Part shown: positions 1 to 64,000 of the stretch, piece after piece
How positions within the stretch are numbered: the stretch's first letter is position 1
Layout: every line of letters starts with the position of its first letter
IMG/VR virus record: IMGVR_UViG_3300032213_002832
Location: 103,516 to 167,515 of that record
Reading direction: 5' to 3' (one strand)
Source of the DNA: a virus
DNA length: 64,000 bases
Program-made: the position numbers and the translations under genes
The notes under the pieces: model-generated
Seen by the model: only the letters and a program-made list of their open reading frames with translations
Databases searched by the model: none
Told to the model about the DNA's origin: nothing

Positions 1-294
1 GACTGGTAACCTACCATCATGCTTATCTAGTATATGTTGCCATCCAGCTTTATTAAATAAGTTAGGGCCTAAGTGCTTAGCAAAGAAAGCATCTGCTTCA
101 TCTATCTTCTCTTGCGTTACAACTTTACCACTAAGGTAACGTCCAATAATATACTGTAATCCAAAGAAGGTTGTCTTTGTAAACTTCCCACCTTTGCGAG
201 CTTCTAAGTATGAATATACTGAAGTAGTTCCAGGTGGATATTGCTTGAAATGAGTTGCCTTATAACTGTCCGTAAGTAGCATGATGTTGTCCAT
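1..294 (-). CDS. nadV: Nicotinamide phosphoribosyltransferase (NAMPT/NadV), N-terminal part only
   Basis: The gene starts at 294 and runs off the window's left edge, so only 98 codons are visible. The translation begins MDNIMLLTDSYKATHFKQYP and continues with a segment reading TTFFGLQYIIGRYLSG. The LLTDSYKxTHxxQYP opening and FFGLQYI are hallmarks of NAMPT, which makes NMN from nicotinamide and PRPP. An AAGGAG site precedes the ATG by about 7 nt. The next gene upstream (329-1360) encodes NMN adenylyltransferase, so the two form a complete two-step NAD+ salvage pathway. Identification is firm; length and catalytic residues cannot be checked because the rest lies outside. Confidence 0.9.
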   Translation of the reverse strand, partial: MDNIMLLTDSYKATHFKQYPPGTTSVYSYLEARKGGKFTKTTFFGLQYIIGRYLSGKVVTQEKIDEADAFFAKHLGPNLFNKAGWQHILDKHDGRLPV

Positions 295-328
295 AATATT
301 CTCCTTGTTGAAGTCCGCAACCCGCAGA

Positions 329-1360
329 CTATAATTTGTTTGTGAAATAATTGATTATATGTAAGTGATCCTCATAGAATTCTGACTCTTTAATAAATAA
401 GTCTGCTATTGGAATCCATATCGCTCTTTCAGCATCGTCATCACCTTTAACTTGTGGAAGTTGTCCACCGTCAGGTAGTTTTACGCAAAAAGCATTAGTA
501 ATAGTACGACCACGTAGCGATCTACTCGGATTATCAAATACACGCTGGTCAACTATGTATTTCATTAATGTATCTTTTGGTACTAAGATACGAGTCTCTT
601 CTTTGAGCTCACGAAATGCTGAGTCAATAATAGTTTCATTTTGGTTTACGAAGCCACCTGGAAGTGCTAGAAGCCCTTTACCAGGATTAAACTTCCTACG
701 AATAACTAGAACATGGGCGTTTTTAACTACTAGAACATCAGTAGTGACAAAGGTTACTGGATATGGTGCCATTGCCCACATGTCTTTATAATCTTTAATA
801 AACTTCCACTCTTCAACTAAGTTAGTATATGTTGTAGTCTTTTCCCAATTTGTTAAATAATCTGTTACTTCTTTAGCTAAATTATTGGTAAACTGAGGGT
901 TGTTTTGAAAGTATAAGTTACGAATCTCAGTGGCATGTGTTACATTTCTAGCGATAGAGAGTTCTCGTTTCCAACTCTCTGGAAGAGCATCTAGATACCA
1001 AGAGCTCTCATCTTTATTAGAACCTAATACGCATATGCTTGAAGTTTCCACATTATATATTTGATTCATTACTGAGTTATGTAAGTCAGTAAACCAAGCT
1101 GTATCATTATAGTAATAATCACGAACTTGTACAAAAATAAGTCGAGTATTTTCTAATTTAGAGAAACAAACTCTAACCATCTCTTCACGTTCTTGAGCAT
1201 TCCAGGGGTTTTTAATGTTTGGGGCAGCACGATGTGAGCCAAGAGCAATAATTACATTATTGGCTAATTCTAATCCGCGCTTGATTTGATTGATGTGTTC
1301 TTTGTGGGGTGGTTGGAGTCGGCCAATGAAAACCGCATAGTCATACTTATACTTATTCAT
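329..1360 (-). CDS. Bifunctional NMN adenylyltransferase / Nudix hydrolase
   Basis: A 343-residue protein. Residues 10-170 resemble the NadM-type nucleotidyltransferase fold, with FIGRLQPPHKEH (11-22) as the HxxH-like ATP-binding motif. Residues 200-340 form a Nudix domain with the box GGFVNQNETIIDSAFRELKEET at about 235-256. The last conserved glycine of the Nudix box (EExG) is arginine here (EETRI), a small deviation. The family joins NMN and ATP to give NAD+; the Nudix half typically acts on ADP-ribose-type substrates. It lies directly upstream of nadV on the same strand, 34 nt apart. A promoter-like element lies at 1406-1432. Confidence 0.88.
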   Translation of the reverse strand: MNKYKYDYAVFIGRLQPPHKEHINQIKRGLELANNVIIALGSHRAAPNIKNPWNAQEREEMVRVCFSKLENTRLIFVQVRDYYYNDTAWFTDLHNSVMNQIYNVETSSICVLGSNKDESSWYLDALPESWKRELSIARNVTHATEIRNLYFQNNPQFTNNLAKEVTDYLTNWEKTTTYTNLVEEWKFIKDYKDMWAMAPYPVTFVTTDVLVVKNAHVLVIRRKFNPGKGLLALPGGFVNQNETIIDSAFRELKEETRILVPKDTLMKYIVDQRVFDNPSRSLRGRTITNAFCVKLPDGGQLPQVKGDDDAERAIWIPIADLFIKESEFYEDHLHIINYFTNKL

Positions 1361-1405
1361 ACGATAACCTCGTTAATGTTCTGTCAGCTCTCTGCTAACA
1401 ATGTT

Positions 1406-1432
1406 ATTATACCACAATATATCGAAACGGTT
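1406..1432 (-). promoter_or_regulatory. Promoter-like element upstream of the NAD salvage genes
   Basis: Reading the - strand, AACCGTTTCGA (1422-1432) is followed by TATAAT (1406-1411), with 21 nt from the first A to TATAAT. This matches the AACCGNNNCGA element found many times before - strand genes in the window. It overlaps the stop codon of the upstream PDZ gene. Confidence 0.55.
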
Positions 1433-1974
1433 TATTGATCAGTACAGATTTTTTCTCTTACAATCGTAATCTCTGTATTTTGATCATGTCGTCTCACTAT
1501 CATTGTAATACTAGTACCTGGTTCACCCCTGATTTCTCCGTAAGGTGTTATAATATCACCAACTTTAAGTCCAGCTTCATCAGCTGGATAATCATCTACC
1601 ACATTAGAGATTTGTTCTTGAGTAGGACTTAAGCGTTTGGAATTAATACCGATACCTCCATACCATTTCTCACACTCATATCCCGATTTTTCACTATCTA
1701 CAAGAACCTGCTTAAGAGTATCACCCTCTTTATCTATGACTTTTTTAGGCTTGCTTTCAGTGGGTGTAGGCTTATTCTCTACCATGTTAGGTGGTTTCGG
1801 CATAATGTTCTTATTGTCACCCTTATTATCTTCTTTATCTTTACCGGTCTTATTATCAATAATAGTCATAGTGATAGCTTCTCTTTTCTCTACTTTATCG
1901 TGACCTTTCATTAGGATCGACATTGTTGAGAAGAAAAGCGAATGTACAAATATACTAAGTACTATATAGTTCAT
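1432..1974 (-). CDS. Membrane-anchored PDZ-domain protein
   Basis: 180 residues. A hydrophobic N-terminus (NYIVLSIFVHSLFFSTMSIL) is a probable signal anchor. A Lys/Asn/Pro-rich linker spans about 40-80, followed by a domain reading GIGINSKRLSP, VVDDYPADEAGLKVGDIITPYG and GTSITMIVRR, the typical pattern of a peptide-binding PDZ domain as found in periplasmic proteases. No protease domain is attached, so it is more likely an adaptor or inhibitor acting outside the inner membrane. A GAGG site sits before the ATG. Function is inferred from the fold only. Confidence 0.7.
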   Translation of the reverse strand: MNYIVLSIFVHSLFFSTMSILMKGHDKVEKREAITMTIIDNKTGKDKEDNKGDNKNIMPKPPNMVENKPTPTESKPKKVIDKEGDTLKQVLVDSEKSGYECEKWYGGIGINSKRLSPTQEQISNVVDDYPADEAGLKVGDIITPYGEIRGEPGTSITMIVRRHDQNTEITIVREKICTDQ

Positions 1975-1995
1975 TAAATATACCTCATAATAAAT

Positions 1996-2020
1996 TGTGG
2001 GGAGTCATTGACTCCCCACA
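1996..2020 (-). terminator. Stem-loop after the 2044-2307 gene
   Basis: A perfect 11-bp stem (TGTGGGGAGTC / GACTCCCCACA) with a 3-nt loop lies between two - strand genes. The following - strand sequence, AATTTATTATG, is not a clean U-tract, so this may be a weak terminator or an mRNA end-protecting hairpin. Confidence 0.55.
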
Positions 2021-2043
2021 CAAACTAAACTTTTATCTAATAA

Positions 2044-2307
2044 TTAGATAGATCCATTAACCTTACGGTTCTTAAGGGCTTTAAGAAGACGTGCTTTAGG
2101 CGTCTTTCCATAAGCAGCAAACTTTCCGTTACCTTGGAAAACTTGTTCTGTTTGTCCATTTAGCCATGTGTCTAGTGCTAATGACTTTTCTGAAAACACA
2201 CCTTTGCGAGGAGATACTGTATAGTATGGTCCTGCTTCTGTAACTTTTCTAGAGTTAACACTTTGTAATGCTGCTACAAAAAAACTGATTGTATAACCTT
2301 TTGACAT
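2044..2307 (-). CDS. Small basic protein of unknown function
   Basis: 87 residues, rich in Lys and Arg toward the C-terminus (KTPKARLLKALKNRKVNGSI). No domain recognised. It is set off by a hairpin downstream and a 74-nt gap upstream that carries TATAAATA on the - strand (2346-2353), a likely promoter. An AAAGGAA site precedes the start. Confidence 0.6.
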   Translation of the reverse strand: MSKGYTISFFVAALQSVNSRKVTEAGPYYTVSPRKGVFSEKSLALDTWLNGQTEQVFQGNGKFAAYGKTPKARLLKALKNRKVNGSI

Positions 2308-2381
2308 CTAATTTCCTTTATCAATGATGTTGATCGTTCGTATGTTATTTATACCTATTATTTATCGGAACAATGTGAACC

Positions 2382-4673
2382 TTATATTTTATTTTCCAAT
2401 ATGCCTTTAACAATATTCTCCACACTATCATTCTTATATGTAGTGATGTTGTCAAACTTTTCTTCCATATTTGGTAATACTAATTTCGTCTCAAATTCAC
2501 CAATCACTCTAATTGCCGTTTCAGCATCTTTTATAGAGGGATGATTCTCTCTTGCTATGGCTCTTTCAGTACATATATCAGCCGGAACATCTAGAATTAC
2601 AGCGGATACATCAGTGAGTTTAAAGTTCTTAGCTAAATCAAGCCAACTCTTTCTTTGTAGTACATCGAAGTTACAACGATCTATAACAACATTCTTATTC
2701 TGCTTTATAGCTTCTACTGTAGCCTTCTTACAAGCATTACGTGATCCCAAATCATCTTGGTTCACACGCACATATCCATGTTTCTCAAGCTCTGTTGCCA
2801 CGGTAGATTTACCAGAACCAGGTAGGCCAACAAGTATGATCATCTTAGATTTACTTGTATTATTACTTTTATTGTTATTATTATAATAATACATTATGTC
2901 ATCACCAAACTTACCCCACTCTTTTGGTCCCATATCAAGTTCTGCTTGTAATAACTCTTTAGTCACAAGCTGATCTTCAGAGAGAATCTTCTTTACAGCC
3001 TCATCTACTCTGCCCTGCATAGTAGCATCAAAATTCTGCCAATGAACTTCCTCTATATCTGAAGGTTTTATCTTATAAAGAGTCCTATTAATAACGTCAC
3101 AATTCTCATCTAATAAATACATTACTTTGCCTTCTACAGCAAAATGTTCATATTCATACTTATGAGGTAAATTCTTAAACTTACGGTATATTAAGTTACT
3201 ATTTAAATCTTCAAGTTGATGTTGCTTACATTTAGCTACCACATCAATAGGTGCTGAAAAGCAATTAATGTCATCCTCTGCGAATATAACAGGTCGTATA
3301 GCACCATTATCGGTAATAACAAATAGTGGTTTTAAATCTATATCAAAATTATATTCAACTAAATGTGGCTCTTTTTTACCACACAATTCAGCAGATACAG
3401 CACTTACATGGTGGTATTCTAATAACTGTGTTATCTTTTGTACTGTCTCTTCATTATTTAACAATACTTCTCTAGTTAAAGATAAGAAATTACCCATAGG
3501 AGAGTCGCCTAAGAATGGTCTACCTTTAGATTTAGCTGTAACAAACACTGTATTCTCAGCATCAGTATACTTATAGAATAATACATTCATACCATTCCAC
3601 TTTTCAGCGAAGTATACATATTTATAATCTTTTATATCCATGTACTCTTTAGATCCATATGTTTTATATGGATATGCCAGTTTAGGAGTACCATGTACAA
3701 GCTGTTGCTTAACAACTATACCATTCACATGAGTAATTAGCAATGAACCCTGCATTAACCCTTTTTCACGACATATAATTCCACTCACATGATTGCTTTT
3801 ATTAAACGGATCTTCCATGGTAAATTTATCAGTGAATTTAATATTACATCCAAACAGTTTAGCAGCTATTGCTCGGTACTTATCTAGTTCACTAGTAGGT
3901 ACCGCACTTTGCTCTAAGCACTTAATTTCTTTAAAAGGTTGCCCATGCTTAGCTCTTAATACATCTACTGTACCAGTAGAGAAGAAGCAACCATTAATAA
4001 CTTTATCATCAGTTAAACCAGCGCTTGTGTCATACCACTTCCATAAAATACCGTCAACTGCTCCAGGTTCTTGGCCAGCAGTACAGTGAACATGGCCAGA
4101 CATGTAGGCCTTGATTCCAGCCGCACCTATAAGTTCTGCTGTAGATACACTCTGTGGATAATGTCCTATCAATACTGGAATAGGGTTTTTAAGTGATTTA
4201 GACTGATGAACCACATCTTTAGCGAAGTCCACTATATTCTTATTAACTTTTTCCATATCTTCTGTTTTTAAAGAGTGATCTGAATAGCAGCCAATAACAT
4301 ATGGGCCTAATTGCATTATTTCATTTTCACCAATTATATGTAACCTAGGTACATTTAAGCTAAGTTTTAGCTCTCCAACTCTCCATGATGCGTCGTGATT
4401 TCCACGACATACAACTATATGACCTAATATATTAGCTCTAAGCCAGTTTAATGAATTAAATACTGAACGCCCGTACATATCATGAGTAATGTCACCAGTA
4501 ATAAAAGTGATATCGTTTTCACTTATATTTTCTTTAGCAAAGTCTGCTATAGCTTCTAAGTAATTAACAAAAGTCCATGAACCAATAGCCCACCTACGCT
4601 CATGCATCTTTTTAATAGGCTGCATGTTCTCATCCATGGAGAGGTGGGTATCTGAAATATGCCAAATTTTCAT
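2382..4673 (-). CDS. Trifunctional RNA end-repair enzyme: metallophosphoesterase, RNA ligase, polynucleotide kinase
   Basis: 763 residues in three parts. Residues 1-250 are a calcineurin-like phosphoesterase: SDTH (7-10), GD (60-61), GNHD (91-94), GHYP and GHVH (193-196). Residues about 340-545 are an RNA ligase/nucleotidyltransferase: the motif I lysine in EKWNGMN (K358), AELCGKKEPHLVEY as the motif IIIa/IV region, and YKIKPSD as motif V. Residues 610-763 are a P-loop kinase (GLPGSGKST, 616-624) with a VIDRCNFD motif, like T4 polynucleotide kinase. The enzyme could heal and seal broken RNA such as tRNA cut by host nucleases. Bacterial Pnkp carries the same three activities in the order kinase-phosphatase-ligase, so the order here is rearranged. 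Another RNA ligase and a DNA ligase lie just upstream. Confidence 0.85.
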   Translation of the reverse strand: MKIWHISDTHLSMDENMQPIKKMHERRWAIGSWTFVNYLEAIADFAKENISENDITFITGDITHDMYGRSVFNSLNWLRANILGHIVVCRGNHDASWRVGELKLSLNVPRLHIIGENEIMQLGPYVIGCYSDHSLKTEDMEKVNKNIVDFAKDVVHQSKSLKNPIPVLIGHYPQSVSTAELIGAAGIKAYMSGHVHCTAGQEPGAVDGILWKWYDTSAGLTDDKVINGCFFSTGTVDVLRAKHGQPFKEIKCLEQSAVPTSELDKYRAIAAKLFGCNIKFTDKFTMEDPFNKSNHVSGIICREKGLMQGSLLITHVNGIVVKQQLVHGTPKLAYPYKTYGSKEYMDIKDYKYVYFAEKWNGMNVLFYKYTDAENTVFVTAKSKGRPFLGDSPMGNFLSLTREVLLNNEETVQKITQLLEYHHVSAVSAELCGKKEPHLVEYNFDIDLKPLFVITDNGAIRPVIFAEDDINCFSAPIDVVAKCKQHQLEDLNSNLIYRKFKNLPHKYEYEHFAVEGKVMYLLDENCDVINRTLYKIKPSDIEEVHWQNFDATMQGRVDEAVKKILSEDQLVTKELLQAELDMGPKEWGKFGDDIMYYYNNNNKSNNTSKSKMIILVGLPGSGKSTVATELEKHGYVRVNQDDLGSRNACKKATVEAIKQNKNVVIDRCNFDVLQRKSWLDLAKNFKLTDVSAVILDVPADICTERAIARENHPSIKDAETAIRVIGEFETKLVLPNMEEKFDNITTYKNDSVENIVKGILENKI

Positions 4674-4684
4674 ACTAATCCTTT

Positions 4685-4981
4685 TTATACGTCACTGTAT
4701 TCAAACTCTTTACTACCACTATGAGAAATGAGAGTGAGTTTTAAATGTTCGTATGGTAATATTTTCCATTCATAATCTAATAACTGAAGTTTATCATCTT
4801 TATAAAGATCCGTAAGTACTCTATGTATAGCAGAGGAATGCATGCTAGAATGAGATTTAAGTATCACATTTATAGAGTCTTGTGTAATCAGTTTATCTTG
4901 TTTAAGATGATTTAGCATAGCAGTCTTGCAATCCATCAGCTCAAATAATCTATTTAGAAACTCTACCTTCTTATTCATCAT
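4685..4981 (-). CDS. Small protein of unknown function
   Basis: About 98 residues beginning MMNKKVEFLNRLFELMDCKT; mostly predicted helical (DSINVILKSHSSMHSSAIHRVLTDLYKDD looks helix-turn-helix-like, unproven). A longer in-frame start exists at 4999, but GGAG lies 4-7 nt before the MM pair, and the 59-residue gene upstream ends inside this start (4971), suggesting coupled translation. It lies between the RNA repair fusion and the RNA ligase. Confidence 0.6.
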   Translation of the reverse strand: MMNKKVEFLNRLFELMDCKTAMLNHLKQDKLITQDSINVILKSHSSMHSSAIHRVLTDLYKDDKLQLLDYEWKILPYEHLKLTLISHSGSKEFEYSDV

Positions 4982-5150
4982 CAATCTCCGAGTAATCAAG
5001 ATTCCAGTAATACCAGCTAGAACAAAAAGCCTTAGCCCATCTGATAGCCTCGTCTTTTGTACCCTTGTATATAGGACCTATGCGATAACCGCTTGGAGAA
5101 AATAAGCAATACCTATTTTTACTAATTGGCTTCAGCTTTATTTTTATCAT
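4971..5150 (-). CDS. 59-residue protein of unknown function
   Basis: The translation begins MIKIKLKPISKNRYCLFSPS and ends LDYSEIDDE, with an aromatic stretch WAKAFCSSWYYW near the end. It fills the gap between the RNA ligase and the 4685-4981 gene and overlaps the start of that gene. GAGTTG before the ATG is a weak ribosome site. The arrangement supports a real gene; function unknown. Confidence 0.55.
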   Translation of the reverse strand: MIKIKLKPISKNRYCLFSPSGYRIGPIYKGTKDEAIRWAKAFCSSWYYWNLDYSEIDDE

Positions 5151-5175
5151 TACAACTCTTTAATAAGCCTAAAGC

Positions 5176-6291
5176 TTAGTGAAAATCAGTGTTATCTCCA
5201 AGTAGATATTCATCACTAATTAATTTAAGCACCTTACGTCCTATGTGGCACTTTTCTTCTTTGATAGGACGGATCACTACACCTTCTATTACCTTTTGGC
5301 TTGGTACCATCACTGAGTTACCCTTAGTGAGCTCTTTAGCTTTGGCTGTATCGAAAGGTCCTTTATATAGTACTGGGACAGTTTCGAATCCGAGTTTAGA
5401 GCACAGAGATTCTACATAGCTTTGATCTGTAAAGCCATTTCCAACAATCATTGTATCGAATATTACTAGCTTACGCTCACCTTCTTTACAACCGTATGTA
5501 TACCCTTTTTGGATACCAGAGCCGTATATCTCGCCATAAAAGACATGACCTTTAAGTCCTTCAGTCTTTTTCTTTAAATCATATTGAATAACAGCTGCTT
5601 CATATACGTTTCCAATACCCATTTTCTCATAATAATCTTTGTTAAAAGATGTTTTACTTTGAAGTTGTACTCTATTAGAGCCAAACGCAAATTCATACTT
5701 AGGTAATAAGCCAAATAGTTTCTTTACTTTCTTGAAAAATGTATCAGCTACTGTTGGGACCCAGCCGAATCGGAAGTTGGTTCCATGAACCTTTTCAGTA
5801 ATGAAGACCTCTTCACCTTCTTGAAATAGATTTGGGTTATGTTTAAAGTTATCAAGTCCACCATATTCCGCAAAGTATGGGTTCTTGTTTTTCTTTGGAG
5901 CCGGGCTTCCAGTCATTGATGGAGGTGCTTCTGGTGGCTCAAACTTAGTGATACCTAATTGCTTAGTACAGTCATACCCTTCTTTTTCAGGTACTTTGAA
6001 TACGCTACACTTGGCTAACATGCCTTGAGAAATACAGCCTCTTAGCTTAATTGTCTTTACACGAGATTTGCTAAGCTTAACTTTAGAATCAGGCGAGAAT
6101 AGGACATCTTCTACTTCTTTAGAGAGTATAGAGTCAATCGGAATATAGATTGCTAAATCGCCTGCTACAAAAGCGCCTTTTTGAATTACACATTGCCATC
6201 CAGCAATATGCGCCACCTCGAGGCGATCAGCATTTGGAACAGGACTTATACTACTTATCTTTACTACTTTAACTGAAAAATCTGAAGCCAT
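5176..6291 (-). CDS. RNA ligase with N-terminal OB-like domain (DraRnl/Rnl5 type)
   Basis: 371 residues. The N-terminal 100 residues (VKISSISPVPNADRLEVAHI, GWQCVIQKGAFVAGDLAIYIPIDS) match the OB-fold module of Deinococcus-type RNA ligases. The adenylation centre is EKVHGTNF with lysine about 167; later motifs include GHVFYGEIYG (motif IIIa) and EGVVIRP (motif IV), with a C-terminal KVLKLIS (motif V). It joins RNA 3'-OH and 5'-phosphate ends, probably at nicks. Its start overlaps the stop of the DNA ligase by one base (6291), so the two are one transcription unit. Confidence 0.87.
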   Translation of the reverse strand: MASDFSVKVVKISSISPVPNADRLEVAHIAGWQCVIQKGAFVAGDLAIYIPIDSILSKEVEDVLFSPDSKVKLSKSRVKTIKLRGCISQGMLAKCSVFKVPEKEGYDCTKQLGITKFEPPEAPPSMTGSPAPKKNKNPYFAEYGGLDNFKHNPNLFQEGEEVFITEKVHGTNFRFGWVPTVADTFFKKVKKLFGLLPKYEFAFGSNRVQLQSKTSFNKDYYEKMGIGNVYEAAVIQYDLKKKTEGLKGHVFYGEIYGSGIQKGYTYGCKEGERKLVIFDTMIVGNGFTDQSYVESLCSKLGFETVPVLYKGPFDTAKAKELTKGNSVMVPSQKVIEGVVIRPIKEEKCHIGRKVLKLISDEYLLGDNTDFH

Positions 6292-7535
6292 TATTTATCA
6301 TTCCTCCATCGAAGTATAACCGGAAATCTCATTACACCATCGGCACTTAAATCTTGGTATTTAATCTCTGCTATTCTACCCACCGCTAATGATGGCGTAT
6401 TCCATATATTAGATCTATCTTCATCTGTAAATCCAGAACCTACATCACATGCTAAACCATTCTCTTGAATAAGCTTTAATCCACCCATCATCCCAGCATA
6501 TTTGCCTTCACCTTCATATAGTCCAACAACTTTACAATCCATCGATTTCATTGTTTTGAACTTCATTAGGCGATTAGACTTCTTACCAAGGTAATATGGG
6601 ATATTAGGCAATGCCATAGCACCTTCTAAACCTTGTGCTAAGTATTGTCTTTCAAGCTCTAATATCTCATCTACACTTTTAACTAAGGCTTGAGTGACCT
6701 TTACTATATTAGTGAGATTAGGATTTTGCTCAAAGAATAGGTCGAGATTCTCCAGTCTCTCTTTAGTGACCATCTTAAAGCTGCTACTATTAAATTCATT
6801 AGTTGGAATCCATCCAAACACATGGTATTTGACATCGCCCACACTCTTCTTGCTTTTGCTTGACATTGCTGTTTGCTGCATGGCATTGAAGTCATCTGAC
6901 ATGATCTCGCCATCTAAGATGAAATAGGTATCTTCGCAAAGACTCTCTAGTGTTTCTTTAATAGATGGGAAGTTCTCAAACTCCGTACCATTGCGTGAAA
7001 ACAGTTGTACTTGGCCATAAGAACATATAGCAAGACACCTGTATCCATCAAGCTTAGGGCTAACATAAACACCTTCTTTGACCAACGCCGGAAGGTTCTT
7101 TGCTTCCTTACCATCCTTAGCTAACATCACATCAAAGTCAGGGATATTGAATCCAGCTTTATTAGCTTCAGTGAGTCCAAAGCCGGCACGCAAGTTCTTA
7201 CGCAATACACGCGCATACCATTTAGCCTCTAATGGATTAAGCAATTCAAATACCTTATCTACTTCACCTTTAGCCTCATTTCCAGTGATACTTCGTGTCT
7301 CTAATCTATTTAGTAATTTCATAAATATTGTATGAGTTGTCTTAGTAGCTTTAGTATCATCTGGAAAACCAGCTACATCATTGAACTTCTTAACATAATA
7401 CTTACGTTTGAAGTTGAGAGCAGCATCAATTAATTCTGCCAACTCAGTATTGTTCTGGTTGGCAGTTAAAATCTTCTGTTTCTCGGATGTCGATGAGGTT
7501 TTCTCGAGCAAATCTAATACGTCGAGCGCATTCAT
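6291..7535 (-). CDS. ATP-dependent DNA ligase
   Basis: 414 residues, near the usual size of small phage ligases. Motif I is SPKLDGYR (K161); other motifs are LFSRNGTEFENFP, FILDGEIM, GLEGAMALP and the motif V lysines in RLMKFK. A C-terminal OB domain follows (CKVVGLYEGEGKYAGMMGGL, AEIKYQDLSADGVMRFPVILRWR). It resembles the T7-like group. It seals nicks in phage DNA during replication and repair. Confidence 0.92.
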   Translation of the reverse strand: MNALDVLDLLEKTSSTSEKQKILTANQNNTELAELIDAALNFKRKYYVKKFNDVAGFPDDTKATKTTHTIFMKLLNRLETRSITGNEAKGEVDKVFELLNPLEAKWYARVLRKNLRAGFGLTEANKAGFNIPDFDVMLAKDGKEAKNLPALVKEGVYVSPKLDGYRCLAICSYGQVQLFSRNGTEFENFPSIKETLESLCEDTYFILDGEIMSDDFNAMQQTAMSSKSKKSVGDVKYHVFGWIPTNEFNSSSFKMVTKERLENLDLFFEQNPNLTNIVKVTQALVKSVDEILELERQYLAQGLEGAMALPNIPYYLGKKSNRLMKFKTMKSMDCKVVGLYEGEGKYAGMMGGLKLIQENGLACDVGSGFTDEDRSNIWNTPSLAVGRIAEIKYQDLSADGVMRFPVILRWRNDK

Positions 7536-7544
7536 ATTATCTCC

Positions 7545-8327
7545 TTAATGTTTTGATAAAAAAGCTTCTAAAGCACTTAGAGGTACTAGCATAGCAAAAG
7601 CTCTAAGCTGACCCTCTACTAACGACATTACACCAACTACTTCACCATCTTCATTAAGAGCAGGCGATCCACTCTGTCCCTTATCAGCTAACGCGTCTGT
7701 GAACATAAAAGGTGCCGTGAGAACACATATTTGTTCATTTTTTATTGTTCCATCTTTTAATTTTATCGAAACGGTTTCAATTTTATACTTTTTAGCTACG
7801 CAGAATTTTAGATCTTCTAGTGGATATTGGTTGGATATAAGAAAACGCCCACGATAATGTCCACTTGAAGAAGACAATAGTGGGACAATAGGATATCCTA
7901 CTATGGTGACTTTTGAGTCAATATAAACATCTTCAGCTAACTTAATAGATTTAAAATGAAAATCTTTTGGTACCTCAACAAGACATAAATCGTGTTCACT
8001 ATCAAGTTTGAGTGGTTTTACTTTAAATCGTGAATATTTTCGTAAAATATTATTCTCTCTATGAGAGACAATAAAGAGTGGTAGTAGGTTGTTTATTTCG
8101 CACACATGAGCATTAGTAATAATGACCTGTTTACCACTTTTTGTATTAGCGAGAAAGCCAGTACCACTGGATCCAGTGGTAACATCTTCTAAAGATACGA
8201 TTGATTCAGCATTTTGGTGTAAAACATTCTCTGATTCATGAATAGTTTTCTCGTGATCAATAATAGAAAAACTAGAAACCATGCCGAGTATTACCAGTAA
8301 ACCTATTATCATTCGATTGTCCTTCAT
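7545..8327 (-). CDS. Exported trypsin-like serine protease
   Basis: 260 residues. An N-terminal hydrophobic segment (MIIGLLVILGMVSSFSII) is a signal peptide or anchor. The chymotrypsin-fold triad is readable: His74 in TNAHVCE, Asp113 in SEHDLCLVE, Ser219 in KGQSGSPAL. GTGFLA before the His is the typical oxyanion-side strand. It should act outside the inner membrane. It is preceded by a tiny gene 2 nt upstream and followed by the DNA ligase. A phage-encoded periplasmic trypsin is uncommon; host envelope remodelling or resistance to competing phage are possible roles (inference). Confidence 0.85.
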   Translation of the reverse strand: MKDNRMIIGLLVILGMVSSFSIIDHEKTIHESENVLHQNAESIVSLEDVTTGSSGTGFLANTKSGKQVIITNAHVCEINNLLPLFIVSHRENNILRKYSRFKVKPLKLDSEHDLCLVEVPKDFHFKSIKLAEDVYIDSKVTIVGYPIVPLLSSSSGHYRGRFLISNQYPLEDLKFCVAKKYKIETVSIKLKDGTIKNEQICVLTAPFMFTDALADKGQSGSPALNEDGEVVGVMSLVEGQLRAFAMLVPLSALEAFLSKH

Positions 8328-8329
8328 GT

Positions 8330-8515
8330 CTATTTTCTTATAATGAGAGTTTGATTATCTCTTAATTCAACTTTGAATCCGTTATTTTTCAACAACTCAA
8401 CTATTTCATAAACTGAAACATTATCAAATTTGACATAACCGTTATCAATCATTATACCTTCTTTAACAAAACCTTTATTTTTATTACGTATCCTCTCGTC
8501 TTCACTCATCCCCAT
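8330..8515 (-). CDS. 61-residue protein of unknown function
   Basis: Short charged protein whose C-terminal half (VSVYEIVELLKNNGFKVELRDNQTLIIRK) suggests one helix followed by a beta hairpin. AAGGAGAG precedes the start. It is the first gene of a - strand unit that runs through the protease, ligases and RNA repair enzyme, driven from the divergent promoter at 8542-8576. Confidence 0.6.
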   Translation of the reverse strand: MGMSEDERIRNKNKGFVKEGIMIDNGYVKFDNVSVYEIVELLKNNGFKVELRDNQTLIIRK

Positions 8516-8541
8516 ATTAATGACTCTCCTTTATGTAGTAG

Positions 8542-8576
8542 GCTATTATAGACAGTATAATAAGTAGTATAATAGC
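8542..8576. promoter_or_regulatory. Divergent promoter region with inverted -10 boxes
   Basis: GCTATTATA (8542-8550) and TATAATAGC (8568-8576) are 9-nt inverted arms, giving a TATAAT box on each strand; a further TATAAT lies at 8556-8561 on the + strand. The region sits between the divergent 8330-8515 and 8601-9005 genes. The symmetry could couple or regulate both directions. Confidence 0.6.
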
Positions 8577-8600
8577 TTATATATTAGTATTGAGGAACAA

Positions 8601-9005
8601 ATGAGTCTCTTAAAAGATCCGAAGAACAAGAAACTACTTGACGAATTTATGATCGAACACGCCCCACTTATCAATAAGCATATTAACGTATTGAAATCAC
8701 AGAATAAGATACCACCACACGTTCAAGAAGAAGACCTACATTTGGCTGGATTCAAGGGTTTAATGGAGGCTGTCCATAAATATGATCCAGAGATTGCTAG
8801 TCGACTATCTTCGAAAGAGGGTGAAAACGTCTTTGCTAAATATGCCGACAAGAAAATTCGTGGACATATGCTAGATCATGTAGTCTCTACTGGTGAAATA
8901 CCTAAAGTACACCAGAAGAGAGCCAAGAATATCAGCCTTCTTGAGAAGCAACCTGAGGCTACTACGACTGTGAATCTGGCGAATCCGGTGAAGAGCTCAG
9001 AATAG
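8601..9005 (+). CDS. Sigma-factor region 2-like protein
   Basis: 134 residues. The segment LINKHINVLKSQNKIPPHVQ, EEDLHLAGFKGLMEAVHKYDP, FAKYADKKIRGHMLDHV follows the pattern of sigma-70/FliA region 2 (D-L-x2-G-x2-G-L-x2-A-x2-KYD then FxxYAxxxIRGxMxD). Regions 3 and 4 are absent; after region 2 only about 30 residues remain. The late sigma gp55 of T4 is also a small region-2-type factor, so this may be a phage late sigma. Its 3' end overlaps the opposing 8962-9309 gene by 44 nt. Confidence 0.72.
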   Translation: MSLLKDPKNKKLLDEFMIEHAPLINKHINVLKSQNKIPPHVQEEDLHLAGFKGLMEAVHKYDPEIASRLSSKEGENVFAKYADKKIRGHMLDHVVSTGEIPKVHQKRAKNISLLEKQPEATTTVNLANPVKSSE

Positions 9006-9309
9006 TTTCTAATTGTTCATGGAACTCACCTTCATTCCAAACTTCACCACAAGCTGTAATCACCTCTTTAATAGCCTCATCCTGAATTAGAGGGTGAGTG
9101 CTTGTATATAGAGCACCGCATAGAGCTACGGTGAGCTTATATTGATCTTCAGGACTATATGTATCGCCTTTGGCTTTATATTTACCTAATTCTGCCTTCA
9201 ACTTATCTGTCATCACTAAATCATTAGAAGTGCCAGCATAGTTACTGAAGAAATCTTCAATCATCTTAATGTCGTCATTATTAATCACTACTTTATCCTT
9301 AATGTCCAT
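8962..9309 (-). CDS. Protein of unknown function, convergent with the sigma-like gene
   Basis: 115 residues, acidic (MDIKDKVVINNDDIKMIEDF; the end is a Ser/Pro/Asp tail SSSPDSPDSQS). No domain recognised. Its last 44 nt lie antisense to the end of the sigma-like gene, which could give mutual antisense effects. It follows the ClpP-like gene by 16 nt and probably shares its transcript. Confidence 0.6.
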   Translation of the reverse strand: MDIKDKVVINNDDIKMIEDFFSNYAGTSNDLVMTDKLKAELGKYKAKGDTYSPEDQYKLTVALCGALYTSTHPLIQDEAIKEVITACGEVWNEGEFHEQLETILSSSPDSPDSQS

Positions 9310-9325
9310 TTTTAACCCTCTAGAA

Positions 9326-9976
9326 TTATTTGGTTTTCTTTGTGGTTTTTTTAACCAACGTTTTTGTTTTACCCTTAATTCTATTCACCTTAGGTTTTAA
9401 TTCTGGAATTTCATATGCCCATGATACAACCGGAATGATATTAGGGATGCCTATCACGTCAATAATATTGAATTTCTTGGCAGCTTCGGCAGACATCCAT
9501 ATCTCTTTAGATCCAACAGAATCTTTTATTAATTGTTGAAGTTTCTCATATGTAGTACCACAGTTGGCAGCAAGTAACCCCATAAAGCACCTATTCATTC
9601 TTAAAGCCTCATCACTATCTGCCTTAATAGAGTAAGCGTCACCCCAAGAACCAGTAGAGATATTGTGAATCATCACTCTACTCAATGGACCACAGAACCT
9701 TGTGTCACCGTGCGACAAAAGGATTGCGCCGCAACTTATAGCTTTGCCCATACAAATAGTGATAAACCTATTCGGAACTTCATCCATTGTCTCTATCATT
9801 TTAGCTAATGAATCTACAAAACCACCATAACTGTCTATATAGATTGGGATAACTATACTTGGGTCTTGTTTAGCGATGGATAAAACCTGGTACCTAAATT
9901 CTTGTGCTGATTTCTCTGTAAACTGAGTGACCCAAATCTCTCCACTGTACGCACTTGCCGCCGCTTCATTAGCCAT
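9326..9976 (-). CDS. ClpP-like serine protease
   Basis: 216 residues. It shows the ClpP/crotonase fold pattern: PIYIDSYGGFVDSLAKMIETM, the catalytic serine in GKAISCGAILLSHG (S81) and the histidine in RVMIHNIS (H104). Length and motifs match the Clp protease proteolytic subunit family. Phage copies can serve as prohead proteases or act with host Clp ATPases; no capsid genes are adjacent, so the role is open. The C-terminus is Lys/Thr-rich (KGKTKTLVKKTTKKTK). Confidence 0.82.
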   Translation of the reverse strand: MANEAAASAYSGEIWVTQFTEKSAQEFRYQVLSIAKQDPSIVIPIYIDSYGGFVDSLAKMIETMDEVPNRFITICMGKAISCGAILLSHGDTRFCGPLSRVMIHNISTGSWGDAYSIKADSDEALRMNRCFMGLLAANCGTTYEKLQQLIKDSVGSKEIWMSAEAAKKFNIIDVIGIPNIIPVVSWAYEIPELKPKVNRIKGKTKTLVKKTTKKTK

Positions 9977-10063
9977 CTGTTACCTCATAGAATTTAGTAT
10001 ATAATATCTTTATACTCACCCTCCAGTACACAGTACAATATAGATATGAAATAGGAGTAATTA

Positions 10064-10669
10064 ATGACATATTTAAGTGTTAAAGAAGCTTTGGTTAAGA
10101 TATTCAATGATTCAGAAAACCCAAGTGAAGTCTTTAAACAAGTGAAGAATGAAGATATCCGTGATTTAGAGATTGCGTTACGTAAAATGTCAGGTAAGGT
10201 ATATAAGCAAAACCTCAATAAGAACTCCTCACAAGACTTCAATATATCTAATAACGGACAATGGTCTTTAGAAAAAGCAATCAAGCCTGGTCCTACTCTA
10301 GACTATGGCAAAATAGCTCCAGAACAAAACCCGATCTCAAATCCAGCAGCAGCTAAAGAGGCTAAAACTGCTCGTCTAGCTACTCAAGAAGCAAACGCCC
10401 CATCAATTAATTATGGTGGCAATAGAATGGCCACACCTAAAGTCAATGCTGGCTTAGCTGATAAGGCAAAAGCTGTAAGAGCTAAAATTGAAGCAGAGAG
10501 TAAAGAAACTGCTCTTGAGACTATTCAGCGTAAGCAGAAGATGAACAAAGAAGAAGGTGAACCTCATGATGACCCCAATCATGAGAAAAAAGAAAAGCAA
10601 AAAGCTGCTAAGATAAAAGAAGAAGCTGAAGGCATATTAGATCTACATAAAGCAAAAGCTACTAATTAA
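10064..10669 (+). CDS. Lys/Glu/Ala-rich protein of unknown function
   Basis: 201 residues. The N-terminal 60 residues look folded (YLSVKEALVKIFNDSENPSE, DIRDLEIALRKMSGKVYKQN). The rest is low-complexity and charged with long helical stretches (ADKAKAVRAKIEAESKETAL), typical of scaffold- or tail-associated phage proteins, but no family is recognised. A good AGGAG site precedes the ATG and TACAATATAGATATG just upstream can act as a promoter. Confidence 0.65.
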   Translation: MTYLSVKEALVKIFNDSENPSEVFKQVKNEDIRDLEIALRKMSGKVYKQNLNKNSSQDFNISNNGQWSLEKAIKPGPTLDYGKIAPEQNPISNPAAAKEAKTARLATQEANAPSINYGGNRMATPKVNAGLADKAKAVRAKIEAESKETALETIQRKQKMNKEEGEPHDDPNHEKKEKQKAAKIKEEAEGILDLHKAKATN

Positions 10670-10672
10670 AAG

Positions 10673-11068
10673 TTATTCGATAACCAATCTCTCACCATTA
10701 GAATCTAGCCCATCAACTTCATCGGTATACTTTTTAAGTTTAGTACGATGATTACACGATGGGCATTTTCTCATGTAGAATAAGCCATCTGCTCTAGGAA
10801 CAATTATTACTCTTAGATAGTCATTCTTACATCCGTGACATATCCAGGTTTGCTTTAAATTCTCTAATTCAACAGTGATATCAAAATCTTCATCTTCATA
10901 TCCCTGAGTTTCTATTATATCTTTAAGGTTTGAGTATCTATCTATATCAATTCTAGACATTTGCTTTCTAAGTTTCGACATTTGCTTCTTAAGTTTCTGA
11001 TTTTCCATCTTAAGACGTCTGATTAAAGTTAGTTCAGTATTACTTTGACCTTTATGACTCTTACCCAT
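10673..11068 (-). CDS. Coiled-coil protein with C-terminal zinc ribbon
   Basis: 131 residues. A basic coiled coil (RRLKMENQKLKKQMSKLRKQM) comes first. The C-terminal half carries two Cys pairs, WICHGCKND and RKCPSCNHRT, spaced as in a zinc ribbon. Such proteins often bind nucleic acid or RNA polymerase. It is convergent with the 10064-10669 gene (3 nt apart). Confidence 0.68.
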   Translation of the reverse strand: MGKSHKGQSNTELTLIRRLKMENQKLKKQMSKLRKQMSRIDIDRYSNLKDIIETQGYEDEDFDITVELENLKQTWICHGCKNDYLRVIIVPRADGLFYMRKCPSCNHRTKLKKYTDEVDGLDSNGERLVIE

Positions 11069-11366
11069 TGACTTCCTTTTTAACTAGGAGTTAATTTAAT
11101 TATACAGCATTTTAATTGAAAATATTAACGACGAGTGCTGTTATAATAAGAGTAGAATATCTGTATATGTTTCTTTATCAGTGTGGGGATAAGTTATGAC
11201 TTCCATTATGTATATTACTCTTTGTTGCTATTGTATATATTGCCACTATAAGACTAATAAATTAATCTTAATTCCAATTAAAAAATAATTCCAGTAAATT
11301 ATTAAAATAACCGTATGCTATTGTGGCATACTTATCTTTTATCGTCACCTCATATGGAGAGTTCAC
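11069..11366 (+). promoter_or_regulatory. Leader region of the ribonucleotide reductase gene
   Basis: About 300 nt upstream of nrdJ. It contains TATAAT at 11142-11147 (+ strand), a 30-codon open frame (11196-11288) and a stem-loop GTATGC/GCATAC at 11313-11331 just before the ribosome site (GGAGAG) of nrdJ. It could be a regulated 5' leader. I see no B12-box or other recognised riboswitch core. Confidence 0.45.
11196..11288 (+). CDS. Possible 30-residue leader peptide
   Basis: MTSIMYITLCCYCIYCHYKT followed by ten residues. Four Cys in LCCYCIYC are notable, as is the GGGGA site 8 nt upstream. It lies between the promoter and nrdJ. It may be a leader peptide or chance; nothing else supports it. 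Confidence 0.25.
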   Translation: MTSIMYITLCCYCIYCHYKTNKLILIPIKK

Positions 11367-13220
11367 ATGAGTATATCAACTGAGATCCTGTCAGACATAA
11401 CTGTTTTTACGAAATATGCTCGTTATTGGCCAGAACTTGGAAGAAGAGAAACTTGGGAAGAAATATGCTTACGCAACATGGCTATGCACATTAAGAAATT
11501 TCCTTTATTAAAAGAAGAAATAACAAAAGTATATACTGATTTTGTTATTACTAAAAAAGTATTACCAAGTATGAGGTCTCTTCAGTTCGCTGGCAAACCT
11601 ATCGAACGTGATCCTAACAGGATATACAATTGTTGCGCTCTACCTGTAGATGATTATCATGCTTTCAGCGAGACTATGTTCTTACTCCTAGGTGGTACTG
11701 GTGTTGGTTATTCTGTACAAAAGAAGCATGTACGTAAACTACCCTCTATCATTAAGCCAACCAAACATCGTCGTTATGTAGTTGCTGACTCTATTGAAGG
11801 TTGGGCAGACGCAGTTAAAGCACTTGTCCAAGCTTATATGCTTGGTAGGTCTTTGCCTGTCTATGATTTCTCCGACATACGCGAGAAAGGTGCTCCACTT
11901 ATTACCTCAGGTGGTAAGGCTCCAGGTGCTCAGCCACTTAAAGATTGCTTACATAACTTACAAAAGATACTTGATAGCGTGGATGAAGGCGCCCAGCTGA
12001 CACCGCTACAAGTTCATGACATGATGTGCTACATTGCTGATTCAGTTTTAGCTGGTGGAATACGTCGTGCCGCACTCATCTGTTTATTTAGTTTAGATGA
12101 TGAAGATATGTTGACATGTAAATTCGGCAACTGGTATGAACTAAACCCTCAAAGAGCACGTGCTAATAACTCTGCTGTAATCGTTCGTGACTTGGTTGAA
12201 GAAGACGACTTCAGAATACTATGGGATAAGATCAAGGCCTCTGGTAGTGGAGAGCCCGGCTTCTATCTCACTAATGATCCTGACTGGTTGACAAATCCAT
12301 GTTGCGAAATTGCGTTGCGTCCATTCCAGTTCTGTAACCTTTGTGAAATCAACGCTAATGATATAGTTGATCAGGCTGATTATAAGGAGCGAGCTGTCGC
12401 TGCTGCTTTCATCGGCACATTACAAGCTAGCTATACTGACTTCCATTACCTAAGGGAGATATGGAAGAAGACTACTGAGAAGGATGCTCTTATCGGCGTC
12501 TCTATGACTGGCATTGCTTCTGGTGCGGTACTTAGCTTAGATGAAGTCGCTGCTGCTGAAGCTGTATTGAAAGAGAACATACGAGTCGCTGATTTAATCG
12601 GAATTAATCATGCCGCAAGAACCACCGCGATCAAACCTGCCGGCACGACATCCTGTGTCCTAGGATCATCCTCTGGCATCCACGCGTGGCACGATGAATA
12701 TTTCATTAGACGTATGAGAATTGGAAAGAATGAATCTATTTACACGTATTTAAATATTAATCACCCTGAATTACTTGAAGATGAATACTTTAAACCTCAT
12801 CTAATGAGCGTAGTCTCTCTACCTATTAAGGCTCCAGAAGGTGCTATACTTCGTCATGAGAGTGCGATTGACCTACTTGAAAGAGTTAAGCGATTCAGTA
12901 AAAACTGGGTTAAGACTGGACACAGAGATGGAGCTAATACACATAACGTCTCTGCCACTATCAATATCAAAGAAGATGAATGGGATGATGTTAGAGGGTG
13001 GATGTTTACTAATCGAGAACACTTCAATGGATTAAGTGTATTACCTCATGATGGCGGAAGTTATATACAGGCGCCTTTTGAGTCATGTACTAAAGAAAAG
13101 TATGAAGAAATGATAGGGCATTTAAGAGGTATTGATCTTACAAGGATAGTTGAGGTACGAGATGATACAGACTTAAGTGGTGAGCTCGCTTGTGCGGGTG
13201 GAAGCTGTGAGTTGAAATAA
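11367..13220 (+). CDS. nrdJ: Adenosylcobalamin-dependent (class II) ribonucleotide reductase
   Basis: 617 residues, shorter than the roughly 740 of Lactobacillus-type triphosphate reductase. Recognisable parts are YARYWPELGRRETWEE, YNCCALPVDD (redox Cys), LLLGGTGVGYSVQ, SVLAGGIRRAALI, the radical-site region NPCCEIALRPFQFCNLCEIN, IKPAGTTSCVLGSSSGIH and the C-terminal Cys pair CAGGSC for thioredoxin-type reduction. It makes deoxynucleotides without oxygen, using B12 from the host. An allosteric segment appears reduced. It stands as a single-gene unit with its own leader and a terminator at 13223-13250. Confidence 0.9.
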   Translation: MSISTEILSDITVFTKYARYWPELGRRETWEEICLRNMAMHIKKFPLLKEEITKVYTDFVITKKVLPSMRSLQFAGKPIERDPNRIYNCCALPVDDYHAFSETMFLLLGGTGVGYSVQKKHVRKLPSIIKPTKHRRYVVADSIEGWADAVKALVQAYMLGRSLPVYDFSDIREKGAPLITSGGKAPGAQPLKDCLHNLQKILDSVDEGAQLTPLQVHDMMCYIADSVLAGGIRRAALICLFSLDDEDMLTCKFGNWYELNPQRARANNSAVIVRDLVEEDDFRILWDKIKASGSGEPGFYLTNDPDWLTNPCCEIALRPFQFCNLCEINANDIVDQADYKERAVAAAFIGTLQASYTDFHYLREIWKKTTEKDALIGVSMTGIASGAVLSLDEVAAAEAVLKENIRVADLIGINHAARTTAIKPAGTTSCVLGSSSGIHAWHDEYFIRRMRIGKNESIYTYLNINHPELLEDEYFKPHLMSVVSLPIKAPEGAILRHESAIDLLERVKRFSKNWVKTGHRDGANTHNVSATINIKEDEWDDVRGWMFTNREHFNGLSVLPHDGGSYIQAPFESCTKEKYEEMIGHLRGIDLTRIVEVRDDTDLSGELACAGGSCELK

Positions 13221-13222
13221 GT

Positions 13223-13250
13223 AAAGGGAGCCAATTGGCTCCCTTTTTAA
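13223..13250 (+). terminator. Rho-independent terminator of nrdJ
   Basis: A perfect palindrome AAAGGGAGCC/GGCTCCCTTT (loop AATT) followed by TTTTT. It lies 3 nt after the nrdJ stop codon and faces the convergent 13263-13568 gene. Confidence 0.85.
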
Positions 13251-13262
13251 TATCAGGTTTTA

Positions 13263-13568
13263 TTATTTCTTCTTAAGAAGCTTCAATGGTAAGCAGATAC
13301 CATTGCCTTCAGCTTCTGGTAAAGAAATTGGGCAACTTGCTGTTCCACATACTAGTGGTGACTGGATACTAATCAATTGATTTGGTGCCATTGGATTTGG
13401 TGCTACTGTAACAATGTTACCAACCACTACACTACAATCTTTTGTCTCTTCATCTTTTGCCATTAGCTTTTCACCAACAACAATATCCTGTGCTGTAAGC
13501 TCTTTCTTTGCGGATGCGCAAGATACGAAAAACATGGCTACTACTGCTACTGCTAATACTACTCTCAT
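13263..13568 (-). CDS. Small lipoprotein-like exported protein
   Basis: 101 residues. The signal sequence MRVVLAVAVVAMFFVSCASA has a Cys after FVS, consistent with a lipobox. The mature part has four Cys (DCSVVV, PLVCGTASCPIS, NGICLP) that could form disulfides outside the inner membrane. No family recognised. It begins the envelope-protein cluster 13.3-19.3 kb. Confidence 0.65.
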   Translation of the reverse strand: MRVVLAVAVVAMFFVSCASAKKELTAQDIVVGEKLMAKDEETKDCSVVVGNIVTVAPNPMAPNQLISIQSPLVCGTASCPISLPEAEGNGICLPLKLLKKK

Positions 13569-13616
13569 TCTTTCTCTCCTTTGTGGATTAATTTCATCGA
13601 TATATGTTATACCAAT

Positions 13617-14081
13617 TTATATATTTACTATGTTACAATTTGCTGTAGTAAAATTGAAGGTTTCATGTATTACACCAGTGACCCTATCTATATATCTAGC
13701 CTTCATAAGGTTGGTTTTTCTATCTAACATAATCACCCACTTACCACCATTGTTAAAAGGAGCATAAACGTCAGCATCCACTGTTACTCGTGCTAATAAA
13801 GATCCAGCTTCATCTTTATAATACTCTTGTTTGTTATTTCGTGAGAAGTCATGTCGTGTAGCTACTTCGGCAGAGGCTTTGATATTACCATTTTGAGTGA
13901 TTTCGGCTTTGTATTTAAGTGAAACACCATTTAGTCTTATATAAGATCCACTGGAAACACCTTCGCATTGAATGGTAGATACCACTCTATCTGTAATTGG
14001 TTGACGCTTGGTTGGTACTTGAATAGATGTTGGATTGTTACAACTGATTATCATTAACAATAAAGAAAAATACCTTACCAT
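13617..14081 (-). CDS. Lipoprotein, paralog of the collagen-like lipoprotein's C-terminal domain
   Basis: 154 residues. The signal MVRYFSLLLMIISC has a lipobox-like end. Residues 35-154 align by eye with the C-terminal domain of the next gene (14128-14655): VSTIQCEGVSSGSYIRLNGV versus VATLYCNGTTSGSSYALNGI, ASAEVATR versus ASAEVSIP, and YAPFNNGGKWVIML versus YSPYNNNGWFEISV. This copy lacks the collagen repeats. Probably surface-attached; role unknown. Confidence 0.72.
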   Translation of the reverse strand: MVRYFSLLLMIISCNNPTSIQVPTKRQPITDRVVSTIQCEGVSSGSYIRLNGVSLKYKAEITQNGNIKASAEVATRHDFSRNNKQEYYKDEAGSLLARVTVDADVYAPFNNGGKWVIMLDRKTNLMKARYIDRVTGVIHETFNFTTANCNIVNI

Positions 14082-14112
14082 AAAACCTCCAAGGATTTGT
14101 AATAAGGTATGT

Positions 14113-14123
14113 TCGTATCGGTT
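14113..14123 (-). promoter_or_regulatory. AACCGNNNCGA element
   Basis: AACCGATACGA on the - strand, between the two paralogous lipoprotein genes; TATTAC lies 19 nt from its start. Matches the recurrent promoter-like element. Confidence 0.45.
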
Positions 14124-14127
14124 TTAA

Positions 14128-14655
14128 TTAATAGTTATTAATTATACAGGCAGAAGCTGGATAAGTAAATGTTTGCGTTACCGTGTCGTGATAAACAACA
14201 GTAGCAATACCTGTATAGCGGGCCACACTAATTTCAAACCACCCATTATTATTATATGGAGAGTAATAATCTGCGCCAATTTCTATAGCAGCTGTTGAAG
14301 CTCCAACTTGATTAGCAGAGTAAAATCGAGAACCAGATGTAGGGTCTACGCCTGGTATAGAAACTTCTGCTGAAGCCCAAACATCGCCAGCTTTAGTAAC
14401 TGTAGCCCAATAAGATACCTTAATTCCATTTAGCGCATAAGACGATCCGCTTGTAGTTCCATTACAGTATAACGTAGCTACTACTTTATTATCAGTTCCC
14501 GATGAGCCCGTAGCTCCAGTAGGACCAGTGGCTCCAGTAGGGCCTGGTGAGCCTTTGTCTCCAGTAGGACCAGCTGGTCCAGTACCACCATCTTTACCAT
14601 CAGTACCACAACTCATTAAACTTAACGCCAACATCAGACCACTTAATACTTTCAT
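14128..14655 (-). CDS. Collagen-like lipoprotein
   Basis: 175 residues. Lipoprotein signal MKVLSGLMLALSLMSC, then about 11 Gly-X-Y triplets (GPAGPTGDKGSPGPTGATGP) at residues 24-55, then a C-terminal beta-rich domain of about 115 residues shared with the 13617-14081 protein. Collagen repeats suggest a trimeric stalk; the lipid anchor places it on the host envelope rather than in the virion, although phage fibres also use such repeats. Confidence 0.8.
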   Translation of the reverse strand: MKVLSGLMLALSLMSCGTDGKDGGTGPAGPTGDKGSPGPTGATGPTGATGSSGTDNKVVATLYCNGTTSGSSYALNGIKVSYWATVTKAGDVWASAEVSIPGVDPTSGSRFYSANQVGASTAAIEIGADYYSPYNNNGWFEISVARYTGIATVVYHDTVTQTFTYPASACIINNY

Positions 14656-14683
14656 CGATTCTCCTTAGATTGTTACATAACTA

Positions 14684-14694
14684 TCGTATCGGTT
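14684..14694 (-). promoter_or_regulatory. AACCGNNNCGA element
   Basis: AACCGATACGA upstream of the collagen-like lipoprotein, 13 nt after the TAXI gene's stop; TAACAAT follows 19 nt from its start. Confidence 0.45.
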
Positions 14695-14706
14695 TTTACT
14701 TACTTA

Positions 14707-15609
14707 TTACTTACCAGGGATTTCATACCAATCAAGAACACCGCGATCCCCTACTTCAACTTGTTGCCAATTAGGAGAACCGTTATCTTTCAGTTCATCA
14801 AGATGCTTATAAAAACACTCTCTAAAATAACGTTGCGCATTTACTTTTTCTGGCGTACTAAACTTACGAGTAACGATTGTTGCCAGTGGTGCCATAGTGC
14901 TAATTGGACCAGATGTTAGTCCGTTATAGTTGATGCTATGAGGACGGTATACACCTTTTACTTTGGCGGAGATAGCTTCTCCAATTGGAATAAGTTTATA
15001 TTTAGTTTTATCGAGAGTAGCAATATTTGGAAGAGGTGCTGCGCCAACAAAGATTGCTCCAGCTATTTCACCTTTATCCAAAGCTTCAAGAACTTCTTTA
15101 CCAGAGTTGTATGTAACAACTTCAAATCCGCCATCACCTTGACCTTTAAGGATTTTGGCTGTATAAACACCGCCGCCTGCTGCACCAATCTTTTGTCCTT
15201 GCATTTCAGATAAAGTATTGAAATCAGCTTTACCAAGACTAAGCATTCCCTTTTTAGGGGTTTTTGACTCTTTAAGAAGGAGTACGTGGATTGGTTCAGG
15301 GTAGAGCGATACGAGTGTTTGGAATCGCTTGTATGATGGATCTGATTGTGAGTTCGCAAAGAATACATCAGAATGTAGAAAAGCAGCTTGTGCTTTATTA
15401 TTTACTAATGCTTCTAAATTACCTGGAGCTCCACCTGCTATGCCTTGAGCTTCAGCTATATTAAACTTATCATTAGCACAAACACCGATAATTTCTCCAA
15501 GCATTTTCTTATATGTACCGCTTGAACTATCACTAGCAACAGATAAAGACAGTCCTTGTGCAAATCCTACTTGACTAATAAAAAACAACAATACTAATAA
15601 CTTTTTCAT
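14707..15609 (-). CDS. TAXI-family TRAP transporter solute-binding protein
   Basis: About 300 residues from the start MKKLLVLLFFISQVGFAQ, chosen because it gives a clean signal peptide with AAAGGAAA upstream; an in-frame extension to 15684 would bury the signal. The mature part reads LSVASDSSSGTYKKMLGEI, EAQGIAGGAPGNLEALVNNK, AAFLHSDVFF and KIGAAGGGVYTAKIL, the pattern of TAXI periplasmic receptors that bind small carboxylates or amino acids. No membrane subunits are encoded here. It may compete with or feed a host transporter, or act as a decoy. Likely host-derived; very unusual in a phage. Confidence 0.8.
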   Translation of the reverse strand: MKKLLVLLFFISQVGFAQGLSLSVASDSSSGTYKKMLGEIIGVCANDKFNIAEAQGIAGGAPGNLEALVNNKAQAAFLHSDVFFANSQSDPSYKRFQTLVSLYPEPIHVLLLKESKTPKKGMLSLGKADFNTLSEMQGQKIGAAGGGVYTAKILKGQGDGGFEVVTYNSGKEVLEALDKGEIAGAIFVGAAPLPNIATLDKTKYKLIPIGEAISAKVKGVYRPHSINYNGLTSGPISTMAPLATIVTRKFSTPEKVNAQRYFRECFYKHLDELKDNGSPNWQQVEVGDRGVLDWYEIPGK

Positions 15610-15622
15610 TCCATTTCCTTTC

Positions 15623-15742
15623 TTAAAAATGAATACCATCATTATTTGATGACGACGCTGGGGTTGATGAGCTGTCTTGAACAAGATAACATGTTAGCCA
15701 TACAGCTAAGATAACTAAAATACTTGCAATAAACCTATACAC
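15623..15742 (-). CDS. 39-residue single-span membrane peptide (GTG start)
   Basis: Begins MYRFIASILVILAVWLTCYL, one hydrophobic helix, followed by a polar Ser/Asn tail. GGGAG lies 8 nt before the GTG, which overlaps the end of the 15735-16472 gene. It fills the gap before the TAXI gene. Supported by ribosome site and packing only. Confidence 0.45.
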   Translation of the reverse strand: MYRFIASILVILAVWLTCYLVQDSSSTPASSSNNDGIHF

Positions 15743-16472
15743 TAGTACTCCCTTCTTTTTTAGCAATTTTCATATGTGACAACTCTTTAGTTAAAGAGGT
15801 TGGTTTATTAATGGCTAGATTCATAGAGTCAATAGTTTTACCTGCCATTGCTTGACGCATCTTGCTTTTAATCGACGTTCTTGCAACCTCAATTCGTTGA
15901 AGCTCTTCTGGATTACGTTCTGCTCCATGAGCTTTCTCCATAGCTTTTGCTGAACGATGTAGAGCAATATAGAGTTTATTGATACGTTGAAGTTCTACAA
16001 AATCGATTTTACGTTGTCTTAATGTATCTTCAGCATCTTGAATGATAGCTTGTATTGCATTAATCTGTCCATTAAGCATTTCTTGTTCTTCTAAAGATGC
16101 TGTTTTAAGTTGTTTACTAATTTCCTCTTGAGCTCCTTCTAATTCAGCGCAAGAAGAGGAGTATTGATCTTCTAATACGGCTATTCTTTCAGCTTCTTTT
16201 TGCTCATCTTCCCTAATGGTTTCTTCAGAAAATGCTTCAGTCATTTTGGTTAAGGCTTTTACTCTCCATAAAGCAACAGATCGTGCGGTTACGGGTACTA
16301 CAAAGTTCACCATTACTAATCCGACAACAGCTACTACTGATGCTGTCACCAACGATGCGCCAACAACTACCACTGCTGCTGACGCAGCGCCAACAACCGC
16401 GACTGTTCCAGCTACTTTAGCATATCCCTGTAGCTTAACTAGTTTAACATCATCCGGTAAAGTACTACTCAT
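15735..16472 (-). CDS. Membrane protein with long coiled coil
   Basis: 245 residues. Residues 15-65 are two Ala/Val-rich hydrophobic stretches (VAVVGAASAAVVVVGASLV, VVAVVGLVMVNFVVPV), and residues 75-215 are predicted coiled coil with heptads of Glu, Gln and Leu. Unknown family. It sits among exported proteins; a role in the inner membrane is likely. Confidence 0.65.
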   Translation of the reverse strand: MSSTLPDDVKLVKLQGYAKVAGTVAVVGAASAAVVVVGASLVTASVVAVVGLVMVNFVVPVTARSVALWRVKALTKMTEAFSEETIREDEQKEAERIAVLEDQYSSSCAELEGAQEEISKQLKTASLEEQEMLNGQINAIQAIIQDAEDTLRQRKIDFVELQRINKLYIALHRSAKAMEKAHGAERNPEELQRIEVARTSIKSKMRQAMAGKTIDSMNLAINKPTSLTKELSHMKIAKKEGSTSV

Positions 16473-16501
16473 TTCTATCTCTCCAATTGTTAAATGTTAT
16501 G

Positions 16502-16747
16502 TTACTTATGCTTCTTGAACATATGATACTCATTGATCACGCACTGCTCATGTCCAGGCCAACAGGCATTGCGGTCCTTCTTCTGCCTACACATTAGGTA
16601 ATCTATGAAACACCTATCCGTACGGATGAAGAAGCTGGCTGACACTGCTTGGCTTTCGAGCTGCGTCAATCTCGCATCAAACTCTTCATCCCGCGAAGGG
16701 TGGGAGTGACTACAAGATACTATCAATGCGCACAGTAGGTATTTCAT
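16502..16747 (-). CDS. Small Cys-rich lipoprotein
   Basis: 81 residues, signal MKYLLCALIVSC with a lipobox-like end (IVSC). The mature part has four further Cys (RCFIDYLMCR, NACWPGHEQC), which may form disulfides. GC content is higher than in its neighbours, suggesting a different origin. Confidence 0.6.
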   Translation of the reverse strand: MKYLLCALIVSCSHSHPSRDEEFDARLTQLESQAVSASFFIRTDRCFIDYLMCRQKKDRNACWPGHEQCVINEYHMFKKHK

Positions 16748-16758
16748 ATAGTTTCCTC

Positions 16759-17289
16759 TTAAAAGTCTAAGCCTAAGTTGAATAGGATAGTCTTGTTGGT
16801 TTGTACTTGTCCACCTACAGAGAGGTCAAATGGGGTTAAGCTTTGGTCAATGATGCGCTGATACATTAAACCACCAACAGCACCTTGTCTACTCTTAACT
16901 TCTACTGTATCGCCTTTAGTGTTTTTATCTAAACCACTACGTAGACCTTTGCCAGCAAGAATTGATACTCTGTTGGAACCTGGTTTGATATAAACCGTGT
17001 TTGTCTTAACCTGAGTGGTTGTACACTGAGTTTGACTATGGCTAATATCGTGTGTAACAATAAACTGTTGCTTACGTGGGACTACTTTAAACTTTTCAGC
17101 TGGTACACTTGATTCACGACCATCGGCAGTACGCACAATGATAGTTGCTCCGCGTAGATGCTTAGGTGTGCTTGTGTCGATCACTTTAGTTTCAAGTTCT
17201 TGAGTTCCAACGTTTTCCATTTTACAAACTGTCTCTTCAGCAAAGACTGGTGTTGAGAACAATATAGTTAATAATGCTAGTTTCTTCAT
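16759..17289 (-). CDS. Exported protein of unknown function
   Basis: 176 residues with a clear signal peptide, MKKLALLTILFSTPVFAEET. The C-terminal third (QGAVGGLMYQRIIDQSLTPF then LSVGGQVQTNKTILFNLGLDF) alternates polar and hydrophobic residues and ends in Phe, as in outer-membrane beta-strand proteins, but it is too short for a full barrel. Its start overlaps the end of the 17286-17741 gene. Confidence 0.65.
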   Translation of the reverse strand: MKKLALLTILFSTPVFAEETVCKMENVGTQELETKVIDTSTPKHLRGATIIVRTADGRESSVPAEKFKVVPRKQQFIVTHDISHSQTQCTTTQVKTNTVYIKPGSNRVSILAGKGLRSGLDKNTKGDTVEVKSRQGAVGGLMYQRIIDQSLTPFDLSVGGQVQTNKTILFNLGLDF

Positions 17290-17741
17290 CTAAACTTCCT
17301 TCTTATTGGTGTTAATACTACATTTGATTCCATTGGTTTTTGTGTAAAAAAGCTTACATGACATGAATATGTGCGTTTTGATGGACTATACCAAATACAA
17401 GTATTTGATTCTAGTGCTGATAATCCATATTTTCCATGATGATCTTTTATTATTTGAGAAGCTTTTTGTAAAACTTCATTCATATTTTGACTTTGAAACA
17501 TAGCTGCGACAAATCTTTTTTCCCTATACATTTGTGTATAGTTTACTCCACCCCATAATTCCTTATAATCCTTGTAAACATCTTCCCCTAAATATGCTCT
17601 TAATACATTATCTGGTACCTTTTCAGAGATAGTATCATTGTAAAAATGTTTAGGTAGCGTTTGATTTAAAATGCCAAAACCACCTATAGCGGAACCAATC
17701 AAACCTATACCAATATTTCTAAACAAATCTCGCTTATTCAT
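17286..17741 (-). CDS. Membrane-anchored protein of unknown function
   Basis: 151 residues. A hydrophobic N-terminal span (IGIGLIGSAIGGFGILNQ) is followed by a soluble domain. The N-terminus resembles a signal anchor but lacks the twin arginine of Tat substrates. It overlaps both neighbours by 4 nt, so it belongs to a tightly coupled unit. Confidence 0.6.
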   Translation of the reverse strand: MNKRDLFRNIGIGLIGSAIGGFGILNQTLPKHFYNDTISEKVPDNVLRAYLGEDVYKDYKELWGGVNYTQMYREKRFVAAMFQSQNMNEVLQKASQIIKDHHGKYGLSALESNTCIWYSPSKRTYSCHVSFFTQKPMESNVVLTPIRRKFR

Positions 17742-17941
17742 TTAACTTCCTTTTGTCCAATTCGTTTTAAAAGCTCTTCTGATTCTAAGTAAAAATCATC
17801 TTCCCAAGCTCTCTCATCACCACCCCAATCTACAACAACGCCTAGATTTAACAATGCTTGAGAGAATCTTGTGTCAGGATACTCTTCGATATACTGCTCT
17901 AGTATAAGTATTATTAAGCGATTTGCTTCTAGACGTGTCAT
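17738..17941 (-). CDS. 67-residue protein of unknown function
   Basis: Acidic and probably helical and cytoplasmic (MTRLEANRLIILILEQYIEE). It overlaps the next gene by 4 nt (ATGA). No family recognised. Confidence 0.55.
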   Translation of the reverse strand: MTRLEANRLIILILEQYIEEYPDTRFSQALLNLGVVVDWGGDERAWEDDFYLESEELLKRIGQKEVK

Positions 17942-17950
17942 AGGGATTCC

Positions 17951-19333
17951 TTAGTGTGTAAAGTCAGAGGCAGGCACTACAGCTTCAGTCATATTTGGGC
18001 CAGACATCTTGAGTTGTAAAGCGATCTGAGTAGCTGGACCTTGGAAATACACGATATTGAACTTGTTTGGACCTTTATTAAGTAACTTAGTACCAGATAC
18101 GGTATGTGGAGCATGTAAACCTTGATCTTCGACTAATAAATAACTATCTTCGATTGAGAGTCTAGCACCGTCATCACTTAGAAGTTTAAGAGTATATTCA
18201 CCAGAAGTCTTGATGTTTAAATAACCAGAACAATCTAAAGCATAATCAGTATCGCCTACTAATGTTCGTAAATTAGCTGGCATTCCTGGAAAACCATTAG
18301 CAGATGGACTATCACCTACACTTAGATTAGCAAGAACAAAACTGCCTACTACTGGACTATTTTTTAGAGCATCAGGTAGTTTAGTATCACCATTAGTTGA
18401 ACTAAGATTATGAACATTACATAAAAGACCTGGTTGAATAGCATCTTCACCATCAGCACCAGTTGCTCCTACTGACCCATTAAGTCCGTCACGTCCTGGC
18501 TGACCTTGTGGGCCAGTTGTACCTGCTGGACCTTGAGCACCATTAGCTAGAAATACAGTACTTTCACCACAGACTACATTAGCTCCACCTGGAGCAGCAA
18601 ATGCGGTACAAGAAGTTCCATTCAAACCATTTTGTCCGTTTTCACCATTCTGGCCATTTTGGCCATTATTTCCAGTTTTACCTTTTTTGCCATCATACAC
18701 ATAAGATACAGAATGTCCACATGTAATTTTTATACGTTTTTTATGAGATTGACGCTTCACTGTACAGCTGTCGCCCTTATCACCTTTATCTCCAGCAATA
18801 CCTTGTTCACCCTGAATACCCTGATCACCCTGAATACCTTGTTCACCTTGAATACCCTGATCACCTTTATCACCTTTAGCTCCATTATGGATAACTAAAG
18901 ATTCTTGGTCAGGACAAGAAAGGACGACATTACCATCTTCGTCTGTTGATGTTGAACAGCTAAGACCATCAGATCCAGCTACACCCTGCTCACCAGTTTC
19001 ACCCTGAATACCTTGTATTCCTTGAACACCTTGCGAACCGTTATAAACGATTTGACTAGTGCCATCATCACAAGAAATCTTAGCACCAATCACTACTAAA
19101 GTAGTATCTAAAGAGTAGTATTCATCTTCTAGTTCAGCATAAGCTGGGGCAACTGAACATGAGCTACCATCTTTACCAGTTGCGCCAGTATCGCCTTTCG
19201 CTCCATCTTTACCATCAACACCGTTGGTTCCATTTGTACCAGCAGCACCAGGTGCTCCAACCGTCACCTTCACTTTCTCTTTGTCTACACTACAACCCAC
19301 TAATAACATTAGACTCAGCAACACGTTCTTCAT
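17951..19333 (-). CDS. Large collagen-like lipoprotein with PA14-like C-terminus
   Basis: 460 residues. Lipoprotein signal MKNVLLSLMLLVGC. Several blocks of Gly-X-Y repeats (for example GTNGTNGVDGKDGAKGDTGA and QGIQGEQGIQGDQGIQGEQG) are interrupted by short Cys-containing inserts (SCSVAPAYAELEDEYYS, SCTVKRQSHKKRIKITCG, SCTAFAAPGGANVVCGES). Residues about 300-455 read GEYTLKLLSDDGARLSIEDS and LLNKGPNKFNIVYFQGPATQ, the SDDGxRL pattern of PA14 domains that bind sugars. An anchored, sugar-binding stalk on the cell surface is plausible. Nucleotide repeats here may recombine. Confidence 0.8.
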   Translation of the reverse strand: MKNVLLSLMLLVGCSVDKEKVKVTVGAPGAAGTNGTNGVDGKDGAKGDTGATGKDGSSCSVAPAYAELEDEYYSLDTTLVVIGAKISCDDGTSQIVYNGSQGVQGIQGIQGETGEQGVAGSDGLSCSTSTDEDGNVVLSCPDQESLVIHNGAKGDKGDQGIQGEQGIQGDQGIQGEQGIAGDKGDKGDSCTVKRQSHKKRIKITCGHSVSYVYDGKKGKTGNNGQNGQNGENGQNGLNGTSCTAFAAPGGANVVCGESTVFLANGAQGPAGTTGPQGQPGRDGLNGSVGATGADGEDAIQPGLLCNVHNLSSTNGDTKLPDALKNSPVVGSFVLANLSVGDSPSANGFPGMPANLRTLVGDTDYALDCSGYLNIKTSGEYTLKLLSDDGARLSIEDSYLLVEDQGLHAPHTVSGTKLLNKGPNKFNIVYFQGPATQIALQLKMSGPNMTEAVVPASDFTH

Positions 19334-19418
19334 TCTTACTCCTATATATTGATTGGCGCTTAAAACTATGTATAATATACTAAGATATAATCTTAATAAA
19401 GTGTTAAAGGATACAAAA

Positions 19419-19667
19419 ATGGCATTATTAATACCGAAAATACAAAAAGATATGGAAGCAGCTTTGATTGCGGCTTTAAAAACAGAGTTTGCTAAAGAGG
19501 GCTTGGCTGATACTACATCTCATCAAAGAATGGCAGCAGCTATAGCGAAAGGCGTAACTCAAGTACTCATCACTGCCATCACTACACAAGCACAAGTGGT
19601 GCCAGGTATCGCGACGGTGGGTGGCGAAAGTTCACAAACTTCAGTTTCACCAGGAAAAATAGTTTAA
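19419..19667 (+). CDS. 82-residue Ala-rich protein, possibly virion-associated
   Basis: MALLIPKIQKDMEAALIAAL continues with GLADTTSHQRMAAAIAKGVT and ends TSVSPGKIV. This start is preferred over an in-frame one at 19353 because AAAGG lies 9 nt upstream. A helical first half and a flexible Gly/Ser/Val second half are often seen in small phage structural proteins, but I cannot name a family. It is one of few + strand genes in this part. Confidence 0.55.
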   Translation: MALLIPKIQKDMEAALIAALKTEFAKEGLADTTSHQRMAAAIAKGVTQVLITAITTQAQVVPGIATVGGESSQTSVSPGKIV

Positions 19668-19861
19668 GGCTTATAGTGAGTTCTCTTCATATACTCAACG
19701 ACGGGATTATTATAGTAATCCCTTGTTCTCTCTTGAAGCCTGTTCAGCTCTTCCAATGAATAAGCTGTATCATTCTTCTCACTTCTAAACAAACCGGTTA
19801 TCATAAAACCTATTGGTATACCAGCAAAAATACCCACGATCAAACCCCATATAAAGAACAT
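19664..19861 (-). CDS. 65-residue membrane protein
   Basis: An N-terminal span with Gly-rich helix (WGLIVGIFAGIPIGFMITGL) is followed by a charged cytoplasmic tail. It resembles the size and shape of small phage membrane proteins of unknown role. It converges with the 19419-19667 gene, overlapping by 4 nt. Confidence 0.6.
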   Translation of the reverse strand: MFFIWGLIVGIFAGIPIGFMITGLFRSEKNDTAYSLEELNRLQERTRDYYNNPVVEYMKRTHYKP

Positions 19862-19875
19862 AAAACCCCTAATTG

Positions 19876-20085
19876 TTACAGTTTTTGATCTTGTATTACA
19901 TTAACACCGGCTTTATGTGCTCTATCTCGCATCATTGATAGTCGATCTGCTAACTCTTTATAAACTTTGCTTTCAGCTACAATAGCTGTATTATTGGCTT
20001 TGATTAGAAGTTCAATAATTAAATCATTAGCATCTATATAAACTTCTTTAGAGGGTATTTCAACCACACGAATATTGTGGTTCAT
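19876..20085 (-). CDS. 69-residue protein of unknown function
   Basis: Soluble and mostly helical (DLIIELLIKANNTAIVAESK). Its start overlaps the preceding gene's stop by 4 nt. No family recognised. Confidence 0.55.
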   Translation of the reverse strand: MNHNIRVVEIPSKEVYIDANDLIIELLIKANNTAIVAESKVYKELADRLSMMRDRAHKAGVNVIQDQKL

Positions 20086-20303
20086 TCTTTAATCCGATAT
20101 GATCTCAAAACTCCAATATTAGCTTGTGTACGCTCTTTAGTGAGCTTTTCTTTTTTCTTACGATTTGCTTCCATGATGTTTTCAAAAGAGGTCTCTTCTA
20201 CTTCTTCATCAAAAATAATCTCTTCATTTTCAACTAGCTTTTCTTTAGAGAATAGATTAATCACCTTACCCATTAAGCCTCTCCTTTCAAATGATAACAC
20301 CAC
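20082..20303 (-). CDS. 73-residue charged protein of unknown function
   Basis: A very charged helical protein rich in Glu and Lys (VENEEIIFDEEVEETSFENI, ANRKKKEKLTKERTQAN). In-frame internal Met (MGKVINLFSKEK) preceded by GAGAGG is the likelier start (about 20273). A promoter-like element lies at 20313-20323. Confidence 0.55.
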   Translation of the reverse strand: MVLSFERRGLMGKVINLFSKEKLVENEEIIFDEEVEETSFENIMEANRKKKEKLTKERTQANIGVLRSYRIKE

Positions 20304-20312
20304 ACATATAAA

Positions 20313-20323
20313 TCGCGTCGGTT
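20313..20323 (-). promoter_or_regulatory. AACCGNNNCGA element
   Basis: AACCGACGCGA, 10 nt downstream of the metallophosphoesterase stop and just upstream of the 20082-20303 gene. Confidence 0.45.
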
Positions 20324-20333
20324 TTATTACACC

Positions 20334-20996
20334 CTAAATCTCTACAATTATAGGTAGATTTTTGATTTTATATTCAGCGGTACACGAGCAAGCATTAATA
20401 AACTTAACACCGTTGTGTTCTTTTAAGCCATAAGATTCGTGTATATGGCCAAAAACGTGTAGCTTCAATTGTTTTAATTCTTGAATTCTTTCAGCTAAAT
20501 CTTGGCACCCAACAACAGAGCCATCTTGGCATTCATCTAGTATGTCAAAAGGTGGACCATGTGTTATGAGGACGTTCGTATCATCTGGAATTTGCTTCCA
20601 TATATCTTTAAGATCATTACCTCTTTGTAAGTTGAAGGCCCAGTTGTAAAAGAAAGGTTGCCATGGACTTCCATATACTTTAATCTGTCTACCGTTTATA
20701 GGTAACACAATTTCTGTGTCTTGTAGGTATATGAAGCTATCGTTAATAGGACCGTTATATAGCCATTCTAAAGCTTGGGCATTAGTATCACCTTCAAATG
20801 TTTGATCATGATTCCCAGCGATAAGTAATTTATATTGAAAACCCTTTATCGAACTGAACCACTTACCAAAATCCCTTACTTCTTTCTCTCTACCTCTAAA
20901 GGTAAAGTCGCCAGCATGTACCAGGATGTCTCCTGGTGGGACGATAAGTGAATCATGGTATGTGTGGGTATCAGAAATCGATACTACTTTAATCAT
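20334..20996 (-). CDS. Calcineurin-like metallophosphoesterase
   Basis: 220 residues. It has all motifs of the binuclear metal centre: SDTH (about 8-11), HAGDFT, AGNHD, THGPPFDILDE and GHIHESYG. This is a stand-alone phosphodiesterase or phosphatase, related in fold to the N-terminal part of the RNA repair fusion at 2382-4673. The substrate cannot be read from sequence. Confidence 0.88.
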   Translation of the reverse strand: MIKVVSISDTHTYHDSLIVPPGDILVHAGDFTFRGREKEVRDFGKWFSSIKGFQYKLLIAGNHDQTFEGDTNAQALEWLYNGPINDSFIYLQDTEIVLPINGRQIKVYGSPWQPFFYNWAFNLQRGNDLKDIWKQIPDDTNVLITHGPPFDILDECQDGSVVGCQDLAERIQELKQLKLHVFGHIHESYGLKEHNGVKFINACSCTAEYKIKNLPIIVEI

Positions 20997-21212
20997 TTAG
21001 TTTTCCATTATGAATTGGATCAAGTCATTTGTTGAGTTAAAATTAGCAACTTCTTTTAAGTATCCATATTGATTATAAGATCTAAGTCGTATACGATTAC
21101 TAAAAACGTCTACTACATGGTCATCACCTAACCAAAGAGTATGCTCAAGATCTCTAATAGAGTACGGTATTCTAAGTTCATCAGCTTCACGCGCTATATC
21201 AAATATGTCCAT
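20997..21212 (-). CDS. 71-residue protein of unknown function
   Basis: Soluble protein (MDIFDIAREADELRIPYSIR). It abuts the metallophosphoesterase gene without a gap, so they are probably co-translated. No family recognised. Confidence 0.55.
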   Translation of the reverse strand: MDIFDIAREADELRIPYSIRDLEHTLWLGDDHVVDVFSNRIRLRSYNQYGYLKEVANFNSTNDLIQFIMEN

Positions 21213-21220
21213 AAATATCC

Positions 21221-21514
21221 TTATTTACCTTTTAGTTTATCAAGTCTCTCTTTAAGCCTCTGTTGATTATCTAGCTCTTCTAAACCTTGTATTAACGTAT
21301 TTTTAATATGTAGATTAAACCAAACTAAACACAAACAAAAAGCGCACAATATGCTAAAAAATAATGCTAACAATATATTGTTATAAAAATATATGAACAT
21401 AGCTAGATCAACTACTGCTAAAACTAAGTTAAGCTTAGCATGAAGGTCACATTTATTTATTACATTTTGTACTGCTTCTCTACCTTCATCACTATTAAAT
21501 TCTTCAATATTCAT
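21221..21514 (-). CDS. Two-span membrane protein
   Basis: 97 residues from MNIEEFNSDEG. Two adjoining hydrophobic stretches (LNLVLAVVDLAMFIYFYNNI, LLALFFSILCAFCLCLVWFN) form a hairpin, followed by a charged helix. The longer in-frame version to 21655 is rejected because the 43-codon gene at 21511-21642 occupies that space and ends in an ATGA overlap exactly at this start. Confidence 0.65.
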   Translation of the reverse strand: MNIEEFNSDEGREAVQNVINKCDLHAKLNLVLAVVDLAMFIYFYNNILLALFFSILCAFCLCLVWFNLHIKNTLIQGLEELDNQQRLKERLDKLKGK

Positions 21515-21642
21515 TGACACATCCCCGTAATTATAATTATTAAACCCATACAAAAAACTATAAAAGCTACATACTCTAACTCTGGTTCTTGACTTTTGAT
21601 AGCTGCTAAAATCATTACTAATACTCCAATTAACAATGACAT
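21511..21642 (-). CDS. 43-residue two-span membrane peptide
   Basis: MSLLIGVLVMILAAIKSQEP followed by a second hydrophobic stretch ending GLIIIITGMCQ. GAGG stands 7 nt before the ATG, and the stop overlaps the next start (ATGA). It overlaps neither conserved neighbour out of frame, so it is a credible small gene. Confidence 0.6.
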   Translation of the reverse strand: MSLLIGVLVMILAAIKSQEPELEYVAFIVFCMGLIIIITGMCQ

Positions 21643-21644
21643 TG

Positions 21645-21971
21645 TTAATCCTCAAATTTCATAGGTATGAAAGCTGTACTTCCTACTTTGTAACCTTCAT
21701 GAGTAACTATCACTCCGCCTGGTATTCGCTTAATTGTTTTATCTCCACCACAAGGTTTAACCTGCTGTCCTGGTTTTAGTTTCTCCCAGCTAATATTTTG
21801 AGCTTCGCATTCCGCCCGTATTCTATTACAATGTTCCGAGTTTACCATTAAATACCCAATTAAGATAATCACACCAATACGGAAAGGGATATCTAATAAC
21901 TCGATGAAGTTAGGAGAAAATACTTTAAATTGCTTCATCTCTTCAATAGTGACTCTATTTTCTTCTCTCAT
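21645..21971 (-). CDS. Membrane protein with periplasmic C-terminal domain
   Basis: 108 residues. One hydrophobic helix (FRIGVIILIGYLMVN, about 31-45) precedes about 60 soluble residues with three Cys (HCNRIRAECEA, VKPCGG). The topology suggests a small anchored domain outside the membrane. It overlaps the upstream gene by 4 nt. Confidence 0.6.
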   Translation of the reverse strand: MREENRVTIEEMKQFKVFSPNFIELLDIPFRIGVIILIGYLMVNSEHCNRIRAECEAQNISWEKLKPGQQVKPCGGDKTIKRIPGGVIVTHEGYKVGSTAFIPMKFED

Positions 21972-22438
21972 TTTTCCTCACTAATCATTGCTCTAATAGC
22001 TTCGAATAGTTCTTTATTTTCCCAATTTCTATAAGCATGAACTACATAATCTTGGTGTTCGCCTAGATTGTGCCTATTGCTACGAATATGCTCATCTAAA
22101 CCTCGCTTTGTTAAGAACGATTGAGAGGTTTCCCAATAATGACCCACTTGAAGTGTTTCAATCTCTCCAATCTCTTCTTCAAGCTTTTCACCTTCGTATT
22201 CTTTATCTTCTTTTAAGAATTGAATACACTCTTCTTCCGTATCGTACCATCCATCGTCTGGTTCCATTTCGGGGTGCTTAAATACTGTTTTAGAGTCAGA
22301 GCAGTAATCTCCATCCGCAACGTATTCTCGTTTCTGTTGAAGTAGAAACTGAATTGGTCCAGCAGTCCAACGATTATCTTGAGTATCTATTTCATTAATA
22401 AAACTCTTAAACCAAGCCATAGCTTCATCTTTAGTCAT
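21968..22438 (-). CDS. Protein of unknown function
   Basis: 156 residues from MTKDEAMAWFKSF. GAGAGG, which forms the last codons of the upstream gene, sits 7 nt before this ATG, so it is preferred over the one at 22453. Acidic protein with CSDSKTVFKHPEMEPDDGWY and repeated Tyr/Trp; no family recognised. Confidence 0.6.
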   Translation of the reverse strand: MTKDEAMAWFKSFINEIDTQDNRWTAGPIQFLLQQKREYVADGDYCSDSKTVFKHPEMEPDDGWYDTEEECIQFLKEDKEYEGEKLEEEIGEIETLQVGHYWETSQSFLTKRGLDEHIRSNRHNLGEHQDYVVHAYRNWENKELFEAIRAMISEEK

Positions 22439-22442
22439 TTTA

Positions 22443-22664
22443 TTACCTCTCATACAAAGATGGTTGTGGACCTTTGTTTACATAGCGTTCATCTAACCTA
22501 CCTTTGATATAAGTAGCTTCAATCATCTCAGCCATTATAGTTAAGATGCTTGTTTTTGCTGAGGAGTAAATGTAATGAGAGCTCATTGTTGCTTCTAATT
22601 TGTCGTATAACTCTTTAAGCTCTTCATTATTCTCTATAAACTTAACTAGATTTTCTGGCGGCAT
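22443..22664 (-). CDS. 73-residue helical protein of unknown function
   Basis: Predicted helical and soluble (MPPENLVKFIENNEELKELY). The final codons supply the ribosome site for the next gene. No family recognised. Confidence 0.55.
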   Translation of the reverse strand: MPPENLVKFIENNEELKELYDKLEATMSSHYIYSSAKTSILTIMAEMIEATYIKGRLDERYVNKGPQPSLYER

Positions 22665-22667
22665 ATA

Positions 22668-22829
22668 TTACTCCTTGTAATCTGGTTTAGTAAGTCGTAT
22701 GAAAGCAAGAGCCATTAACAGTGGGATACCAAATGGTATTAGTATAAGTATCCATTTTATTGTTGGCCACATAGGCTTTATGTGTATCTTAGCTTTATCC
22801 ATAAACCACCAAAGTATTCTTTCTGGCAT
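22668..22829 (-). CDS. 53-residue single-span membrane protein
   Basis: MPERILWWFMDKAKIHIKPM then a hydrophobic helix (WILILIPFGIPLLMALAFI). GAGGTG precedes this ATG at good spacing, so it is preferred over the in-frame one at 22868. Confidence 0.55.
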   Translation of the reverse strand: MPERILWWFMDKAKIHIKPMWPTIKWILILIPFGIPLLMALAFIRLTKPDYKE

Positions 22830-22875
22830 ATAATACACCTCAAAATTAAGTATAGCACTAAGATACAATCAGCTT

Positions 22876-23013
22876 ATGATAGAGATAGAGTATGAACAAT
22901 CTAAACAAGTCTTAATGTTAATGACAGTTTTATTAAAACTACAAGTCATTGATATGGTTATATTTAATTCAGTATACCTCGAAATCGTTATTAAAACCTC
23001 TTATATCAAATAG
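22876..23013 (+). CDS. Isolated copy of the LLxKLGVI micro-gene family
   Basis: 45 residues on the + strand inside a - strand cluster. The centre reads VLMLMTVLLKLQVIDMVIFN, which matches the family core (LLxKLxVID) of the array at 40.98-46.9 kb. The following NSVYLEIVIK resembles the tail of class 2 array members. It overlaps the end of the opposing gene by 8 nt. The ribosome site is weak. Its distance from the array shows that the family is not confined to one locus. Confidence 0.55.
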   Translation: MIEIEYEQSKQVLMLMTVLLKLQVIDMVIFNSVYLEIVIKTSYIK

Positions 23014-23254
23014 ACTTCATATTCTTCTTAAAGCCTTTTTGCTTCTTTAAATCCAGCTCTAATAGAAACATCTCTACATCAACGCCACTCTGAATCTCAC
23101 TTACAACCAACTGTGCGGCATCAAGTGGTTCTTCGCCATCGTTGTACATACTCTCCATTTCGCTATCATATTCAGGACCGATGTCCTTTAATGAGTACCC
23201 AAGAACTTGGTTAAGTATGATATTAACTTCTCTGCGCCAACTTTCAAAAGTCAT
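23006..23254 (-). CDS. 82-residue acidic protein of unknown function
   Basis: MTFESWRREVNIILNQVLGY is followed by a strongly acidic middle (YDSEMESMYNDGEEPLDAAQ). It overlaps the upstream gene by 4 nt. No family recognised. Confidence 0.55.
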   Translation of the reverse strand: MTFESWRREVNIILNQVLGYSLKDIGPEYDSEMESMYNDGEEPLDAAQLVVSEIQSGVDVEMFLLELDLKKQKGFKKNMKSI

Positions 23255-23676
23255 TTCTTCCCCTTTTTCTTGGTAGTTTTTATATAGCCAGAATCTTTAA
23301 GAAACTCTACTGTTTCTTCATCTTCTTTTGTGCTTGTATAATTAGTAAAATCTTTAGCTTCTTGTAGCCAATTTGGATCTTCTCGCATACTGGCAGTATG
23401 TTTAGGTCTGAGCTTAACCCAACGGTCATAATACTTAATAGCATCCTTATCAGTATGGTCTACAGGCTTAATCTCAAATGTTTGAAAAAGACCCCATAAA
23501 CAATCTTCACATAAAGCAAAGGTATAGCGATTATTATCACCTAATATGCATGAATTCCACCCGCCGGAAATGTAAGTCTCTGGCAAACCCTCACCATAGC
23601 AATCTCCACCACATTTATTACAAATAGTGGACTCTATAGTATCAACAACTTTAAGCTTTTTTACAACTTTACGCAT
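23251..23676 (-). CDS. Cys-cluster (zinc-binding-like) protein
   Basis: 141 residues with ICNKCGGDC near residue 18 and CEDCLWGLF near 56, two CxxC pairs that could hold zinc. The remainder is rich in Trp and Lys. Overlaps the upstream paralog-family gene by one base. Confidence 0.6.
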   Translation of the reverse strand: MRKVVKKLKVVDTIESTICNKCGGDCYGEGLPETYISGGWNSCILGDNNRYTFALCEDCLWGLFQTFEIKPVDHTDKDAIKYYDRWVKLRPKHTASMREDPNWLQEAKDFTNYTSTKEDEETVEFLKDSGYIKTTKKKGKK

Positions 23677-24110
23677 TATTTAGTCTCCGTATTGAGTTGC
23701 TTCATTCTTAGTGCTATCTCATTATCAACAGCTTGTATCTCTTTTTTATTAGATAGCAGTTTTCGAATAGATTTAAGGTCTTTAAGAACCTCATCATCTT
23801 GATTAGCTTTGCTACCAGGATTCTTAATCTTATGTTTCGCCCCACCATTAATCCTATTATCTTTGCGCAACCAGTTGGATAATAGGCCAGTTGAGTAGTT
23901 TCTTATCTTTGTAGGTGTATCATGTTTAGCTCGCGCCGTAGCAGAGAAAGGCATATCACCTGAATCAAGAGCTGTAGCAATCATTGTAACAATAGTCTTG
24001 CGATCACTTTTTGTAAGTTCAGCTCTGTTATTCTCTAATGAGAGTCCATTTTCTTGTAGAAAAGCAACGATTGCGTTATATACAACTTGTTTTTGACTTT
24101 CTTCAGACAT
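23676..24110 (-). CDS. NHLRKDKRLNGG-family protein, divergent member
   Basis: 144 residues. The core LSNWLRKDNRINGGAKHKIK then NPGSKANQDDEVLKDLKSI aligns with the same region of proteins at 32618, 37640 and 39745 (NHLRKDKRLNGG, IKNPGSR, QLKALK). Upstream, KSDRKTIVTMIATALDSGDM aligns with KEERNSVIQIVTSGILSGKV. It is the most diverged of four paralogs and the only one outside the 32-40 kb block. Function unknown; a basic conserved core suggests nucleic acid binding (inference). Confidence 0.65.
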   Translation of the reverse strand: MSEESQKQVVYNAIVAFLQENGLSLENNRAELTKSDRKTIVTMIATALDSGDMPFSATARAKHDTPTKIRNYSTGLLSNWLRKDNRINGGAKHKIKNPGSKANQDDEVLKDLKSIRKLLSNKKEIQAVDNEIALRMKQLNTETK

Positions 24111-24122
24111 ATAAACTCTCCG

Positions 24123-24554
24123 TTATGGGTAGATATTAAAACGAAAACCGAACCTGTCATATACCGGAAAATGCGTGTCTCTTACTTCTTCGAGGATATG
24201 TTGGCTATGGTGTTGTTTAAATAAGATCATCTTATCTATACCCTTTTCATGCCAAACCACTAAACCTAATTCATATTGCCATCCAGCAGCTTTGATACTA
24301 TTAGTCTTATCTGAACCATCGAAATGAAGTAGGTTATTCCAATATAAACCAAAACCGCTATATTTAGCCATATCAAAATCTACATTAAAACCAGCACCCA
24401 TTCCAAGATCTTCATCTAAAGGCTTTAAGTATGGGTCACGAACTGTCTTATTGCGGTAGAAATCTACATGAACATCATTTGGGGCAAACAGTCGCCACTC
24501 AGCTAAACATGTACTGGAAACTAAACTCATTAAAATAACCAGTTTTTTAATCAT
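24123..24554 (-). CDS. Exported protein of unknown function
   Basis: 143 residues with signal MIKKLVILMSLVSSTCLAEW. The mature part alternates aromatic and polar residues (SGFGLYWNNLLHFDGSDKTN, AGWQYELGLVVWHEKG) and ends RFGFRFNIYP, suggesting a beta-rich outer-envelope protein. Its gene overlaps the lytic transglycosylase by one base, so the pair may work together at lysis or at the envelope. Confidence 0.65.
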   Translation of the reverse strand: MIKKLVILMSLVSSTCLAEWRLFAPNDVHVDFYRNKTVRDPYLKPLDEDLGMGAGFNVDFDMAKYSGFGLYWNNLLHFDGSDKTNSIKAAGWQYELGLVVWHEKGIDKMILFKQHHSQHILEEVRDTHFPVYDRFGFRFNIYP

Positions 24555-25204
24555 TATTCAACCTCAGTAGCTGCGATTGTTGCTTTAACCGTTTCCCTCA
24601 CATGTTCTGTTTTGAGAGCATAATTGGCTGATTCAGCATTAATAGCTGTCATCTTCTTGAATTTATCTGCTGTTTTTTGTCCACCATTATATGCTATAGT
24701 CGCAAGTCTCGGGTTACCCTTTTGTTGTATTATCATCTCATTATAATAGTAAGCACCTACCATTAGATTAATCTCTTCATTAGTGATGTCATCAACTGTA
24801 ATACCTATGTTTAGTTTCACCATAGTCTCTTTAAAAGTTGGACGCATTACTTGTGCGATGCCAACAGCACCTACAGGACTTACTAAGCTGTGATTGAAGT
24901 TGGTCTCATTCTTCACCATAGCTACAAACTGCTCTCGTGCTATTTGAGTTGTCAGATATTTCATTAACACTTTGGCTATCTTCTCAGCTTTAACAGTTTT
25001 AGCAGCTTCGGACATCTTAGCAGCTGGTGCCATCTCCATGGCGGTGAGAACGAATGTAATTATTTCAGTTTCTTCTTCGGCTTGGGTTTTGGGCTTTTCT
25101 ATATGAAACATTTGTGTTGTTTCTTGTTTTCTAAGATATCCACTGAAAAAAGCTAAACTCGCAATCACTACTAAAACTAATGAACTTATAAAAACTCGCA
25201 TCAT
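24554..25204 (-). CDS. Membrane-anchored lytic transglycosylase (SLT fold)
   Basis: 216 residues. The N-terminal hydrophobic anchor (RVFISSLVLVVIASLAFFSG) is followed by an SLT domain: the catalytic Glu in KNETNFNHSLVSPVGAVGIAQV, then VGAYYYNEMI and ATIAYNGG. It cleaves peptidoglycan glycan strands in the periplasm, as in DNA entry or lysis. The distance from tail genes favours a lysis or envelope role. Confidence 0.85.
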   Translation of the reverse strand: MMRVFISSLVLVVIASLAFFSGYLRKQETTQMFHIEKPKTQAEEETEIITFVLTAMEMAPAAKMSEAAKTVKAEKIAKVLMKYLTTQIAREQFVAMVKNETNFNHSLVSPVGAVGIAQVMRPTFKETMVKLNIGITVDDITNEEINLMVGAYYYNEMIIQQKGNPRLATIAYNGGQKTADKFKKMTAINAESANYALKTEHVRETVKATIAATEVE

Positions 25205-25360
25205 GTGTCATCCTTTGTTTTAATGTAATAGATAAGTAATTCGACCTATTCGCAACTACCTATAAACCACACTATTATCATTCTCTGTCATCACTATCGA
25301 AACAAACTCCTTTATTTAGGTTTACATCTCAACATATTAAAATCCCACTATCGTGGTGTT

Positions 25361-25810
25361 TTATCGGAACGGTTTTTCTATACCCTCTAATACTATCTTC
25401 TCCAAGATATCATCAATGTAACGAAGTTCATTGTAGTAATTTATTTGTTCTAAATAAGCAACGCTATCAGGTAAATTTAAACTAACTATTTCAGCAACAC
25501 GTGAAGCATAATAAGCTGGAGAATTAATATAATCGTATTTATCTTTGCTATTATGAATTATAGTAGTCCAAGCCAAATATTGAACTATAGAATCTATGCG
25601 ATCAGTATTTGCGGCATAAAGGCTTATATCATAAAGTACGACTTCATCTTCTAGCCATAGCTCAACTGCTTTAATTACTTTAGTATTTTCGTCGTAATTG
25701 CGAGCTGTCCATTTGTGTTTAACTTGATTAACACAGAATAAAGCAAACCTCACAATATCTTTGTGAGATAACTCTTTTAACAATGAGTGTCCTATTGTGT
25801 GTTTACTCAT
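25361..25810 (-). CDS. SHKD-family protein, copy 1
   Basis: 149 residues. The signature LSHKDIVRFALFCVNQVKHKW lies near the N-terminus, followed by AVELWLEDEV, a variable middle, then YYNELRYIDDILEKIVLEG. Members of this family recur eight times between 25 and 37 kb. All look alpha-helical. The 3' end (EKPFR, stop) overlaps a promoter-like AACCGTTCCGA. The pattern vaguely recalls helical bacterial immunity proteins, but this is only a guess. Confidence 0.7.
   Translation of the reverse strand: MSKHTIGHSLLKELSHKDIVRFALFCVNQVKHKWTARNYDENTKVIKAVELWLEDEVVLYDISLYAANTDRIDSIVQYLAWTTIIHNSKDKYDYINSPAYYASRVAEIVSLNLPDSVAYLEQINYYNELRYIDDILEKIVLEGIEKPFR
25364..25374 (-). promoter_or_regulatory. AACCGNNNCGA element inside a gene's 3' end
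   Basis: AACCGTTCCGA is part of the last codons of the 25361-25810 gene. It could drive the transglycosylase unit 160 nt downstream. The 25205-25360 gap holds no other gene that I can see. Confidence 0.4.
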
Positions 25811-26262
25811 ATATCACCTTTTAAGATTATCTTTTCTAATATCTCATCTACATAACGAAGCTCTGTATAATAATCTATTTGCTGTTGGACTATTACATTA
25901 CGTTCTTCATAACTAAATCGAGCATCTATAGAATTATATACAGCACCTGAAGCATAAACAGCATAACCTGCTGAAGCCTTTTCATGACTTGTAACACAGT
26001 TGAGTGCGTGATATGGAGCCTGATTAACCTCATCAACACGCCCTTCATTCCAAAAATCAACTGCTTCTTGAATTATTATTTGACATTCTTTATATGTTAT
26101 CTCATTATTTAGCCACATCTCCACAGTTTCAAAAGCCGTCACTAATTCCTTAAGATAAACCCATTTAGGTCTAACCTGATTAGCACAAAACATAGCAAAT
26201 CTTACTTGGTCTTTGTGAGAGAGTTTGCTTAATTCATGTGAGTTTATTCTTGCCAAATACAA
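25807..26262 (-). CDS. SHKD-family protein, copy 2
   Basis: 151 residues: LSHKDQVRFAMFCANQVRPKW, then TVEMWLNNEITYKECQ, an Ala/Tyr/Ser-rich middle (KASAGYAVYASGAVYNSIDA) and YYTELRYVDEILEKIILKG. The stop overlaps the start of copy 1 (ATGA). Promoter-like element and 16-mer lie just upstream (26314-26346). Confidence 0.72.
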   Translation of the reverse strand: MYLARINSHELSKLSHKDQVRFAMFCANQVRPKWVYLKELVTAFETVEMWLNNEITYKECQIIIQEAVDFWNEGRVDEVNQAPYHALNCVTSHEKASAGYAVYASGAVYNSIDARFSYEERNVIVQQQIDYYTELRYVDEILEKIILKGDI

Positions 26263-26313
26263 GCTATCCTCCCCTTACTTTATGGTGTCACGTGCTTCAA
26301 TGAAAGAAGTATA

Positions 26314-26346
26314 TCGCGTCGGTTGTCCGCGCGTAGCAGTGTCAGT
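26314..26346 (-). repeat. 16-mer plus AACCGNNNCGA promoter-like element
   Basis: On the - strand, ACTGACACTGCTACGC (26331-26346) is followed after 6 nt by AACCGACGCGA (26314-26324). It is one of seven such pairs, and the only one without a clear UUCG hairpin before it. Confidence 0.7.
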
Positions 26347-26361
26347 GGTGTGCGGAGTATA

Positions 26362-26838
26362 CTACCTCTTTAATACTATCTTCTCAAAGTTCTCATCTAT
26401 ATAGCGTAACTCATTGTAGTAGTTTAGTTGATCTTGTTCTACTTTATTTGTATCAGCATAATGTTTAAAACCAAATGAAAATGCCATAATAGCATTGCTT
26501 GATACTAGCTTTATATGTGTATCAGTAAAATGGGTTTCATTAACAGCTTGTGCTGCGTATAGAAGAGCACGACCAGCATATATAAAAGCATTTGTTAAAG
26601 TTTGAGGTTTATAATGTGAGTTACATTCCTCATAACAAGCACTACTTGCGTTTATACATTCTTCAATTGTAGCTTTATCTTCTAGCCATAACTCTATTAA
26701 TTTATAAGTATTTTCATATACATGAGAACCATACCAGAACTCTCTAGTTTGATTAGCACAGAATAGAGCAAACCTTACTTGATCTTTGTGAGAGAGTTTG
26801 CTTATTAACTCTTCAGTGATTTGTTTATTTGTCGCCAT
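26362..26838 (-). CDS. SHKD-family protein, copy 3
   Basis: 158 residues: LSHKDQVRFALFCANQTREFW, LIELWLEDKATIEECINASS, an Ala/Tyr-rich middle (FIYAGRALLYAAQAVNETHF) and LNYYNELRYIDENFEKIVLKR. It overlaps the membrane gene at 26825 by 14 nt. Confidence 0.72.
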   Translation of the reverse strand: MATNKQITEELISKLSHKDQVRFALFCANQTREFWYGSHVYENTYKLIELWLEDKATIEECINASSACYEECNSHYKPQTLTNAFIYAGRALLYAAQAVNETHFTDTHIKLVSSNAIMAFSFGFKHYADTNKVEQDQLNYYNELRYIDENFEKIVLKR

Positions 26839-27040
26839 TTGAAGAGTACCTAAAGCCTACTATAGTTAATATGTAAGCAACTAAAAAGGTTAATGTGTTG
26901 GCATATATAGTAGTAGCAAACTTCTCCCAATCTATTAAGTATGGGTGATAGTAGCATAAGCCATACAGAGATCCACCCCATATTACTAAGAAGATAAAGG
27001 TTTTGAGTAATAGAGATTTTAGGGTGACATTCTTAAACAA
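26825..27040 (-). CDS. 71-residue two-span membrane protein
   Basis: Two hydrophobic helices (LLKTFIFLVIWGGSLYGLCY and TIYANTLTFLVAYILTIVGF) separated by a short polar loop. No family recognised. It lies between SHKD-family genes. Confidence 0.6.
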   Translation of the reverse strand: MFKNVTLKSLLLKTFIFLVIWGGSLYGLCYYHPYLIDWEKFATTIYANTLTFLVAYILTIVGFRYSSNGDK

Positions 27041-27043
27041 TGC

Positions 27044-27229
27044 TTACTCCTTATTACATTCACAATCTGGATTGTTAGTATCATAGCTATGAGGGTAGCA
27101 TATAGGATTACATGGGGCTTGTTCATTTTGGATTATTGTGCGAACAGCCTTTATTATACATCCCGCAATAAATATTGAGAGTGCTATATTAAATGCTACA
27201 ATCCAAATTGTTTTTATCTTCTCATTCAT
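27044..27229 (-). CDS. 61-residue single-span membrane protein with Cys-rich tail
   Basis: The helix IWIVAFNIALSIFIAGCII is followed by an outer tail with four Cys (APCNPICYP, PDCECNKE). Topology places the tail in the periplasm. It overlaps the upstream gene by 4 nt. Confidence 0.55.
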   Translation of the reverse strand: MNEKIKTIWIVAFNIALSIFIAGCIIKAVRTIIQNEQAPCNPICYPHSYDTNNPDCECNKE

Positions 27230-27690
27230 ACATTACCTTTCAATACTATATCTTCAAATATGTTGTTTATAGTGTTTAATTCATTATAGTATTCCCATGT
27301 TTCTTTATTAAATCTCTCTCTTTGCTTATTATTAAGAGCAGAATGCGCATAATTAGCACATGTGACAGCCGTATTACAAGCATATGGATTAGTTGAATAT
27401 ATAATATGACCAGCAGTATACGCAACATACGCAGCAGAACGTATGGCATAATCATAACGAGGAGAAAGGGTCATATGGTGAATACTGTTCATGAGTGTTC
27501 TTGCTGATTCATTACATGTTTCTGGTGAAGTTCTATTATTAATATAACCTTCAACAGCATAAACGCATGCTTTAGCAAGATCGCTGCGCCACCATAAATG
27601 ACTCACTCGATTAGTACAGAATAAAGTCCACAGAACTATTTCTTTATCAGATAGTTCTTGTAAATCTTTAAGTGTAACGCTATAATCCAA
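27226..27690 (-). CDS. SHKD-family protein, copy 4
   Basis: 154 residues. The signature is altered to LSDKEIVLWTLFCTNRVSHLW, then AVEGYINNRTSPETCNESAR, an Ala/Tyr-rich middle (AAYVAYTAGHIIYSTNPYAC) and EYYNELNTINNIFEDIVLKG. The shared framework with divergent surface residues is typical of a fast-evolving family. Confidence 0.68.
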   Translation of the reverse strand: MDYSVTLKDLQELSDKEIVLWTLFCTNRVSHLWWRSDLAKACVYAVEGYINNRTSPETCNESARTLMNSIHHMTLSPRYDYAIRSAAYVAYTAGHIIYSTNPYACNTAVTCANYAHSALNNKQRERFNKETWEYYNELNTINNIFEDIVLKGNV

Positions 27691-27691
27691 A

Positions 27692-28465
27692 TTATGCCTC
27701 CAATACTAATTTCTCAAATATATCATCTATATAAGCTAATTCGTTATAATACCTACGTTGTGCTACACGCATCTTTTCACTATCATAGCTTAAGTCCATG
27801 CGTGGATAATAATGTGGTTCAGTGACAGAGTAAAGCATATCGAGCACATCGTCGTCTACACTCTCTTCTATAAGTCTTTCAGCAAAACTTAAACAATAAT
27901 CACTTGTCACCTTATCATCCAACCATAATTGAACTAATTCAGCACATTCTACTGATTCAGGGCTATTTTTCCATAAACGTTTATATTGATTAACACTAAA
28001 TAAATAAAATCTAATTACATCTTTATGGGATAGTTTTTCTCGTTCTTCATATGTAACTGGTATTGCTCTTTTCTTTGCTTTATTCTCTCTTGAAGTTTTA
28101 AGTTCATTAAAATAATCCTCTTGTTCTTTAAGTCTTTTCTTTGATATACGCCTATTAAGACTTCTCCATGTACCTAATGGATCAAGGCTAAAGCAGGCAT
28201 CTAATGCTAATATTGCTGACAACCTGCCGAATTGATCACAATTTAATTTTAATTCTATATCATCATTTAGATCTTTACATTTCTTATTTGTAATCTTACC
28301 CTTTAACCAGAGGTTGATAGTCTTAACAATCAAAACATAAGTAGGTGAATTAGCCCATTGAGCTTTGTATTGATTAGCACAAAATAAATGAAATCTAACC
28401 AAACCCTTTTTAGATAATCTCTTTAATCCTTCTTCAGTAATAACATTAATAATCATAGTACTCAT
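27692..28465 (-). CDS. SHKD-family protein with two tandem domains
   Basis: 257 residues. The first copy starts with LSKKGLVRFHLFCANQYKAQW and INLWLKGKITNKKC and ends YFNELKTSRENKAKKRA. The second copy starts with LSHKDVIRFYLFSVNQYKRLW and VQLWLDDKVTSDYC and ends YYNELAYIDDIFEKLVLEA. This is an internal duplication or fusion of two family members into one chain. Both copies are shorter in the middle than single-domain members. Confidence 0.7.
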   Translation of the reverse strand: MSTMIINVITEEGLKRLSKKGLVRFHLFCANQYKAQWANSPTYVLIVKTINLWLKGKITNKKCKDLNDDIELKLNCDQFGRLSAILALDACFSLDPLGTWRSLNRRISKKRLKEQEDYFNELKTSRENKAKKRAIPVTYEEREKLSHKDVIRFYLFSVNQYKRLWKNSPESVECAELVQLWLDDKVTSDYCLSFAERLIEESVDDDVLDMLYSVTEPHYYPRMDLSYDSEKMRVAQRRYYNELAYIDDIFEKLVLEA

Positions 28466-28680
28466 ATTACTGATCTTAATATATTGATACGTATAGTGAT
28501 TGCTGATTCTACTTTTTCTTTATCTTTTTCATTTGTGAGTGTCTTTAATAGTAGTTTTAAAGCGCTCAATTGCTTATCATGCTTATATTTAGCTGAGTAA
28601 TCAAAGCCCTCTAAACTAATAGGGCATAAAGTTATTTGTCCACCACGTAGTATGAAGTCATCCATAGTTTCTTTTTTCAT
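28462..28680 (-). CDS. 72-residue protein of unknown function
   Basis: MKKETMDDFILRGGQITLCP then a Lys/Glu-rich helix (LKLLLKTLTNEKDKEKVESA). Overlaps the two-domain SHKD gene by 4 nt. No family recognised. Confidence 0.55.
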   Translation of the reverse strand: MKKETMDDFILRGGQITLCPISLEGFDYSAKYKHDKQLSALKLLLKTLTNEKDKEKVESAITIRINILRSVI

Positions 28681-28698
28681 TGTATGCTCCTTTATAAG

Positions 28699-28860
28699 TT
28701 AGATCCAAAAATAACCTTGAGCGTTCTTAACTATAACTGGATTTTGTTGGGTTTGATTATCTGGGATGACGTTGTACCTTGTTCGTTGCATCTTGTATTG
28801 CCAAAGTAGATATGTTCCATCTTTCTGAATACAGCTTTGAACTAAATCCCTATGAGTCAT
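28699..28860 (-). CDS. 53-residue protein of unknown function
   Basis: Begins MTHRDLVQSCIQKDGTYLLW and ends NAQGYFWI. AGGAGG stands 5 nt before the ATG and a promoter-like element lies at 28888-28898. Strong translation signals support it. Confidence 0.6.
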   Translation of the reverse strand: MTHRDLVQSCIQKDGTYLLWQYKMQRTRYNVIPDNQTQQNPVIVKNAQGYFWI

Positions 28861-28887
28861 ACAAACCTCCTATTGATTAATAATAAA

Positions 28888-28898
28888 TCGTATCGGTT
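28888..28898 (-). promoter_or_regulatory. AACCGNNNCGA element
   Basis: AACCGATACGA overlapping the stop codon of the 28898-29353 gene and preceding the 53-residue gene by about 28 nt. Confidence 0.5.
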
Positions 28899-29353
28899 TA
28901 TTTGCCCTTTAATATGATATCTTCAAGTATATTGTCTATATAACATAACTCTTTAAAGTATTGCCGTTGTTGCTTAAGTGTTTTAGTAGGGTATTTAGAG
29001 TAACGTACAACATCTTCAGCTATATCAGCTACACAAGAATCAACTACATAATCTTCATCGTATTCAAGATAAGTTGTAGAAACAGCATGCGCAAGAGCAA
29101 TAAGAGGTGTAGGACTAGGATTAAGGCTATGCTTATGGATGTCTATACGCCAAACCAAGCCATCAAAAGCATCTCTACACTCTTGAATTTTAGTGTTATC
29201 TTCTAGCCAATTATGTATTACTTCATGACACTTAATAACTTCAGGTATATCGGCATATTCTTGTGTTATTTGATTAGCACAGAATAAAGCAAATCTAACT
29301 AAATCTTCGTGGGATAGTTTACTTAATGATCTTGAAGATATGCGTCTAATCAT
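28898..29353 (-). CDS. SHKD-family protein, copy 7
   Basis: 151 residues: LSHEDLVRFALFCANQITQEY, VIHNWLEDNTKIQECRDAFD, a middle with few Ala, and QYFKELCYIDNILEDIILKG. SHED replaces SHKD. Clear paralog of the others. Confidence 0.7.
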   Translation of the reverse strand: MIRRISSRSLSKLSHEDLVRFALFCANQITQEYADIPEVIKCHEVIHNWLEDNTKIQECRDAFDGLVWRIDIHKHSLNPSPTPLIALAHAVSTTYLEYDEDYVVDSCVADIAEDVVRYSKYPTKTLKQQRQYFKELCYIDNILEDIILKGK

Positions 29354-29361
29354 ACATTCTC

Positions 29362-29727
29362 CTATTTTTCTTCATATTCCCAGTCGTTTAATAGTACTTC
29401 TGACGGACTAATACCTAGAATCAAACAATCGCCTACTAAATCATCTCTCCATGGTATGACATCTTTCTTGGTAGATTTTAGCCATTCTTGAAACTCATGC
29501 TGTATACTTCCTTGTATATATGATAAGTTGCCATCTATTGATAATCCATGTAATTCAACTTCATTAGTTTTTTCGTTTAATACTGGTATTATACGACCAC
29601 ATGACTGACCAGCCAGACGAACCCAGTTGGGGCCAAACCAGTAAGGTATATTTCTTTTAGAGTACATATCTGGTTGTCTTCTTGGTTTTTTGACTCTCAT
29701 GTTTTTAGGTATAGCTAATATATTCAT
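29362..29727 (-). CDS. Protein of unknown function
   Basis: 121 residues, basic and Pro-rich at the start (KNMRVKKPRRQPDMYSKRNI), acidic at the end (LLNDWEYEEK). No family recognised. It overlaps the upstream gene by 4 nt. Confidence 0.55.
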   Translation of the reverse strand: MNILAIPKNMRVKKPRRQPDMYSKRNIPYWFGPNWVRLAGQSCGRIIPVLNEKTNEVELHGLSIDGNLSYIQGSIQHEFQEWLKSTKKDVIPWRDDLVGDCLILGISPSEVLLNDWEYEEK

Positions 29728-30005
29728 TTAGTTTTATCCCAGAATTTAATTACTTCTTTCTCTTTATCCATATTGTAGGAGTTCATTGAAGAGATTTTGA
29801 GGTAGCCTATACTATCTTTAGCATTTCCACTCAGCATCTTGAATGCTGTCCCTTCTGCTTCAGCATAACTAGGGTACAATAAGTCGCATCGCTTAGCATC
29901 TATATTTGATAAACTTATATCTTGTCTTTTAGTTGTATTTAATCTCTCTGATACATAGCACCAATCTTTTTCATTTTTGTATTGGATTATTAGTGTATAG
30001 TACAT
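29724..30005 (-). CDS. 93-residue protein of unknown function
   Basis: MYYTLIIQYKNEKDWCYVSE suggests an alpha/beta fold. Its start lies inside the 3' end of the metallopeptidase-like gene (35-nt overlap) with AAAGGGAAG as ribosome site. No family recognised. Confidence 0.55.
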   Translation of the reverse strand: MYYTLIIQYKNEKDWCYVSERLNTTKRQDISLSNIDAKRCDLLYPSYAEAEGTAFKMLSGNAKDSIGYLKISSMNSYNMDKEKEVIKFWDKTK

Positions 30006-30477
30006 GCTTCCCTTTCTCTTTATCTATAAGATCTTGGATATACTCTTGTCTATATAGGTCGTACCAGAGTGGAAGTATTTGTGATGGATACATGATAGAG
30101 AGTGGTCTACCATCTTCGTCCACACTATCATCATGCTCTAATAAGAGAGAGCAATGACCAAGTTCATGGTATATGAGGTTCTCTTTCATACTAGCTGTCG
30201 CTTCATCCCAATACTCTTTGAGTAGCACTATAGTAGGAGGTTCTGAATCTCTTAATTGACATTGACCTACCGTATATGGCAAGATAGCTTTCTTCTTTGC
30301 TTCTTCACTTGGATCTATTTTGTCGACGATTATGATTACTATATTACCAATATGTTTTATTTCTGATTCAAATCTTTCAGCAATTGCTTTTATTTCATCA
30401 GTTTGATAATACTTAATATTACCTTCATTACCACAAGCGGTTAATGATAATATAGCTAATACCTTAACTAATCTCAT
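29971..30477 (-). CDS. Lipoprotein with HExxH zinc-metallopeptidase motif
   Basis: 168 residues. Lipoprotein signal MRLVKVLAILSLTAC. The zinc motif is YHELGHCSLLLEHDD (HExxH with a further His after six residues), followed by a possible Met-turn SIMYPSQI, reminiscent of metzincins though the third-ligand spacing is not the standard HExxHxxGxxH. It should be anchored outside the inner membrane. A phage-encoded surface metallopeptidase adds to the exported trypsin and PDZ proteins in this window. Confidence 0.68.
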   Translation of the reverse strand: MRLVKVLAILSLTACGNEGNIKYYQTDEIKAIAERFESEIKHIGNIVIIIVDKIDPSEEAKKKAILPYTVGQCQLRDSEPPTIVLLKEYWDEATASMKENLIYHELGHCSLLLEHDDSVDEDGRPLSIMYPSQILPLWYDLYRQEYIQDLIDKEKGKHVLYTNNPIQK

Positions 30478-30502
30478 AAAACCTCCTATTAATAATGATA
30501 AA

Positions 30503-30513
30503 TCGTGTCGGTT
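30503..30513 (-). promoter_or_regulatory. AACCGNNNCGA element
   Basis: AACCGACACGA directly after the 30513-30692 gene's stop and about 26 nt before the metallopeptidase-like gene; TATTAA follows 19 nt from its start and then AGGAGG. Confidence 0.5.
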
Positions 30514-30692
30514 TATTTACATGTCATTGGCTTTCCATCAGGACTTAGATGTACGGCTAAGCCGCTATCGGATTGGGCATACTCAACACCAGACTTTGAG
30601 CATTTGTAAGTTAATTCACCCGTATATCGAGTACATGCTCTTTGAAAACCACCACAACCAACTAATAATAAACAAGCAAATAATAATTTCAT
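30513..30692 (-). CDS. 59-residue lipoprotein
   Basis: MKLLFACLLLVGCGGFQRAC is a short signal with a strong lipobox (LVGC). The mature part of about 46 residues has three more Cys. AGGAGA stands 5 nt before the ATG and the start overlaps the end of the upstream gene. Confidence 0.65.
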   Translation of the reverse strand: MKLLFACLLLVGCGGFQRACTRYTGELTYKCSKSGVEYAQSDSGLAVHLSPDGKPMTCK

Positions 30693-30931
30693 ACTTTATC
30701 TCCTTTTAATACTATCTTCTCAAACTTTTCACCTATCTCATGCTCTTCAATAAGAGTAATAAGTTCTTTCATAGACATTTCTACTCTATGTCCGAATTCT
30801 TTACCATCATTAAAGTTTACATAACAAACAGAATCTTTAAATTGTTTATCACTATGAGGACTTATCGATGTTACATTATCTAAGTTTATGTAGTGTAGTT
30901 TATCTTTAGCCATAAGTTTAATAAATCTCAT
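30689..30931 (-). CDS. 80-residue protein with shared EKIVLKGDKV tail
   Basis: MRFIKLMAKDKLHYINLDNV is followed by beta-like segments and a C-terminal helix. It is a paralog of the next upstream gene (30928-31167): both open with short strands and a Lys-rich turn and end EKIVLKGDKV or ENIILKGDKV. The tail codons contain AAAGGAG, the ribosome site of the next gene. Confidence 0.6.
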   Translation of the reverse strand: MRFIKLMAKDKLHYINLDNVTSISPHSDKQFKDSVCYVNFNDGKEFGHRVEMSMKELITLIEEHEIGEKFEKIVLKGDKV

Positions 30932-31167
30932 ACCTTATCTCCTTTTAATATAATGTTTTCAACATCTTTGTTTATGTTATATTCATTAATTAAAGCTACA
31001 ACATCTTCTATAGGTTTTTCTAATGATACACGATGTGGATCACCACCTCCAGTATAGAGATACACGCAACACTCATCACCCCCTTCATCTTCAATACTAA
31101 GTATTCTATCTATATCTATAATTGCCATTAACTTGTTCTCTTTATCTGTTACTCTTAATAAGTTCAT
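30928..31167 (-). CDS. 79-residue paralog of the 30689-30931 protein
   Basis: MNLLRVTDKENKLMAIIDID then an acidic middle and VALINEYNINKDVENIILKG. The ending matches SHKD-family proteins (LEKIILKG) although the rest of the protein is unrelated, suggesting exchange at the gene junction. Overlaps the next gene by 4 nt. Confidence 0.58.
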   Translation of the reverse strand: MNLLRVTDKENKLMAIIDIDRILSIEDEGGDECCVYLYTGGGDPHRVSLEKPIEDVVALINEYNINKDVENIILKGDKV

Positions 31168-31373
31168 ATATTAGCCTTTACAAATAATATTTTTAATCTA
31201 CCCAAAACTAATCTATATACATATTTATGTACATTTCTATAGTAGACTCTATCAAAAGCAACTAAACTATCAACTCTACACTTATGCTTAACAATATTAT
31301 CCCACCAACAAGTGTTTTTTCTAGATAAACCAATTACTATAAAATATTTACCTATTTTAAATGTTTTAGGCAT
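31164..31373 (-). CDS. 69-residue basic protein of unknown function
   Basis: Rich in Lys, Arg, Tyr and Val (FKIGKYFIVIGLSRKNTCWW). No family recognised; overlaps the downstream gene by 4 nt. Confidence 0.5.
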   Translation of the reverse strand: MPKTFKIGKYFIVIGLSRKNTCWWDNIVKHKCRVDSLVAFDRVYYRNVHKYVYRLVLGRLKILFVKANI

Positions 31374-31375
31374 AC

Positions 31376-31783
31376 TTATCCTCCTAATAATATCTGTTCG
31401 GTTATTTTATTAAAGTCTCTTAACTCAATAAGATAATCCCATTGCTCTTTTAAACGCTCATTATGAGTTTTACGAGTTGTATAGCGAAATACATTATCCG
31501 AAACATGCCAAGCATTACCTGCTGATTCATCATCATTGCGGTCAACACTAGCCACACTATATCCTGTAGCATAGGCTATACGATTATCAGTATTATCAGC
31601 TGCTTGATCACATTGTTTAAGTGTAGCTTTATCTTCTAGCCACAACTCAACTGTTCTTATCGCCTTTACAGCCTGTATATCTGTAATCCACTTATCTTGA
31701 ACTTGGTAAGCACAGAATAAAGCAAATCTCACAATATCTTTGTGAGAGAGACTTTCTAAATCTGATATTTGAATCTTATCCAT
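31376..31783 (-). CDS. SHKD-family protein, copy 8
   Basis: 135 residues: LSHKDIVRFALFCAYQVQDKW, AVKAIRTVELWLEDKATLKQ, Ala/Asp-rich middle (AADNTDNRIAYATGYSVASV) and QWDYLIELRDFNKITEQILL. Slightly shorter than the others. Confidence 0.7.
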   Translation of the reverse strand: MDKIQISDLESLSHKDIVRFALFCAYQVQDKWITDIQAVKAIRTVELWLEDKATLKQCDQAADNTDNRIAYATGYSVASVDRNDDESAGNAWHVSDNVFRYTTRKTHNERLKEQWDYLIELRDFNKITEQILLGG

Positions 31784-31792
31784 ATTATCCTA

Positions 31793-31987
31793 CTAAAAGG
31801 TAATTTGTTGTTCATCTATATCTACCCATAAATACCTTGTGCCATTATCTAAAAATACACACTCTTGGTTGGTTGCTATTCTTATCACTCTTGCTTCTTT
31901 ATAAAAGGATAAAAGTTGCTGGCCAGATAGGTAATACTTCTTAACAGATGAGTCAGTAATAGCATAGATAAAGAATTTCTCATTCAT
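31793..31987 (-). CDS. 64-residue protein of unknown function
   Basis: Beta-rich appearance (MNEKFFIYAITDSSVKKYYL). A good ribosome site (AAGGAGA) lies in the end of the upstream 50-residue gene. No family recognised. Confidence 0.55.
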   Translation of the reverse strand: MNEKFFIYAITDSSVKKYYLSGQQLLSFYKEARVIRIATNQECVFLDNGTRYLWVDIDEQQITF

Positions 31988-31988
31988 C

Positions 31989-32141
31989 TTATTCTCCTTG
32001 AGTTATGAAGTTATAATCTACGGTGTGAGCATCTTCAATGTCTTCTAGCTGTACCATCATGTTATAGCAGAGATCATTCTGTTGCTCTTCTGTAAGTGGT
32101 TCACTAGTCTTAAAAGTGAATACAAACTGATACTGTGCCAT
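31989..32141 (-). CDS. 50-residue acidic protein of unknown function
   Basis: Begins MAQYQFVFTFKTSEPLTEEQ and ends DYNFITQGE. GGAGG lies 5 nt before the ATG and the AACCGNNNCGA promoter-like element lies just upstream, so it heads its unit. Confidence 0.6.
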   Translation of the reverse strand: MAQYQFVFTFKTSEPLTEEQQNDLCYNMMVQLEDIEDAHTVDYNFITQGE

Positions 32142-32164
32142 ATAACCTCCTATATAGTTAAGGT

Positions 32165-32252
32165 TCGAATCGGTTATTGGTATGAGTATACAGTAGCTCT
32201 ATGCGGCTGGCGTAGCAGTGTCAGTGTTAAAAAGCAGGCCGAAGCCTGCTTA
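32165..32252 (-). repeat. Terminator / 16-mer / promoter-like module
   Basis: In - strand order: hairpin AGCAGGC-TTCG-GCCTGCT with T-run (32229-32252), ACTGACACTGCTACGC (32210-32225), 34 nt, AACCGATTCGA (32165-32175), then TATAGG and GGAGG. It ends the 32264-32566 gene and starts the 31989-32141 gene. Confidence 0.75.
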
Positions 32253-32263
32253 GTAGATAGTGG

Positions 32264-32566
32264 TTATTTTTTGCCAATTAATTGCTGTAATTTCTTAAGC
32301 GAAGCCTCAATACGATCTTGTTGAGATACTATTTCTTTAGTTTTACTTTTTCTAGTTCTTTGTCTTAATTCTGGGTATTCTTTTAATACTAAACTAGATA
32401 ACTTAGCATTGTGAAAAGGTTTACCATTATGGTCTACTATTCCCTCTTGCTTTAGAATATTTTCAATTTCAGTATACGTCTTACCTTCCTTAACCAGAGT
32501 TGCCGTATGTTTTGCTACAGCACTAGCCATAATGTCACGCAGTTCTATTTTACTTTTAGACATCAT
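32264..32566 (-). CDS. Helical, possibly DNA-binding protein
   Basis: 100 residues, basic and helical: TYTEIENILKQEGIVDHNGK followed by PFHNAKLSSLVLKEYPELRQ looks like a helix-turn-helix of the recombinase or transposase-like type, then a Lys/Arg linker and a C-terminal helix. This is a guess from pattern. AAGGAG precedes the start. Confidence 0.55.
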   Translation of the reverse strand: MMSKSKIELRDIMASAVAKHTATLVKEGKTYTEIENILKQEGIVDHNGKPFHNAKLSSLVLKEYPELRQRTRKSKTKEIVSQQDRIEASLKKLQQLIGKK

Positions 32567-32581
32567 TTAATACTCCTTAAA

Positions 32582-32608
32582 TAAAAAGTAGGGACCGAAG
32601 TCCCCACA
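32582..32608 (-). terminator. UUCG-loop terminator
   Basis: Stem GGGGAC/GTCCCT with TTCG loop followed by CTTTTTATTT in - strand direction, just after the 32618-33097 gene. No 16-mer accompanies this one. Confidence 0.75.
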
Positions 32609-32617
32609 TACTATAGA

Positions 32618-33097
32618 TTACTTAACCAAGTGGCGTAGTGCTTCAGGTAGAGCGTCAAGGTTGATTGTCTTGACTTTCTTAGCTACTTTGGCTGAATTCA
32701 ACTCAGCAGTTCTAGAGAAGATTGCTGCGTCAATTTCAGTGATCGCATCAGCGTCAGAGAGAGTTGAGCGTAGAGCTTTAAGTGCTTTTAGCTGATCATC
32801 ACCAGCTCCACTTCGGCTTCCTGGGTTTTTGATCTCAGATTTAACTCCACCATTTAGTCTTTTGTCTTTGCGTAAGTGGTTGTTTACCATGCCAACTACA
32901 TAACCTTTAACTTTAGCATCTGTGTCGTACTTGGCTTTGGCTGATGCTGTGAAGTCAACTTTGCCAGAGAGAATACCAGATGTTACAATCTGGATTACAC
33001 TATTTCTCTCTTCTTTTGTCAACTCAACAGCTGAATCAAAGCTGTCTTGTCCCAAAGCACCACATACTGCGTGAAATACTGCGTCGTTCTGCTGCAT
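32618..33097 (-). CDS. NHLRKDKRLNGG-family protein
   Basis: 159 residues from MQQNDAVFHAVCGALGQDSF (GGAG 6 nt upstream; a longer frame to 33163 crosses the promoter element and is rejected). The core reads GYVVGMVNNHLRKDKRLNGG, IKNPGSRSGAGDDQLKALKA, then a helix and the end INLDALPEALRHLVK. Close paralogs are at 37640 and 39745. The conserved basic core suggests nucleic-acid or protein binding; no named family. Confidence 0.72.
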   Translation of the reverse strand: MQQNDAVFHAVCGALGQDSFDSAVELTKEERNSVIQIVTSGILSGKVDFTASAKAKYDTDAKVKGYVVGMVNNHLRKDKRLNGGVKSEIKNPGSRSGAGDDQLKALKALRSTLSDADAITEIDAAIFSRTAELNSAKVAKKVKTINLDALPEALRHLVK

Positions 33098-33147
33098 AAA
33101 TACTCCTAAAATGTTGATGTTATATACTAAAACTCGTATACAACTCT

Positions 33148-33268
33148 CGTTTCGGTTGATCACAACCTATTTGTCATCAACTTACAAGTTAACATCGATT
33201 CGGTTTAAAACCTTGTTAGTCGGCTGGTGCGTAGCAGTGTCAATGTAAAATGGGGACCGAAGTCCCCA
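33148..33268 (-). repeat. Terminator / 16-mer / double promoter-like module
   Basis: In - strand order: TGGGGAC-TTCG-GTCCCCA hairpin (33251-33268) with TTTT, a one-base variant of the 16-mer (33229-33244), AACCGAATCGA (33195-33205) and a second AACCGAAACGA (33148-33158). The only module with two promoter-like elements. Confidence 0.72.
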
Positions 33269-33278
33269 CAGTTGTATA

Positions 33279-33404
33279 TTACTCTTCGTCTACGAAATCC
33301 CACCAGTCATTACAATAAAAGTGTCTTATATCTTTCTCATCAAATACACCTTTAGCTATTAAATCTTTAAGTTCTTCAAGAGTGTAATCATCATAGTTGA
33401 TCAT
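33279..33404 (-). CDS. 41-residue acidic protein
   Basis: Begins MINYDDYTLEELKDLIAKGV and ends DWWDFVDEE. AAAGGAG stands 5 nt upstream and the start overlaps the end of the 24-residue gene (ATGA). Confidence 0.55.
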   Translation of the reverse strand: MINYDDYTLEELKDLIAKGVFDEKDIRHFYCNDWWDFVDEE

Positions 33405-33475
33405 AATTGCTCCTTTATTATCATGACTAGTTGGAATATCAGACCAAATACTAGGAGTAAGTCGTTGTCAGTCAT
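33401..33475 (-). CDS. 24-residue membrane peptide
   Basis: MTDNDLLLVFGLIFQLVMII followed by KEQL; one hydrophobic helix. It overlaps the genes on both sides by 4 nt at ATGA, a pattern hard to get by chance. It also encodes the AAAGGAG site of the next gene. Confidence 0.5.
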   Translation of the reverse strand: MTDNDLLLVFGLIFQLVMIIKEQL

Positions 33476-33774
33476 GATTGTTTCTTTGCTTTAACTTTTT
33501 GCTTTAAATTATATTGCTCAATTTCACGCTGAACTTTTTCACCTAAAGCTCGTATCTCTATAACCCAATCTTCTTTTTCATCATCTTCTTCAAGAAGAAG
33601 ATTATCTATATCATCATTTAAATTTTCAATTAGATCGTCTTCAGTATAAGCATCTATACCTTTAAAACCATCATAAACTATATCTTTAATTTTCATACTT
33701 TCTGCTTCGTCAAATAAGCGCTCTAACAATCTCTCACGAAGTTCATCACGTGTTTTCTTTGATAGTTTACCCAT
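33472..33774 (-). CDS. 100-residue charged protein, paralog of 33998-34243
   Basis: MGKLSKKTRDELRERLLERL starts a charged helix; IVYDGFKGIDAYTEDDLIEN aligns with IVYEGMVGLNKMTDQQMVDE in the 81-residue protein at 33998. Acidic middle and basic tail. Unknown function. Confidence 0.6.
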   Translation of the reverse strand: MGKLSKKTRDELRERLLERLFDEAESMKIKDIVYDGFKGIDAYTEDDLIENLNDDIDNLLLEEDDEKEDWVIEIRALGEKVQREIEQYNLKQKVKAKKQS

Positions 33775-33775
33775 A

Positions 33776-33973
33776 TTATTTCTCCTTAGTTTTAGCCTTA
33801 GCTTCTCGCTTTAAATCATTTATCAATATCTGTAAACCTTCTTCATCATCTACGAATTGTTCAATTAAGTCATCAATTAGGTTATATCTAGAAGCATAGC
33901 CAACATATAATTCAAGCAAATCTCTTCGTTCTAATGCTTCCAATAGTTTATATAACTCCATATCTTTATCCAT
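33776..33973 (-). CDS. 65-residue charged helical protein
   Basis: MDKDMELYKLLEALERRDLL then an acidic stretch and a Lys-rich tail. May be a shortened relative of its two neighbours, but the alignment is weak. Confidence 0.55.
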   Translation of the reverse strand: MDKDMELYKLLEALERRDLLELYVGYASRYNLIDDLIEQFVDDEEGLQILINDLKREAKAKTKEK

Positions 33974-33997
33974 ATAACCTCCAAGTGATTTATATAG

Positions 33998-34243
33998 TTA
34001 AATCGATTCGGTTGGGATTAATAGCTTATGGCTTTCTACTTCTACTTGTACTCTGATTAATAACTCATCATCTTCATCAGCATAAAATGTCAACTCATCA
34101 ACCATTTGCTGGTCAGTCATTTTATTTAGTCCCACCATACCTTCATAAACTATCTCTTCTTTACCATAACCATCAAACAGAACTTCCAATCTATCTTCAG
34201 CTAATCTCTCTTTTAACTCTTCTCTTAGTAATTCGTTTAGCAT
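33998..34243 (-). CDS. 81-residue protein, paralog of 33472-33774
   Basis: LREELKERLAEDRLEVLFDG then IVYEGMVGLNKMTDQQMVDE matches the 100-residue protein downstream. The last codons (PTESI, stop) contain a promoter-like element AACCGAATCGA at 34003-34013, so coding and regulatory sequence overlap. Confidence 0.6.
   Translation of the reverse strand: MLNELLREELKERLAEDRLEVLFDGYGKEEIVYEGMVGLNKMTDQQMVDELTFYADEDDELLIRVQVEVESHKLLIPTESI
34003..34013 (-). promoter_or_regulatory. AACCGNNNCGA element in a gene's 3' end
   Basis: AACCGAATCGA lies within the last codons of the 33998-34243 gene; TATAAA follows 19 nt from its start, then GGAGG for the 33776-33973 gene. Confidence 0.5.
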
Positions 34244-34245
34244 AA

Positions 34246-34416
34246 TTACCTCATTTTTTGATTAAGTTTACGAGACCAGTTAAGTGTCGCAGCATAAGCA
34301 TAACTTCGATTAGTAAATCCCTTTGGAAGTATTGTATTAACTTTTCCATTTTCCATATCAGCATATACAAGCCACCAGTCAAACTTGTTCTTTACTATAC
34401 ACTCTTGAATAGTCAT
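34246..34416 (-). CDS. 56-residue basic protein
   Basis: Begins MTIQECIVKNKFDWWLVYAD and ends SRKLNQKMR. GGAGG stands 5 nt before the ATG and a promoter-like element precedes it at 34445-34455. Confidence 0.58.
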   Translation of the reverse strand: MTIQECIVKNKFDWWLVYADMENGKVNTILPKGFTNRSYAYAATLNWSRKLNQKMR

Positions 34417-34444
34417 ATAACCTCCATTATTGTATAAGCTTAAC

Positions 34445-34455
34445 TCGATTCGGTT
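34445..34455 (-). promoter_or_regulatory. AACCGNNNCGA element
   Basis: AACCGAATCGA with TACAAT 21 nt from its start, upstream of the 34246-34416 gene. Confidence 0.5.
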
Positions 34456-34476
34456 TTATTCACCTATGTAATAATG

Positions 34477-34506
34477 AAAATCCCTACCACTTTTCAGTAG
34501 TAGGGA
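34477..34506 (-). terminator. Terminator after the 37-residue membrane gene
   Basis: Stem TCCCTAC/GTAGGGA extended by ACT/AGT across one mismatch, loop of four, followed by TTTT in - strand direction. Confidence 0.65.
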
Positions 34507-34531
34507 GTAAAAGGGGAAACAACTGGAGGTG

Positions 34532-34645
34532 TTACTTATTGGATATTACAAAACCTATTAATACTAATACACCTATACTTAACACTATTGATATGAAAGC
34601 CATACCACTGAATACATTATCCATCTGATTGATTACCATTTCCAT
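34532..34645 (-). CDS. 37-residue membrane peptide
   Basis: MEMVINQMDNVFSGMAFISI then SIGVLVLIGFVISNK; one hydrophobic helix. AAGGAGG stands 6 nt before the ATG and a terminator follows. Confidence 0.6.
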   Translation of the reverse strand: MEMVINQMDNVFSGMAFISIVLSIGVLVLIGFVISNK

Positions 34646-34646
34646 C

Positions 34647-34889
34647 TTATGCCTCCTTCAACAAGCCGTTAAGCCTGAAGTCGTATGTAAGGGATTGGTC
34701 AATTGCTATAAGTATATCACCTCGCGTAAACACTTCACCACATGGATCTAGTTTACCTATTGCAATAGCATTCTCAATAATATCAGCAACTAAGCTTATT
34801 TGTCTATTAGAGAGCAAGACTTGCTTACCCTTTGGAGTAGGATTTGTAACATATTGTATAGCTTCGTAAATACCTTCAACTATAAACAT
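34647..34889 (-). CDS. 80-residue protein of unknown function
   Basis: MFIVEGIYEAIQYVTNPTPK with a helix-rich middle (QISLVADIIENAIAIGKLDP). A good AAGGAGG site. The stop abuts the 37-residue gene. Confidence 0.55.
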   Translation of the reverse strand: MFIVEGIYEAIQYVTNPTPKGKQVLLSNRQISLVADIIENAIAIGKLDPCGEVFTRGDILIAIDQSLTYDFRLNGLLKEA

Positions 34890-34901
34890 AAACCCTCCTT
34901 T

Positions 34902-35138
34902 TTAGTACTCGTCGTCTTCATCTTCTTCGTCTTCATCTTCATATTCATCTTCGTCTGGGTCAAATATGCTATCTAATGCCTCTTCCATATAGTATGGATC
35001 ATTCATGTAATCAGCTGCTTCTTCTTCACTTTCATCATAAGTAGGATCATAGCCGAACATTTCATCTGGGTACTTATCTGATTCATAATCAATGTCTGTT
35101 AGTAAGTCAATCTCAACACCACCAAAATTTGCTTTCAT
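34902..35138 (-). CDS. 78-residue very acidic protein
   Basis: The C-terminal 25 residues are almost all Asp, Glu and Tyr (FDPDEDEYEDEDEEDEDDEY). Such DNA-mimic-like acidity is seen in some phage inhibitors of host DNA-binding proteins, but this is only suggestive. The first 30 residues begin MKANFGGVEIDLLTDIDY. Confidence 0.58.
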   Translation of the reverse strand: MKANFGGVEIDLLTDIDYESDKYPDEMFGYDPTYDESEEEAADYMNDPYYMEEALDSIFDPDEDEYEDEDEEDEDDEY

Positions 35139-35180
35139 AAATACTCCTTATTAATGAGTTGTTTAACGAACATGTTATTC

Positions 35181-35191
35181 TCGTATCGGTT
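35181..35191 (-). promoter_or_regulatory. AACCGNNNCGA element
   Basis: AACCGATACGA, directly after the 35192-35566 gene's stop and upstream of the acidic protein gene. Confidence 0.45.
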
Positions 35192-35566
35192 TTAAACTCT
35201 ATCCTTCTTCTTAAAGATCTTCATATAAGTGGCCTCTTTTCTCTTAATAGCCTTTTCCATAGCAACTACTCTAGCTAATAGTGCGTTATACTTATCGTCC
35301 ACTACTTCTTGCTTTTCAGCCACTATTGGGCAATTTATCTTTGCCGCATGAGTGATATAGTACTGATCTCTCACTATTCCATCATATATCCACTTAAAAG
35401 GTGAAGTAGAATAAAAAGTCATATTATGACCATCATTCACTTTAATTACCTCATTTTCATAGTAGGCTGTAAAAACATATACATTAGAGGATCCGAATTT
35501 CACTACATATATTAAGAAATTCCCATCAACTAATTCCCACTCTTCTATAGGTATCCAGTCAATCAT
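35192..35566 (-). CDS. Protein of unknown function
   Basis: 124 residues with a beta-rich, Trp/Tyr-rich first half (MIDWIPIEEWELVDGNFLIY) and a basic coiled-coil end (NALLARVVAMEKAIKRKEAT). The first half resembles the small DUF551-like WxP domains of phages, unproven. Overlaps the upstream gene by 8 nt. Confidence 0.55.
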   Translation of the reverse strand: MIDWIPIEEWELVDGNFLIYVVKFGSSNVYVFTAYYENEVIKVNDGHNMTFYSTSPFKWIYDGIVRDQYYITHAAKINCPIVAEKQEVVDDKYNALLARVVAMEKAIKRKEATYMKIFKKKDRV

Positions 35567-35912
35567 ACTTCACTCCTCCACACCATGTAAGATACCAATT
35601 AAACTCAATATACCGTATATCACCATCATAATACGTACCCTTTTTATGGTGTATTCTTATACCCTTAAACTCTTCAACCTTACATAATATATCTACTATA
35701 TCTTCACCCTTACTACTGCTGTGTATCTCATGTGTATAGTTATGCTCACCTCTTTTAGCTGCTTTTACCATACCTTCAATAATCTCATCTTTTACAGCTA
35801 AAACATCCTTCTCTGCTAAAGCTACTGATTCCCTTTTCTTAAGTTCCTTAGCAACATCAGTATATAAAACAAGCCTAGAATACAAACTATACTTATTTCT
35901 AAACCATTTCAT
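35559..35912 (-). CDS. Protein of unknown function
   Basis: 117 residues from MKWFRNKYSLYSRLVLYTDV; GAGGGAG 7 nt upstream makes this start better than 35969, which runs through the duplicated gene remnant. C-terminal end is rich in aromatic residues (FNWYLTWCGGVKYD). Confidence 0.55.
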   Translation of the reverse strand: MKWFRNKYSLYSRLVLYTDVAKELKKRESVALAEKDVLAVKDEIIEGMVKAAKRGEHNYTHEIHSSSKGEDIVDILCKVEEFKGIRIHHKKGTYYDGDIRYIEFNWYLTWCGGVKYD

Positions 35913-35928
35913 ATATACACTCCCTCTT

Positions 35929-35985
35929 TTATAAAATCTCAGTGCCAATAGTACCTTCAAATATCTCACCTCGCTCCGGAATCAT
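35929..35985 (-). pseudogene. Remnant of a duplicated gene's 3' end
   Basis: Translates as MIPERGEIFEGTIGTEIL and then stop, matching the end of the 36672-36896 protein (VGEIFEDSVGKEIL, stop). The preceding 35982-36176 gene matches the rest of that protein but ends earlier in another frame. This is a shifted leftover of the ancestral C-terminus; an ATGA overlap could still allow its translation. Confidence 0.6.
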
Positions 35986-36176
35986 TTAAAGTCCTCAGTA
36001 TAAATTGGTTCATTTGGGAGCATATTGAATAACTCTCTTGTTACCGGAATTCCATGCCAACTCCTACGAGCAATCTCAATTTTAGCATATCTAATCTCTT
36101 CTGAAACATCAGCTAAATTTTCTTCTAGCTCACGCTTATATTCATCCCAAGTTATCTCAGACTTCGAATACTTCAT
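35982..36176 (-). CDS. 64-residue paralog of 36672-36896 with a changed C-terminus
   Basis: ELEENLADVSEEIRYAKIEI then HGIPVTRELFNMLPNEP aligns with ELEESLANVPKDLRDAKIEV then FGILSSKELLNKLPIGP. The C-terminus diverges at a frameshift, and the old ending lies downstream (35929-35985). ATG at 36176 is chosen because GAGG stands 6 nt before it; the longer frame starts with GTG. Confidence 0.62.
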   Translation of the reverse strand: MKYSKSEITWDEYKRELEENLADVSEEIRYAKIEIARRSWHGIPVTRELFNMLPNEPIYTEDFK

Positions 36177-36177
36177 A

Positions 36178-36657
36178 TTAGTCCTCACTCAATTTAATAT
36201 AAGCATTATTGGCTATAATAGCACCTTGAACACTATAGTAAACATCTTCTATATGAGTGATATCCCACTTATGTTCTGAGTAACGATGAGCGCTCACTAT
36301 ATTTTCAATTCTTTCTATAGCATCTAATACTTCATGTTTACAATATAAGTAATGATAAAATCTATCTGTATTATCAGCATCATAACCTGATTCTATCCCA
36401 TCATACCCTATATACTCAAACATCACCTCTGTTAAGTACATACTTTCATTATCATTACAGGTTTTATGAAACATATCAGTTGTAATACTACCTTCCAACC
36501 AACGATTAACTAATCCCCTTACATTAGAAATTACTTTACGATGATCTATTACCTCATTAGAGATTTTATCTAAAAAAGACAAGGCTAAAACAACAGTTTC
36601 TTTATGAGATAACTCTCTAATATTTACACCAGCAATCATGTATACCTCTTTACTCAT
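36178..36657 (-). CDS. SHKD-family protein, divergent copy
   Basis: 159 residues. LSHKETVVLALSFLDKISNE is the altered signature; LVNRWLEGSITTDMFHKTCN corresponds to the ELWLED segment. The C-terminal YYNELRYID block is missing. It is the most distant family member and is embedded between the two duplicated ELEE-type genes. Confidence 0.6.
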   Translation of the reverse strand: MSKEVYMIAGVNIRELSHKETVVLALSFLDKISNEVIDHRKVISNVRGLVNRWLEGSITTDMFHKTCNDNESMYLTEVMFEYIGYDGIESGYDADNTDRFYHYLYCKHEVLDAIERIENIVSAHRYSEHKWDITHIEDVYYSVQGAIIANNAYIKLSED

Positions 36658-36671
36658 ATAGACTCTCCTTT

Positions 36672-36896
36672 TTATAGAATCTCTTTACCAACAGAATCTT
36701 CAAATATCTCACCCACTTTAGGACCAATAGGAAGTTTGTTTAATAGTTCTTTAGAAGAGAGTATTCCAAACCAACGGTTATATACTACCTCAATCTTTGC
36801 ATCTCTAAGATCTTTGGGTACATTAGCCAAGCTTTCTTCTAGCTCTATTTTACGTCTATTCCAACGTTGCTCTAATGTCTTTACTAAATATTCCAT
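36672..36896 (-). CDS. 74-residue protein, paralog of 35982-36176
   Basis: MEYLVKTLEQRWNRRKIELE then LANVPKDLRDAKIEV and the end VGEIFEDSVGKEIL. This seems to be the intact version of the duplicated pair. GGGGA precedes this start; an in-frame start at 36929 is less well placed. Confidence 0.6.
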   Translation of the reverse strand: MEYLVKTLEQRWNRRKIELEESLANVPKDLRDAKIEVVYNRWFGILSSKELLNKLPIGPKVGEIFEDSVGKEIL

Positions 36897-37231
36897 TAAT
36901 AATCCCCTTACTAAACTACCACTAAACATACATGAATACCCTATACCTAGACAATACTACATATATACAAATACCCTACTAACAGATTTACTCGAATCGG
37001 TATAGAGATACATACCAGTACCACACTGAGGAGAGTGTGAGGAGTAATGTGAATATTGGTGTAACTAGCAGATATTACAGAGGCGGAAAAGTGTGAAGAG
37101 TAGGGTGAGTTGGCGGAGTCACACTAAGTCAGCTTGACTTACGACTACTCTTCACAACCGACTCACACATCTCCATACCGATTCCTCTGTTTCTCTACCC
37201 CTAAACTGAATTGTTTAGAACCTAAAACTGA
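36897..37231. other. Non-coding stretch with inverted repeats and a promoter-like element
   Basis: It contains ACCGATTCGA (36992-37001, - strand) ahead of the 36672-36896 gene, and an inverted repeat GTGTGAAGAGTA (about 37092) / TACTCTTCACAA (about 37146). GAGGAGTAATGTGA near 37045 resembles GAGGAGTAGTGTGA that occurs twice on the - strand of the 40.7-40.9 kb gap. No gene seen. Confidence 0.45.
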
Positions 37232-37519
37232 TTATATTCCGTACTCATCGTCATGTTCTATATAGTCTGTCTCTTGATTAAGTTGTAGTTCATCCATCTC
37301 TTTTTGAAAGGATTCATCTTCATATTCTCCTATTACCCCTATACAATCTTGGATAAATGCCATCTCTATACCCATAAGTGTAGGATTATTACAGTCTGGA
37401 CAAGAGTAATTCTTGGCGTCTGGTTCTACTCCGCCTTCTTTTGTTATGCTGTTACAGTGGGAGCAATAGCCATTATTGTGATTACAGTGAATATAATACT
37501 CATACTCTGAAAGTCTCAT
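37232..37519 (-). CDS. Zinc-ribbon-like protein
   Basis: 95 residues. CNHNNGYCSHC and CPDCNNP supply paired Cys spaced like a zinc ribbon, followed by an acidic tail (HDDEYGI). May bind nucleic acid or polymerase. Heads its unit from the module at 37550-37632. Confidence 0.62.
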   Translation of the reverse strand: MRLSEYEYYIHCNHNNGYCSHCNSITKEGGVEPDAKNYSCPDCNNPTLMGIEMAFIQDCIGVIGEYEDESFQKEMDELQLNQETDYIEHDDEYGI

Positions 37520-37549
37520 ATATACTCTCCTTTGTTGTATAAGTGTAGA

Positions 37550-37632
37550 TCGATTCGGTTTGAGTGTGTATGTAGGTGTAAGTGGCTGTAGGCGTAGCAG
37601 TGTCAGTATAAAAGCGGAGCCGAAGCTCCGCT
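37550..37632 (-). repeat. Terminator / 16-mer / promoter-like module
   Basis: In - strand order: hairpin AGCGGAGC-TTCG-GCTCCGCT plus TTTT (37609-37632), ACTGACACTGCTACGC (37592-37607), 31 nt, AACCGAATCGA (37550-37560), TACAAC 21 nt from its start, AAAGGAG. Confidence 0.78.
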
Positions 37633-37639
37633 CGTTTAG

Positions 37640-38104
37640 CTACTTAACTAGATATCTTAGGCTTTCAGGTAGAGCGTCTATGTTTATAGTTGCTTTAGGT
37701 TTAGCTTGCTGTAGTTCAGCTAGTCTTTCAGCTATTGCTTCATCAACTTGTGCTAATTGCTCTGGATCAGTGATACCATCTCGTAGTGTTTTCAGTGCTT
37801 TAAGTTGCTCATCTTTAGGTCTAGAGGTTTTAGGTATGTCTTGTATACCACCATTTAATCTCTTATCTCTTCTTAAGTGATTACTAACCATTCCAACAAC
37901 ATACTCTTTTACTAGCTTACTCGTATTGTATTTGGCTTTCGCTTCAGTAGAGAAGTCAACTTTGTTAGCTAATATGCCTTCAGTCACTATATTCACTACA
38001 TTATTCCTCTCTTCTTTAGAGAGTTCAACTGCTGAGTCAAAGCTTGTTTTGTCTAATACTGAGCAAACTGCTTGAAAAACTGCATTGATTTGAGATGTTG
38101 TCAT
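37640..38104 (-). CDS. NHLRKDKRLNGG-family protein
   Basis: 154 residues: MTTSQINAVFQAVCSVLDKT, FDSAVELSKEERNNVVNIVT, EYVVGMVSNHLRRDKRLNGG, then KDEQLKALKTLRDG and the end INIDALPESLRYLVK, identical in its last 15 residues to the 39745-40227 protein. The IKNPGSR segment is replaced by IPKTSRP. Confidence 0.72.
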   Translation of the reverse strand: MTTSQINAVFQAVCSVLDKTSFDSAVELSKEERNNVVNIVTEGILANKVDFSTEAKAKYNTSKLVKEYVVGMVSNHLRRDKRLNGGIQDIPKTSRPKDEQLKALKTLRDGITDPEQLAQVDEAIAERLAELQQAKPKATINIDALPESLRYLVK

Positions 38105-38137
38105 AAATACTCCTTTGTTGTTAATTATATAGTTGAC

Positions 38138-38148
38138 TCGAATCGGTT
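38138..38148 (-). promoter_or_regulatory. AACCGNNNCGA element
   Basis: AACCGATTCGA with TATAAT 19 nt from its start, upstream of the 37640-38104 gene and overlapping the stop of the 21-residue gene. Confidence 0.55.
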
Positions 38149-38212
38149 AACGCATTGATATACCTATGAAAAAGCCAATACTTAAACCCATCACAAACAT
38201 AGTAAAGATCAT
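38147..38212 (-). CDS. 21-residue hydrophobic membrane peptide
   Basis: MIFTMFVMGLSIGFFIGISM then R and stop. AAGGAG stands 6 nt before the ATG and a full promoter module lies upstream. Short, but the signals are as good as for larger neighbours. Confidence 0.5.
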   Translation of the reverse strand: MIFTMFVMGLSIGFFIGISMR

Positions 38213-38244
38213 ATACTCTCCTTTGTTGTTGTTATACAGCATAC

Positions 38245-38310
38245 TCGATTCGGTTAAGCTCTGTGTAGGCGTAGCAGTGTCAGTAAAAAAGCGGGCCGAA
38301 GCCCCGCTTT
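38245..38310 (-). repeat. Terminator / 16-mer / promoter-like module
   Basis: In - strand order: AAGCGGGGC-TTCG-GCCCGCTT with one bulged G and TTTTTT (38285-38310), ACTGACACTGCTACGC (38269-38284), 13 nt, AACCGAATCGA (38245-38255), TATAAC. Confidence 0.78.
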
Positions 38311-38318
38311 GTTATTGG

Positions 38319-38564
38319 TTAGGTATTGGTGTCTGTTATTGTGAGGGTTATGTTGTTATTTTCAAATCCAAGTGTTAATGAGTATGGACTCTCGTCTAAC
38401 CAAGCAGAACCAGGACCGAAGTTGTCTAGCTGGTGCTCGGTCTTCTTAGTTATCTTACAAAACTTTGTTATCTTATCCTCATTTCCTTTAGTAAACTGGG
38501 CAAACAAGTCATCCACATCAGAAGAGTAATTATCATAGCCAATAACCAAAGTTAATGTTCTCAT
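38319..38564 (-). CDS. 81-residue protein of unknown function
   Basis: MRTLTLVIGYDNYSSDVDDL with a beta-like end (YSLTLGFENNNITLTITDT). No family recognised. Has its own promoter-like element at 38600 and a terminator module downstream. Confidence 0.58.
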   Translation of the reverse strand: MRTLTLVIGYDNYSSDVDDLFAQFTKGNEDKITKFCKITKKTEHQLDNFGPGSAWLDESPYSLTLGFENNNITLTITDTNT

Positions 38565-38599
38565 GTAAACTCCTTTGTTATTAATTATATAAGTTTAAC

Positions 38600-38610
38600 T
38601 CGATTCGGTT
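38600..38610 (-). promoter_or_regulatory. AACCGNNNCGA element
   Basis: AACCGAATCGA with TATAAT 21 nt from its start, preceding AAAGGAG and the 38319-38564 gene. Confidence 0.55.
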
Positions 38611-38656
38611 TAGAAAAGAGGGGTAAACATCCATATTCACCCCACTTTATATCAAC

Positions 38657-38983
38657 TTACTTCTTTCTATATACTTCCAACCCATAATATAATCCATTAC
38701 CACTTCCATCCATATCCACACCCATATTCACATATCCTAACTTATTCATTTCACTTTCCAATCTATCAAAAAATCCATTCCATAACCAACCTTGAAACCT
38801 ATCTTTCTCATCACTACTCATATCATCATCCATCCAATCATAATGAATAACCACATCACTATCACACAACACTATATCACTATATTCAAAACTACCTCTC
38901 ACATCATCATGATTACTCACTTCAACACTTCCAAACTTATCCCATGAATTCAAATTAACTAACAACTCATTAACTTTATTCAT
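38657..38983 (-). CDS. 108-residue protein of unknown function
   Basis: MNKVNELLVNLNSWDKFGSV with an acidic, Trp-containing middle (VVIHYDWMDDDMSSDEKDRF) and GSGNGLYYGLEVYRKK end. The coding strand is notably C-poor in this gene, unlike its neighbours. No family recognised. Confidence 0.58.
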   Translation of the reverse strand: MNKVNELLVNLNSWDKFGSVEVSNHDDVRGSFEYSDIVLCDSDVVIHYDWMDDDMSSDEKDRFQGWLWNGFFDRLESEMNKLGYVNMGVDMDGSGNGLYYGLEVYRKK

Positions 38984-39036
38984 GAAAACCTCTTTAATTA
39001 ATTAATAACTTAATTGTTATTAATTATATAATATAG

Positions 39037-39100
39037 TCGGATCGGTTAAGTGGGCTAGAGCGTAGCAGTGTCAGTGATAAGCGGGACCGAAGTCCCGCTT
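39037..39100 (-). repeat. Terminator / 16-mer / promoter-like module
   Basis: In - strand order: AAGCGGGAC-TTCG-GTCCCGCTT (39079-39100), ACTGACACTGCTACGC (39060-39075), 12 nt, AACCGATCCGA (39037-39047), TATAAT 19 nt from its start. Confidence 0.78.
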
Positions 39101-39106
39101 AGTTAG

Positions 39107-39310
39107 TTAGTCATATTTTCTAGGGTGTAAAGTTCTAAGTATATACTCCATTAAGTCTGGCAATACAGTCTCACCAAACTCTTCACTACTAGTAACAAGT
39201 TCATCTAGTTGACAACACTTTTCTTTTTCTTCTTCAGTACACTGATCATATAGCTTAAGATTAATATAACCGTCATTTGTAATCACTACTAAGTTACTTA
39301 ATATACTCAT
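39107..39310 (-). CDS. 67-residue acidic protein of unknown function
   Basis: MSILSNLVVITNDGYINLKL and a helical acidic end. No family recognised. Own promoter-like element at 39342. Confidence 0.56.
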   Translation of the reverse strand: MSILSNLVVITNDGYINLKLYDQCTEEEKEKCCQLDELVTSSEEFGETVLPDLMEYILRTLHPRKYD

Positions 39311-39341
39311 ATATACTCCTTTGTTATTATATAAGTTTAAC

Positions 39342-39352
39342 TCGATTCGGTT
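39342..39352 (-). promoter_or_regulatory. AACCGNNNCGA element overlapping a stop codon
   Basis: AACCGAATCGA; its first two bases are part of the 39351-39641 gene's TAA. TATAAT follows 21 nt from its start. Confidence 0.55.
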
Positions 39353-39641
39353 AAGTATACATGGTTGCTATTTCTTCTTTCGAGTAGATTCTCACTGAAT
39401 AAGATTGTCCTAGTGGTATATCAAACTTAGCAAGATAATAAGAACTCATACCCTTAAAGCCATCTTCATCTGTAATTGGTATACGGAATGGTTTACCAAG
39501 ATCTGTAACAGGGATAATTATATTGAGCAGACTAGGTGTAGTTATATTGAATCCAGTAATAGTGCCATTCTGTATCTCTGTGACTTCTTGATCAGTTAAG
39601 CTGATAGTATTACTATAGTTTGTCTTCTTATCTCTGTACAT
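39351..39641 (-). CDS. 96-residue protein of unknown function
   Basis: Beta-rich pattern (FNITTPSLLNIIIPVTDLGK, YLAKFDIPLGQSYSVRIYSK). No family recognised. Driven from the 39670-39735 module. Confidence 0.56.
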   Translation of the reverse strand: MYRDKKTNYSNTISLTDQEVTEIQNGTITGFNITTPSLLNIIIPVTDLGKPFRIPITDEDGFKGMSSYYLAKFDIPLGQSYSVRIYSKEEIATMYT

Positions 39642-39669
39642 AAAACCTCCATAGTTATATAAGTTTAAT

Positions 39670-39735
39670 TCGAATCGGTTTACTCCTCACCCCAGCGTAG
39701 CAGTGTCAGTGATAAGCGGGACCGAAGTCCCGCTT
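39670..39735 (-). repeat. Terminator / 16-mer / promoter-like module
   Basis: In - strand order: AAGCGGGAC-TTCG-GTCCCGCTT (39714-39735), ACTGACACTGCTACGC (39695-39710), 14 nt, AACCGATTCGA (39670-39680), TATAAC 21 nt from its start, GGAGG. Confidence 0.78.
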
Positions 39736-39744
39736 AGTTGCTTA

Positions 39745-40227
39745 TTACTTAACCAAGTATCGTAGCGATTCAGGCAGAGCATCTATGTTGATCGTTGCTT
39801 TCGGCTTGCGTGTTGCTTGTATCTCAAGTGTGCGGTTAGCAATCGCTGCTTCAATCTCATGCCACTCTTCAGTGCCGTTGTCGAACGTACTCTGTAACAA
39901 CTTCAGTGCTTTAAGCTGCTCATCACCAGATCCAGCACGACTTCCAGGGTTTTTAATCACACGTCCAACACCACCGTTCATTCGCTTATCATTTCGTAGT
40001 TGATGACTCACCATACCAACTACATAACCTTTCACCTTCGCTTCAGTATCGTACTTCACCTTCGCATCATCACTAAATCCAACCTTACCAGCTAATATCC
40101 CTTCAGTGACCAAACCAATAACCGTTGCTCGTTGCTCATCACTCACTTCAACCGCACTATCAAACCCATCACACTTCAACACTGCACATACTGCTGCGAA
40201 TACTGCGTCATTTTGCTTCATAGTCAT
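39745..40227 (-). CDS. NHLRKDKRLNGG-family protein
   Basis: 160 residues: MTMKQNDAVFAAVCAVLKCD, FDSAVEVSDEQRATVIGLVT, YVVGMVSHQLRNDKRMNGGV, IKNPGSRAGSGDEQLKALKL, INIDALPESLRYLVK. Closest to the 32618 and 37640 copies. Its start has GGAG 5 nt upstream and an AACTGAGTCGA element at 40253-40263. Confidence 0.72.
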   Translation of the reverse strand: MTMKQNDAVFAAVCAVLKCDGFDSAVEVSDEQRATVIGLVTEGILAGKVGFSDDAKVKYDTEAKVKGYVVGMVSHQLRNDKRMNGGVGRVIKNPGSRAGSGDEQLKALKLLQSTFDNGTEEWHEIEAAIANRTLEIQATRKPKATINIDALPESLRYLVK

Positions 40228-40252
40228 AAATACTCCTTGTTATATGTTATAT

Positions 40253-40263
40253 TCGACTCAGTT
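40253..40263 (-). promoter_or_regulatory. AACTGNNNCGA element variant
   Basis: AACTGAGTCGA with TATAAC 19 nt from its start, upstream of the 39745-40227 gene. AACTG replaces AACCG in this and the next two elements. Confidence 0.5.
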
Positions 40264-40392
40264 GAACTCATATCCCAATCGGCTTGCTTCAGTAACACAA
40301 TCCAACCTAACACTTGACATCATCACCAACACACCATCAATAAACAAACCATAACACTCATTCGACTCGGAATAATACACACCATCAGTCAT
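40258..40392 (-). CDS. 44-residue protein of unknown function
   Basis: From MTDGVYYSESNECYGLFIDG, chosen for its GGAG site; the frame stays open upstream but without signals. The DG-x-YY start resembles the N-terminal pattern of class 1 micro-genes on the opposite strand (DGxxxLxY), a weak similarity. Confidence 0.5.
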   Translation of the reverse strand: MTDGVYYSESNECYGLFIDGVLVMMSSVRLDCVTEASRLGYEFN

Positions 40393-40425
40393 ACATACTC
40401 CAATGTTATTTGTTATATGGTTGAC

Positions 40426-40436
40426 TCGACTCAGTT
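40426..40436 (-). promoter_or_regulatory. AACTGNNNCGA element variant
   Basis: AACTGAGTCGA with TATAAC 19 nt from its start, upstream of the 44-residue gene. Confidence 0.5.
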
Positions 40437-40493
40437 TCAACACCACGAACAACAACCGCGAAGACAATCAGTACACATAGGAAGGTCATACAT
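40437..40493 (-). CDS. 18-residue Cys-rich microprotein
   Basis: MYDLPMCTDCLRGCCSWC, five Cys in 18 residues arranged CxxCxxxCCxxC, which could bind a metal or form disulfides. AAAGGAG stands 4 nt before the ATG and a promoter-like element with TACAAC lies at 40526-40536. No other frame fits this promoter. Confidence 0.45.
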   Translation of the reverse strand: MYDLPMCTDCLRGCCSWC

Positions 40494-40525
40494 AAGCTCC
40501 TTTCTGTTAGTTGTATAAGATAGAC

Positions 40526-40536
40526 TCGGATCAGTT
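40526..40536 (-). promoter_or_regulatory. AACTGNNNCGA element variant
   Basis: AACTGATCCGA with TACAAC 21 nt from its start and AAAGGAG beyond; it drives the 18-residue gene. Confidence 0.5.
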
Positions 40537-40906
40537 AACAGGATTCAGAGAGGGTGCGCAGTGGTACACCCGCTAGCTTGAGCAGCAGGTACTAGTACCT
40601 CGAGTCGGTTGCCCTCCCCTGCCCGGTCTCTCTCTACATATCACTTTTTCATTTCTAGGGCCCGGCCCCACCCTACCCACTGGCTTGAGGGAGAATCTAG
40701 GGTCCCTTGGCTAGCTGGTACCACAAAATCACATTTATATAAATAACTTCACACTACTCCTCACAAACTCACAGCAGCCACACGCACCCATAATTTACAT
40801 ACACACCATATTTCCATATATGCTCCATATAAACAGCCCACATTTCCATATATCACACTACTCCTCATATCCATACAACCACACCCAATATCACAACAAG
40901 GTTTCG
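40537..40906. other. Non-coding hub between - and + strand arrays
   Basis: About 40541-40720 is near 57% GC in an AT-rich genome and is dense in 6-bp palindromes and a 14-nt one (AGGTACTAGTACCT, 40587-40600). AACCGACTCGA (- strand) lies at 40600-40610. From 40721 the + strand is strongly G-depleted with repeats (CACACTACTCCTCA twice, TTTCCATATAT twice). No gene seen. Candidate origin, packaging or control region (inference). Confidence 0.5.
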
Positions 40907-40952
40907 TATAATCTCATCACGCACCGCACCTTTTATTCATAAATGAATAAAA
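40907..40952 (+). promoter_or_regulatory. Promoter-like box and palindrome before the micro-gene array
   Basis: TATAAT at 40907-40912 is followed by an inverted repeat, arms TTTTATTCAT (40931-40940) and ATGAATAAAA (40943-40952), flanked by GCAC and GTGC. It lies 28 nt before the first array gene and may be an operator or leader hairpin. Confidence 0.5.
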
Positions 40953-40979
40953 CAATGTGCGACAATATGGACGGTGTAT

Positions 40980-41153
40980 ATGAGCATAGGTTCTTTTTAT
41001 TATGATAATAGTCTATATCTCTTCTATAACAGAAGAGATGATAGTTGGCGTATTAGCCAACGGAAACACCCTTCAAGTAGCGAAAGAGCAATAGAAGAGT
41101 CATCGCGTAGGTTACAAATGCGGGTTGTACTAATTAGGCTGGGAGTGATATAA
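40980..41153 (+). CDS. Micro-gene family, class 1, member 1
   Basis: 57 residues. Starts MSIGSFYYDNSLYLFYNRRD and ends SSRRLQMRVVLIRLGVI. Class 1 members share an N-terminal short beta-like motif and the C-terminal RLxMRxxLxKLGVI, a likely amphipathic helix. GGACGG before the start is a weak ribosome site; GGGAG inside the last codons serves the next gene. Confidence 0.7.
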   Translation: MSIGSFYYDNSLYLFYNRRDDSWRISQRKHPSSSERAIEESSRRLQMRVVLIRLGVI

Positions 41154-41154
41154 C

Positions 41155-41322
41155 ATGCGTAGGTTTTATGATGGCTATTTAGTATTAACATACTTTGAGA
41201 AAGTGAACGAATGCTCTATTACTCAGTATCAGACATTTGCCGGTCTGCCATTACAAAGTCTTTTTGAGTCAAAGTGTAGATTACAAATGGTATCGATACT
41301 AGTTAAGCTGGGTGTTGTATGA
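41155..41322 (+). CDS. Micro-gene family, class 1, member 2
   Basis: 55 residues. MRRFYDGYLVLTYFEKVNEC at the N-terminus and CRLQMVSILVKLGVV at the end. Overlaps member 3 at ATGA. Confidence 0.7.
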   Translation: MRRFYDGYLVLTYFEKVNECSITQYQTFAGLPLQSLFESKCRLQMVSILVKLGVV

Positions 41323-41516
41323 GTGAAGTTTATATCATTGGTAATGATATGGAGTTTTCTTATAATACAGAATGTAGGGAGTATGCGCTTTTTACCAATG
41401 GTTCATATATTTTAGGATCTGCTCCAATCGACCTAATGGTTCCAATCGACCAGGATATTGAGTTTTATTTTAAAGTGAACATGGTTATATTGTTAAATAG
41501 ACTTGAGGTTATATGA
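41319..41516 (+). CDS. Micro-gene family, class 1, member 3
   Basis: 65 residues. N-terminal IIGNDMEFSYNTECREYALF; C-terminal FKVNMVILLNRLEVI. The GAG GTT codons of LEV make a GAGG site for member 4, which overlaps at ATGA. Confidence 0.7.
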   Translation: MSEVYIIGNDMEFSYNTECREYALFTNGSYILGSAPIDLMVPIDQDIEFYFKVNMVILLNRLEVI

Positions 41517-41698
41517 AGTACATATATACATGTGGTGATGTAAGGCTAATATATGATAATCAGGCAAATTATCATGTGGATGGTAGGCATTGTATTATTT
41601 ACAATAGATATAAGGTACCCATGTCTATAGAGGAAGCGTTAGGAGCTGTACATAAGTTGGAAGTAGTACGGATTCTACTTAAACTAGGAGTACTATGA
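41513..41698 (+). CDS. Micro-gene family, class 1, member 4
   Basis: 61 residues. N-terminal YTCGDVRLIYDNQANYHVDG; C-terminal HKLEVVRILLKLGVL. GGAG in LGV precedes the next ATG by 4 nt; ATGA overlap. Confidence 0.7.
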   Translation: MKYIYTCGDVRLIYDNQANYHVDGRHCIIYNRYKVPMSIEEALGAVHKLEVVRILLKLGVL

Positions 41699-41910
41699 CT
41701 ACGTTTATGAGATGGGGAGATGGTGGCATGGTACTACATTATGATGTAGCAAATACTACTGGGCACGTATTTAAATCTGGAGAATGGAGTAGCATTTACT
41801 TCGTACCTCATCAGGGGTGGAGAGGTAGAGATGATAAATCATTAGAGGAATCGCGTCACAGGTTACAAATGAGGCTTGTGCTACTTAAACTCGGAGTACT
41901 TACAGTATGA
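41695..41910 (+). CDS. Micro-gene family, class 1, member 5
   Basis: 71 residues. N-terminal MRWGDGGMVLHYDVANTTGH; C-terminal SRHRLQMRLVLLKLGVLTV, here followed by two extra residues. ATGA overlap with member 6. Confidence 0.7.
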   Translation: MTTFMRWGDGGMVLHYDVANTTGHVFKSGEWSSIYFVPHQGWRGRDDKSLEESRHRLQMRLVLLKLGVLTV

Positions 41911-42083
41911 AGAAATACAAAGATGGGCGTTATTTTATACACTATGAAGGTGATAAAATTCATGTTTTTCACATCACTTATTCAACAGACCCTAAGAATT
42001 ACAAGGATTCGCCGGCTCAGAATCAGTCGCGCCTTAGGATGGAGATGGTGAGAATTCTGCTTACACTCGGAGTAGCTACATGA
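41907..42083 (+). CDS. Micro-gene family, class 1, member 6
   Basis: 58 residues. N-terminal MKKYKDGRYFIHYEGDKIHV; C-terminal SRLRMEMVRILLTLGVAT. The usual basic residue before LGV is Thr here. ATGA overlap with member 7. Confidence 0.7.
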   Translation: MKKYKDGRYFIHYEGDKIHVFHITYSTDPKNYKDSPAQNQSRLRMEMVRILLTLGVAT

Positions 42084-42283
42084 GCTATATACATATTGGT
42101 GGCAGTGGTGGAAGAGCATTTTCTTATGATATGAAAACTGGATCTTACTCTATGAGTCAACCTACTTCGCCCATATATACTATGGGCCGTTATGATGTAG
42201 TAGATGTAGTACCAGAACATGACGATGATTTTCATTTTAAAGTGGACATTGTTTTATTATTAGCTAAATTTGGAGTGGTATGA
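42080..42283 (+). CDS. Micro-gene family, class 1, member 7
   Basis: 67 residues. N-terminal MSYIHIGGSGGRAFSYDMKT; C-terminal FKVDIVLLLAKFGVV. Resembles member 3 in the end region (FKVxxVxLL). ATGA overlap with member 8. Confidence 0.7.
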   Translation: MSYIHIGGSGGRAFSYDMKTGSYSMSQPTSPIYTMGRYDVVDVVPEHDDDFHFKVDIVLLLAKFGVV

Positions 42284-42489
42284 GAATAATTAGAACATAT
42301 ACTGATGGGAACTTCGTACTACATCATGACAACTTAGATGATAGTTGTAATATTTATCAGGTTTGTAATACAGTTAGTTTTGGTAATATTTATATCCCTC
42401 CGCCGAAGGAAGGAGATAAAGATTCGCTTCTTAGACTAAAAGTGAGGCAAATGGCAATAAAGCTACTCCCCAAATTAGGTGTTATATGA
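42280..42489 (+). CDS. Micro-gene family, class 1, member 8
   Basis: 69 residues. N-terminal IRTYTDGNFVLHHDNLDDSC; C-terminal LRLKVRQMAIKLLPKLGVI. ATGA overlap with member 9. Confidence 0.7.
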   Translation: MRIIRTYTDGNFVLHHDNLDDSCNIYQVCNTVSFGNIYIPPPKEGDKDSLLRLKVRQMAIKLLPKLGVI

Positions 42490-42602
42490 AAGCAATCAAA
42501 ACAGAATCGTTAGAAGAAGCTTTTAAGAGTGTCACTTTCAATATCGTACATTTAAAAACATTTAGTATGATTCAATTACTTTCTAAACTAGGTGTGCGAT
42601 GA
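42486..42602 (+). CDS. Micro-gene family, member 9, shortened
   Basis: 38 residues: begins MKAIKTESLEEAFKSVTFNI and ends FSMIQLLSKLGVR. It lacks the N-terminal DGxxxLxY element, so it is the motif helix with a short lead. ATGA overlap. Confidence 0.62.
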   Translation: MKAIKTESLEEAFKSVTFNIVHLKTFSMIQLLSKLGVR

Positions 42603-42784
42603 TAAGGTTTGCGGATGGCGATATGAGAGTGGATTATTATGTAGATTCAGGTAATACGTTTTACCATATACAAATACCACAGCATATGTTTGATATAAAC
42701 TACACCGTCACCCCAAGCTTGTTTGATTCAAAACATAGGTTACAAATGCGAGTGATATTATTCAAGCTTGGAGTATGGGAGTAG
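42599..42784 (+). CDS. Micro-gene family, class 1, member 10
   Basis: 61 residues. N-terminal MIRFADGDMRVDYYVDSGNT; C-terminal SKHRLQMRVILFKLGVWE. Separated from member 11 by 3 nt. Confidence 0.7.
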   Translation: MIRFADGDMRVDYYVDSGNTFYHIQIPQHMFDINYTVTPSLFDSKHRLQMRVILFKLGVWE

Positions 42785-42787
42785 CAG

Positions 42788-42991
42788 ATGGATAAGCGAA
42801 GTGTAGTGTATATAGATGGCGATTACATGATGTCTTATAATCGTATGAATTACGCGTGGTGTGGATATGACGAGAAATACTCATATTATGATATCAAATA
42901 TAGACGTGGCTTTCGTACAGGTAAAGAAGATAATAGTGGTCTTTATAGGCTTCTGATGAGACGATTACTAATGAAGTTGGAAGTAGTATAA
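42788..42991 (+). CDS. Micro-gene family, class 1, member 11
   Basis: 67 residues. N-terminal VVYIDGDYMMSYNRMNYAWC; C-terminal LYRLLMRRLLMKLEVV. Stop and next start overlap as TAATG. Confidence 0.7.
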   Translation: MDKRSVVYIDGDYMMSYNRMNYAWCGYDEKYSYYDIKYRRGFRTGKEDNSGLYRLLMRRLLMKLEVV

Positions 42992-43185
42992 TGGTTGAAA
43001 TGTTTGTAACAATTAGTGATGGGAACTGGATACTACAGATGAATACCACTAGAGGTACTGGGCGTATACAATCTGCTTTTTACCCATTTGTAAACAAACC
43101 ACAATATTTACAAAATAGTCATGAAGTGGATTCATTCTATAGACTCTATATACGACTAATATTAATGAAGTTGGGAGTAGCATGA
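42991..43185 (+). CDS. Micro-gene family, class 1, member 12
   Basis: 64 residues. N-terminal VTISDGNWILQMNTTRGTGR; C-terminal FYRLYIRLILMKLGVA. ATGA overlap with member 13. Confidence 0.7.
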   Translation: MVEMFVTISDGNWILQMNTTRGTGRIQSAFYPFVNKPQYLQNSHEVDSFYRLYIRLILMKLGVA

Positions 43186-43295
43186 CGTACCTTGATCGTA
43201 TAGAGTTTTCTCATGATGAAATTCAGAAGGCCATTAACCTACTTAATATAATAAACAAATTAACGCAGCTACTTAAAAAGTTGGATGTTATATGA
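43182..43295 (+). CDS. Micro-gene family, member 13, shortened
   Basis: 37 residues: begins MTYLDRIEFSHDEIQKAINL and ends KLTQLLKKLDVI. No DG element. LDV replaces LGV, so the ribosome-site codons are broken (GGAT) while the protein motif is kept. ATGA overlap. Confidence 0.62.
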   Translation: MTYLDRIEFSHDEIQKAINLLNIINKLTQLLKKLDVI

Positions 43296-43462
43296 TATTA
43301 AAGCATAAACATGTTGGTAATTGGATAGTGCGTTACAGCGACACCTTCAGTACTTCTAACAGCGATATAAGTATACATCAGATTGATAGCAATCCAAGTT
43401 ATAAACATTCATTTAGGGGATTAAGACTAATCGGAGTCTTGATGAAGTTGGGTGTTATATGA
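43292..43462 (+). CDS. Micro-gene family, class 1, member 14
   Basis: 56 residues. N-terminal KHKHVGNWIVRYSDTFSTSN; C-terminal GLRLIGVLMKLGVI. ATGA overlap with member 15. Confidence 0.7.
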   Translation: MILKHKHVGNWIVRYSDTFSTSNSDISIHQIDSNPSYKHSFRGLRLIGVLMKLGVI

Positions 43463-43617
43463 AGATGGAGCATATTTGGTATCACACGCCAAGTGGCGTT
43501 AGTGCGAATTATAAGGGTGAGTGGAAGCATTTTGGTGCTAACATCTCGTGGAATCGTGACAATATGAAGGATATAGCTGAATTGTGGTTGTTGTTAAAAA
43601 GGTTGGAGGTGGTATGA
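43459..43617 (+). CDS. Micro-gene family, class 1, member 15
   Basis: 52 residues. N-terminal IWYHTPSGVSANYKGEWKHF; C-terminal IAELWLLLKRLEVV. GGAGG in the last codons lies 4 nt before the next ATG; ATGA overlap. Confidence 0.7.
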   Translation: MKMEHIWYHTPSGVSANYKGEWKHFGANISWNRDNMKDIAELWLLLKRLEVV

Positions 43618-43778
43618 AAACTATTGGTGGGTTTAGGCAAGATCGACATGGCATTATGATAATTGATATATATGATCAAGATATTATGCGCTTGGCTGCG
43701 ATCGGGGGTTTTACAGTTCGGCATAGAAGATATCAGGCACATATGTTGATACTACTTCAAAAGGTTGGAGTGATATGA
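43614..43778 (+). CDS. Micro-gene family, class 1, member 16
   Basis: 54 residues from MKTIGGFRQDRHGIMIIDIY; C-terminal YQAHMLILLQKVGVI. The in-frame start at 43584 is rejected because it lies inside member 15. ATGA overlap with member 17. Confidence 0.7.
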   Translation: MKTIGGFRQDRHGIMIIDIYDQDIMRLAAIGGFTVRHRRYQAHMLILLQKVGVI

Positions 43779-43933
43779 GTGGTAATATGTTGGCATTTGG
43801 TAATAGCTATATTGCGTATACAGGTGATTTTAGAGTCTATAGTTATCAAAATGGAGATGTTTTTACTTACAACTTCTTATTAATAGTGATGTTGCTAGAT
43901 AAGTTAGGGATGAGTTTGGATAAGTGTCGATAA
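43775..43933 (+). CDS. Micro-gene family, class 1, member 17 (last of first block)
   Basis: 52 residues. N-terminal MLAFGNSYIAYTGDFRVYSY; C-terminal FLLIVMLLDKLGMSLDKCR, where the motif is followed by seven residues, foreshadowing class 2. A 75-nt gap with a TATAAT box follows. Confidence 0.66.
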   Translation: MSGNMLAFGNSYIAYTGDFRVYSYQNGDVFTYNFLLIVMLLDKLGMSLDKCR

Positions 43934-43973
43934 ATATTGGTTTTTAGTTTTTCCGACGACCAGAGGCTACGAG

Positions 43974-43979
43974 TATAAT
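43974..43979 (+). promoter_or_regulatory. Promoter-like box before the second micro-gene block
   Basis: TATAAT in GAGTATAATGATT, 30 nt before the first class 2 gene in the only sizeable gap (43934-44008) of the + strand array. Confidence 0.5.
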
Positions 43980-44008
43980 GATTTTATATAAATAAATATA
44001 AGGTTGAG

Positions 44009-44146
44009 ATGAATATTGGTTGTATTAGAAATATAGTGTTATTACTTATAAAGCTCAATGTGCTTCGGGATGTATCACCGGATACAGCAAATGCTTTAAT
44101 AATCGATTACATTAAGATTAAATACAATCAGTATAGTAAAGGGTAG
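44009..44146 (+). CDS. Micro-gene family, class 2, member 1
   Basis: 45 residues. The motif is near the N-terminus: CIRNIVLLLIKLNVLRDVSP, followed by a second helix (ANALIIDYIKIKYNQYSKG). Class 2 members carry the motif early or in the middle with a variable tail. Confidence 0.66.
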   Translation: MNIGCIRNIVLLLIKLNVLRDVSPDTANALIIDYIKIKYNQYSKG

Positions 44147-44154
44147 AAAAAGAT

Positions 44155-44289
44155 ATGATGGATTATAAAGGGGGATGGTATCAACACCGAGAACTTTCGA
44201 ATGTCATTTACATCTTATGTAAACTTGGTGCTATAGATCAGAATATTCTTACGCTACTTACTGGTAGAAAACTTGAATATAAGAAGTAA
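44155..44289 (+). CDS. Micro-gene family, class 2, member 2
   Basis: 44 residues: ELSNVIYILCKLGAIDQNIL then LLTGRKLEYKK. LGA replaces LGV. Two Met codons at the start; either could be used. Confidence 0.64.
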   Translation: MMDYKGGWYQHRELSNVIYILCKLGAIDQNILTLLTGRKLEYKK

Positions 44290-44300
44290 ATTGGAGATAT

Positions 44301-44432
44301 ATGCGTAAATATTCATTAGCTCGTGTCAGGTATACGCTAAATACCAAGCACAAGATGCTAAAACTCCTATCTAAGTTAGGTGTTATTCATCCGCTTGTAT
44401 ACGCTAAAGCATATAATAAGGTAAGTTTATAA
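44301..44432 (+). CDS. Micro-gene family, class 2, member 3
   Basis: 43 residues: MRKYSLARVRYTLNTKHKML KLLSKLGVIH region then PLVYAKAYNKVSL. TTGGAG stands 6 nt before the ATG. Confidence 0.66.
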   Translation: MRKYSLARVRYTLNTKHKMLKLLSKLGVIHPLVYAKAYNKVSL

Positions 44433-44591
44433 ATGAGATACTCAGCAGCACATAGCGGCGCCCTCATTAATATCGAAGTATTAATTATACTCCTGTATAA
44501 GCTCGATATATTAGATGAGATACAGTATGGCAAAGCTGTACTCCACCTATATGGAAGGGGATTAACTTATTACAATGAATCTTACCTATAA
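44433..44591 (+). CDS. Micro-gene family, class 2, member 4
   Basis: 52 residues: ALINIEVLIILLYKLDILDE then IQYGKAVLHLYGRGLTYYNE. The start abuts member 3's stop. Its end overlaps member 5 by 17 nt. Confidence 0.66.
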   Translation: MRYSAAHSGALINIEVLIILLYKLDILDEIQYGKAVLHLYGRGLTYYNESYL

Positions 44592-44712
44592 GCAAAGATT
44601 ACAACTCATGCGAGTTGTAAGGCTCCTTAGTCGTTTGGGAGTCGTTAGATCTGGCCTATATCCTAATATTGATTTTATAAAGATCAACCTAGTGATGGAA
44701 TCAAATGACTAA
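44575..44712 (+). CDS. Micro-gene family, class 2, member 5
   Basis: 45 residues: KQRLQLMRVVRLLSRLGVVR then a tail ending LVMESND. The RLxLMRxxxLL lead resembles class 1. AGGGG is the ribosome site within member 4. ATG overlap with member 6 (8 nt). Confidence 0.66.
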   Translation: MNLTYKQRLQLMRVVRLLSRLGVVRSGLYPNIDFIKINLVMESND

Positions 44713-44872
44713 GAAAACTATACAACAACAAATAGATTCTTATCATAAGATACAAGATACCTATTTTAAACAAGTACTTTATCGCGAGCGATTAAACAAG
44801 ATTATTAGTTTACTGATACGTATGGGTGCTCTTGATAATGTCCCATCGAAAGTGTTGTGGCAATTAAGATGA
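44705..44872 (+). CDS. Micro-gene family, class 2, member 6
   Basis: 55 residues, longer helical lead (MTKKTIQQQIDSYHKIQDTY) then RLNKIISLLIRMGALDNVPS and VLWQLR. RMGALD is a variant of KLGVID. Confidence 0.64.
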   Translation: MTKKTIQQQIDSYHKIQDTYFKQVLYRERLNKIISLLIRMGALDNVPSKVLWQLR

Positions 44873-44889
44873 GGGGAGGTAAAATATAA

Positions 44890-45033
44890 GTGGGTAATTA
44901 TTTTGGTGACGACTGTATGCGTATGCTACATATGCTTCATGTGTTAGAGGTTATTGATAGTAATCAGCAAGTCATCGCAAGACGTAGAGCACTTTATGAG
45001 ACAGATACTTTGTATAAAGCATGGACTACATAA
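44890..45033 (+). CDS. Micro-gene family, class 2, member 7 (GTG start)
   Basis: 47 residues: GNYFGDDCMRMLHMLHVLEV then IDSNQQVIARRRALYETDTL. GGGGAGG stands 10 nt before the GTG; an internal ATG at 44917 is the alternative start. Confidence 0.6.
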   Translation: MGNYFGDDCMRMLHMLHVLEVIDSNQQVIARRRALYETDTLYKAWTT

Positions 45034-45044
45034 GGTAATTTTAA

Positions 45045-45152
45045 ATGGCGCGATCACCAATAGAAGATATTAAAAGAGCAATGTGTTATTATGATGAGCT
45101 TTATTATTTGAGAAAGATAAAGCTACTTATGGTTAAGCTAGGGGTAATATGA
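45045..45152 (+). CDS. Micro-gene family, member 8 of second block (class 1-like end)
   Basis: 35 residues: MARSPIEDIKRAMCYYDELY then LRKIKLLMVKLGVI and stop. The shortest member; the motif is C-terminal. ATGA overlap with the next gene. Confidence 0.62.
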   Translation: MARSPIEDIKRAMCYYDELYYLRKIKLLMVKLGVI

Positions 45153-45277
45153 AAGGTGGGTTAGTAAAAATCATTTATATATTACGTAGACTCGATGTTA
45201 TTTGCGCATCTACTGAGTTTAATGCTTGGCAACATATTAAATACTATACTAATTTTGTGGAAACCAATAATACATGA
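45149..45277 (+). CDS. Micro-gene family, class 2, member 9
   Basis: 42 residues: MKGGLVKIIYILRRLDVICA then STEFNAWQHIKYYTNFVETN. ATGA overlaps on both sides. Confidence 0.65.
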   Translation: MKGGLVKIIYILRRLDVICASTEFNAWQHIKYYTNFVETNNT

Positions 45278-45516
45278 ATAGTGCTCCAATCTACACAAAT
45301 GGCCATTTTAATCAAATCAATGATCTCCTCTACAAGTTAGAGAGACTAGGTGTTATCGATTACAGTTTATATCTAAGTAGCAGCACTAGATTATGGATGA
45401 AGCACGCTGCCACCTATCCTAATAATAGCTCTACCTATACGAGCATCTCTTCCACTTCCTATACAGGTATCTACACTATTGCTACAACTGATACGACATT
45501 TTTAGGTAACAAATGA
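45274..45516 (+). CDS. Micro-gene family, class 2, member 10 (longest)
   Basis: 80 residues: FNQINDLLYKLERLGVIDYS then a Ser/Thr/Tyr-rich tail of about 50 residues (SSTYTSISSTSYTGIYTIAT). The unusual tail sets it apart. Overlaps the next ATG by 4 nt. Confidence 0.68.
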   Translation: MNSAPIYTNGHFNQINDLLYKLERLGVIDYSLYLSSSTRLWMKHAATYPNNSSTYTSISSTSYTGIYTIATTDTTFLGNK

Positions 45517-45662
45517 AATACAATATTACGATAGAGAACCTTATAGTATATGATATCAGTGATATTTTAGTACTTCTTAATAGGTTGGAAGTTATCAATG
45601 ACCATATCTATAATGTAGCAAAAAGCAATACTATATATTTCGGACATGTGGAGGTATCATGA
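45513..45662 (+). CDS. Micro-gene family, class 2, member 11
   Basis: 49 residues: VYDISDILVLLNRLEVINDH then IYNVAKSNTIYFGHVEVS. GGAGG in its last codons precedes the next start; ATGA overlap. Confidence 0.66.
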   Translation: MKYNITIENLIVYDISDILVLLNRLEVINDHIYNVAKSNTIYFGHVEVS

Positions 45663-45799
45663 CAATTCACGATCACTGGCGTAGACAGTGTATGATTGGG
45701 TTGCTGCGCAAATTAAGTGTACACGATAAGTTAATGTCACGTGCTGTCACGTCTAGTCGTCCCGTTAAGAACCGCGTAAATGACAAACAACCTAGATAG
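45659..45799 (+). CDS. Micro-gene family, class 2, member 12
   Basis: 46 residues: HDHWRRQCMIGLLRKLSVHD then a basic tail (SSRPVKNRVNDKQPR). LSV replaces LGV. Overlaps member 13 by 20 nt. Confidence 0.63.
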   Translation: MTIHDHWRRQCMIGLLRKLSVHDKLMSRAVTSSRPVKNRVNDKQPR

Positions 45800-45923
45800 C
45801 ATGGAAGACATGATTAGTTTATTATGTAAACTAGGAGTCATAGATGATAAGGCATTTGAACGCATCATGCCTTGGGGATTGTATGGTATGTATACACAAG
45901 CTATATGGGGCGGTAATAAGTAA
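45780..45923 (+). CDS. Micro-gene family, class 2, member 13
   Basis: 47 residues: MTNNLDSMEDMISLLCKLGV then IDDKAFERIMPWGLYGMYTQ. A near-consensus member (LLCKLGVID). TAATG overlap with the next. Confidence 0.67.
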   Translation: MTNNLDSMEDMISLLCKLGVIDDKAFERIMPWGLYGMYTQAIWGGNK

Positions 45924-46066
45924 TGGGCTTAACTAATGTATCACCAGCGATAGCAAAAAATATAAGAGATATTGTTATTCTATTATATAGATTAGATGTT
46001 TATGATTATACAGTATCACTTACCGCACAAATCAAACTATATCATATTGGGAGATGGACAGAATGA
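45923..46066 (+). CDS. Micro-gene family, class 2, member 14
   Basis: 47 residues: AIAKNIRDIVILLYRLDVYD then YTVSLTAQIKLYHIGRWTE. GGGAG in its end serves the last + strand member; ATGA overlap. Confidence 0.66.
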   Translation: MGLTNVSPAIAKNIRDIVILLYRLDVYDYTVSLTAQIKLYHIGRWTE

Positions 46067-46230
46067 CTTATGGTATGATACTTTTACTTAATAAGCTGGA
46101 TATTATAGATGGGAATAATTATAACAATATTATATTCGAAGCGGTGTCGTCGGCGCCTATACAGCAATACTTAACTGCGCAACAATTAAAGATATGGACA
46201 AAAAGTCTAAAGATAATACCTAAAAAGTAA
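46063..46230 (+). CDS. Micro-gene family, class 2, member 15 (last on + strand)
   Basis: 55 residues: MTYGMILLLNKLDIIDGNNY then a helical tail (QYLTAQQLKIWTKSLKIIPK). The motif begins almost at the start. It converges with the first - strand member 2 nt away. Confidence 0.66.
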   Translation: MTYGMILLLNKLDIIDGNNYNNIIFEAVSSAPIQQYLTAQQLKIWTKSLKIIPKK

Positions 46231-46232
46231 TT

Positions 46233-46367
46233 TTACTTTTCATCTAGTACAATTTTCAATATAGTTATAAAAGTATCATAAGCGCTCTTCTGATGTAAGA
46301 CGCCTAGCCTACGCAATAGAGTAACCATAGAGGCTACACCACTTAGTCTTTGTCGATTATTCAGCAT
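46233..46367 (-). CDS. Micro-gene family, - strand member 1
   Basis: 44 residues: LSGVASMVTLLRRLGVLHQK then AYDTFITILKIVLDEK. Pairs closely with the next gene (LSGVxSxVxLLxxLxV). Start overlaps the neighbour's stop as TAATG. Confidence 0.65.
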   Translation of the reverse strand: MLNNRQRLSGVASMVTLLRRLGVLHQKSAYDTFITILKIVLDEK

Positions 46368-46516
46368 TATTTCTCTTTTTTATATGATACACCCAATGCC
46401 ACACTGATTATTTCCACAAGTGCTGAATTATGTGTTAGCTTATCTACCACATTTAGTTTATATAATAGATCAACTAATGAAGTAACACCTGATAAATCTC
46501 TATACCCACCAGACAT
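46367..46516 (-). CDS. Micro-gene family, - strand member 2
   Basis: 49 residues: LSGVTSLVDLLYKLNVVDKL then THNSALVEIISVALGVSYKK. Recent duplicate of the preceding - strand member. GGAG stands before the start. Confidence 0.65.
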   Translation of the reverse strand: MSGGYRDLSGVTSLVDLLYKLNVVDKLTHNSALVEIISVALGVSYKKEK

Positions 46517-46518
46517 TA

Positions 46519-46722
46519 TTACTCCGGATATTTAAAAATACGATTAACTAATTCATGAACTACATACTCAACATTAGTAGTGGAACCCTCTACTACATTC
46601 ATTTTTTCCAGTAAATATATCATTTGCCTTAATAGCTTTTGACGTTGGCCTTGTAATGAGTTATATCTATTTCTTCGGAACAGTTCCATATGTTCCATAA
46701 ACTGTCTGGTGGCACTTTTCAT
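46519..46722 (-). CDS. Micro-gene family, - strand member 3
   Basis: 67 residues. A basic lead (HMELFRRNRYNSLQGQRQKL) then LLRQMIYLLEKMNVVEGSTT and a helical tail VVHELVNRIFKYPE. Overlaps the next gene by 4 nt. Confidence 0.65.
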   Translation of the reverse strand: MKSATRQFMEHMELFRRNRYNSLQGQRQKLLRQMIYLLEKMNVVEGSTTNVEYVVHELVNRIFKYPE

Positions 46723-46925
46723 TTATTACTCATTCTTTGAAATAAGCTAAGTTTCCATCTCTTGACGCCTTCTAGAACATCGCTCCTATATAGGTGTATA
46801 TCCTTATTTTCGAATACGTCTAGTTTCTTAAGTATTCTACAAATATAGAGAACATCATTTGCTGTTCTTTTATTAGGGTCAGATGGTGGCTCATGATTAG
46901 TCAGTATATGAGATACTCCCCACAT
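46719..46925 (-). CDS. Micro-gene family, - strand member 4
   Basis: 68 residues. DVLYICRILKKLDVFENKDI then HLYRSDVLEGVKRWKLSLFQ. First gene of the - strand block; the lead contains SDPNKRTAN, unlike others. Confidence 0.62.
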   Translation of the reverse strand: MWGVSHILTNHEPPSDPNKRTANDVLYICRILKKLDVFENKDIHLYRSDVLEGVKRWKLSLFQRMSNK

Positions 46926-46996
46926 GTTTACTCCGTTTAACTAGCATTTTAACTTAGTTGCAATTTAAAGTCATTTAACTTATGTGTATTTTTAAC

Positions 46997-47203
46997 TTAC
47001 GATTCATCGAGTAAGAGACTTATTCTAGCTAACTTATCAGAGGCCATCTCATACCTCTCTTTGCGGGATGGTAGTGTATGTGCCTGTAGAAACTCTGGTA
47101 GACACTTTCTTTTAAATGGGCACCGATTACAAAGCTCACTAGTTAAACAATCACCATTTTTTGCTACTATATTGTTTAAAACTTTTATCTGCTCATCATC
47201 CAA
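46997..47203 (-). CDS. 68-residue Cys-cluster protein
   Basis: MDDEQIKVLNNIVAKNGDCL followed by TSELCNRCPFKRKCLPEF: four Cys (CxxxxxCxxCxxxxxC) that could hold zinc or an iron-sulfur cluster. It heads the - strand block and diverges from the structural genes. No family named. Confidence 0.6.
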   Translation of the reverse strand: MDDEQIKVLNNIVAKNGDCLTSELCNRCPFKRKCLPEFLQAHTLPSRKERYEMASDKLARISLLLDES

Positions 47204-47295
47204 CTGGTAACTCCACTGTATAATATAATATATGGTATATGATTATATTTATTATACATTATATTTAAAATTCATAGGTGATAAGGTAATAGCAT
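47204..47295 (+). promoter_or_regulatory. Divergent promoter region before the virion genes
   Basis: Very AT-rich. TGTATAAT (TATAAT 47219-47224) and further TATA runs lie ahead of the first structural gene; AGGTGATAAGG gives its ribosome site. Confidence 0.5.
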
Positions 47296-48165
47296 ATGGC
47301 GGATAATAACGACTGTGGTCCTAATGGGTTACCATATAGTGGAATAGTTCCAACAGGATCTGGTTTTAATGGTGGTGGAACTATTGGTAGCGGGTCTAAC
47401 TATCCGACTTCACCAACATCTACTCCTTCTCCAATGCCTCTCTTCATTCCAGACCCAAGTATTAAGGGGATATCGTTTGACCAACTACTCCAAAATAGAG
47501 GGGTTCGATTCGTTCATCGTAAGAAAACGCCCTGCCCTAACATAGAGACTGTTTTTGACAATAGTCATAACCCAAACTGTCCTCTATGTACAAATGGCTT
47601 AATCACATACTCTGAAAAAGAGATTTGGGGAGTCTTCTACAGTAACTCTTTAGAAAAGAATTTTGAATATCAAGGTTTATGGGAGATTGGTAGTGCCGTG
47701 GTAACTCTACCTACAGAGTATCCAGATGGTTCTCAAGCAGAATTCAATACATTTGACCAACTAGTTATTCCAGACTTTAAGGTAAGAATGTGGGAGCTTA
47801 AGGAGTATAAGCCTACTGCTAATAAGCAACAGATCCTGCGGTATCCTATACTAGATGTTGAGTATGTAGCATCGGCAGTGAATAATACGCTGGTCCAATA
47901 CACTAAAGGCGTAGATTTTAATATCACTAATAACAACATTGAGTGGATATCTGGAAGAGAGCCTGTGTATAATGTTGGGCAGAGCAAAGGTGATGTCTAT
48001 GTAGTCCAGTATTATGCAAATCCTGTGTATAACGTTCTACAGCACTTAAGAGAATTAAGAATTACTCAAGAGCTTAATCTACAAGGACAAAAGACGCCTA
48101 AGCGCTTACCACAGCAAGTATTAGTACGTCGTGATTTCTTAAATAACCCGTCTAGACAAGAATAG
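47296..48165 (+). CDS. Virion connector-like protein with zinc-binding loop
   Basis: 289 residues. A Gly/Ser/Pro-rich start, then GVRFVHRKKTPCPNIETVFD and NPNCPLCTNGLITYSEKEIW, a Cys pattern seen in phage neck or head-tail joining proteins. The C-terminus QQVLVRRDFLNNPSRQE is typical of this group. Position at the head of the tail operon fits a connector role, but the family is inferred. Confidence 0.62.
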   Translation: MADNNDCGPNGLPYSGIVPTGSGFNGGGTIGSGSNYPTSPTSTPSPMPLFIPDPSIKGISFDQLLQNRGVRFVHRKKTPCPNIETVFDNSHNPNCPLCTNGLITYSEKEIWGVFYSNSLEKNFEYQGLWEIGSAVVTLPTEYPDGSQAEFNTFDQLVIPDFKVRMWELKEYKPTANKQQILRYPILDVEYVASAVNNTLVQYTKGVDFNITNNNIEWISGREPVYNVGQSKGDVYVVQYYANPVYNVLQHLRELRITQELNLQGQKTPKRLPQQVLVRRDFLNNPSRQE

Positions 48166-48187
48166 AGCAACAACCTGTATGGTGAGT

Positions 48188-48193
48188 TATAAT
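48188..48193 (+). promoter_or_regulatory. TATAAT box before the Nudix structural gene
   Basis: GAGTTATAATATACATG, about 42 nt before the 48235 start; no convincing -35 box. Confidence 0.45.
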
Positions 48194-48234
48194 ATACATG
48201 ATAGAGTTGGGTTCAGCTATATTGGAGGTGCGCA

Positions 48235-49782
48235 ATGCCGGCGCCAGTAAGTAAAAAACAGTACCGCTACATGCTTGCCATTATTCATGGCAACAAGAAT
48301 GGAACATCTTCGCGAGGCGATCGTGTACCTAAATCTGTTGCCGGTAAATATGCTGGCTCTAAGCCAAGTGATCTTCCAGAAAGCAAGGGCAAAGAAGACA
48401 AGGGTGGCAAGTGGAATGATAAGCATCATGATAAAGCCAAAAAGGGCACAGACACTAAGCGAGAAGAGCGTAAGAGTAAGAAAAAACTAAACAAAGCATT
48501 AGAAAACTACTTAATAAACAATAACCGTAAAGGTGCTGGCTGTTTAGTAGTTGACGATAAAGGTAGATTCTTATTAGGCCAAAGATCGGACAACGGTTTG
48601 TGGTCTACTCCTGGTGGCCATGTAGAAGATGGAGAGTCTTTTGAACAAGGAGCTCTTCGTGAGCTTCAAGAAGAAACTGGGATATCTGGTAAAAGTGCTG
48701 GTGAAATAAATTCAGCCGAGTATCGTGGATATGATACTAAGACTTTTCTTGTAACTTCATTTAAGGGTAAACTTAAGAAGAACCCAGAGTTTCTAGATGT
48801 AAAATGGTTTTATGTAAGTGATATTCCATGGGATGCTACAAGTGACTACACTTCAGATGCTATTGGTAAGTATGTCAAAAAAGAATTGGCAAAGAGTAAT
48901 AGTTTAGAGATGTTAGCAGCAGAAGAAGAATTACAGAAGAATATCATACGCTCTGGCAATGCTCCAGCAAATACCACTTATGAGTTAAATCATGGTGATG
49001 CTCTTAAAATGGTTGGCAACGGTACATTCCGCATGCTACGCGATGCCGTAAAAGATATGGCTGATGAGGATTTTAGAGAGGTTAAGATAGATCAGAATAC
49101 TCTCTATATAAGAAAACATGCGAATGACATATATTCAGGTCGTGTTAGTGATGGGCATAAACAAATTCACCAATTCACCAATAAGTCACTACCTGCTGTT
49201 ACAGCAGAGTTGATGAGTGTATTCGAGTGGTACCTTCCAGAAGATGAAAAAGAACTTGAGTTACTAGACGATACACTAGAAAGTGACGCTATTGACGGCG
49301 GGCTAAATTCGCTAATTGACTCCTATAGAAAACACAATATTGTTAATATCTATAGTGAGATGGAGAACATCCGCGAAGAGATGCGCCATGGTATGGCTGT
49401 CGATTTACAGCAGATTGAACAGAAGATGATGAAGTTGTTTGATAAGCTAGAATCAACTGTTATTGATATAGCAGATAAGCACAACAACCTAAGCGGCGAA
49501 GCCGGTGATGCTGTTGACATGCTTGAATCAAAATTGAAAGAATTACAAACTAAAATTGACGAACTTGGAAAACAACCAGTTAGCGTTGAAGCATATTCTG
49601 GTTCTCCACAAAATGATAAAAAAGTACACGAAGAATTTTACAGCTACCTACCACGACCCGAAGTCTCGATATCTCCCGACGGACATATAAAAATATCCTT
49701 TGGCTCAGATTGGACTCAAATGGAGCGTAGCAATTTCCTTAATGATATGAGAGCTAAGGTTGTGAAGCGCGGAGGACACTAG
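48235..49782 (+). CDS. Nudix-domain protein in the structural operon
   Basis: 515 residues. The N-terminal 85 residues are basic (Lys/Gly-rich, KQYRYMLAIIHGNKNGT). A Nudix domain spans about 95-220 with the complete box GGHVEDGESFEQGALRELQE then ETGI. The rest is helical: a coiled coil (IDIADKHNNLSGEAGDAVDM) and a C-terminal beta end (PEVSISPDGHIKISFGSDW). Nudix enzymes hydrolyse nucleoside diphosphate-linked compounds. Fusion to a long virion-like C-terminus suggests a packaged enzyme, delivered at infection (inference). Confidence 0.75.
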   Translation: MPAPVSKKQYRYMLAIIHGNKNGTSSRGDRVPKSVAGKYAGSKPSDLPESKGKEDKGGKWNDKHHDKAKKGTDTKREERKSKKKLNKALENYLINNNRKGAGCLVVDDKGRFLLGQRSDNGLWSTPGGHVEDGESFEQGALRELQEETGISGKSAGEINSAEYRGYDTKTFLVTSFKGKLKKNPEFLDVKWFYVSDIPWDATSDYTSDAIGKYVKKELAKSNSLEMLAAEEELQKNIIRSGNAPANTTYELNHGDALKMVGNGTFRMLRDAVKDMADEDFREVKIDQNTLYIRKHANDIYSGRVSDGHKQIHQFTNKSLPAVTAELMSVFEWYLPEDEKELELLDDTLESDAIDGGLNSLIDSYRKHNIVNIYSEMENIREEMRHGMAVDLQQIEQKMMKLFDKLESTVIDIADKHNNLSGEAGDAVDMLESKLKELQTKIDELGKQPVSVEAYSGSPQNDKKVHEEFYSYLPRPEVSISPDGHIKISFGSDWTQMERSNFLNDMRAKVVKRGGH

Positions 49783-49784
49783 TC

Positions 49785-50510
49785 GTGAGTGTTCACCTGT
49801 ATATAGAGCGACTTAGATCTGAACTTAGACTAAGTGATATATCTAGTTTAGAATCCCAATATATATGTGATGAAGCTGAAGATAGAATCAACGAGGCTGT
49901 ACTCTCTATAGTCTCTAATGCTGTCAATGGTGCTATTGACCACGCCATTAGTATTGGTGCTAATGATTTTGTAGAAGATGTACAAATAGTGCCTGATTCT
50001 AATGGCTTATATCAAATATCTACACATTCTGGTATATTGGATTACTCTAAGCCAGAACAGCAAATGCTATCTAAACTCTTATCAAATGCCGATATTAGTG
50101 CCGATGGGCATAGGTATAAAGTAATACCTATTCCACAAAAAGATACTCGGGTAGAACATAGTATGTTTAGTATGCTACAAAATCGCCAAGACTCTATCGA
50201 TAATTCACGAGCAGCATTAAGAGAGCAAGCTAAAAATCGTAAGGCAGATATTGGCAGTGCGTTGAAAGAAAGCATAGCACAACAAGCCGCAGCAGTTAGA
50301 GCTACAAGAGAAGCAGCAAAAGCTAAAACTGGACCAGTAGAGTTTAGAACAGCATCAGATAGACAAGACCCTTTGAAAGCTTGGGTGATTCCAGAAAAAG
50401 AGGCAGATATGACTGATTATATACAAGACGCTAATAAAAACATAATAGATCAATCAAATCAAGCTATTAGCGAAATTATTGATTCATACTACTCAAGTTA
50501 CGGGAGATAA
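49785..50510 (+). CDS. Putative neck/tail-completion protein
   Basis: 241 residues from a GTG start with GGAGG 9 nt upstream. Helical with an Ala/Lys-rich centre (QQAAAVRATREAAKAKTGPV) and WVIPEKEADMTDYIQDANKN at the end. The position between the connector and tail genes suggests a neck role; family not recognised. Confidence 0.55.
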   Translation: MSVHLYIERLRSELRLSDISSLESQYICDEAEDRINEAVLSIVSNAVNGAIDHAISIGANDFVEDVQIVPDSNGLYQISTHSGILDYSKPEQQMLSKLLSNADISADGHRYKVIPIPQKDTRVEHSMFSMLQNRQDSIDNSRAALREQAKNRKADIGSALKESIAQQAAAVRATREAAKAKTGPVEFRTASDRQDPLKAWVIPEKEADMTDYIQDANKNIIDQSNQAISEIIDSYYSSYGR

Positions 50511-50512
50511 TT

Positions 50513-51154
50513 ATGGGATATGCGCTTCCACAAGTATCATTACATAGGGTTATATGGAAGGGTATTCAAGATATTAAGAATAATATCGATATCCTAGATG
50601 ACATATTTCAGTACTACACCGTTGAACCTATAAATAGAGATTACGGTACACCTTATATAGAGAACATCAAGAAATGGATCTTACAGACTGAGATACCTGT
50701 TGTACAAGCATGGTCCATCAATCCACAGCAAGCTCCACAAATTGCTATCAGATTGGCTTCAGAGCAAGAAGATGAAAGTAAGGCTGGCATTAATGATTAC
50801 TTCGGCGAAGGAGAAAATGCTGAGATAGGCACTAGTCCATTTATAGTGAATCTTGATATCCTATTAATGACTTCACGCAATAGTGATGAGACATTATGGC
50901 TCTACTATATAGTTAACTATATATTATTTAAGAATAAAAGACAAGCAGAAAGATTAGGTTTACAATTACAGACTTTTAGTGCTACAGACAACTCTAGGGA
51001 TACTGGTAAGCTAGCGGAGAACATATGGGTTAGGACTATTAAGTTTAGATGTATAGTTCAAAACTTCTGGGATGCTGAACCTTACTTGGATATAGAAGAA
51101 GTTGACGTTGACGTAGAGTCTGAGCCGCTATTCGATGAAGAAGCTGATATATAA
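50513..51154 (+). CDS. Putative tail completion/terminator protein
   Basis: 213 residues: QVSLHRVIWKGIQDIKNNID, VVQAWSINPQQAPQIAIRLA, then VNLDILLMTSRNSDETLWLY and an acidic tail. The pattern of a small alpha/beta protein before the sheath gene matches tail terminators of myoviruses; assigned by context. Confidence 0.58.
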   Translation: MGYALPQVSLHRVIWKGIQDIKNNIDILDDIFQYYTVEPINRDYGTPYIENIKKWILQTEIPVVQAWSINPQQAPQIAIRLASEQEDESKAGINDYFGEGENAEIGTSPFIVNLDILLMTSRNSDETLWLYYIVNYILFKNKRQAERLGLQLQTFSATDNSRDTGKLAENIWVRTIKFRCIVQNFWDAEPYLDIEEVDVDVESEPLFDEEADI

Positions 51155-51162
51155 TTAGATGA

Positions 51163-51168
51163 TATAAT
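51163..51168 (+). promoter_or_regulatory. TATAAT box
   Basis: GATATAATAATAC 26 nt before the 51194 start, in a 39-nt intergenic gap. Confidence 0.4.
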
Positions 51169-51193
51169 AATACATTATAGATACGGAGATTTT

Positions 51194-51433
51194 ATGAAAG
51201 ATAAAGAACTCAAAGCTAAAATTAAAGAGATGGAAGCTAAGAAGCGTGAAGAAGTAGCACCTGAAGTAGAAGCAAAAGTTAGCTTTGATCAATGGTGGGT
51301 TATGCTAACAAAGCGCATGAAGTTAAAACCATCACTAAAGGAAATTATGTGGGCCGACTTCAATGCTAGAGGCGTTGGCAAAGAAGAATTATCTAGTAAG
51401 TATGATGAGTGTTTAAAACTCTTTGGTTTATAA
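51194..51433 (+). CDS. 79-residue basic protein of unknown function
   Basis: A charged helix (KDKELKAKIKEMEAKKREEV) then FDQWWVMLTKRMKLKPSLKE and a helical end. Sits between the tail terminator and sheath genes. No family recognised. Confidence 0.58.
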   Translation: MKDKELKAKIKEMEAKKREEVAPEVEAKVSFDQWWVMLTKRMKLKPSLKEIMWADFNARGVGKEELSSKYDECLKLFGL

Positions 51434-51593
51434 GCATATCATACTTAGCGTTAACATAGGATTTTTAGTCCTGATTTTAGGCTAGTTGCTCATGATACAA
51501 TAGTAGAGATTAGGGTGCTTGTTATACCTTACGAGATATCCCAGTATCAACAAAAGAACTTAAAGAACTAGACATCACATAAGGAGACACACT
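51434..51593 (+). promoter_or_regulatory. Leader of the tail sheath gene
   Basis: A 160-nt gap with a short hairpin AGGA/TCCT (about 51459-51473), TACAAT near 51497 and AAGGAG before the sheath ATG. A strong late promoter is expected here; boxes are not clear-cut. Confidence 0.4.
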
Positions 51594-53768
51594 ATGGCTA
51601 TTAATGTATCATTTAACGGGGCCACAATATATAAGCCAGGTTCGTATTCCAAAACGAATATTGACTTGGGTGGAGGCTTTCCACTTGGACCAGCTGGACT
51701 AGTTGCTGTTATCGGTGAAGCCGATGCTGGAGCACCAGGTGCTCAAGAAGTAAATATCGCAAACAATCGTTTCCAAGCAGATCAGATTTCTTCTATTAGA
51801 AATAAGTATCGCAGTGGACCAATTGCTGACTCTGCCGCAATGCTATTCGCACCTGCTGCTGATGCTGCGATTCCTGGTGGAGCACAAACTGTTTGGTTCT
51901 ACAAAACCAATGCTTCAGTTCGCGCTACATTGGCATTAGCAACTACTTATGGAACTGCTCGCGCAACTGAATGGGGCGTTGGTGGAAACAAAGTCTCTGT
52001 TAAGAACGTATTAATCTCTGAAACTGCTGCTACAGTAGCTTCAACTGCTCCATTTGATGCCAACACTGTTAGTGCTGGTAACTTCAGTGTTCGAGTAAAT
52101 GGTGCTACTGCTACTACTGTTACTGTTGCTGGTACATACGCAACTCATGCTGCGTTTGTAGCTGATGTCGCAACATGGACTGTTGCTGGTATGACGTTTA
52201 CTGCTGGTGGTATAACTGGCGCTTCTACACTTACAATCGCAATGGCTGCTGCTCCTACTGCTCATCAAAATGGTTGGGGACGTAGTTTTGAATTAGTAGA
52301 TGGAACTGGTTTAGTACTCGCAGATATGGGTGTTGCTGTAGGACTAAAAACTCCTGTTGTTGAGCCTAGTGCTACTCTTACGTTAAATCAAACTCGTGAC
52401 GGAATCTCTGAGAGTGACTCATTGGGTGGAAATGTAGTTCTATCTATTGGTCATGATGGTTCTGGTGGTGTTACATCTGCTAGCGTCACTATTGACGCAA
52501 CAAATATTACACTTACAACAAACTTAGGTTCACAAATACTTCCTAAAGCTGGTTTTGCTATTCTTAAAGAAGTTGTTGATGAAATTAATTTAATCTCTTA
52601 TGGTGGTTGGTCCGCATCACTATCTAGTACACTATATAACCAATTATCTCCTTCAGTACTTGATGAAGTAACAACTGTTGGCGCACTTGCTGCTACTAGC
52701 GCAAAACCGGCACGTTTAAAGAAAGATGCCTCTGATGTATCAGATTTCTTTGCTGAAAGCTCTATGGCTTCTCTTGAAGATGCCGCAGCAAAAGGTCTTC
52801 CAGATGCTTTAGCTGAATCACTATTAGCTGGTGGAGCAAGAGGCGCAACATCGCCTGCTAGCATCGTTGCTGCTCTTGAGAAGTTTGAGAAGTTCCATGT
52901 AAACGCTATCGTCCCCCTATTCTCATGGGATGCTACAGATGATATCGCTGATGGTACTACTGACGCTGGTTCGACTTATACAATCGCTGGTATTCATCAA
53001 GCTGTTAAGACGCACATCTCACTAATGAAGACTACAAAGAAGAGATCAGAGCGTCAAGGATATTTATCTCTTAAAGATAGCTTTGCTAACTGTAAAATAG
53101 TTGCTGGTGATTTAGCTGATGGTCGTGAGCAATTAGTTATTCAAGATGTTCGTCAATCAGACGCTCAAGGTAATATCAAGTGGTTCCAACCATGGTCGCT
53201 TGCTTGCTTACTTGCTGGCGCACGCGGTGGAGCACCAATTGGTGAACCAATGACATTTAAGTTCTTAAATTGCTCTGGCATTAGACATACGGCTCAACCA
53301 ATGTCTACTCCTGATGCTGATATTGTAGTTGACTTTGATCCAGATCTACAAACTGACGAAGCAATCCAATCTGGCCTAACATTCCTCGAAAATCCACAAA
53401 ACGGTGGGTTCAGAGTTGTTGTAGATAATACAACTTATGGTAGAGACGGAAACTTTGTTTGGAATAGAGCTAACGTAGTTTACGCTGCTGACATTGTAGC
53501 ATTCAACTTGCGTAACTCTCTCGAAGCAGTGTACGTTGGTAAGAAGAATACAGTTTCAGTTGCCGATATTGCTGGTGTAGCAAGTACTATTCTTAATGGC
53601 TTCTTAACTCAAGGCATTACAGTGAGTACAGCGGACGCCCCGCAAGGATTTAAGAACTTAGTTGTTCGCTTAGAAGGTAATACTATTTACGTTGAAGTCA
53701 CTATTAAGATTGTAGAAGGAATCGACTTCATCCTCTCTGAAATCACAATTCAGCGAGCAACTGCTTAA
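51594..53768 (+). CDS. Contractile tail sheath protein
   Basis: 724 residues. The start has YKPGSYSKTNIDLGGGFPLG and GLVAVIGEADAGAPGA; the C-terminal part has KIVAGDLADGREQLVIQDVR, WSLACLLAGARGGAPIGEPM, RNSLEAVYVGKKNTVSVADI and the closing beta strands VEVTIKIVEGIDFILSEITI. These are standard features of phage sheath proteins. Large size for the family with a variable middle domain at about 120-330. Followed by a terminator at 53796. Confidence 0.93.
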   Translation: MAINVSFNGATIYKPGSYSKTNIDLGGGFPLGPAGLVAVIGEADAGAPGAQEVNIANNRFQADQISSIRNKYRSGPIADSAAMLFAPAADAAIPGGAQTVWFYKTNASVRATLALATTYGTARATEWGVGGNKVSVKNVLISETAATVASTAPFDANTVSAGNFSVRVNGATATTVTVAGTYATHAAFVADVATWTVAGMTFTAGGITGASTLTIAMAAAPTAHQNGWGRSFELVDGTGLVLADMGVAVGLKTPVVEPSATLTLNQTRDGISESDSLGGNVVLSIGHDGSGGVTSASVTIDATNITLTTNLGSQILPKAGFAILKEVVDEINLISYGGWSASLSSTLYNQLSPSVLDEVTTVGALAATSAKPARLKKDASDVSDFFAESSMASLEDAAAKGLPDALAESLLAGGARGATSPASIVAALEKFEKFHVNAIVPLFSWDATDDIADGTTDAGSTYTIAGIHQAVKTHISLMKTTKKRSERQGYLSLKDSFANCKIVAGDLADGREQLVIQDVRQSDAQGNIKWFQPWSLACLLAGARGGAPIGEPMTFKFLNCSGIRHTAQPMSTPDADIVVDFDPDLQTDEAIQSGLTFLENPQNGGFRVVVDNTTYGRDGNFVWNRANVVYAADIVAFNLRNSLEAVYVGKKNTVSVADIAGVASTILNGFLTQGITVSTADAPQGFKNLVVRLEGNTIYVEVTIKIVEGIDFILSEITIQRATA

Positions 53769-53795
53769 TAATTCAGAACTAAGACTCTAGATGCG

Positions 53796-53829
53796 CCTCC
53801 GTGGTATAATGGCTACGGAGGTTTTTATT
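53796..53829 (+). terminator. Rho-independent terminator after the sheath gene
   Basis: CCTCCGT/ACGGAGG stem with a 12-nt loop that itself contains TATAAT, followed by TTTTTATTATT. It overlaps the apparent start of the HNH-kinase gene. Confidence 0.82.
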
Positions 53830-54831
53830 ATTAAAAAATGTATATGCTGTGATAATATCTTAAAATCTACGAAACCAGATGCTCGTATATGTAAGGTGTG
53901 TTCGCGTAAAACTAAAGAACCCGAGTTTAGGGTGTGTGGATTCTGTGACAAAAAGTTCACTGATAATTCACGTTCTAAAAATAAAAAATACTGCTCTATT
54001 AGATGTAATACCGATGCTGGCCACGCTAGACATAAAGACAACATCCTCAATGGTTCAATAGAGAAGCGTAAAGATAAGCGAGATCGTAAAGTAGAAAGAA
54101 AATATAGATATAATACTGATATAAAATTTAAGTTATCAATTGTGTTGAGAACTAGACTTAACGCTGCTATTAAGAATGGGCAAAAAGCCGGTTCCGCTAT
54201 TAAAGATCTAGGCTGTTCAGTAGATTTACTAAAATCATATCTAGAATCTAAGTTCCTACCCAATATGACTTGGGATAACTGGGGTAAAGATGGCTGGCAT
54301 ATAGATCATATAATCCCAATATCTAGTTTCGATTTAACGAATAGAGATGAATTGTTAAAAGCTTGTCACTATACTAACTTACAACCTATGTGGGCATTGG
54401 ATAATTTCATGAAATCAGATAAAATAACAATCAATAATACTATCTATATATTAGCTGGACCAAACGGGTGCGGTAAGACTACACTAGCACGAAAACTTGA
54501 TCATAAATTTAATATCATAGATTACGACTTATACACCTTTAATAAGTGTATAGAGTTAGCATTAAGCAATAATAACAAACCCCACCTCATAGTGACTCCT
54601 ATACAAGCAAAACGTATGAAGAAGTTATTAGAAAATCAAGGTGCTATAGTTAATATTATATATCTTCAAGAAACGCGTGAAACTATAGTAGAAAGAATAA
54701 TCAGTAGAGAAGGTAAGATAACAGATACTATTGATAGGCGTATTAAACGATATGAGACATTGAAAAAGAAAGATCTTTTTGTATTCTCTGGAACTCAACT
54801 TGAGGTTGAGGATTGGTTAAAGTCTATATAA
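53809..54831 (+). CDS. HNH endonuclease fused to a P-loop kinase-like domain
   Basis: About 340 residues. N-terminal Cys-rich zinc segment (KCICCDNIL, CKVC, CGFCDKK, CSIRC), then an HNH domain (GWHIDHIIPISSFDLTNRDE, LLKACHYTNLQPMWALDN) and a C-terminal domain with P-loop AGPNGCGKTTLARKL and a DYDLYTF segment as in small nucleotide or polynucleotide kinases. HNH enzymes of this type are homing endonucleases inserted between phage genes. Both candidate starts (53791, 53809) lie inside the sheath terminator, so the true start is uncertain. A terminator follows at 54843. Confidence 0.78.
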   Translation: MATEVFIIKKCICCDNILKSTKPDARICKVCSRKTKEPEFRVCGFCDKKFTDNSRSKNKKYCSIRCNTDAGHARHKDNILNGSIEKRKDKRDRKVERKYRYNTDIKFKLSIVLRTRLNAAIKNGQKAGSAIKDLGCSVDLLKSYLESKFLPNMTWDNWGKDGWHIDHIIPISSFDLTNRDELLKACHYTNLQPMWALDNFMKSDKITINNTIYILAGPNGCGKTTLARKLDHKFNIIDYDLYTFNKCIELALSNNNKPHLIVTPIQAKRMKKLLENQGAIVNIIYLQETRETIVERIISREGKITDTIDRRIKRYETLKKKDLFVFSGTQLEVEDWLKSI

Positions 54832-54842
54832 TAATTCATAAT

Positions 54843-54868
54843 AAAGGACTGGCGAAAGCTGGTCCTTT
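54843..54868 (+). terminator. GAAA-loop terminator
   Basis: AAAGGACTGGC-GAAA-GCTGGTCCTTT, 11-bp stem including two G-U pairs, followed by ATTTCTTTTATA. Confidence 0.78.
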
Positions 54869-54903
54869 ATTTCTTTTATAGCTATCAAACTTAAATACCC
54901 ATA

Positions 54904-54912
54904 TGCTATAAT
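54904..54912 (+). promoter_or_regulatory. Extended -10 promoter before the tail tube genes
   Basis: TGCTATAAT (TG at 54904, TATAAT 54907-54912) with no clear -35 box; 74 nt before the tail tube start, after the terminator. Confidence 0.55.
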
Positions 54913-54986
54913 CTTACTAAGTCAGTAGTTGACTTAAAAAAATGTCATGGTAAGGTCAACCGCAAGACCAAAAAGAAGGAGATTTT

Positions 54987-55544
54987 ATGGCAGGTATTAA
55001 ACCGGGTTTTATTACAGGTGCGAACGCGAGAGTTAAACTTGATGGTGTAACTTTGGCATACTGTACAGATCTAAACTTTACAGTAGATGTAGCAACTATT
55101 CCAATCGAAGTTATTGGAACTTATGAAGTTAAGTCATATGAGCCAGTTGCTTATAGTGTTAACGGTTCATTTTCAGTAATCAGATATACACAAAAAGATG
55201 GTTCAACAAACCCTCATGAAGGCGCAGCAGCAAGTGGTACACCAGCTGATAAGCTAGTTGGCCCAAGTGGTAACTCTGTCGGCAAGCAATTAGATCCAGG
55301 CAGAATACTTACTTCCTCTACTTTTGATATCGAGATTCACCAAGTTGCTGCTAACAGTGAAACAACGACTGCTGCCAACAGTACTTATAAGATACAAGAT
55401 TGTCGTGTTACGCGTAGATCATCTTCTCTTAATAAGCGTGGCGTAATGGTAGATAGCTATGTATTTGTTGGTGTATTAGGTGGCGATACCGATAACGGTC
55501 AAGTTACAATAGTATCTCACTCAGGGCAAAAAGATCTAACTTAA
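54987..55544 (+). CDS. Tail tube-like protein 1
   Basis: 185 residues: FITGANARVKLDGVTLAYCT, VIGTYEVKSYEPVAYSVNGS and a closing strand YVFVGVLGG. The pattern of a single-domain tube protein with two long beta sheets. It shares this pattern with the next two genes. AAGGAG precedes the start and the unit has its own promoter, fitting a highly expressed tube subunit. Confidence 0.75.
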   Translation: MAGIKPGFITGANARVKLDGVTLAYCTDLNFTVDVATIPIEVIGTYEVKSYEPVAYSVNGSFSVIRYTQKDGSTNPHEGAAASGTPADKLVGPSGNSVGKQLDPGRILTSSTFDIEIHQVAANSETTTAANSTYKIQDCRVTRRSSSLNKRGVMVDSYVFVGVLGGDTDNGQVTIVSHSGQKDLT

Positions 55545-55563
55545 TAGATAATTAAGGTAACTA

Positions 55564-56163
55564 ATGGCCGGTAAAACTCCATTCTTTTTATCTGGTGGTA
55601 ACGCTAAAATTCTTGTGAATAACAGGACAGTAGCATATGCCACTAATGTTACTTACAGGATAAGTGTGAAGAATGCTATGCCTAGAGTACTTGGTAGAGC
55701 TGAGGTTGAAGCTATTCAACCTTTAACTTATGATGTTACCGGTTCATTATCTATTATTAAATATGGACGTGGATTACAGAGTTACTTCGGCGGCCAAGCT
55801 CCTCAAGGTGTTGATAACAAAGGCAACTCAATGGGTAGCTATGGTTTATCGAGTGTTGGTGGTGTTGTTGGGGGAGCGCTTGGTTTGCCAAACAGTAGTG
55901 GACAATTTGATGGTTCACCTAATGAAGCATTTGACCCATCACGGTTTTTCCAATCTAAGATGTTCAATATTGAAGTGCGTCAAAAATTATCTGGTAAAGA
56001 TGAAACACCAGCAGCATTGCTTCGTGATTGTAGATTTGAAGATTTATCATTTCAGTTGGATAGGCGTGGAGTAGCAACTATTCAATTAACGTTTAGGGCG
56101 CGATACGCAGATGGTGATGATATGATTGCTCGCAAATCTGGCGTAGGACAGGAGCTGAGCTAA
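55564..56163 (+). CDS. Tail tube-like protein 2
   Basis: 199 residues: FLSGGNAKILVNNRTVAYAT, PRVLGRAEVEAIQPLTYDVT, FQSKMFNIEVRQKL and RRGVATIQLTFRARYA parallel tube protein 1. A Gly-rich loop (GSYGLSSVGGVVGGALGL) is inserted. Possibly a tube initiator or specialised ring. One-base stop/start overlap with the next gene. Confidence 0.68.
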   Translation: MAGKTPFFLSGGNAKILVNNRTVAYATNVTYRISVKNAMPRVLGRAEVEAIQPLTYDVTGSLSIIKYGRGLQSYFGGQAPQGVDNKGNSMGSYGLSSVGGVVGGALGLPNSSGQFDGSPNEAFDPSRFFQSKMFNIEVRQKLSGKDETPAALLRDCRFEDLSFQLDRRGVATIQLTFRARYADGDDMIARKSGVGQELS

Positions 56164-56777
56164 TGGCTAAAGTTAAGAATGCTATTACAGAAGGTGGAAC
56201 TGCTGCTGGATTAGTTGGGGGACTCGCAACAAGTCTGACCAAGAGCGCAGTTGGCGGCTTGTCTCCATTGAATAATTTCGGTCGATATATGACTGGAACT
56301 AGAGCTATTATTAAAGTTAATGATAAGCTATTTGGCTTTGCTTTTGGTGTTAATTTCAACATACATACTGAGCATGAAGAGAATCGTACTATTGATGATT
56401 ATGTTGCTTATGAGCTAATGCCAACTCGTATCTCTGTAGATGGGACACTCTCTATGTTCCATATCCCAAACAGAGGACCAAGTAAAGAGTTCGTTCAAGC
56501 AAATGTGTTATCATTTTTAATGCACAAATATATCACTATTGAAATAAGTGACCAGACTACTGGTCAAGTAATATTTAAGACAAATAAAGCAGTTATAACA
56601 AATAGGTCACAAAGTCTACAGGCTGGTGAATTGTCGACGATTCAGTTAAGTTGGAAAGCTCTTGGTTGGGTTGATGAGTTAACTCCATTTGAACCACAAG
56701 GGGCAAGTGGAACACCATCTGCTACTCCTGGTAGTCCTTTAGCTGATATTGGTGCTCGCATTAAAAGTCTTTTTTAA
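56163..56777 (+). CDS. Tail tube-like protein 3
   Basis: 204 residues: ALA/Gly-rich lead, then YMTGTRAIIKVNDKLFGFAF, ISVDGTLSMFHIPNRGPSKE and LQAGELSTIQLSWKALGWVD. Same domain plan as tubes 1 and 2 (VxGxLSxxx), probably a baseplate-proximal ring or tube cap. Confidence 0.66.
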   Translation: MAKVKNAITEGGTAAGLVGGLATSLTKSAVGGLSPLNNFGRYMTGTRAIIKVNDKLFGFAFGVNFNIHTEHEENRTIDDYVAYELMPTRISVDGTLSMFHIPNRGPSKEFVQANVLSFLMHKYITIEISDQTTGQVIFKTNKAVITNRSQSLQAGELSTIQLSWKALGWVDELTPFEPQGASGTPSATPGSPLADIGARIKSLF

Positions 56778-56830
56778 TCAAATTGTATTGAGAAATGTTT
56801 TACAAGCCATATATAGGGTATAAAAGTCTA

Positions 56831-57433
56831 ATGAAGACTTGTACTAAATGTAAAAAATCACTATCTTTATTAGAATTTCATAAACATAAGCTAAGCGCTG
56901 ATGGGTTAAATCCGTCTTGTAAACATTGCGAAAAACTTCGTAAAGCCACATATTATACTAATAATATAGAAGATTTTAAAACTTATAGTAAACTATACAC
57001 AAATCTTAATAAAGATAAGGTAAATAGTCGCAACAGACGATGGCGAAATGAGAATATAGATAAAGTTAGAGAACAACTTAGAAATCGTAAAAAACTAGAG
57101 CGTCAAGATTCCAATAAAAGATTAGCAAATACACTACGCAATAGATTAAGTTCTGCGTTAAAGGGTAGGACTAAGATGTGCGGTTTGGCGGAATATTTAG
57201 GATGTTCTATAGACGAGCTTAAAAAACACTTGGAATCTAAATTCCAGCCAGGTATGACTTGGGATAACTATGGTTTTAGAGGTTGGCATATAGATCATAT
57301 AATACCATTAAGTAAAGTAGATATTAGCACTATACAGGGTATAAAAGAAGCATGTAATTATAATAATCTTCAGCCATTATGGTGGAGAGATAATATAGTA
57401 AAAGGGAATAAATATGTACGGAGCTCTACCTAA
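56831..57433 (+). CDS. HNH homing endonuclease
   Basis: About 200 residues from MKTCTKCKKSLSLLEFHKHK (an in-frame ATG at 56795 is an alternative). Zinc-binding CTKC and CKHC at the N-terminus, basic middle (RNRKKLERQDSNKRLANTLR) and HNH domain GWHIDHIIPLSKVDISTIQG, EACNYNNLQPLWWRDN. The C-terminal 100 residues are clearly homologous to the HNH-kinase at 53809 (LGCSxxxLKxxLESKFxPxM, TWDNxGxxGWHIDHIIP). It is wedged between tail genes and its end overlaps the next start by 20 nt. Confidence 0.85.
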   Translation: MKTCTKCKKSLSLLEFHKHKLSADGLNPSCKHCEKLRKATYYTNNIEDFKTYSKLYTNLNKDKVNSRNRRWRNENIDKVREQLRNRKKLERQDSNKRLANTLRNRLSSALKGRTKMCGLAEYLGCSIDELKKHLESKFQPGMTWDNYGFRGWHIDHIIPLSKVDISTIQGIKEACNYNNLQPLWWRDNIVKGNKYVRSST

Positions 57434-57809
57434 GAATGAACGAACCTTCTCTATAAAAGTTGAAGGCGATACCACTGGTGAAGTCTTTGAAGGACAATTC
57501 ACTACTAAGTGTGTTCTAAATATGACTGAAAAGCATAACAAAGAGTTAGAGAAGACTCGCATGATGGCTGACTATGCCAACCCATCCCCTGTACTCTCTG
57601 GAATAGCTGAAATCTTATCTACTGTTAGAGTTAAGCTTATAAAATGGCCAGATTGGTGGGCCAATCTAGACTTTGGCAGTAAGATGTTAGATGAAAATGT
57701 CATCGTAGCAATCTATGATGAAACCAAGTTTTTAGAAAATCAGTGGAAATCAGAGATTCGCAAGAAAACAGAAGAGAATAATGGTGAATCCCCAAAGGGA
57801 AACGTATAG
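57414..57809 (+). CDS. Tail assembly chaperone, short form
   Basis: 131 residues: ERTFSIKVEGDTTGEVFEGQ then FTTKCVLNMTEKHNKELEKT and an acidic end ENNGESPKGNV. It lies directly before the tape measure gene, the usual place for lambda gpG-type chaperones. The last codons contain a chain of slippery heptamers (57791-57803), and the -1 frame is open to 58279, so an extended product should also be made. Confidence 0.78.
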   Translation: MYGALPKNERTFSIKVEGDTTGEVFEGQFTTKCVLNMTEKHNKELEKTRMMADYANPSPVLSGIAEILSTVRVKLIKWPDWWANLDFGSKMLDENVIVAIYDETKFLENQWKSEIRKKTEENNGESPKGNV

Positions 57810-58279
57810 ACGGAGAATTAGCTACCAAGCAATCCTCCGTACTTAAAGACATATATGACTTAGCTTATCATGATACACGAAATCTATCTGATGATAGACA
57901 GTATCATTTATTTTTAATGCGCTGGTGGTGTAAGCAGTGGAATCGTCCTATGAAGGATCCGCTGCTTTTGTCGTATACATTTGAAGAGCTATTGTATGAG
58001 TTCTATAGTGTTCGCGAGCACGAAGAAGCAATAGTTGAAAGAGCTAAACAAGAAGCTGATAAGATAGAAGAAGCTAAAGAAGAAGCTGATTTGGATTGGG
58101 TAGCTAAAATGGAAGCTGAAGAGGCCGCACAAGAAGCTAGCAATCCTGCTAAAGATCCAGAAAATATGAAATGGATGGAAGAGCAGCTTGCTTTGAATAA
58201 AGAGATGTATGGTGAAGATTTTGGAGAAGACCTTAATTTAGACTTTAATTCAGCAGGTCAAGTAGATGAAAAAGAATAA
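57788..58279 (+). CDS. Tail assembly chaperone extension, reached by -1 frameshift
   Basis: The frame is open from 57788 with no convincing ribosome site or start until an internal ATG at 57917. From the slip site it reads KRIDGELATKQSSVLKDIYD, then LAYHDTRNLSDDRQYHLFLM, RWWCKQWNRPMKDPLLLSYT and a long acidic helix. Together with the short form it gives a fused product of about 288 residues, like lambda gpGT. The stop overlaps the tape measure start by 14 nt. Confidence 0.75.
   Translation: MPKGKRIDGELATKQSSVLKDIYDLAYHDTRNLSDDRQYHLFLMRWWCKQWNRPMKDPLLLSYTFEELLYEFYSVREHEEAIVERAKQEADKIEEAKEEADLDWVAKMEAEEAAQEASNPAKDPENMKWMEEQLALNKEMYGEDFGEDLNLDFNSAGQVDEKE
57791..57803 (+). promoter_or_regulatory. 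Programmed -1 frameshift site with three overlapping slippery heptamers
   Basis: CCCAAAGGGAAAC read in the zero frame as C CCA AAG GGA AAC. It contains C CCA AAG, A AAG GGA and G GGA AAC, each a full X XXY YYZ heptamer, in register. The zero frame stops at TAG 57807-57809; the -1 frame continues to 58279. Confidence 0.78.
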
Positions 58280-61013
58280 GAATTTTTTAACACGTGGCGA
58301 AGAAGCTCAAAGAGAACGCGAAGAAGCGTTAAAAGAGTATATGGTAGATCGCCGTGAACAGCGTGTCATGGAAGAGGCTGCTCAACGTGCGTATGATGCT
58401 GGTGATTTAGAGACTGGATCATATTTTACTGGACATGCTAATGCTGCGAAAAGAGACGCAGACTTATCATCATTTAGAAATAGAAGTCATATAGAAGCTA
58501 TTGAAAAGCAATATCGCAGAAGCGTACGCACATCTTTAAATAGTAGAACTACTCGGGAAGATATTGCTCGTAGTCAATATTCAACTGCTAATTATGGTGC
58601 GGCATCCAGTGTTGCTCATAGAAATTCTACAAGTCAAATACAAGAACAAATAGATCAGATACAGGAACAGCGGTTTGATCTTCAGCAAGGGATTATAAAA
58701 GATTCTAGGAGACTGTCGTCTTCTAATACTCCTGATAATATAAAGCAACAATTACAAAGTTCATTATCTACTAAATGGCAAGGTTTAGAATCGTTAGCTC
58801 AACAAGAAGGTGTTGCTAAATCTGGTCTTGCTATACAGAAAAGAAAAGGTTTAGACACTGCTTCAGTATATGAAAGTGTTGCTGATGTTATGGCAAAACA
58901 AGCCAAGCAACAGATTGTGAGTGATGTTCAGTCTGGTAAAGCGGGATCTACCGCGGATATTAATAAAGCGTTCAATGATGCCTTGGCAAAACTAACCAGT
59001 AGTTTCGGAGATTTAAACGAAGCTCTACATAGAACAGTAAGTACTGAAGAAGAAATTGCTAAACAGAAGAAAGATATAGCTGAATCTGAAAAAAGAATAA
59101 AAGACGATAAAGCCAACTATGAAAAGGCAGAGATACAGAAAGAAGCAGCTGGTGGCGGAGGTGGTCGTTGGCGTACTGCCGCGGCAGTACTCGGCGGAAT
59201 GGGTGCGGCAGCTAACGCTGGTGGCGGCATTATGCGTCAATGGAGCGTTGGTAGAGAAATGGATAAAATGCAGCTTCAGACTGGCTATATGGATATTGCC
59301 AATCGGAGGTTTTTTGATAGTGTATCCGCATCTCAGGGTGACGCTGAAGCTCTTGCTAGAATTCGTGGTGGTCAACATGCTAGAAGTTCTGATGTAGCAA
59401 GAAGATTAGGTCGTAATGAGGTTGTCGCGACTGGAGCAGAAGCTGTTGGTGGAACACTGATGGTTGGTGCTACTGTGGCTGCTGGAGTTGCTGCGCATGC
59501 TGCTACTGCTGGACTCAGTACTGCTGTAGCAGGTGGCACTATGCTAGGCAGCGTTGCTGGTGGTATAGAACAAGTTAGTGGTAAAGCCGCAAAATTATCA
59601 TCAGGTGCTACACGTTCTCAAGCTGAATTAGCTGGATATGGTGCTGATGAAGCTTTATTCAATGCACAAAATAGAATGCAGGCATTTGTTAATCAAAATG
59701 CTTTAGATTACACGCGAAATACCACGCTGGCAACACGTGGAGCAGGTAGAGGTAGAGGAGCTTTGTTGGCTGGTGCTAGAGATGCTGGCTTTATGCAAGA
59801 TATGGCCAATCGTGAAATAGATCAAGCAGGGATACTATCTTTAATGCAAGCAGGTGTTGCTGGGCTTGGTAAGAAATTTAGGGGCAAAGACGATATACTA
59901 CGAGCTGGCGAACTAAGTTCAGCTGGCCTCACTAGTTCTCCTGAAGAATATATGGCGTTACGTGCTGCTGGTGAAAAAGGCGGAGTAGGCGCTAGTGGTT
60001 TAGAGACTATACTTAAAAACGCTGTTGCTGCTGGTTTAGACAATTCTAAAAATATACAAGAAATGATGCAGGGCATTGGTAGTATTGCTACTGTACAAGG
60101 TGGTGTTAGTACATTTGGCGGCGCAGCAGAAAATATGGCTTTATCTGTACAAAGCATGATGGCTGGTGGAATGTCATCAGAGATGGCAATTAAGGCTGCT
60201 ACAGATTTAAATAGAGATATGAGTGGTGCTGCTGGCGATAGGAGTGTTAGCGTACAAAATTTAGTTGAAGTAGCAAAAATACAAAAACTAATGCCTAAAG
60301 CAGACATGGCAACTGTTTCTAGATTACGTCTACTAAAGCCAGATGAACTTAAAACAATATCTCAATCAATAGGTACAGATAAAGAACAAGATGTAAAAGC
60401 TAATTTTGGTATCCCACTAGATATGAGTGGTCGTGAGTTAAGAGAACTTGGCAGCATAATGGGCGAACAAGCTGTCGGCACTAAAGCTGGTTATGGTTTA
60501 AATGCCGGTGATGAAAAAATGTTTACAGATTGGGCGCAAGGGAAAGCTAAATTCAAGAAGGGTTCACCTGAAGAATTATATGCTAGATCAAGATACAACC
60601 AACGCCCTGATGTAACACCAGTTACAGATATGAACAACCTATCAACATCTTTTAATACCACAGCAAAACCAAACCAAGATGCGTCACCATTCGGTATACC
60701 AAATCGTGATTTAGGTAGTGATATGTTGAGTGCGACTGCTCGTGGTCAAGTTACAGCAAATACTGCTGGTCAAAAAGATCTAGAAGGTAATGTAGCGACA
60801 ATGGTACAGGCGGCTAAAGATATACGACCTGAAGCTTTTAGAGAAGCCATCTCAGCATCTTCTAAAGAATTAGGTGGAACGTTAGCTGCTCTAAATACTT
60901 CTATTGCGAATTTAGATAGTACAGTTAAAGCATTGAACGGAAAACTAGAGCCAAGACTACAGACACCAAATAGAGACCAGATGCCAAATCCTTATAGTGG
61001 TCCTAAGTACTAA
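58266..61013 (+). CDS. Tape measure protein
   Basis: 915 residues. Long coiled-coil first third (QREREEALKEYMVDRREQRV, QIQEQIDQIQEQRFDLQQGI), a hydrophobic Gly/Ala-rich centre (TAAAVLGGMGAAANAGGGIM, MVGATVAAGVAAHAATAGLS) and a helical end. Its length and its position after the chaperone pair and before the baseplate genes define it. It sets tail length (a rough 0.15 nm per residue gives about 137 nm). Confidence 0.88.
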   Translation: MKKNKNFLTRGEEAQREREEALKEYMVDRREQRVMEEAAQRAYDAGDLETGSYFTGHANAAKRDADLSSFRNRSHIEAIEKQYRRSVRTSLNSRTTREDIARSQYSTANYGAASSVAHRNSTSQIQEQIDQIQEQRFDLQQGIIKDSRRLSSSNTPDNIKQQLQSSLSTKWQGLESLAQQEGVAKSGLAIQKRKGLDTASVYESVADVMAKQAKQQIVSDVQSGKAGSTADINKAFNDALAKLTSSFGDLNEALHRTVSTEEEIAKQKKDIAESEKRIKDDKANYEKAEIQKEAAGGGGGRWRTAAAVLGGMGAAANAGGGIMRQWSVGREMDKMQLQTGYMDIANRRFFDSVSASQGDAEALARIRGGQHARSSDVARRLGRNEVVATGAEAVGGTLMVGATVAAGVAAHAATAGLSTAVAGGTMLGSVAGGIEQVSGKAAKLSSGATRSQAELAGYGADEALFNAQNRMQAFVNQNALDYTRNTTLATRGAGRGRGALLAGARDAGFMQDMANREIDQAGILSLMQAGVAGLGKKFRGKDDILRAGELSSAGLTSSPEEYMALRAAGEKGGVGASGLETILKNAVAAGLDNSKNIQEMMQGIGSIATVQGGVSTFGGAAENMALSVQSMMAGGMSSEMAIKAATDLNRDMSGAAGDRSVSVQNLVEVAKIQKLMPKADMATVSRLRLLKPDELKTISQSIGTDKEQDVKANFGIPLDMSGRELRELGSIMGEQAVGTKAGYGLNAGDEKMFTDWAQGKAKFKKGSPEELYARSRYNQRPDVTPVTDMNNLSTSFNTTAKPNQDASPFGIPNRDLGSDMLSATARGQVTANTAGQKDLEGNVATMVQAAKDIRPEAFREAISASSKELGGTLAALNTSIANLDSTVKALNGKLEPRLQTPNRDQMPNPYSGPKY

Positions 61014-61023
61014 TGGGAGCGAT

Positions 61024-62880
61024 ATGAAGTCTAAATTAGTAACACCGCACGCAGCGGCACTTATATGGAACTATAATGATAGGGTCGATAGTCAGGGTGC
61101 TATCGCTGCTACACATGAAACATTAGATCAAGTTGTAATTGGTACTTCTTCAATAATTTCCATAACAACCTCTAAACAAAAGTCTTCTCCAGCTGGACAA
61201 TTCGAAATCAGGTTAGCTCCTAGATTTAATTGGGTTACCAGAATAACGCCAGGTAGCTGGTGTGCGATACTTATGTCTCAAGATAAGCTTCCGGATATGG
61301 AGAAAAACAGGGTTGGGACTGCGTCAGAGAAAAGCTTTAAGATGTTAGGAAGAATAGATTCGGTGCGCGGAGCAGTAGAGGTTGATCAAAGTTCTGGAGC
61401 TCGTCAAACTGTTTTTATAGTATCTGGACGTGATTGGGGATCGGTGTTTGAGAGTTTATTATATATAGATCCGATATTGGCAAATAATCAAGTTAAAGCT
61501 GATCCAGTATCTCAAGCGTATAGTATACTAGGTCTGAACCTATTCTTATCTTATAATAAAGATAAAACCCTACCAAGTTCATCTGATCTTGTAGATACCA
61601 TGGTTAAACTATGGGGTGGAGGTGCCACAGGTAGTGCTGCCTCTATTGCTAAGGCCAATACTGGAGCGGTAACACTATCGAAACCTTTTATAACAACTCA
61701 GACACAATTTAGGCTTCCAAAAGAAGTTGCTAGTTTTATGAGACAGGGAGAATCGGGCGCGTCTTTAGGTAGTAATCTTAGTTTTGATAAACCCATACCT
61801 GGTTCAACTGCGTATAATTTTGCGGATTTAATTAAAACATACCATGGTAAATTAAAGAAAGAAGATAAAGGCACCTCTGACGCATATACAAGACTATCTG
61901 AATCCTATGGATTACCGAATGTTCATAATTTCTTTGGACAAAACACATTTTGGCAACTAATAACTGAATTATCTAATCAAGCACTTAATGAAAATATTAC
62001 TGATATACGTTGGGAAAATGGATCACCTAAGTTTGCTTTGTATCATAGAATTAGGCCGTTTGTTAATGATTCTAATTTCTTAACTAAATTAGCTGCTACT
62101 AGTTTTTCTACTGAACCTTCAACATTAGCAGCAAAAACTATAGTTGAACAAAATATGTCATTGTTTAAATATGTTAAGAAAAACAGTATTGATATAGGGG
62201 ATGTAGTTAGTATAAATTTTGGTACAAATTGGCGAGATAAAATTAACTTTATTGAAGTACAGCCAACTCCACAACTACTAACAGATACTGAAATATTCTC
62301 AAAACTAGAAGGTCAGACTTATGATCCAATAGGGTATGAGCGCGATGGTTTTAAGCCATTAATAGTAGCTTCCGCATTTTTACCATATGCTGAAGGTGTA
62401 ACACCACAAATTAAGGACTTTACGTATTGGAAGTACCTAATCAGAGAGTGGCACTTTAATAATCACATGTTACTAAATGGTTCAGTTACTTTTGTTGGTC
62501 AAAACCAGTATATACAAGTTGGTGATAATATAATAATAGATAGTAAAATACTAGGTGATGCGCCTATGAATCTTGGTCAAAAATATTCTCCACAAGCTCA
62601 GACTTTCATATTGGCTCATGTGGAAAATATCTCGCACACCTTCTCCGTAAATCAAGAGACTGGTGGTCGTAGCTTTTTTACTACAGTACAATTTGTTCGT
62701 GGAGTAATCACTAATAAAGATGGAACACCATTGAATCTTATTGATGGTAATGCTATAGATAAATATGCTCTTACTCCAAAAGGCTTATCTGAGAAAGATG
62801 TTAGAAACACAAATACATTCGGCACTTCTGTATCATCTGATCCTGATAAGCAAAAACTTGGCAAAGATGGGTTGATGTAA
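61024..62880 (+). CDS. Baseplate hub-like protein
   Basis: About 618 residues from MKSKLVTPHAAALIW (GGGAG 6 nt upstream; a frame open to 60997 overlaps the tape measure end). FEIRLAPRFNWVTRITPGSW then CAILMSQDK is the start of a hub beta domain (gpD/gp27 type), with FIVSGRDWGSVFESLLYIDP next and GSVTFVGQNQYIQVGDNIII near the end. It should join tube and spike. Assigned by pattern and order. Confidence 0.72.
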   Translation: MKSKLVTPHAAALIWNYNDRVDSQGAIAATHETLDQVVIGTSSIISITTSKQKSSPAGQFEIRLAPRFNWVTRITPGSWCAILMSQDKLPDMEKNRVGTASEKSFKMLGRIDSVRGAVEVDQSSGARQTVFIVSGRDWGSVFESLLYIDPILANNQVKADPVSQAYSILGLNLFLSYNKDKTLPSSSDLVDTMVKLWGGGATGSAASIAKANTGAVTLSKPFITTQTQFRLPKEVASFMRQGESGASLGSNLSFDKPIPGSTAYNFADLIKTYHGKLKKEDKGTSDAYTRLSESYGLPNVHNFFGQNTFWQLITELSNQALNENITDIRWENGSPKFALYHRIRPFVNDSNFLTKLAATSFSTEPSTLAAKTIVEQNMSLFKYVKKNSIDIGDVVSINFGTNWRDKINFIEVQPTPQLLTDTEIFSKLEGQTYDPIGYERDGFKPLIVASAFLPYAEGVTPQIKDFTYWKYLIREWHFNNHMLLNGSVTFVGQNQYIQVGDNIIIDSKILGDAPMNLGQKYSPQAQTFILAHVENISHTFSVNQETGGRSFFTTVQFVRGVITNKDGTPLNLIDGNAIDKYALTPKGLSEKDVRNTNTFGTSVSSDPDKQKLGKDGLM

Positions 62881-63953
62881 TGGATTATATAGTTAGAGAT
62901 AGTTCTTTATTACCAAATGTAGAATCAGTGAGAACAATGTTACACTCAGATTCTTCTATACGTGTTGGTATTGTAAGAGAAGAAAGAATATTGGAAAGCG
63001 GCATAGTGTATATGGTTGAGGTATTGGTCAACGGTAAACAAGTGCCAGTTAGTTGTACCGTAATGTCTAAATGGGGTGGTGCTCACAACTATGAAGAGCA
63101 GACACTTAGACCTTGGCTTAATGGTTTTCCATCTGGAATGTTGCTACCTGCTTCAGCTGGCCAATATAAGGGTAGATCTGGCGATGTTGTACTGGTAGCT
63201 TATCTAAATGGGCAATCACGTGAAGGCGTTATATTAGGTGGATTATCACATCCTGCTAGAAAGTCAAAACTAAAAGGCAAGTCTATTGCCTACATATCTG
63301 AGTTCAATGGACTTGAAAGAAGCATTACAGATGACGGTAGCTACAAAGTAACATTTAAGGGATATGCTCCTACGAATGACGCTACTTTAAAAATACCTCC
63401 AACAGGTGTTGAAATACTGCCACCACTATATAATCCGCTTACTGGTGGATCTTATTATGGCTTTAATAACAAGGGTAGTTTTATAGCCTCTGATGGTAAG
63501 CAGTTTTTAAAGATTAATAAGAATTTAATTAGTGGTTCTATCATCTTAAAATCAGGTTCTGTTCAGATGGAGTTAGGTGGCAATGCTGCTTTAGGGGCTT
63601 TCAGTGTTCAGGCAGCTAAATCTGTAATGGACTTCAAGACGTCAGCCTCTATAAAAGCAACAACTGGTTTAGCCTTACAATCACTACAAGTCAGTATCAA
63701 AGGTACACAAGTTGCCATTGGTAATGACCAATTCGAGTTATTTGATGGTCTTATTAAACTTATTGATGCTTTAGGCTCTTTGGTCGTTACTAGTCCGGTT
63801 GGGACCTGTACTCCACTAATGTCTGCTCCGACTTGGACTACACAAATACTTCCATTAAAAATTAAAATATCTATGTTAAAGGGTTCTTTAAAAAGCGCTG
63901 ATTCATTTAGCCTTTCTGGTGATCCAGATATAGTTATTAAGGGTAATGAATAG
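62880..63953 (+). CDS. Baseplate spike protein with OB domain
   Basis: 357 residues. LNGFPSGMLLPASAGQYKGR and SGDVVLVAYLNGQSREGVIL then GGLSHPARK is the OB-fold pattern of gp5/gpV spikes. The C-terminal half (GSIILKSGSVQMELGGNAAL, SIKATTGLALQSLQVSIKGT) is repetitive and beta-rich, as in the trimeric needle. Starts at the hub's stop (one-base overlap). Confidence 0.78.
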   Translation: MDYIVRDSSLLPNVESVRTMLHSDSSIRVGIVREERILESGIVYMVEVLVNGKQVPVSCTVMSKWGGAHNYEEQTLRPWLNGFPSGMLLPASAGQYKGRSGDVVLVAYLNGQSREGVILGGLSHPARKSKLKGKSIAYISEFNGLERSITDDGSYKVTFKGYAPTNDATLKIPPTGVEILPPLYNPLTGGSYYGFNNKGSFIASDGKQFLKINKNLISGSIILKSGSVQMELGGNAALGAFSVQAAKSVMDFKTSASIKATTGLALQSLQVSIKGTQVAIGNDQFELFDGLIKLIDALGSLVVTSPVGTCTPLMSAPTWTTQILPLKIKISMLKGSLKSADSFSLSGDPDIVIKGNE

Positions 63954-63965
63954 TTTTATTACTTA

Positions 63966-63976
63966 TGCTATATAAT
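63966..63976 (+). promoter_or_regulatory. Promoter-like box before the next gene
   Basis: TGCTATATAAT, 20 nt before the ATG at 63996; AGGAG lies between. Confidence 0.45.
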
Positions 63977-63995
63977 TATAGTATTAGGAGAATAT

Positions 63996-64000
63996 ATGGC
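63996..64000 (+). CDS. Start of the next gene, cut by the window edge
   Basis: ATGGC with TTAGGAG 5-6 nt upstream. Only the first codon and a half are inside; it probably continues the baseplate operon. Confidence 0.5.

Follow-up and report, generated by a model that had tools for sequence, protein, structure and literature searches.

A phage protein combining metallophosphoesterase, putative ligase and polynucleotide kinase domains in one chain as a candidate RNA heal-and-seal enzyme

The gene analyzed here, from a large contractile-tailed phage, encodes a single-chain protein that probably heals and seals RNA. It would have arisen independently of bacterial Pnkp and likely acts on tRNA or other RNA cut by the host. 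Judged from the sequence, this reading was given a probability of about 0.68. The gene lies in the window, which is the whole stretch of 64,000 nucleotides analyzed (positions 103,516 to 167,515 of IMG/VR record IMGVR_UViG_3300032213_002832). The virus record has 167,515 bases and contains tail sheath and ribonucleotide reductase genes, and it is that of a large contractile-tailed phage. The open reading frame is intact, begins with ATG and is preceded by AAGGA about 6 nt 5' of the start codon. A metallophosphoesterase (MPE) stands at the N-terminus of the protein, the ligase domain in the middle and the polynucleotide kinase at the C-terminus. The parts are as follows.

2382..4673, minus strand: MPE-ligase-kinase fusion protein of 763 aa (open reading frame, 764-aa full-length relative, AAGGA before ATG)
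3999..4673, minus strand: calcineurin-like MPE domain, residues 1-225 (PF00149, conserved metal ligands)
3033..3914, minus strand: RNA-ligase-like, putative covalent nucleotidyltransferase domain with the preceding module, about residues 254-547 (motifs I, III, IV and V)
3585..3605, minus strand: motif I, EKWNGMN, with K358 as the predicted AMP-accepting lysine (EKYNGVN in the relative)
2382..2864, minus strand: polynucleotide 5'-kinase domain, residues 604-763 (AAA_33, PDB matches, Foldseek)

The fusion protein is rare, with two members known. Whole-protein searches of the viral and genome contigs found no close relative, but scanning the genome contigs for a degenerate DNA version of the kinase motif [VI]IDRCNFD revealed one true relative. 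It is a protein of 764 aa (L113:6331-8625, minus strand) on contig SKFZ01000017.1 of a MAG labelled Bacilli. Ribonucleotide reductase, ThyX-like and ClpP-like genes and the same small marker genes as in the window, all judged by eye, indicate that this contig belongs to a phage of the window's kind. The two proteins were 47% identical overall, and the identity extended across all parts (MPE 47%, pre-ligase 51%, ligase core 45%, helical part 43%, kinase 46%). Because this relative is full-length with the same architecture, the three parts form one real gene, and a fused or misassembled reading frame or a frame accident was ruled out. The proposal of the earlier note that one chain carries three healing and sealing domains was thus supported, at the level of predicted domains, by domain matches, conserved motifs and the full-length relative.

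Neither 28 related phage records nor 391 other genomes from the MAG's phylum contained a relative of the fusion, and the alignment of the two sequences, used as a query, gave no additional one. Among 50,697 phage genomes, single-domain kinase or MPE matches were obtained and nothing further. Three other pattern scans were discarded: EKWNG gave 29 matches and VNQDDLG gave 2, all by chance, and a broader motif I pattern gave an unrelated structural protein. Since just two members are known, every statement on conservation rests on a single pair.

The phosphoesterase domain was assigned by Metallophos (PF00149) over residues 1-197, scoring above the cut-off in both the fusion (E = 1.5e-12) and the relative (E = 1.5e-16). 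The calcineurin-like metal-ligand set (DxH, GD, GNHD, H, GHxH) is complete, and D8, H10, D61, N92, H93, H171, H194 and H196 are kept in the relative. HAD_PNKP was not found in the window phage, so that the MPE may be its sole 3'-end healer; this absence is provisional, given a possibly incomplete record. The relative's phage also has a HAD_PNKP gene, and its MPE may therefore serve cyclic phosphates or have another job.

The kinase domain matched AAA_33 (PF13671) from residue 611 at an E value of 4e-16, above the cut-off. G616 to T624 (P-loop GxxGxGKST), the catalytic D640, and R645, R704 and R708, including the Arg lid, are kept in the relative. The nearest PDB kinases were 9d8a and 9drz (E = 8e-33 and 1e-31), which come from Rhizopus azygosporus and Lichtheimia corymbifera and were solved with GDP; the Foldseek comparison with 9drz gave a TMt of 0.81. 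Mammalian PNKP, a DNA repair kinase, was next (2e-13), and the Clostridium Pnkp kinase (2e-4) and T4 Pnk (0.0016-0.0076) were far behind. The description of the kinase as T4 Pnk-like did not hold against this ranking. That the phage kinase may use GTP is a guess by analogy with the GDP-bound fungal kinases.

The middle domain is assigned as a ligase of putative fold with fair confidence. Its motifs in the fusion are EKWNGMN (357), AELCG (428), VEG (513) and YKIKP (533). Both proteins keep E-K-x-N-G-x-N (motif I), E-L-C-G (III), K-P-L-F-V (IIIa-like), E-G (IV) and Y-K-I-K-P (V). In both, a lysine-containing KxxG (K358 in WNG) is followed in order by motifs III, IV and V (AELCG, VEG, YKIK). The conserved motif set with ligase spacing appeared in 0 of 200,000 shuffles of the conserved columns under a strict pattern and in 6 of 200,000 under a loose one, each pattern having been drawn up with the established ligase motifs in mind. 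The KWNG sequence had been regarded as a deviant motif I, but it falls within the general RNA ligase consensus KxxG (PMC3400036). The catalytic lysine is retained in the relative, with EKYNGVN there and EKWNGMN here.

Similarity searches placed this domain closest to RNA ligases, at weak levels. Neither Pfam nor the PDB sequences gave a match for residues 254-608 alone, and the best NCBIfam hit (0.12), to an unrelated reductase, was unconvincing; the fusion protein did not match the TIGR02306 equivalog (Rnl5, DRB0094). Segment 349-441 of the relative matched PF09414 (RNA_ligase) at 0.0048, below the gathering score, with motif I in register. An HMM was also built from nine Rnl5 ligases and T4 Rnl2 and run against a background of 122 open reading frames. 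The relative ranked first (0.0015, against 0.12 for the best unrelated frame) and was aligned at motif I, and the window protein itself scored 0.87 but in the same register. In hhalign profile comparison, Rnl5 was the best of ten families (0.008), again at motif I. AlphaFold with the two sequences gave a middle-domain pLDDT of about 20-40, in the full protein and in the ligase segment alone. When the middle domain was aligned globally with Rnl5 and Rnl2, the motifs did not line up, and this alignment was discarded.

Bacterial Pnkp (TIGR04075) likewise has a kinase, a calcineurin-like phosphatase and a ligase in one chain for RNA repair. Its order is kinase-MPE-ligase, and that of the fusion, MPE-ligase-kinase, is a circular permutation of it. 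The fusion might accordingly be a rearranged bacterial Pnkp whose kinase simply moved from the N- to the C-terminus, with the MPE-ligase order kept and a Deinococcus Pnkp kinase 31% identical over 156 aa. This origin is highly improbable, and membership in the Pnkp family by simple permutation was rejected. TIGR04075 covers just the kinase stretch (residues 610-711 to positions 9-123 of 851, 28 bits against a cut-off of 750), and no Pnkp-ligase family is among the Pfam matches of the fusion or the relative. The MPE reads GDITHD and lacks the GDxVDRG of bacterial Pnkp, which is GDLVDRG in Deinococcus. As ranked above, the fungal kinases lie much closer than the Clostridium Pnkp kinase. The Pnkp-type ligase has an insertion controlled by Hen1 (PMC4411300), and Hen1 (TIGR04074) had no match in the 167.5-kb record, provisionally, as the record may be incomplete. 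The difference in domain order from bacterial Pnkp stated in the earlier note was confirmed by the Pfam domain positions and the kinase-only TIGR04075 match. Its suggestion of independent assembly also stands as the better reading, because neither the ligase nor the phosphoesterase is Pnkp-type and no Hen1 was found encoded.

Fungal Trl1 also has a ligase with a KxxG motif, a kinase and a phosphoesterase in one chain, and the fusion kinase is nearest to fungal ones. In Trl1, however, the cyclic phosphodiesterase is of the 2H type and a 2'-phosphate stays behind (PMC3400036), whereas the fusion has a two-metal MPE, placed first. No 2H phosphodiesterase family was among the fusion's Pfam matches, and no KptA was found in the phage record, with the same provisional status. 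In phage T4, too, Pnkp with Rnl1 and Rnl2 heals and seals tRNA cut by the host, but this system consists of separate polypeptides, has a HAD phosphatase where the fusion has an MPE, and its kinase is distantly similar. The Pnkp1-Rnl-Hen1 complex (PMC4411300) shows the same teamwork of kinase, phosphatase and ligase on ribotoxin-cut RNA; unlike the one-chain fusion, it comprises three polypeptides with a T4 Pnkp-like phosphatase and a Hen1 subunit. The best reading is that the fusion would work like Pnkp, T4 Pnkp/Rnl1 or Trl1 yet is a member of none. Somewhat short of an even chance, it could represent a separate class, assembled in phages independently of Pnkp and Trl1, with a two-metal MPE, a divergent, Hen1-independent KxNG ligase and a kinase of ancestry shared with fungal kinases, perhaps using GTP.

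The surroundings of the fusion gene contain further repair and NAD+-salvage genes, listed here together with the markers of an exchange site.

6291..7535, minus strand: ATP-dependent DNA ligase, overlapping the start of the Rnl5 gene (PF01068; phrog_114, E = 4e-96)
5176..6291, minus strand: separate RNA ligase of the DRB0094/Rnl5 family, upstream of the fusion (TIGR02306, E = 8.9e-51, above the cut-off; phrog_968)
4685..4999, minus strand: small conserved gene directly upstream, marker of the exchange site (L031:9016-9312, L032:13067-13363 and L113:9906-10196, assigned by position and sequence similarity)
2044..2307, minus strand: small conserved gene directly downstream, the other marker (L031:12017-12280, L113:5579-5920)
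1996..2020, minus strand: hairpin with an 11-pair stem and weak T tail, candidate end of the transcription unit; the count of such sites in the region is not above shuffle expectation
329..1360, minus strand: NMN adenylyltransferase (NMNAT)-Nudix protein (PF00293, PF01467, phrog_395)
G000 102409-103869: NAMPT-like open reading frame across the window edge, after the NMNAT-Nudix gene

Between the same markers, the sister phage L031 (9309-11956) has an AAA ATPase, a different small MPE and a HAD_PNKP phosphatase. Its DNA ligase is 74% identical, and no Rnl5 gene follows it. The locus of the relative contains an AAA gene, the fusion, and a HAD_PNKP 3'-phosphatase gene that overlaps the fusion gene. 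Because the window, L031 and the relative differ between the same markers, repair genes are exchanged at this marker-flanked site. The AAA ATPase, of unknown role, lies beside the repair genes at L113:8830-9849 and L031:9612-10598 and was not seen between the window markers. On the minus strand of the window, positions 1-1360 and on to G000 102409, the NAMPT-like and NMNAT-Nudix genes make up a two-gene NAD+ salvage set beside the RNA repair genes. Ruegeria phage RpAliso has the same activities in the same NAD+-salvage neighborhood: its HAD_PNKP-like, RNA ligase, kinase, NMNAT-Nudix and NAMPT genes also lie together. The RpAliso genes are unfused, and its ligase belongs to the phrog_562 group and has no blastp similarity to the fusion ligase.

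From the domains and their surroundings we infer the following course of repair. Once a host ribonuclease has cut, the N-terminal two-metal MPE would remove the resulting 2',3'-cyclic or 3' phosphate, and the C-terminal kinase would phosphorylate the 5'-OH. The middle domain would then take AMP onto Lys358, transfer it to the 5'-phosphate and join the strands. With a ligase nearer to Rnl2 and Rnl5 and a kinase nearest to the fungal GDP-bound kinases, the enzyme may have been assembled independently of bacterial Pnkp. Its likely substrate would be tRNA, or other RNA, cut by anti-phage ribonucleases of the host. According to a review of large phages, RNA ligases together with kinases and phosphatases counter the cutting of tRNA by the host (PMC7824862). 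Counter-defence repair of RNA cut by the host is likely, and the role against a tRNA-cutting defence proposed for the fusion fits its gene surroundings.

DNA is a real rival substrate because an ATP-dependent DNA ligase is encoded in the same gene cluster. The protein would then repair ends of DNA or RNA-DNA hybrids, the MPE trimming or dephosphorylating the 3' end, the kinase acting on the 5' end and the ligase sealing breaks from phage replication or restriction. A weak match of the MPE to SbcD (TIGR00619, E = 0.023) and the resemblance of the kinase to mammalian PNKP point the same way. We consider this alternative unlikely: motif I, E-K-x-N-G-x-N, resembles the E-K-x-H-G-x-N of Rnl2 and Rnl5, the weak Pfam match is RNA_ligase and not DNA_ligase, and the closest kinases are the fungal GDP-bound ones. 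The cluster, moreover, already has a separate DNA ligase.

RNA repair must also be weighed against a role outside repair, in which the middle domain transfers a nucleotide without sealing, for instance in RNA 5'-end adenylylation or capping, while small cyclic-nucleotide signals are the target of the MPE. The middle domain of the window protein is very divergent and has no direct database match, and a phosphoesterase by which a phage escapes bacterial immunity has been reported (PMC12287305). A kinase, a phosphatase and a ligase with motifs I to V in one chain nevertheless better fit end healing and sealing, and such a role is decidedly improbable. Repair of RNA is further supported by the Rnl5-type RNA ligase and NAD+-salvage genes adjoining the fusion and by HAD_PNKP beside the relative.

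The fusion suggests that RNA-repair activities were fused more than once, in another order and from other domain families, under pressure from tRNA-cutting defences. With all predicted activities in one protein, it is a compact candidate repair enzyme that would not need Hen1, and its cluster is an example of phage genes that combine RNA repair with the restoration of NAD+.

Several other features of the record were observed. The whole phage record contains a single tRNA gene (Met, CAT; L119:11317-11392). More than 20 tiny open reading frames (45-71 aa) stand in tandem at window positions 41155-46230 (plus strand) and 46367-46925 (minus strand), many with overlapping stop and start codons. This array had no match in Rfam. 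Most of these frames end in a shared signature like VLLKLGVI, and no frame of at least 100 aa occurs for 7 kb. At 53791-54831 (plus strand), a fusion of an Endonuclease VII/HNH-like N-terminal part and a P-loop kinase-like C-terminal part adjoins the tail sheath gene.

Follow-up and report, generated by a model that had tools for sequence, protein, structure and literature searches.

Repeated modules in the window

The window analyzed here is a stretch of 64,000 nt, positions 103,516–167,515 of the IMG/VR record IMGVR_UViG_3300032213_002832. On its minus strand a 16-mer is found seven times, as a sequence-only reading had claimed: six copies are exact (26331, 32210, 37592, 38269, 39060 and 39695) and one, at 33229 (ATTGACAC...), has a single mismatch. 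An eighth match, on the plus strand at 16638, has three mismatches and lies within an ORF. Shuffling the window yields 0.31 matches at three or fewer mismatches, with a maximum of 3, and the plus-strand match is probably due to chance. No further copies were found in the remainder of the 167.5-kb record.

Each copy precedes the promoter element AACCGNNNCGA by 6 to 34 nt (6, 34, 23, 31, 13, 12 and 14 nt, from the lowest to the highest coordinate), and six of the seven follow a CUUCGG-capped hairpin. The proposed composite of terminator, 16-mer and promoter is confirmed. All module features are on the minus strand. In module 1, the hairpin (39713–39736) is followed by the 16-mer (39695–39710), whose core is TGACACTGCTACGC, and by the promoter element AACCGATTCGA (39670–39680), with a core-to-CCGA spacing of 16. 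Module 2 consists of a hairpin at 39078–39101, the 16-mer at 39060–39075 and AACCGATCCGA at 39037–39047 (spacing 14). The next three modules share the promoter element AACCGAATCGA: module 3 (hairpin 38288–38310, 16-mer 38269–38284, promoter 38245–38255, spacing 15), module 4 (37612–37633, 37592–37607 and 37550–37560, spacing 33) and module 5 (33250–33269, 33229–33244 and 33195–33205, spacing 25), the last of which carries the mismatched 16-mer with an exact 14-mer core. Module 6 has a hairpin at 32232–32251, the 16-mer at 32210–32225 and AACCGATTCGA at 32165–32175 (spacing 36). In module 7, the 16-mer (26331–26346) and AACCGACGCGA (26314–26324) are separated by a spacing of 8, and no strong hairpin was found upstream. 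A U-tract had been ascribed to all six hairpins, but a U-run follows only those of the 38269, 37592, 33229 and 32210 copies. The two near-identical hairpins at 39060 and 39695 end in the tail CTTATCAC instead; the 51-nt block of hairpin and 16-mer at copy 2 is 96% identical to that at copy 1 (repeat family D9).

The core word in related phages

The sequence-only reading staked its proposal on the 16-mer recurring in related genomes, and it does. The core, [C/T]TGACACTGCTACGC(C), is present in about 50 IMG/VR phages that are distantly Mx1-like. What is conserved among them is the 14-mer TGACACTGCTACGC with its flanking C's; the leading 'A' of the 16-mer is not. Exact 14-mers in oriented loci number 339 forward and 0 reverse, and variants are very few. 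The 162 non-redundant cores all lie in the orientation of transcription, usually behind a hairpin and often ahead of CCGANNC[GT]A. The repeated unit of stem-loop, near-invariant 14-mer and promoter is located between small early genes in the window phage and its ~50 relatives. A second viral scan gave mostly the same contigs and does not count as an independent replication. Core proteins of the window phage match those of Myxococcus phage Mx1 at 24–51%, and the phage uses DNA polymerase III alpha; Mx1 lacks the 14-mer word. Queried with the composite, the INPHARED cultured phages gave two matches only, which is chance level, and the 14-mer was not found in the text of the literature searched. 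In the search of cellular genomes, the composite pattern also turned up on one phage contig that had been binned into a Cytophagales MAG.

Early phage promoters often exploit host regulators, and the host polymerase may be able to read this class of promoter, so the 14-mer might be bound by a host rather than a phage protein. However, its carriers are widely spread in relatedness and base composition, and in 84,980 cellular species genomes the composite pattern, which was searched for instead of the 14-mer alone, occurs at about chance level. We give a host protein very little weight.

Hairpins upstream of the core

Across phages, a strong hairpin lies on the 5' side of the core in 82 of 113 copies, compared with 6 in the control. 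It often abuts the core, at distances ranging loosely from 0 to ~34 nt. The hairpin flank can pair on into the TGAC of the core in 15 of 43 cases without a bulge (null 0.8, maximum 5) and in 26 of 43 with one bulge allowed (null 2.3, maximum 8). This pairing is absent from the window copies. Sequence downstream of the core pairs with it no more than shuffled sequence does.

These features raise the question whether the upstream transcript carries the hairpin and the conserved 3' tail (UGACACUGCUACGCC) as an RNA element, which might serve as an antitermination signal of the nut type, as a site of RNA processing or as protection of the 3' end. The consistent position of the hairpin, a flank pairing far above the nulls and the fixed orientation of the core relative to transcription would all fit. 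The loose distance, the hairpin-less copy at 26331 and the unpaired window copies would not, and an RNA element offers no reason for the helical phasing with the downstream promoter described below. A known RNA family was rejected, as Rfam gave no covariance-model match at the gathering score. Overall, an RNA element appears unlikely.

Another explanation is that the core takes part in termination, either because a protein bound to the 14-mer acts as a roadblock just past the hairpin or because the 14-mer substitutes for the U-tract. Transcription always reaches the hairpin before the core, and a TTT run precedes it at just 21 of the 82 strong hairpins, which is consistent with such a role. 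The window, however, holds one core without a UUCG hairpin and terminators without a core (32588–32607 and 34481–34506), and a termination component leaves no place for phasing between core and promoter. We regard it as improbable.

The promoter element

AACCGNNNCGA is found at 23 sites in the window, all on the minus strand, where 0.31 are expected; with so many sites, the 16-mer accompanies just 7 of the 23. Of 115 unselected core copies, 62 have CCGANNC no more than 80 nt downstream, where shuffles give 9.25. The longer form CCGANNC[GT]A is downstream of 74 of the 162 cores, upstream of 3 and reversed in 0; about half of the cores have no recognizable CCGANNC[GT]A inside 100 nt.

As previously proposed, the 16-mer is not a −35 box. 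Some copies contain TTGACA-like letters, but no −10 stands at the right distance, and the CCGANNC promoter is separate and phased. TTGACA–TATAAT-like sites do not exceed their frequency in shuffles, which sets these promoters apart from sigma-70-like early promoters. An SP6/T7-like promoter, with TGACACT in common, was rejected because the sequence is rich in G and C at the place that would have to melt; a PF00940 search bearing on it was uninformative, its controls being silent. We also considered a weak −10 as a mark of activator dependence. Since the −10 regions of core-bearing promoters are not weaker than those of core-less ones, and in fact score higher, activator dependence is not visible in the promoter itself, and this mark was rejected.

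Helical phasing of core and promoter

The distance between core and promoter varies, as the sequence-only reading stated for 6–34 nt, but not freely. Across phages the distances peak at ~6, 15, 26, 36 and 46 bp and fall into clusters of 5–8, 13–18, 25–29, 35–37 and 46 bp. In a set of 63 spacers, chosen so that those of equal length are less than 60% identical, the phasing has R=0.52 with a best period of 10.25–10.5 bp (scan 6–16), a value reached by 0 of 20,000 null sets. It persists with a single copy per phage (n=33, p=3e-5), and spacing differences within single phages are phased as well (0 of 5,000 null sets). Control distances are unphased: R=0.02 from core to start codon, 0.10 from promoter to start codon and 0.07 from stop codon to core. 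When kinship is corrected for, 22 clades give p=0.005; under a very strict division into 12 clades R is still 0.46 but p rises to 0.08. The window's own seven distances do not reach significance (R=0.56, p=0.11). The helical phasing suggests that the core is a site in double-stranded DNA for a protein contacting RNA polymerase.

Gene neighbors of the core

The modules had been expected to mark places where gene content changes. Gene adjacency is kept across cores in 4 of 112 comparisons, compared with 39 of 116 long core-less gaps. At junctions with exactly one A1 gene (a paralogous family described below), adjacency is conserved in 0 of 14 that carry a core; for the 20 that lack one, the mean is 46%. 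Gene order thus differs across cores as expected, but nearly all of these data involve the A1 family, which confounds the test, and non-A1 junctions give no power.

The 16-mer had been offered as a patch of homology or a protein site. As a recombination site, the 14–16-mer would be kept for cassette exchange, site-specific or by annealing, as an independent version of the PeSL cassettes of T4-type phages. Besides the adjacency data, the duplicated block of hairpin and 16-mer in the window points this way, as do some homology blocks between relatives that stop exactly at the core. On the other hand, no tyrosine integrase (PF00589) was detected in 11 records and no serine resolvase (PF00239) in 10, positive controls being included in both searches; a site for a site-specific recombinase was rejected on these grounds. 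The core is oriented and near-invariant in phages that share little DNA, which together with the phasing calls for selection on a sequence-specific role of every site, and whole-turn spacing from a promoter is needless for a homology patch. There is only a slim chance that recombination explains the 14-mer; the protein-site half of the proposal survives, as a putative site for a transcription factor.

The A1 protein family

A1 is a new paralogous family of 150–180 aa, found in every long 16-mer genome tested, with 3–5 paralogues in each of those above 85 kb. Its genes often end 30–130 nt upstream of a core. Four lie on the minus strand of the window: one of 160 aa (39745–40227) stops 36 nt short of core copy 1, and one of 154 aa (37640–38104) stops 34 nt short of core copy 4. 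The third, an ORF of 181 aa (32618–33163; 159 aa from a start at 33097), is followed by a UUCG terminator without a core, and the fourth (144 aa, 23676–24110) has no core downstream. PHROGs, Pfam and the PDB gave no family match to A1, only scattered weak matches to single members in Pfam. An AlphaFold2 model of the 154-aa protein has a pLDDT of 92.7; in fold comparisons the best Foldseek E was 0.76 and the best VIA-align Z was 4.5 over 55 residues. The idea that a different motif co-varies with divergent A1 was rejected: two such loci (L226 and L233) have neither the core nor an obvious replacement motif.

A1 is the leading, though unproven, candidate partner of the 14-mer. It is possible, and we propose it tentatively, that the A1 paralogues are a new class of phage activators that read the 14-mer, with gene, terminator, operator and promoter spreading as self-regulating cassettes. 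If so, every acquired accessory gene would join the early regulon of the phage at once.

A model for the module

Based on the conservation, the orientation, the association with hairpin and promoter, and the phasing, we suggest that the module is probably a composite gene boundary: a terminator stem-loop, an oriented 14–16 bp double-stranded DNA site for a polymerase-contacting protein, and a phage promoter. The stem-loop would terminate the upstream transcript. Next would come the oriented site and then the promoter, in which CCGANNC[GT]A is combined with a −10-like stretch rich in A and T. A protein specific for the 14-mer, probably encoded by the phage, would recognize this word as an asymmetric unit and, from its upstream position, make contact with either RNA polymerase or the sigma factor of the polymerase. 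Some of the relatives have a phage sigma factor. Such a contact would make the site active on one helix face only, in one orientation, and from 1 to ~4 turns from the promoter. Activation is more likely than repression. A DNA site by itself does not account for the pairing between hairpin flank and TGAC, which may arise because the terminator stem overlaps the operator.

The duplicate of hairpin and 16-mer in the window suggests that modules can duplicate either on their own or together with the genes that they separate, so that they probably also mark the borders of cassettes. This role looks like a consequence, not the cause, of the conservation of the 14-mer. A near-invariant operator whose spacing rule can be read from sequence would offer a direct handle on the switching of accessory genes in ~50 lineages of uncultured large phages: it predicts the genes of the regulon and flags the uncharacterized A1 family as a likely partner.

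Comparison with known systems

In lambda nut sites and rrn boxB–boxA, a hairpin stands beside a conserved single-stranded word. The modules resemble them in having a hairpin and a conserved word, in several copies in the early region. They differ in that the word is upstream of a promoter and phased with it, with no boxA match beyond TGCT.

T4 MotA boxes have a fixed position and replace the −35. Mor of phage Mu is described as binding inverted repeats in a 16-bp element centered at −43.5 (PMC4390567). In the proposed scheme, as with MotA and Mor, a factor would direct the host's RNA polymerase to a particular class of phage promoters. The 14-mer, in contrast, is non-palindromic and lies at variable, phased distances, and no homologue of either protein was identified.

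CRP class I sites are phase-dependent activator sites. For the PhoP box, one site in a set orientation at whole helical turns is experimentally documented (PMC3335776). The 14-mer is likewise one type of site: it keeps a set orientation (339 versus 0) and lies at several distances in whole helical turns, a pattern that weakens once clades are strictly corrected for. Its sequence is unrelated to the PhoP box: it is phage-borne, asymmetric and non-repeated, whereas the PhoP box is a direct repeat read by a response regulator.

The PeSL cassettes of T4-type phages were reportedly described by Arbiol and colleagues in 2010 and by Comeau and colleagues in 2014. One account describes a stem-loop terminator joined to an early promoter and repeated between small accessory genes (PMC4503421). 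The window modules similarly pack terminator and promoter between small accessory genes, in many copies with gene content that appears to vary around them, and a stem-loop is joined to the promoter in six of seven. They differ in phage lineage (Mx1-like, not T4-like myovirus), in the promoter (AACCGNNNCGA or CCGANNC[GT]A, not sigma-70 type by consensus), and in the near-invariant, helically phased 14-mer added between hairpin and promoter. They would represent a second kind of terminator–promoter cassette, comparable with the PeSLs of T4 in how genes are acquired and wired.

A repeated word between accessory genes and its spread among related phages

Seven minus-strand copies of a 16-mer had been read from the sequence alone; they are real and far above chance (0.31 expected at ≤3 mismatches). 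All lie within 26.3–39.7 kb of the window, and the remainder of the 167.5-kb virus record, whose final 64 kb form the window, contains no further copies. The gaps of 6–34 nt between the 16-mer and the promoter element AACCGNNNCGA were also correctly given. The description of UUCG hairpins with U-tracts holds in part: six CUUCGG-capped hairpins are present, but two of the six (39060 and 39695) lack a U-tract, and the copy at 26331 has no such hairpin. A 51-nt block of hairpin and 16-mer is found twice in the window between unrelated neighbours, directly showing that this piece can be copied. Other repeats in the window include families D2, D3, D5 and D8, which encode tandem paralogous small proteins (minus strand, 25361–31783); collagen-like repeats with a nine-base period in two minus-strand genes (14498–14584 and 18772–19062); and family D6, a 65-nt repeat occurring four times in small plus-strand ORFs past the divergent region (41082–42774).

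No near relative of the source phage was found in the annotated phage collection. Across two thirds of its length, the tail sheath shares 34% identity with its counterpart in Myxococcus phage Mx1; further matches to that phage, at 24–30%, come from the terminase, portal, DNA polymerase III alpha, RecA-like and SSB proteins. By far the best conserved match to Mx1 is an ORF at 102406–103809 of the record (G000), ending in window positions 1–294, with 51% identity to the nicotinamide phosphoribosyltransferase. The window also encodes, at the neighbouring positions 2382–4673 and 5176–6291, a phosphoesterase-kinase fusion and an RNA ligase that may work as a pair in RNA repair. Closer sheaths (40–86%) are encoded by 63 IMG/VR loci.

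Searching related genomes, as the sequence-only reading had proposed, recovered the exact 16-mer in 44 IMG/VR contig stretches; when ≤2 mismatches are allowed, 41 of the 50 records searched contain it. Some single intragenic matches (e.g. loci L037 and L042) are probably chance. The word is absent from Mx1, and a composite pattern occurs at about chance level in 84,980 species genomes. Conservation was analyzed in 162 non-redundant copies from 48 phage clusters, gathered at ≤1 mismatch. The conserved part, a 14-mer hereafter called the core, is [C/T]TGACACTGCTACGC, with the next base mostly C; T1>C, T7>C, C9>T, A11>T and C14>G are the only variants among these copies. Exact 14-mers in oriented loci are all forward (339, with 0 reverse). 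Upstream of the first core by 0.6–0.9 kb lies a block of ~130–190 bp (L158:8022–8150, L154:2100–2229, L019:1026–1191 and equivalents), a possible control region or origin, 78–87% identical between phages whose adjoining DNA has diverged.

The core is often flanked by a hairpin and a promoter

A strong hairpin (≤ −8 kcal/mol, ending ≤35 nt upstream of the core) accompanies 82 of 113 copies, compared with 6 in the downstream control; mean folding z is −2.2 upstream and −0.07 downstream. A TTT run precedes the core in only 21 of those 82 copies, so the window's terminators with a U-tract represent one of several types. The hairpin 3′ arm ends 0–2 nt before TGACAC in 61 of 162 copies, the top count of all registers tried, and in hairpins abutting the core, pairing of the 5′ flank extends into TGAC far more often than with shuffled flanks. 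The promoter consensus CCGANNC[GT]A lies within 100 nt downstream in 74 of 162 copies, upstream in 3 and reversed in 0, a count that includes loci L255–L271, retrieved with the promoter in the search pattern. In an earlier copy set unselected for the promoter, CCGANNC accompanies 62 of 115 copies versus 9.25 in shuffles. Seven phages (L162 and six others) carry a sigma-70-like factor gene near cores in the divergent region, which could encode the reader of these promoters.

Core-to-promoter spacing is helically phased

The varying distance to the promoter was rightly taken to exclude the 16-mer as its −35 box, and the variation itself holds a signal. Measured from the end of the 14-mer, spacings group at 5–8, 13–18, 25–29, 35–37 and 46. 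For 63 spacers (<60% identity at equal length), phasing strength R is 0.52, matched by 0 of 20,000 null sets, and the best period among those scanned (6 to 16) is 10.25–10.5 bp. Phasing persists with one copy per phage (p=3e-5), and spacing differences between units within one phage are also phased (a level reached by 0 of 5,000 null sets). No phasing is seen in the control distances, whether measured from the core or the promoter to the start codon or from the stop codon to the core. Because the phages share ancestry, significance falls on reduction to 22 clades (p=0.005) and to 12 very strict clades (R 0.46, p=0.08). The phasing was first spotted in the data used for these tests, and a further scan for fresh copies returned mostly already-known contigs. 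The window's seven spacings (16, 14, 15, 33, 25, 36 and 8) fit the pattern and alone are not significant.

Phasing and fixed orientation together suggest that the core is the site of an asymmetric protein that would touch the promoter-bound transcription machinery, with the two DNA-bound partners facing one another on the helix. We find the repeat real and of more interest than first stated: the 14-mer is best read as a putative transcription activator site within a composite terminator-operator-promoter module. If TAT, found at offset 18 in the source phage, starts the −10 element, the centres of the cores would fall near −42, −52, −62 and −72.

A candidate partner of the core

A1, a family of paralogous 150–180-residue proteins, has 3–5 members in each of the 14 core-bearing records >85 kb that were searched; neither Mx1 nor the 83.6-kb record G049, which lacks the core, encodes any. 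As the 14 records were mostly picked for having the core, the informative direction is the reverse: an A1-only profile search found 66 loci, mostly on contigs with the core. At core junctions the left neighbour is an A1 gene in 31 of 90 cases, versus 46 of 1,086 at other junctions (p=3e-17), a linkage that may reflect common descent of the cassette and not binding. A1 matches no PHROG and no PDB sequence, and its members share no Pfam match. Its AlphaFold2 model has seven helices and is confident (pLDDT 92.7), with no significant relative in the PDB and one relative that is viral and uncharacterised. The conserved stretch around RKD.RLNGG...KNPGSR could plausibly be a nucleic-acid contact. Two small Cys-rich proteins (79–87 aa; L011:3213–3732 and equivalents), near cores and common to 18–24 phages, are alternative candidate regulators.

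Comparison with known systems

Gene content had been proposed to change at the modules, as at the promoter early stem-loop (PeSL) cassettes of T4-type phages. In agreement with this, gene pairs are rarely conserved across cores (4 of 112 comparisons, versus 39 of 116 across long core-less gaps), and among junctions with exactly one A1 gene 0 of 14 with a core are conserved, while the 20 without one average 46%. Both comparisons depend almost wholly on the multi-copy A1 family and have no power without it. As for the modules being an independent version of PeSLs, they resemble them in layout, and perhaps in consequence, but do not belong to that class by either promoter type or phage lineage. 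The PhoP box offers a worked example of a phased, oriented site (PMC3335776), and the core has this design, phased spacing and fixed orientation, in common with it.
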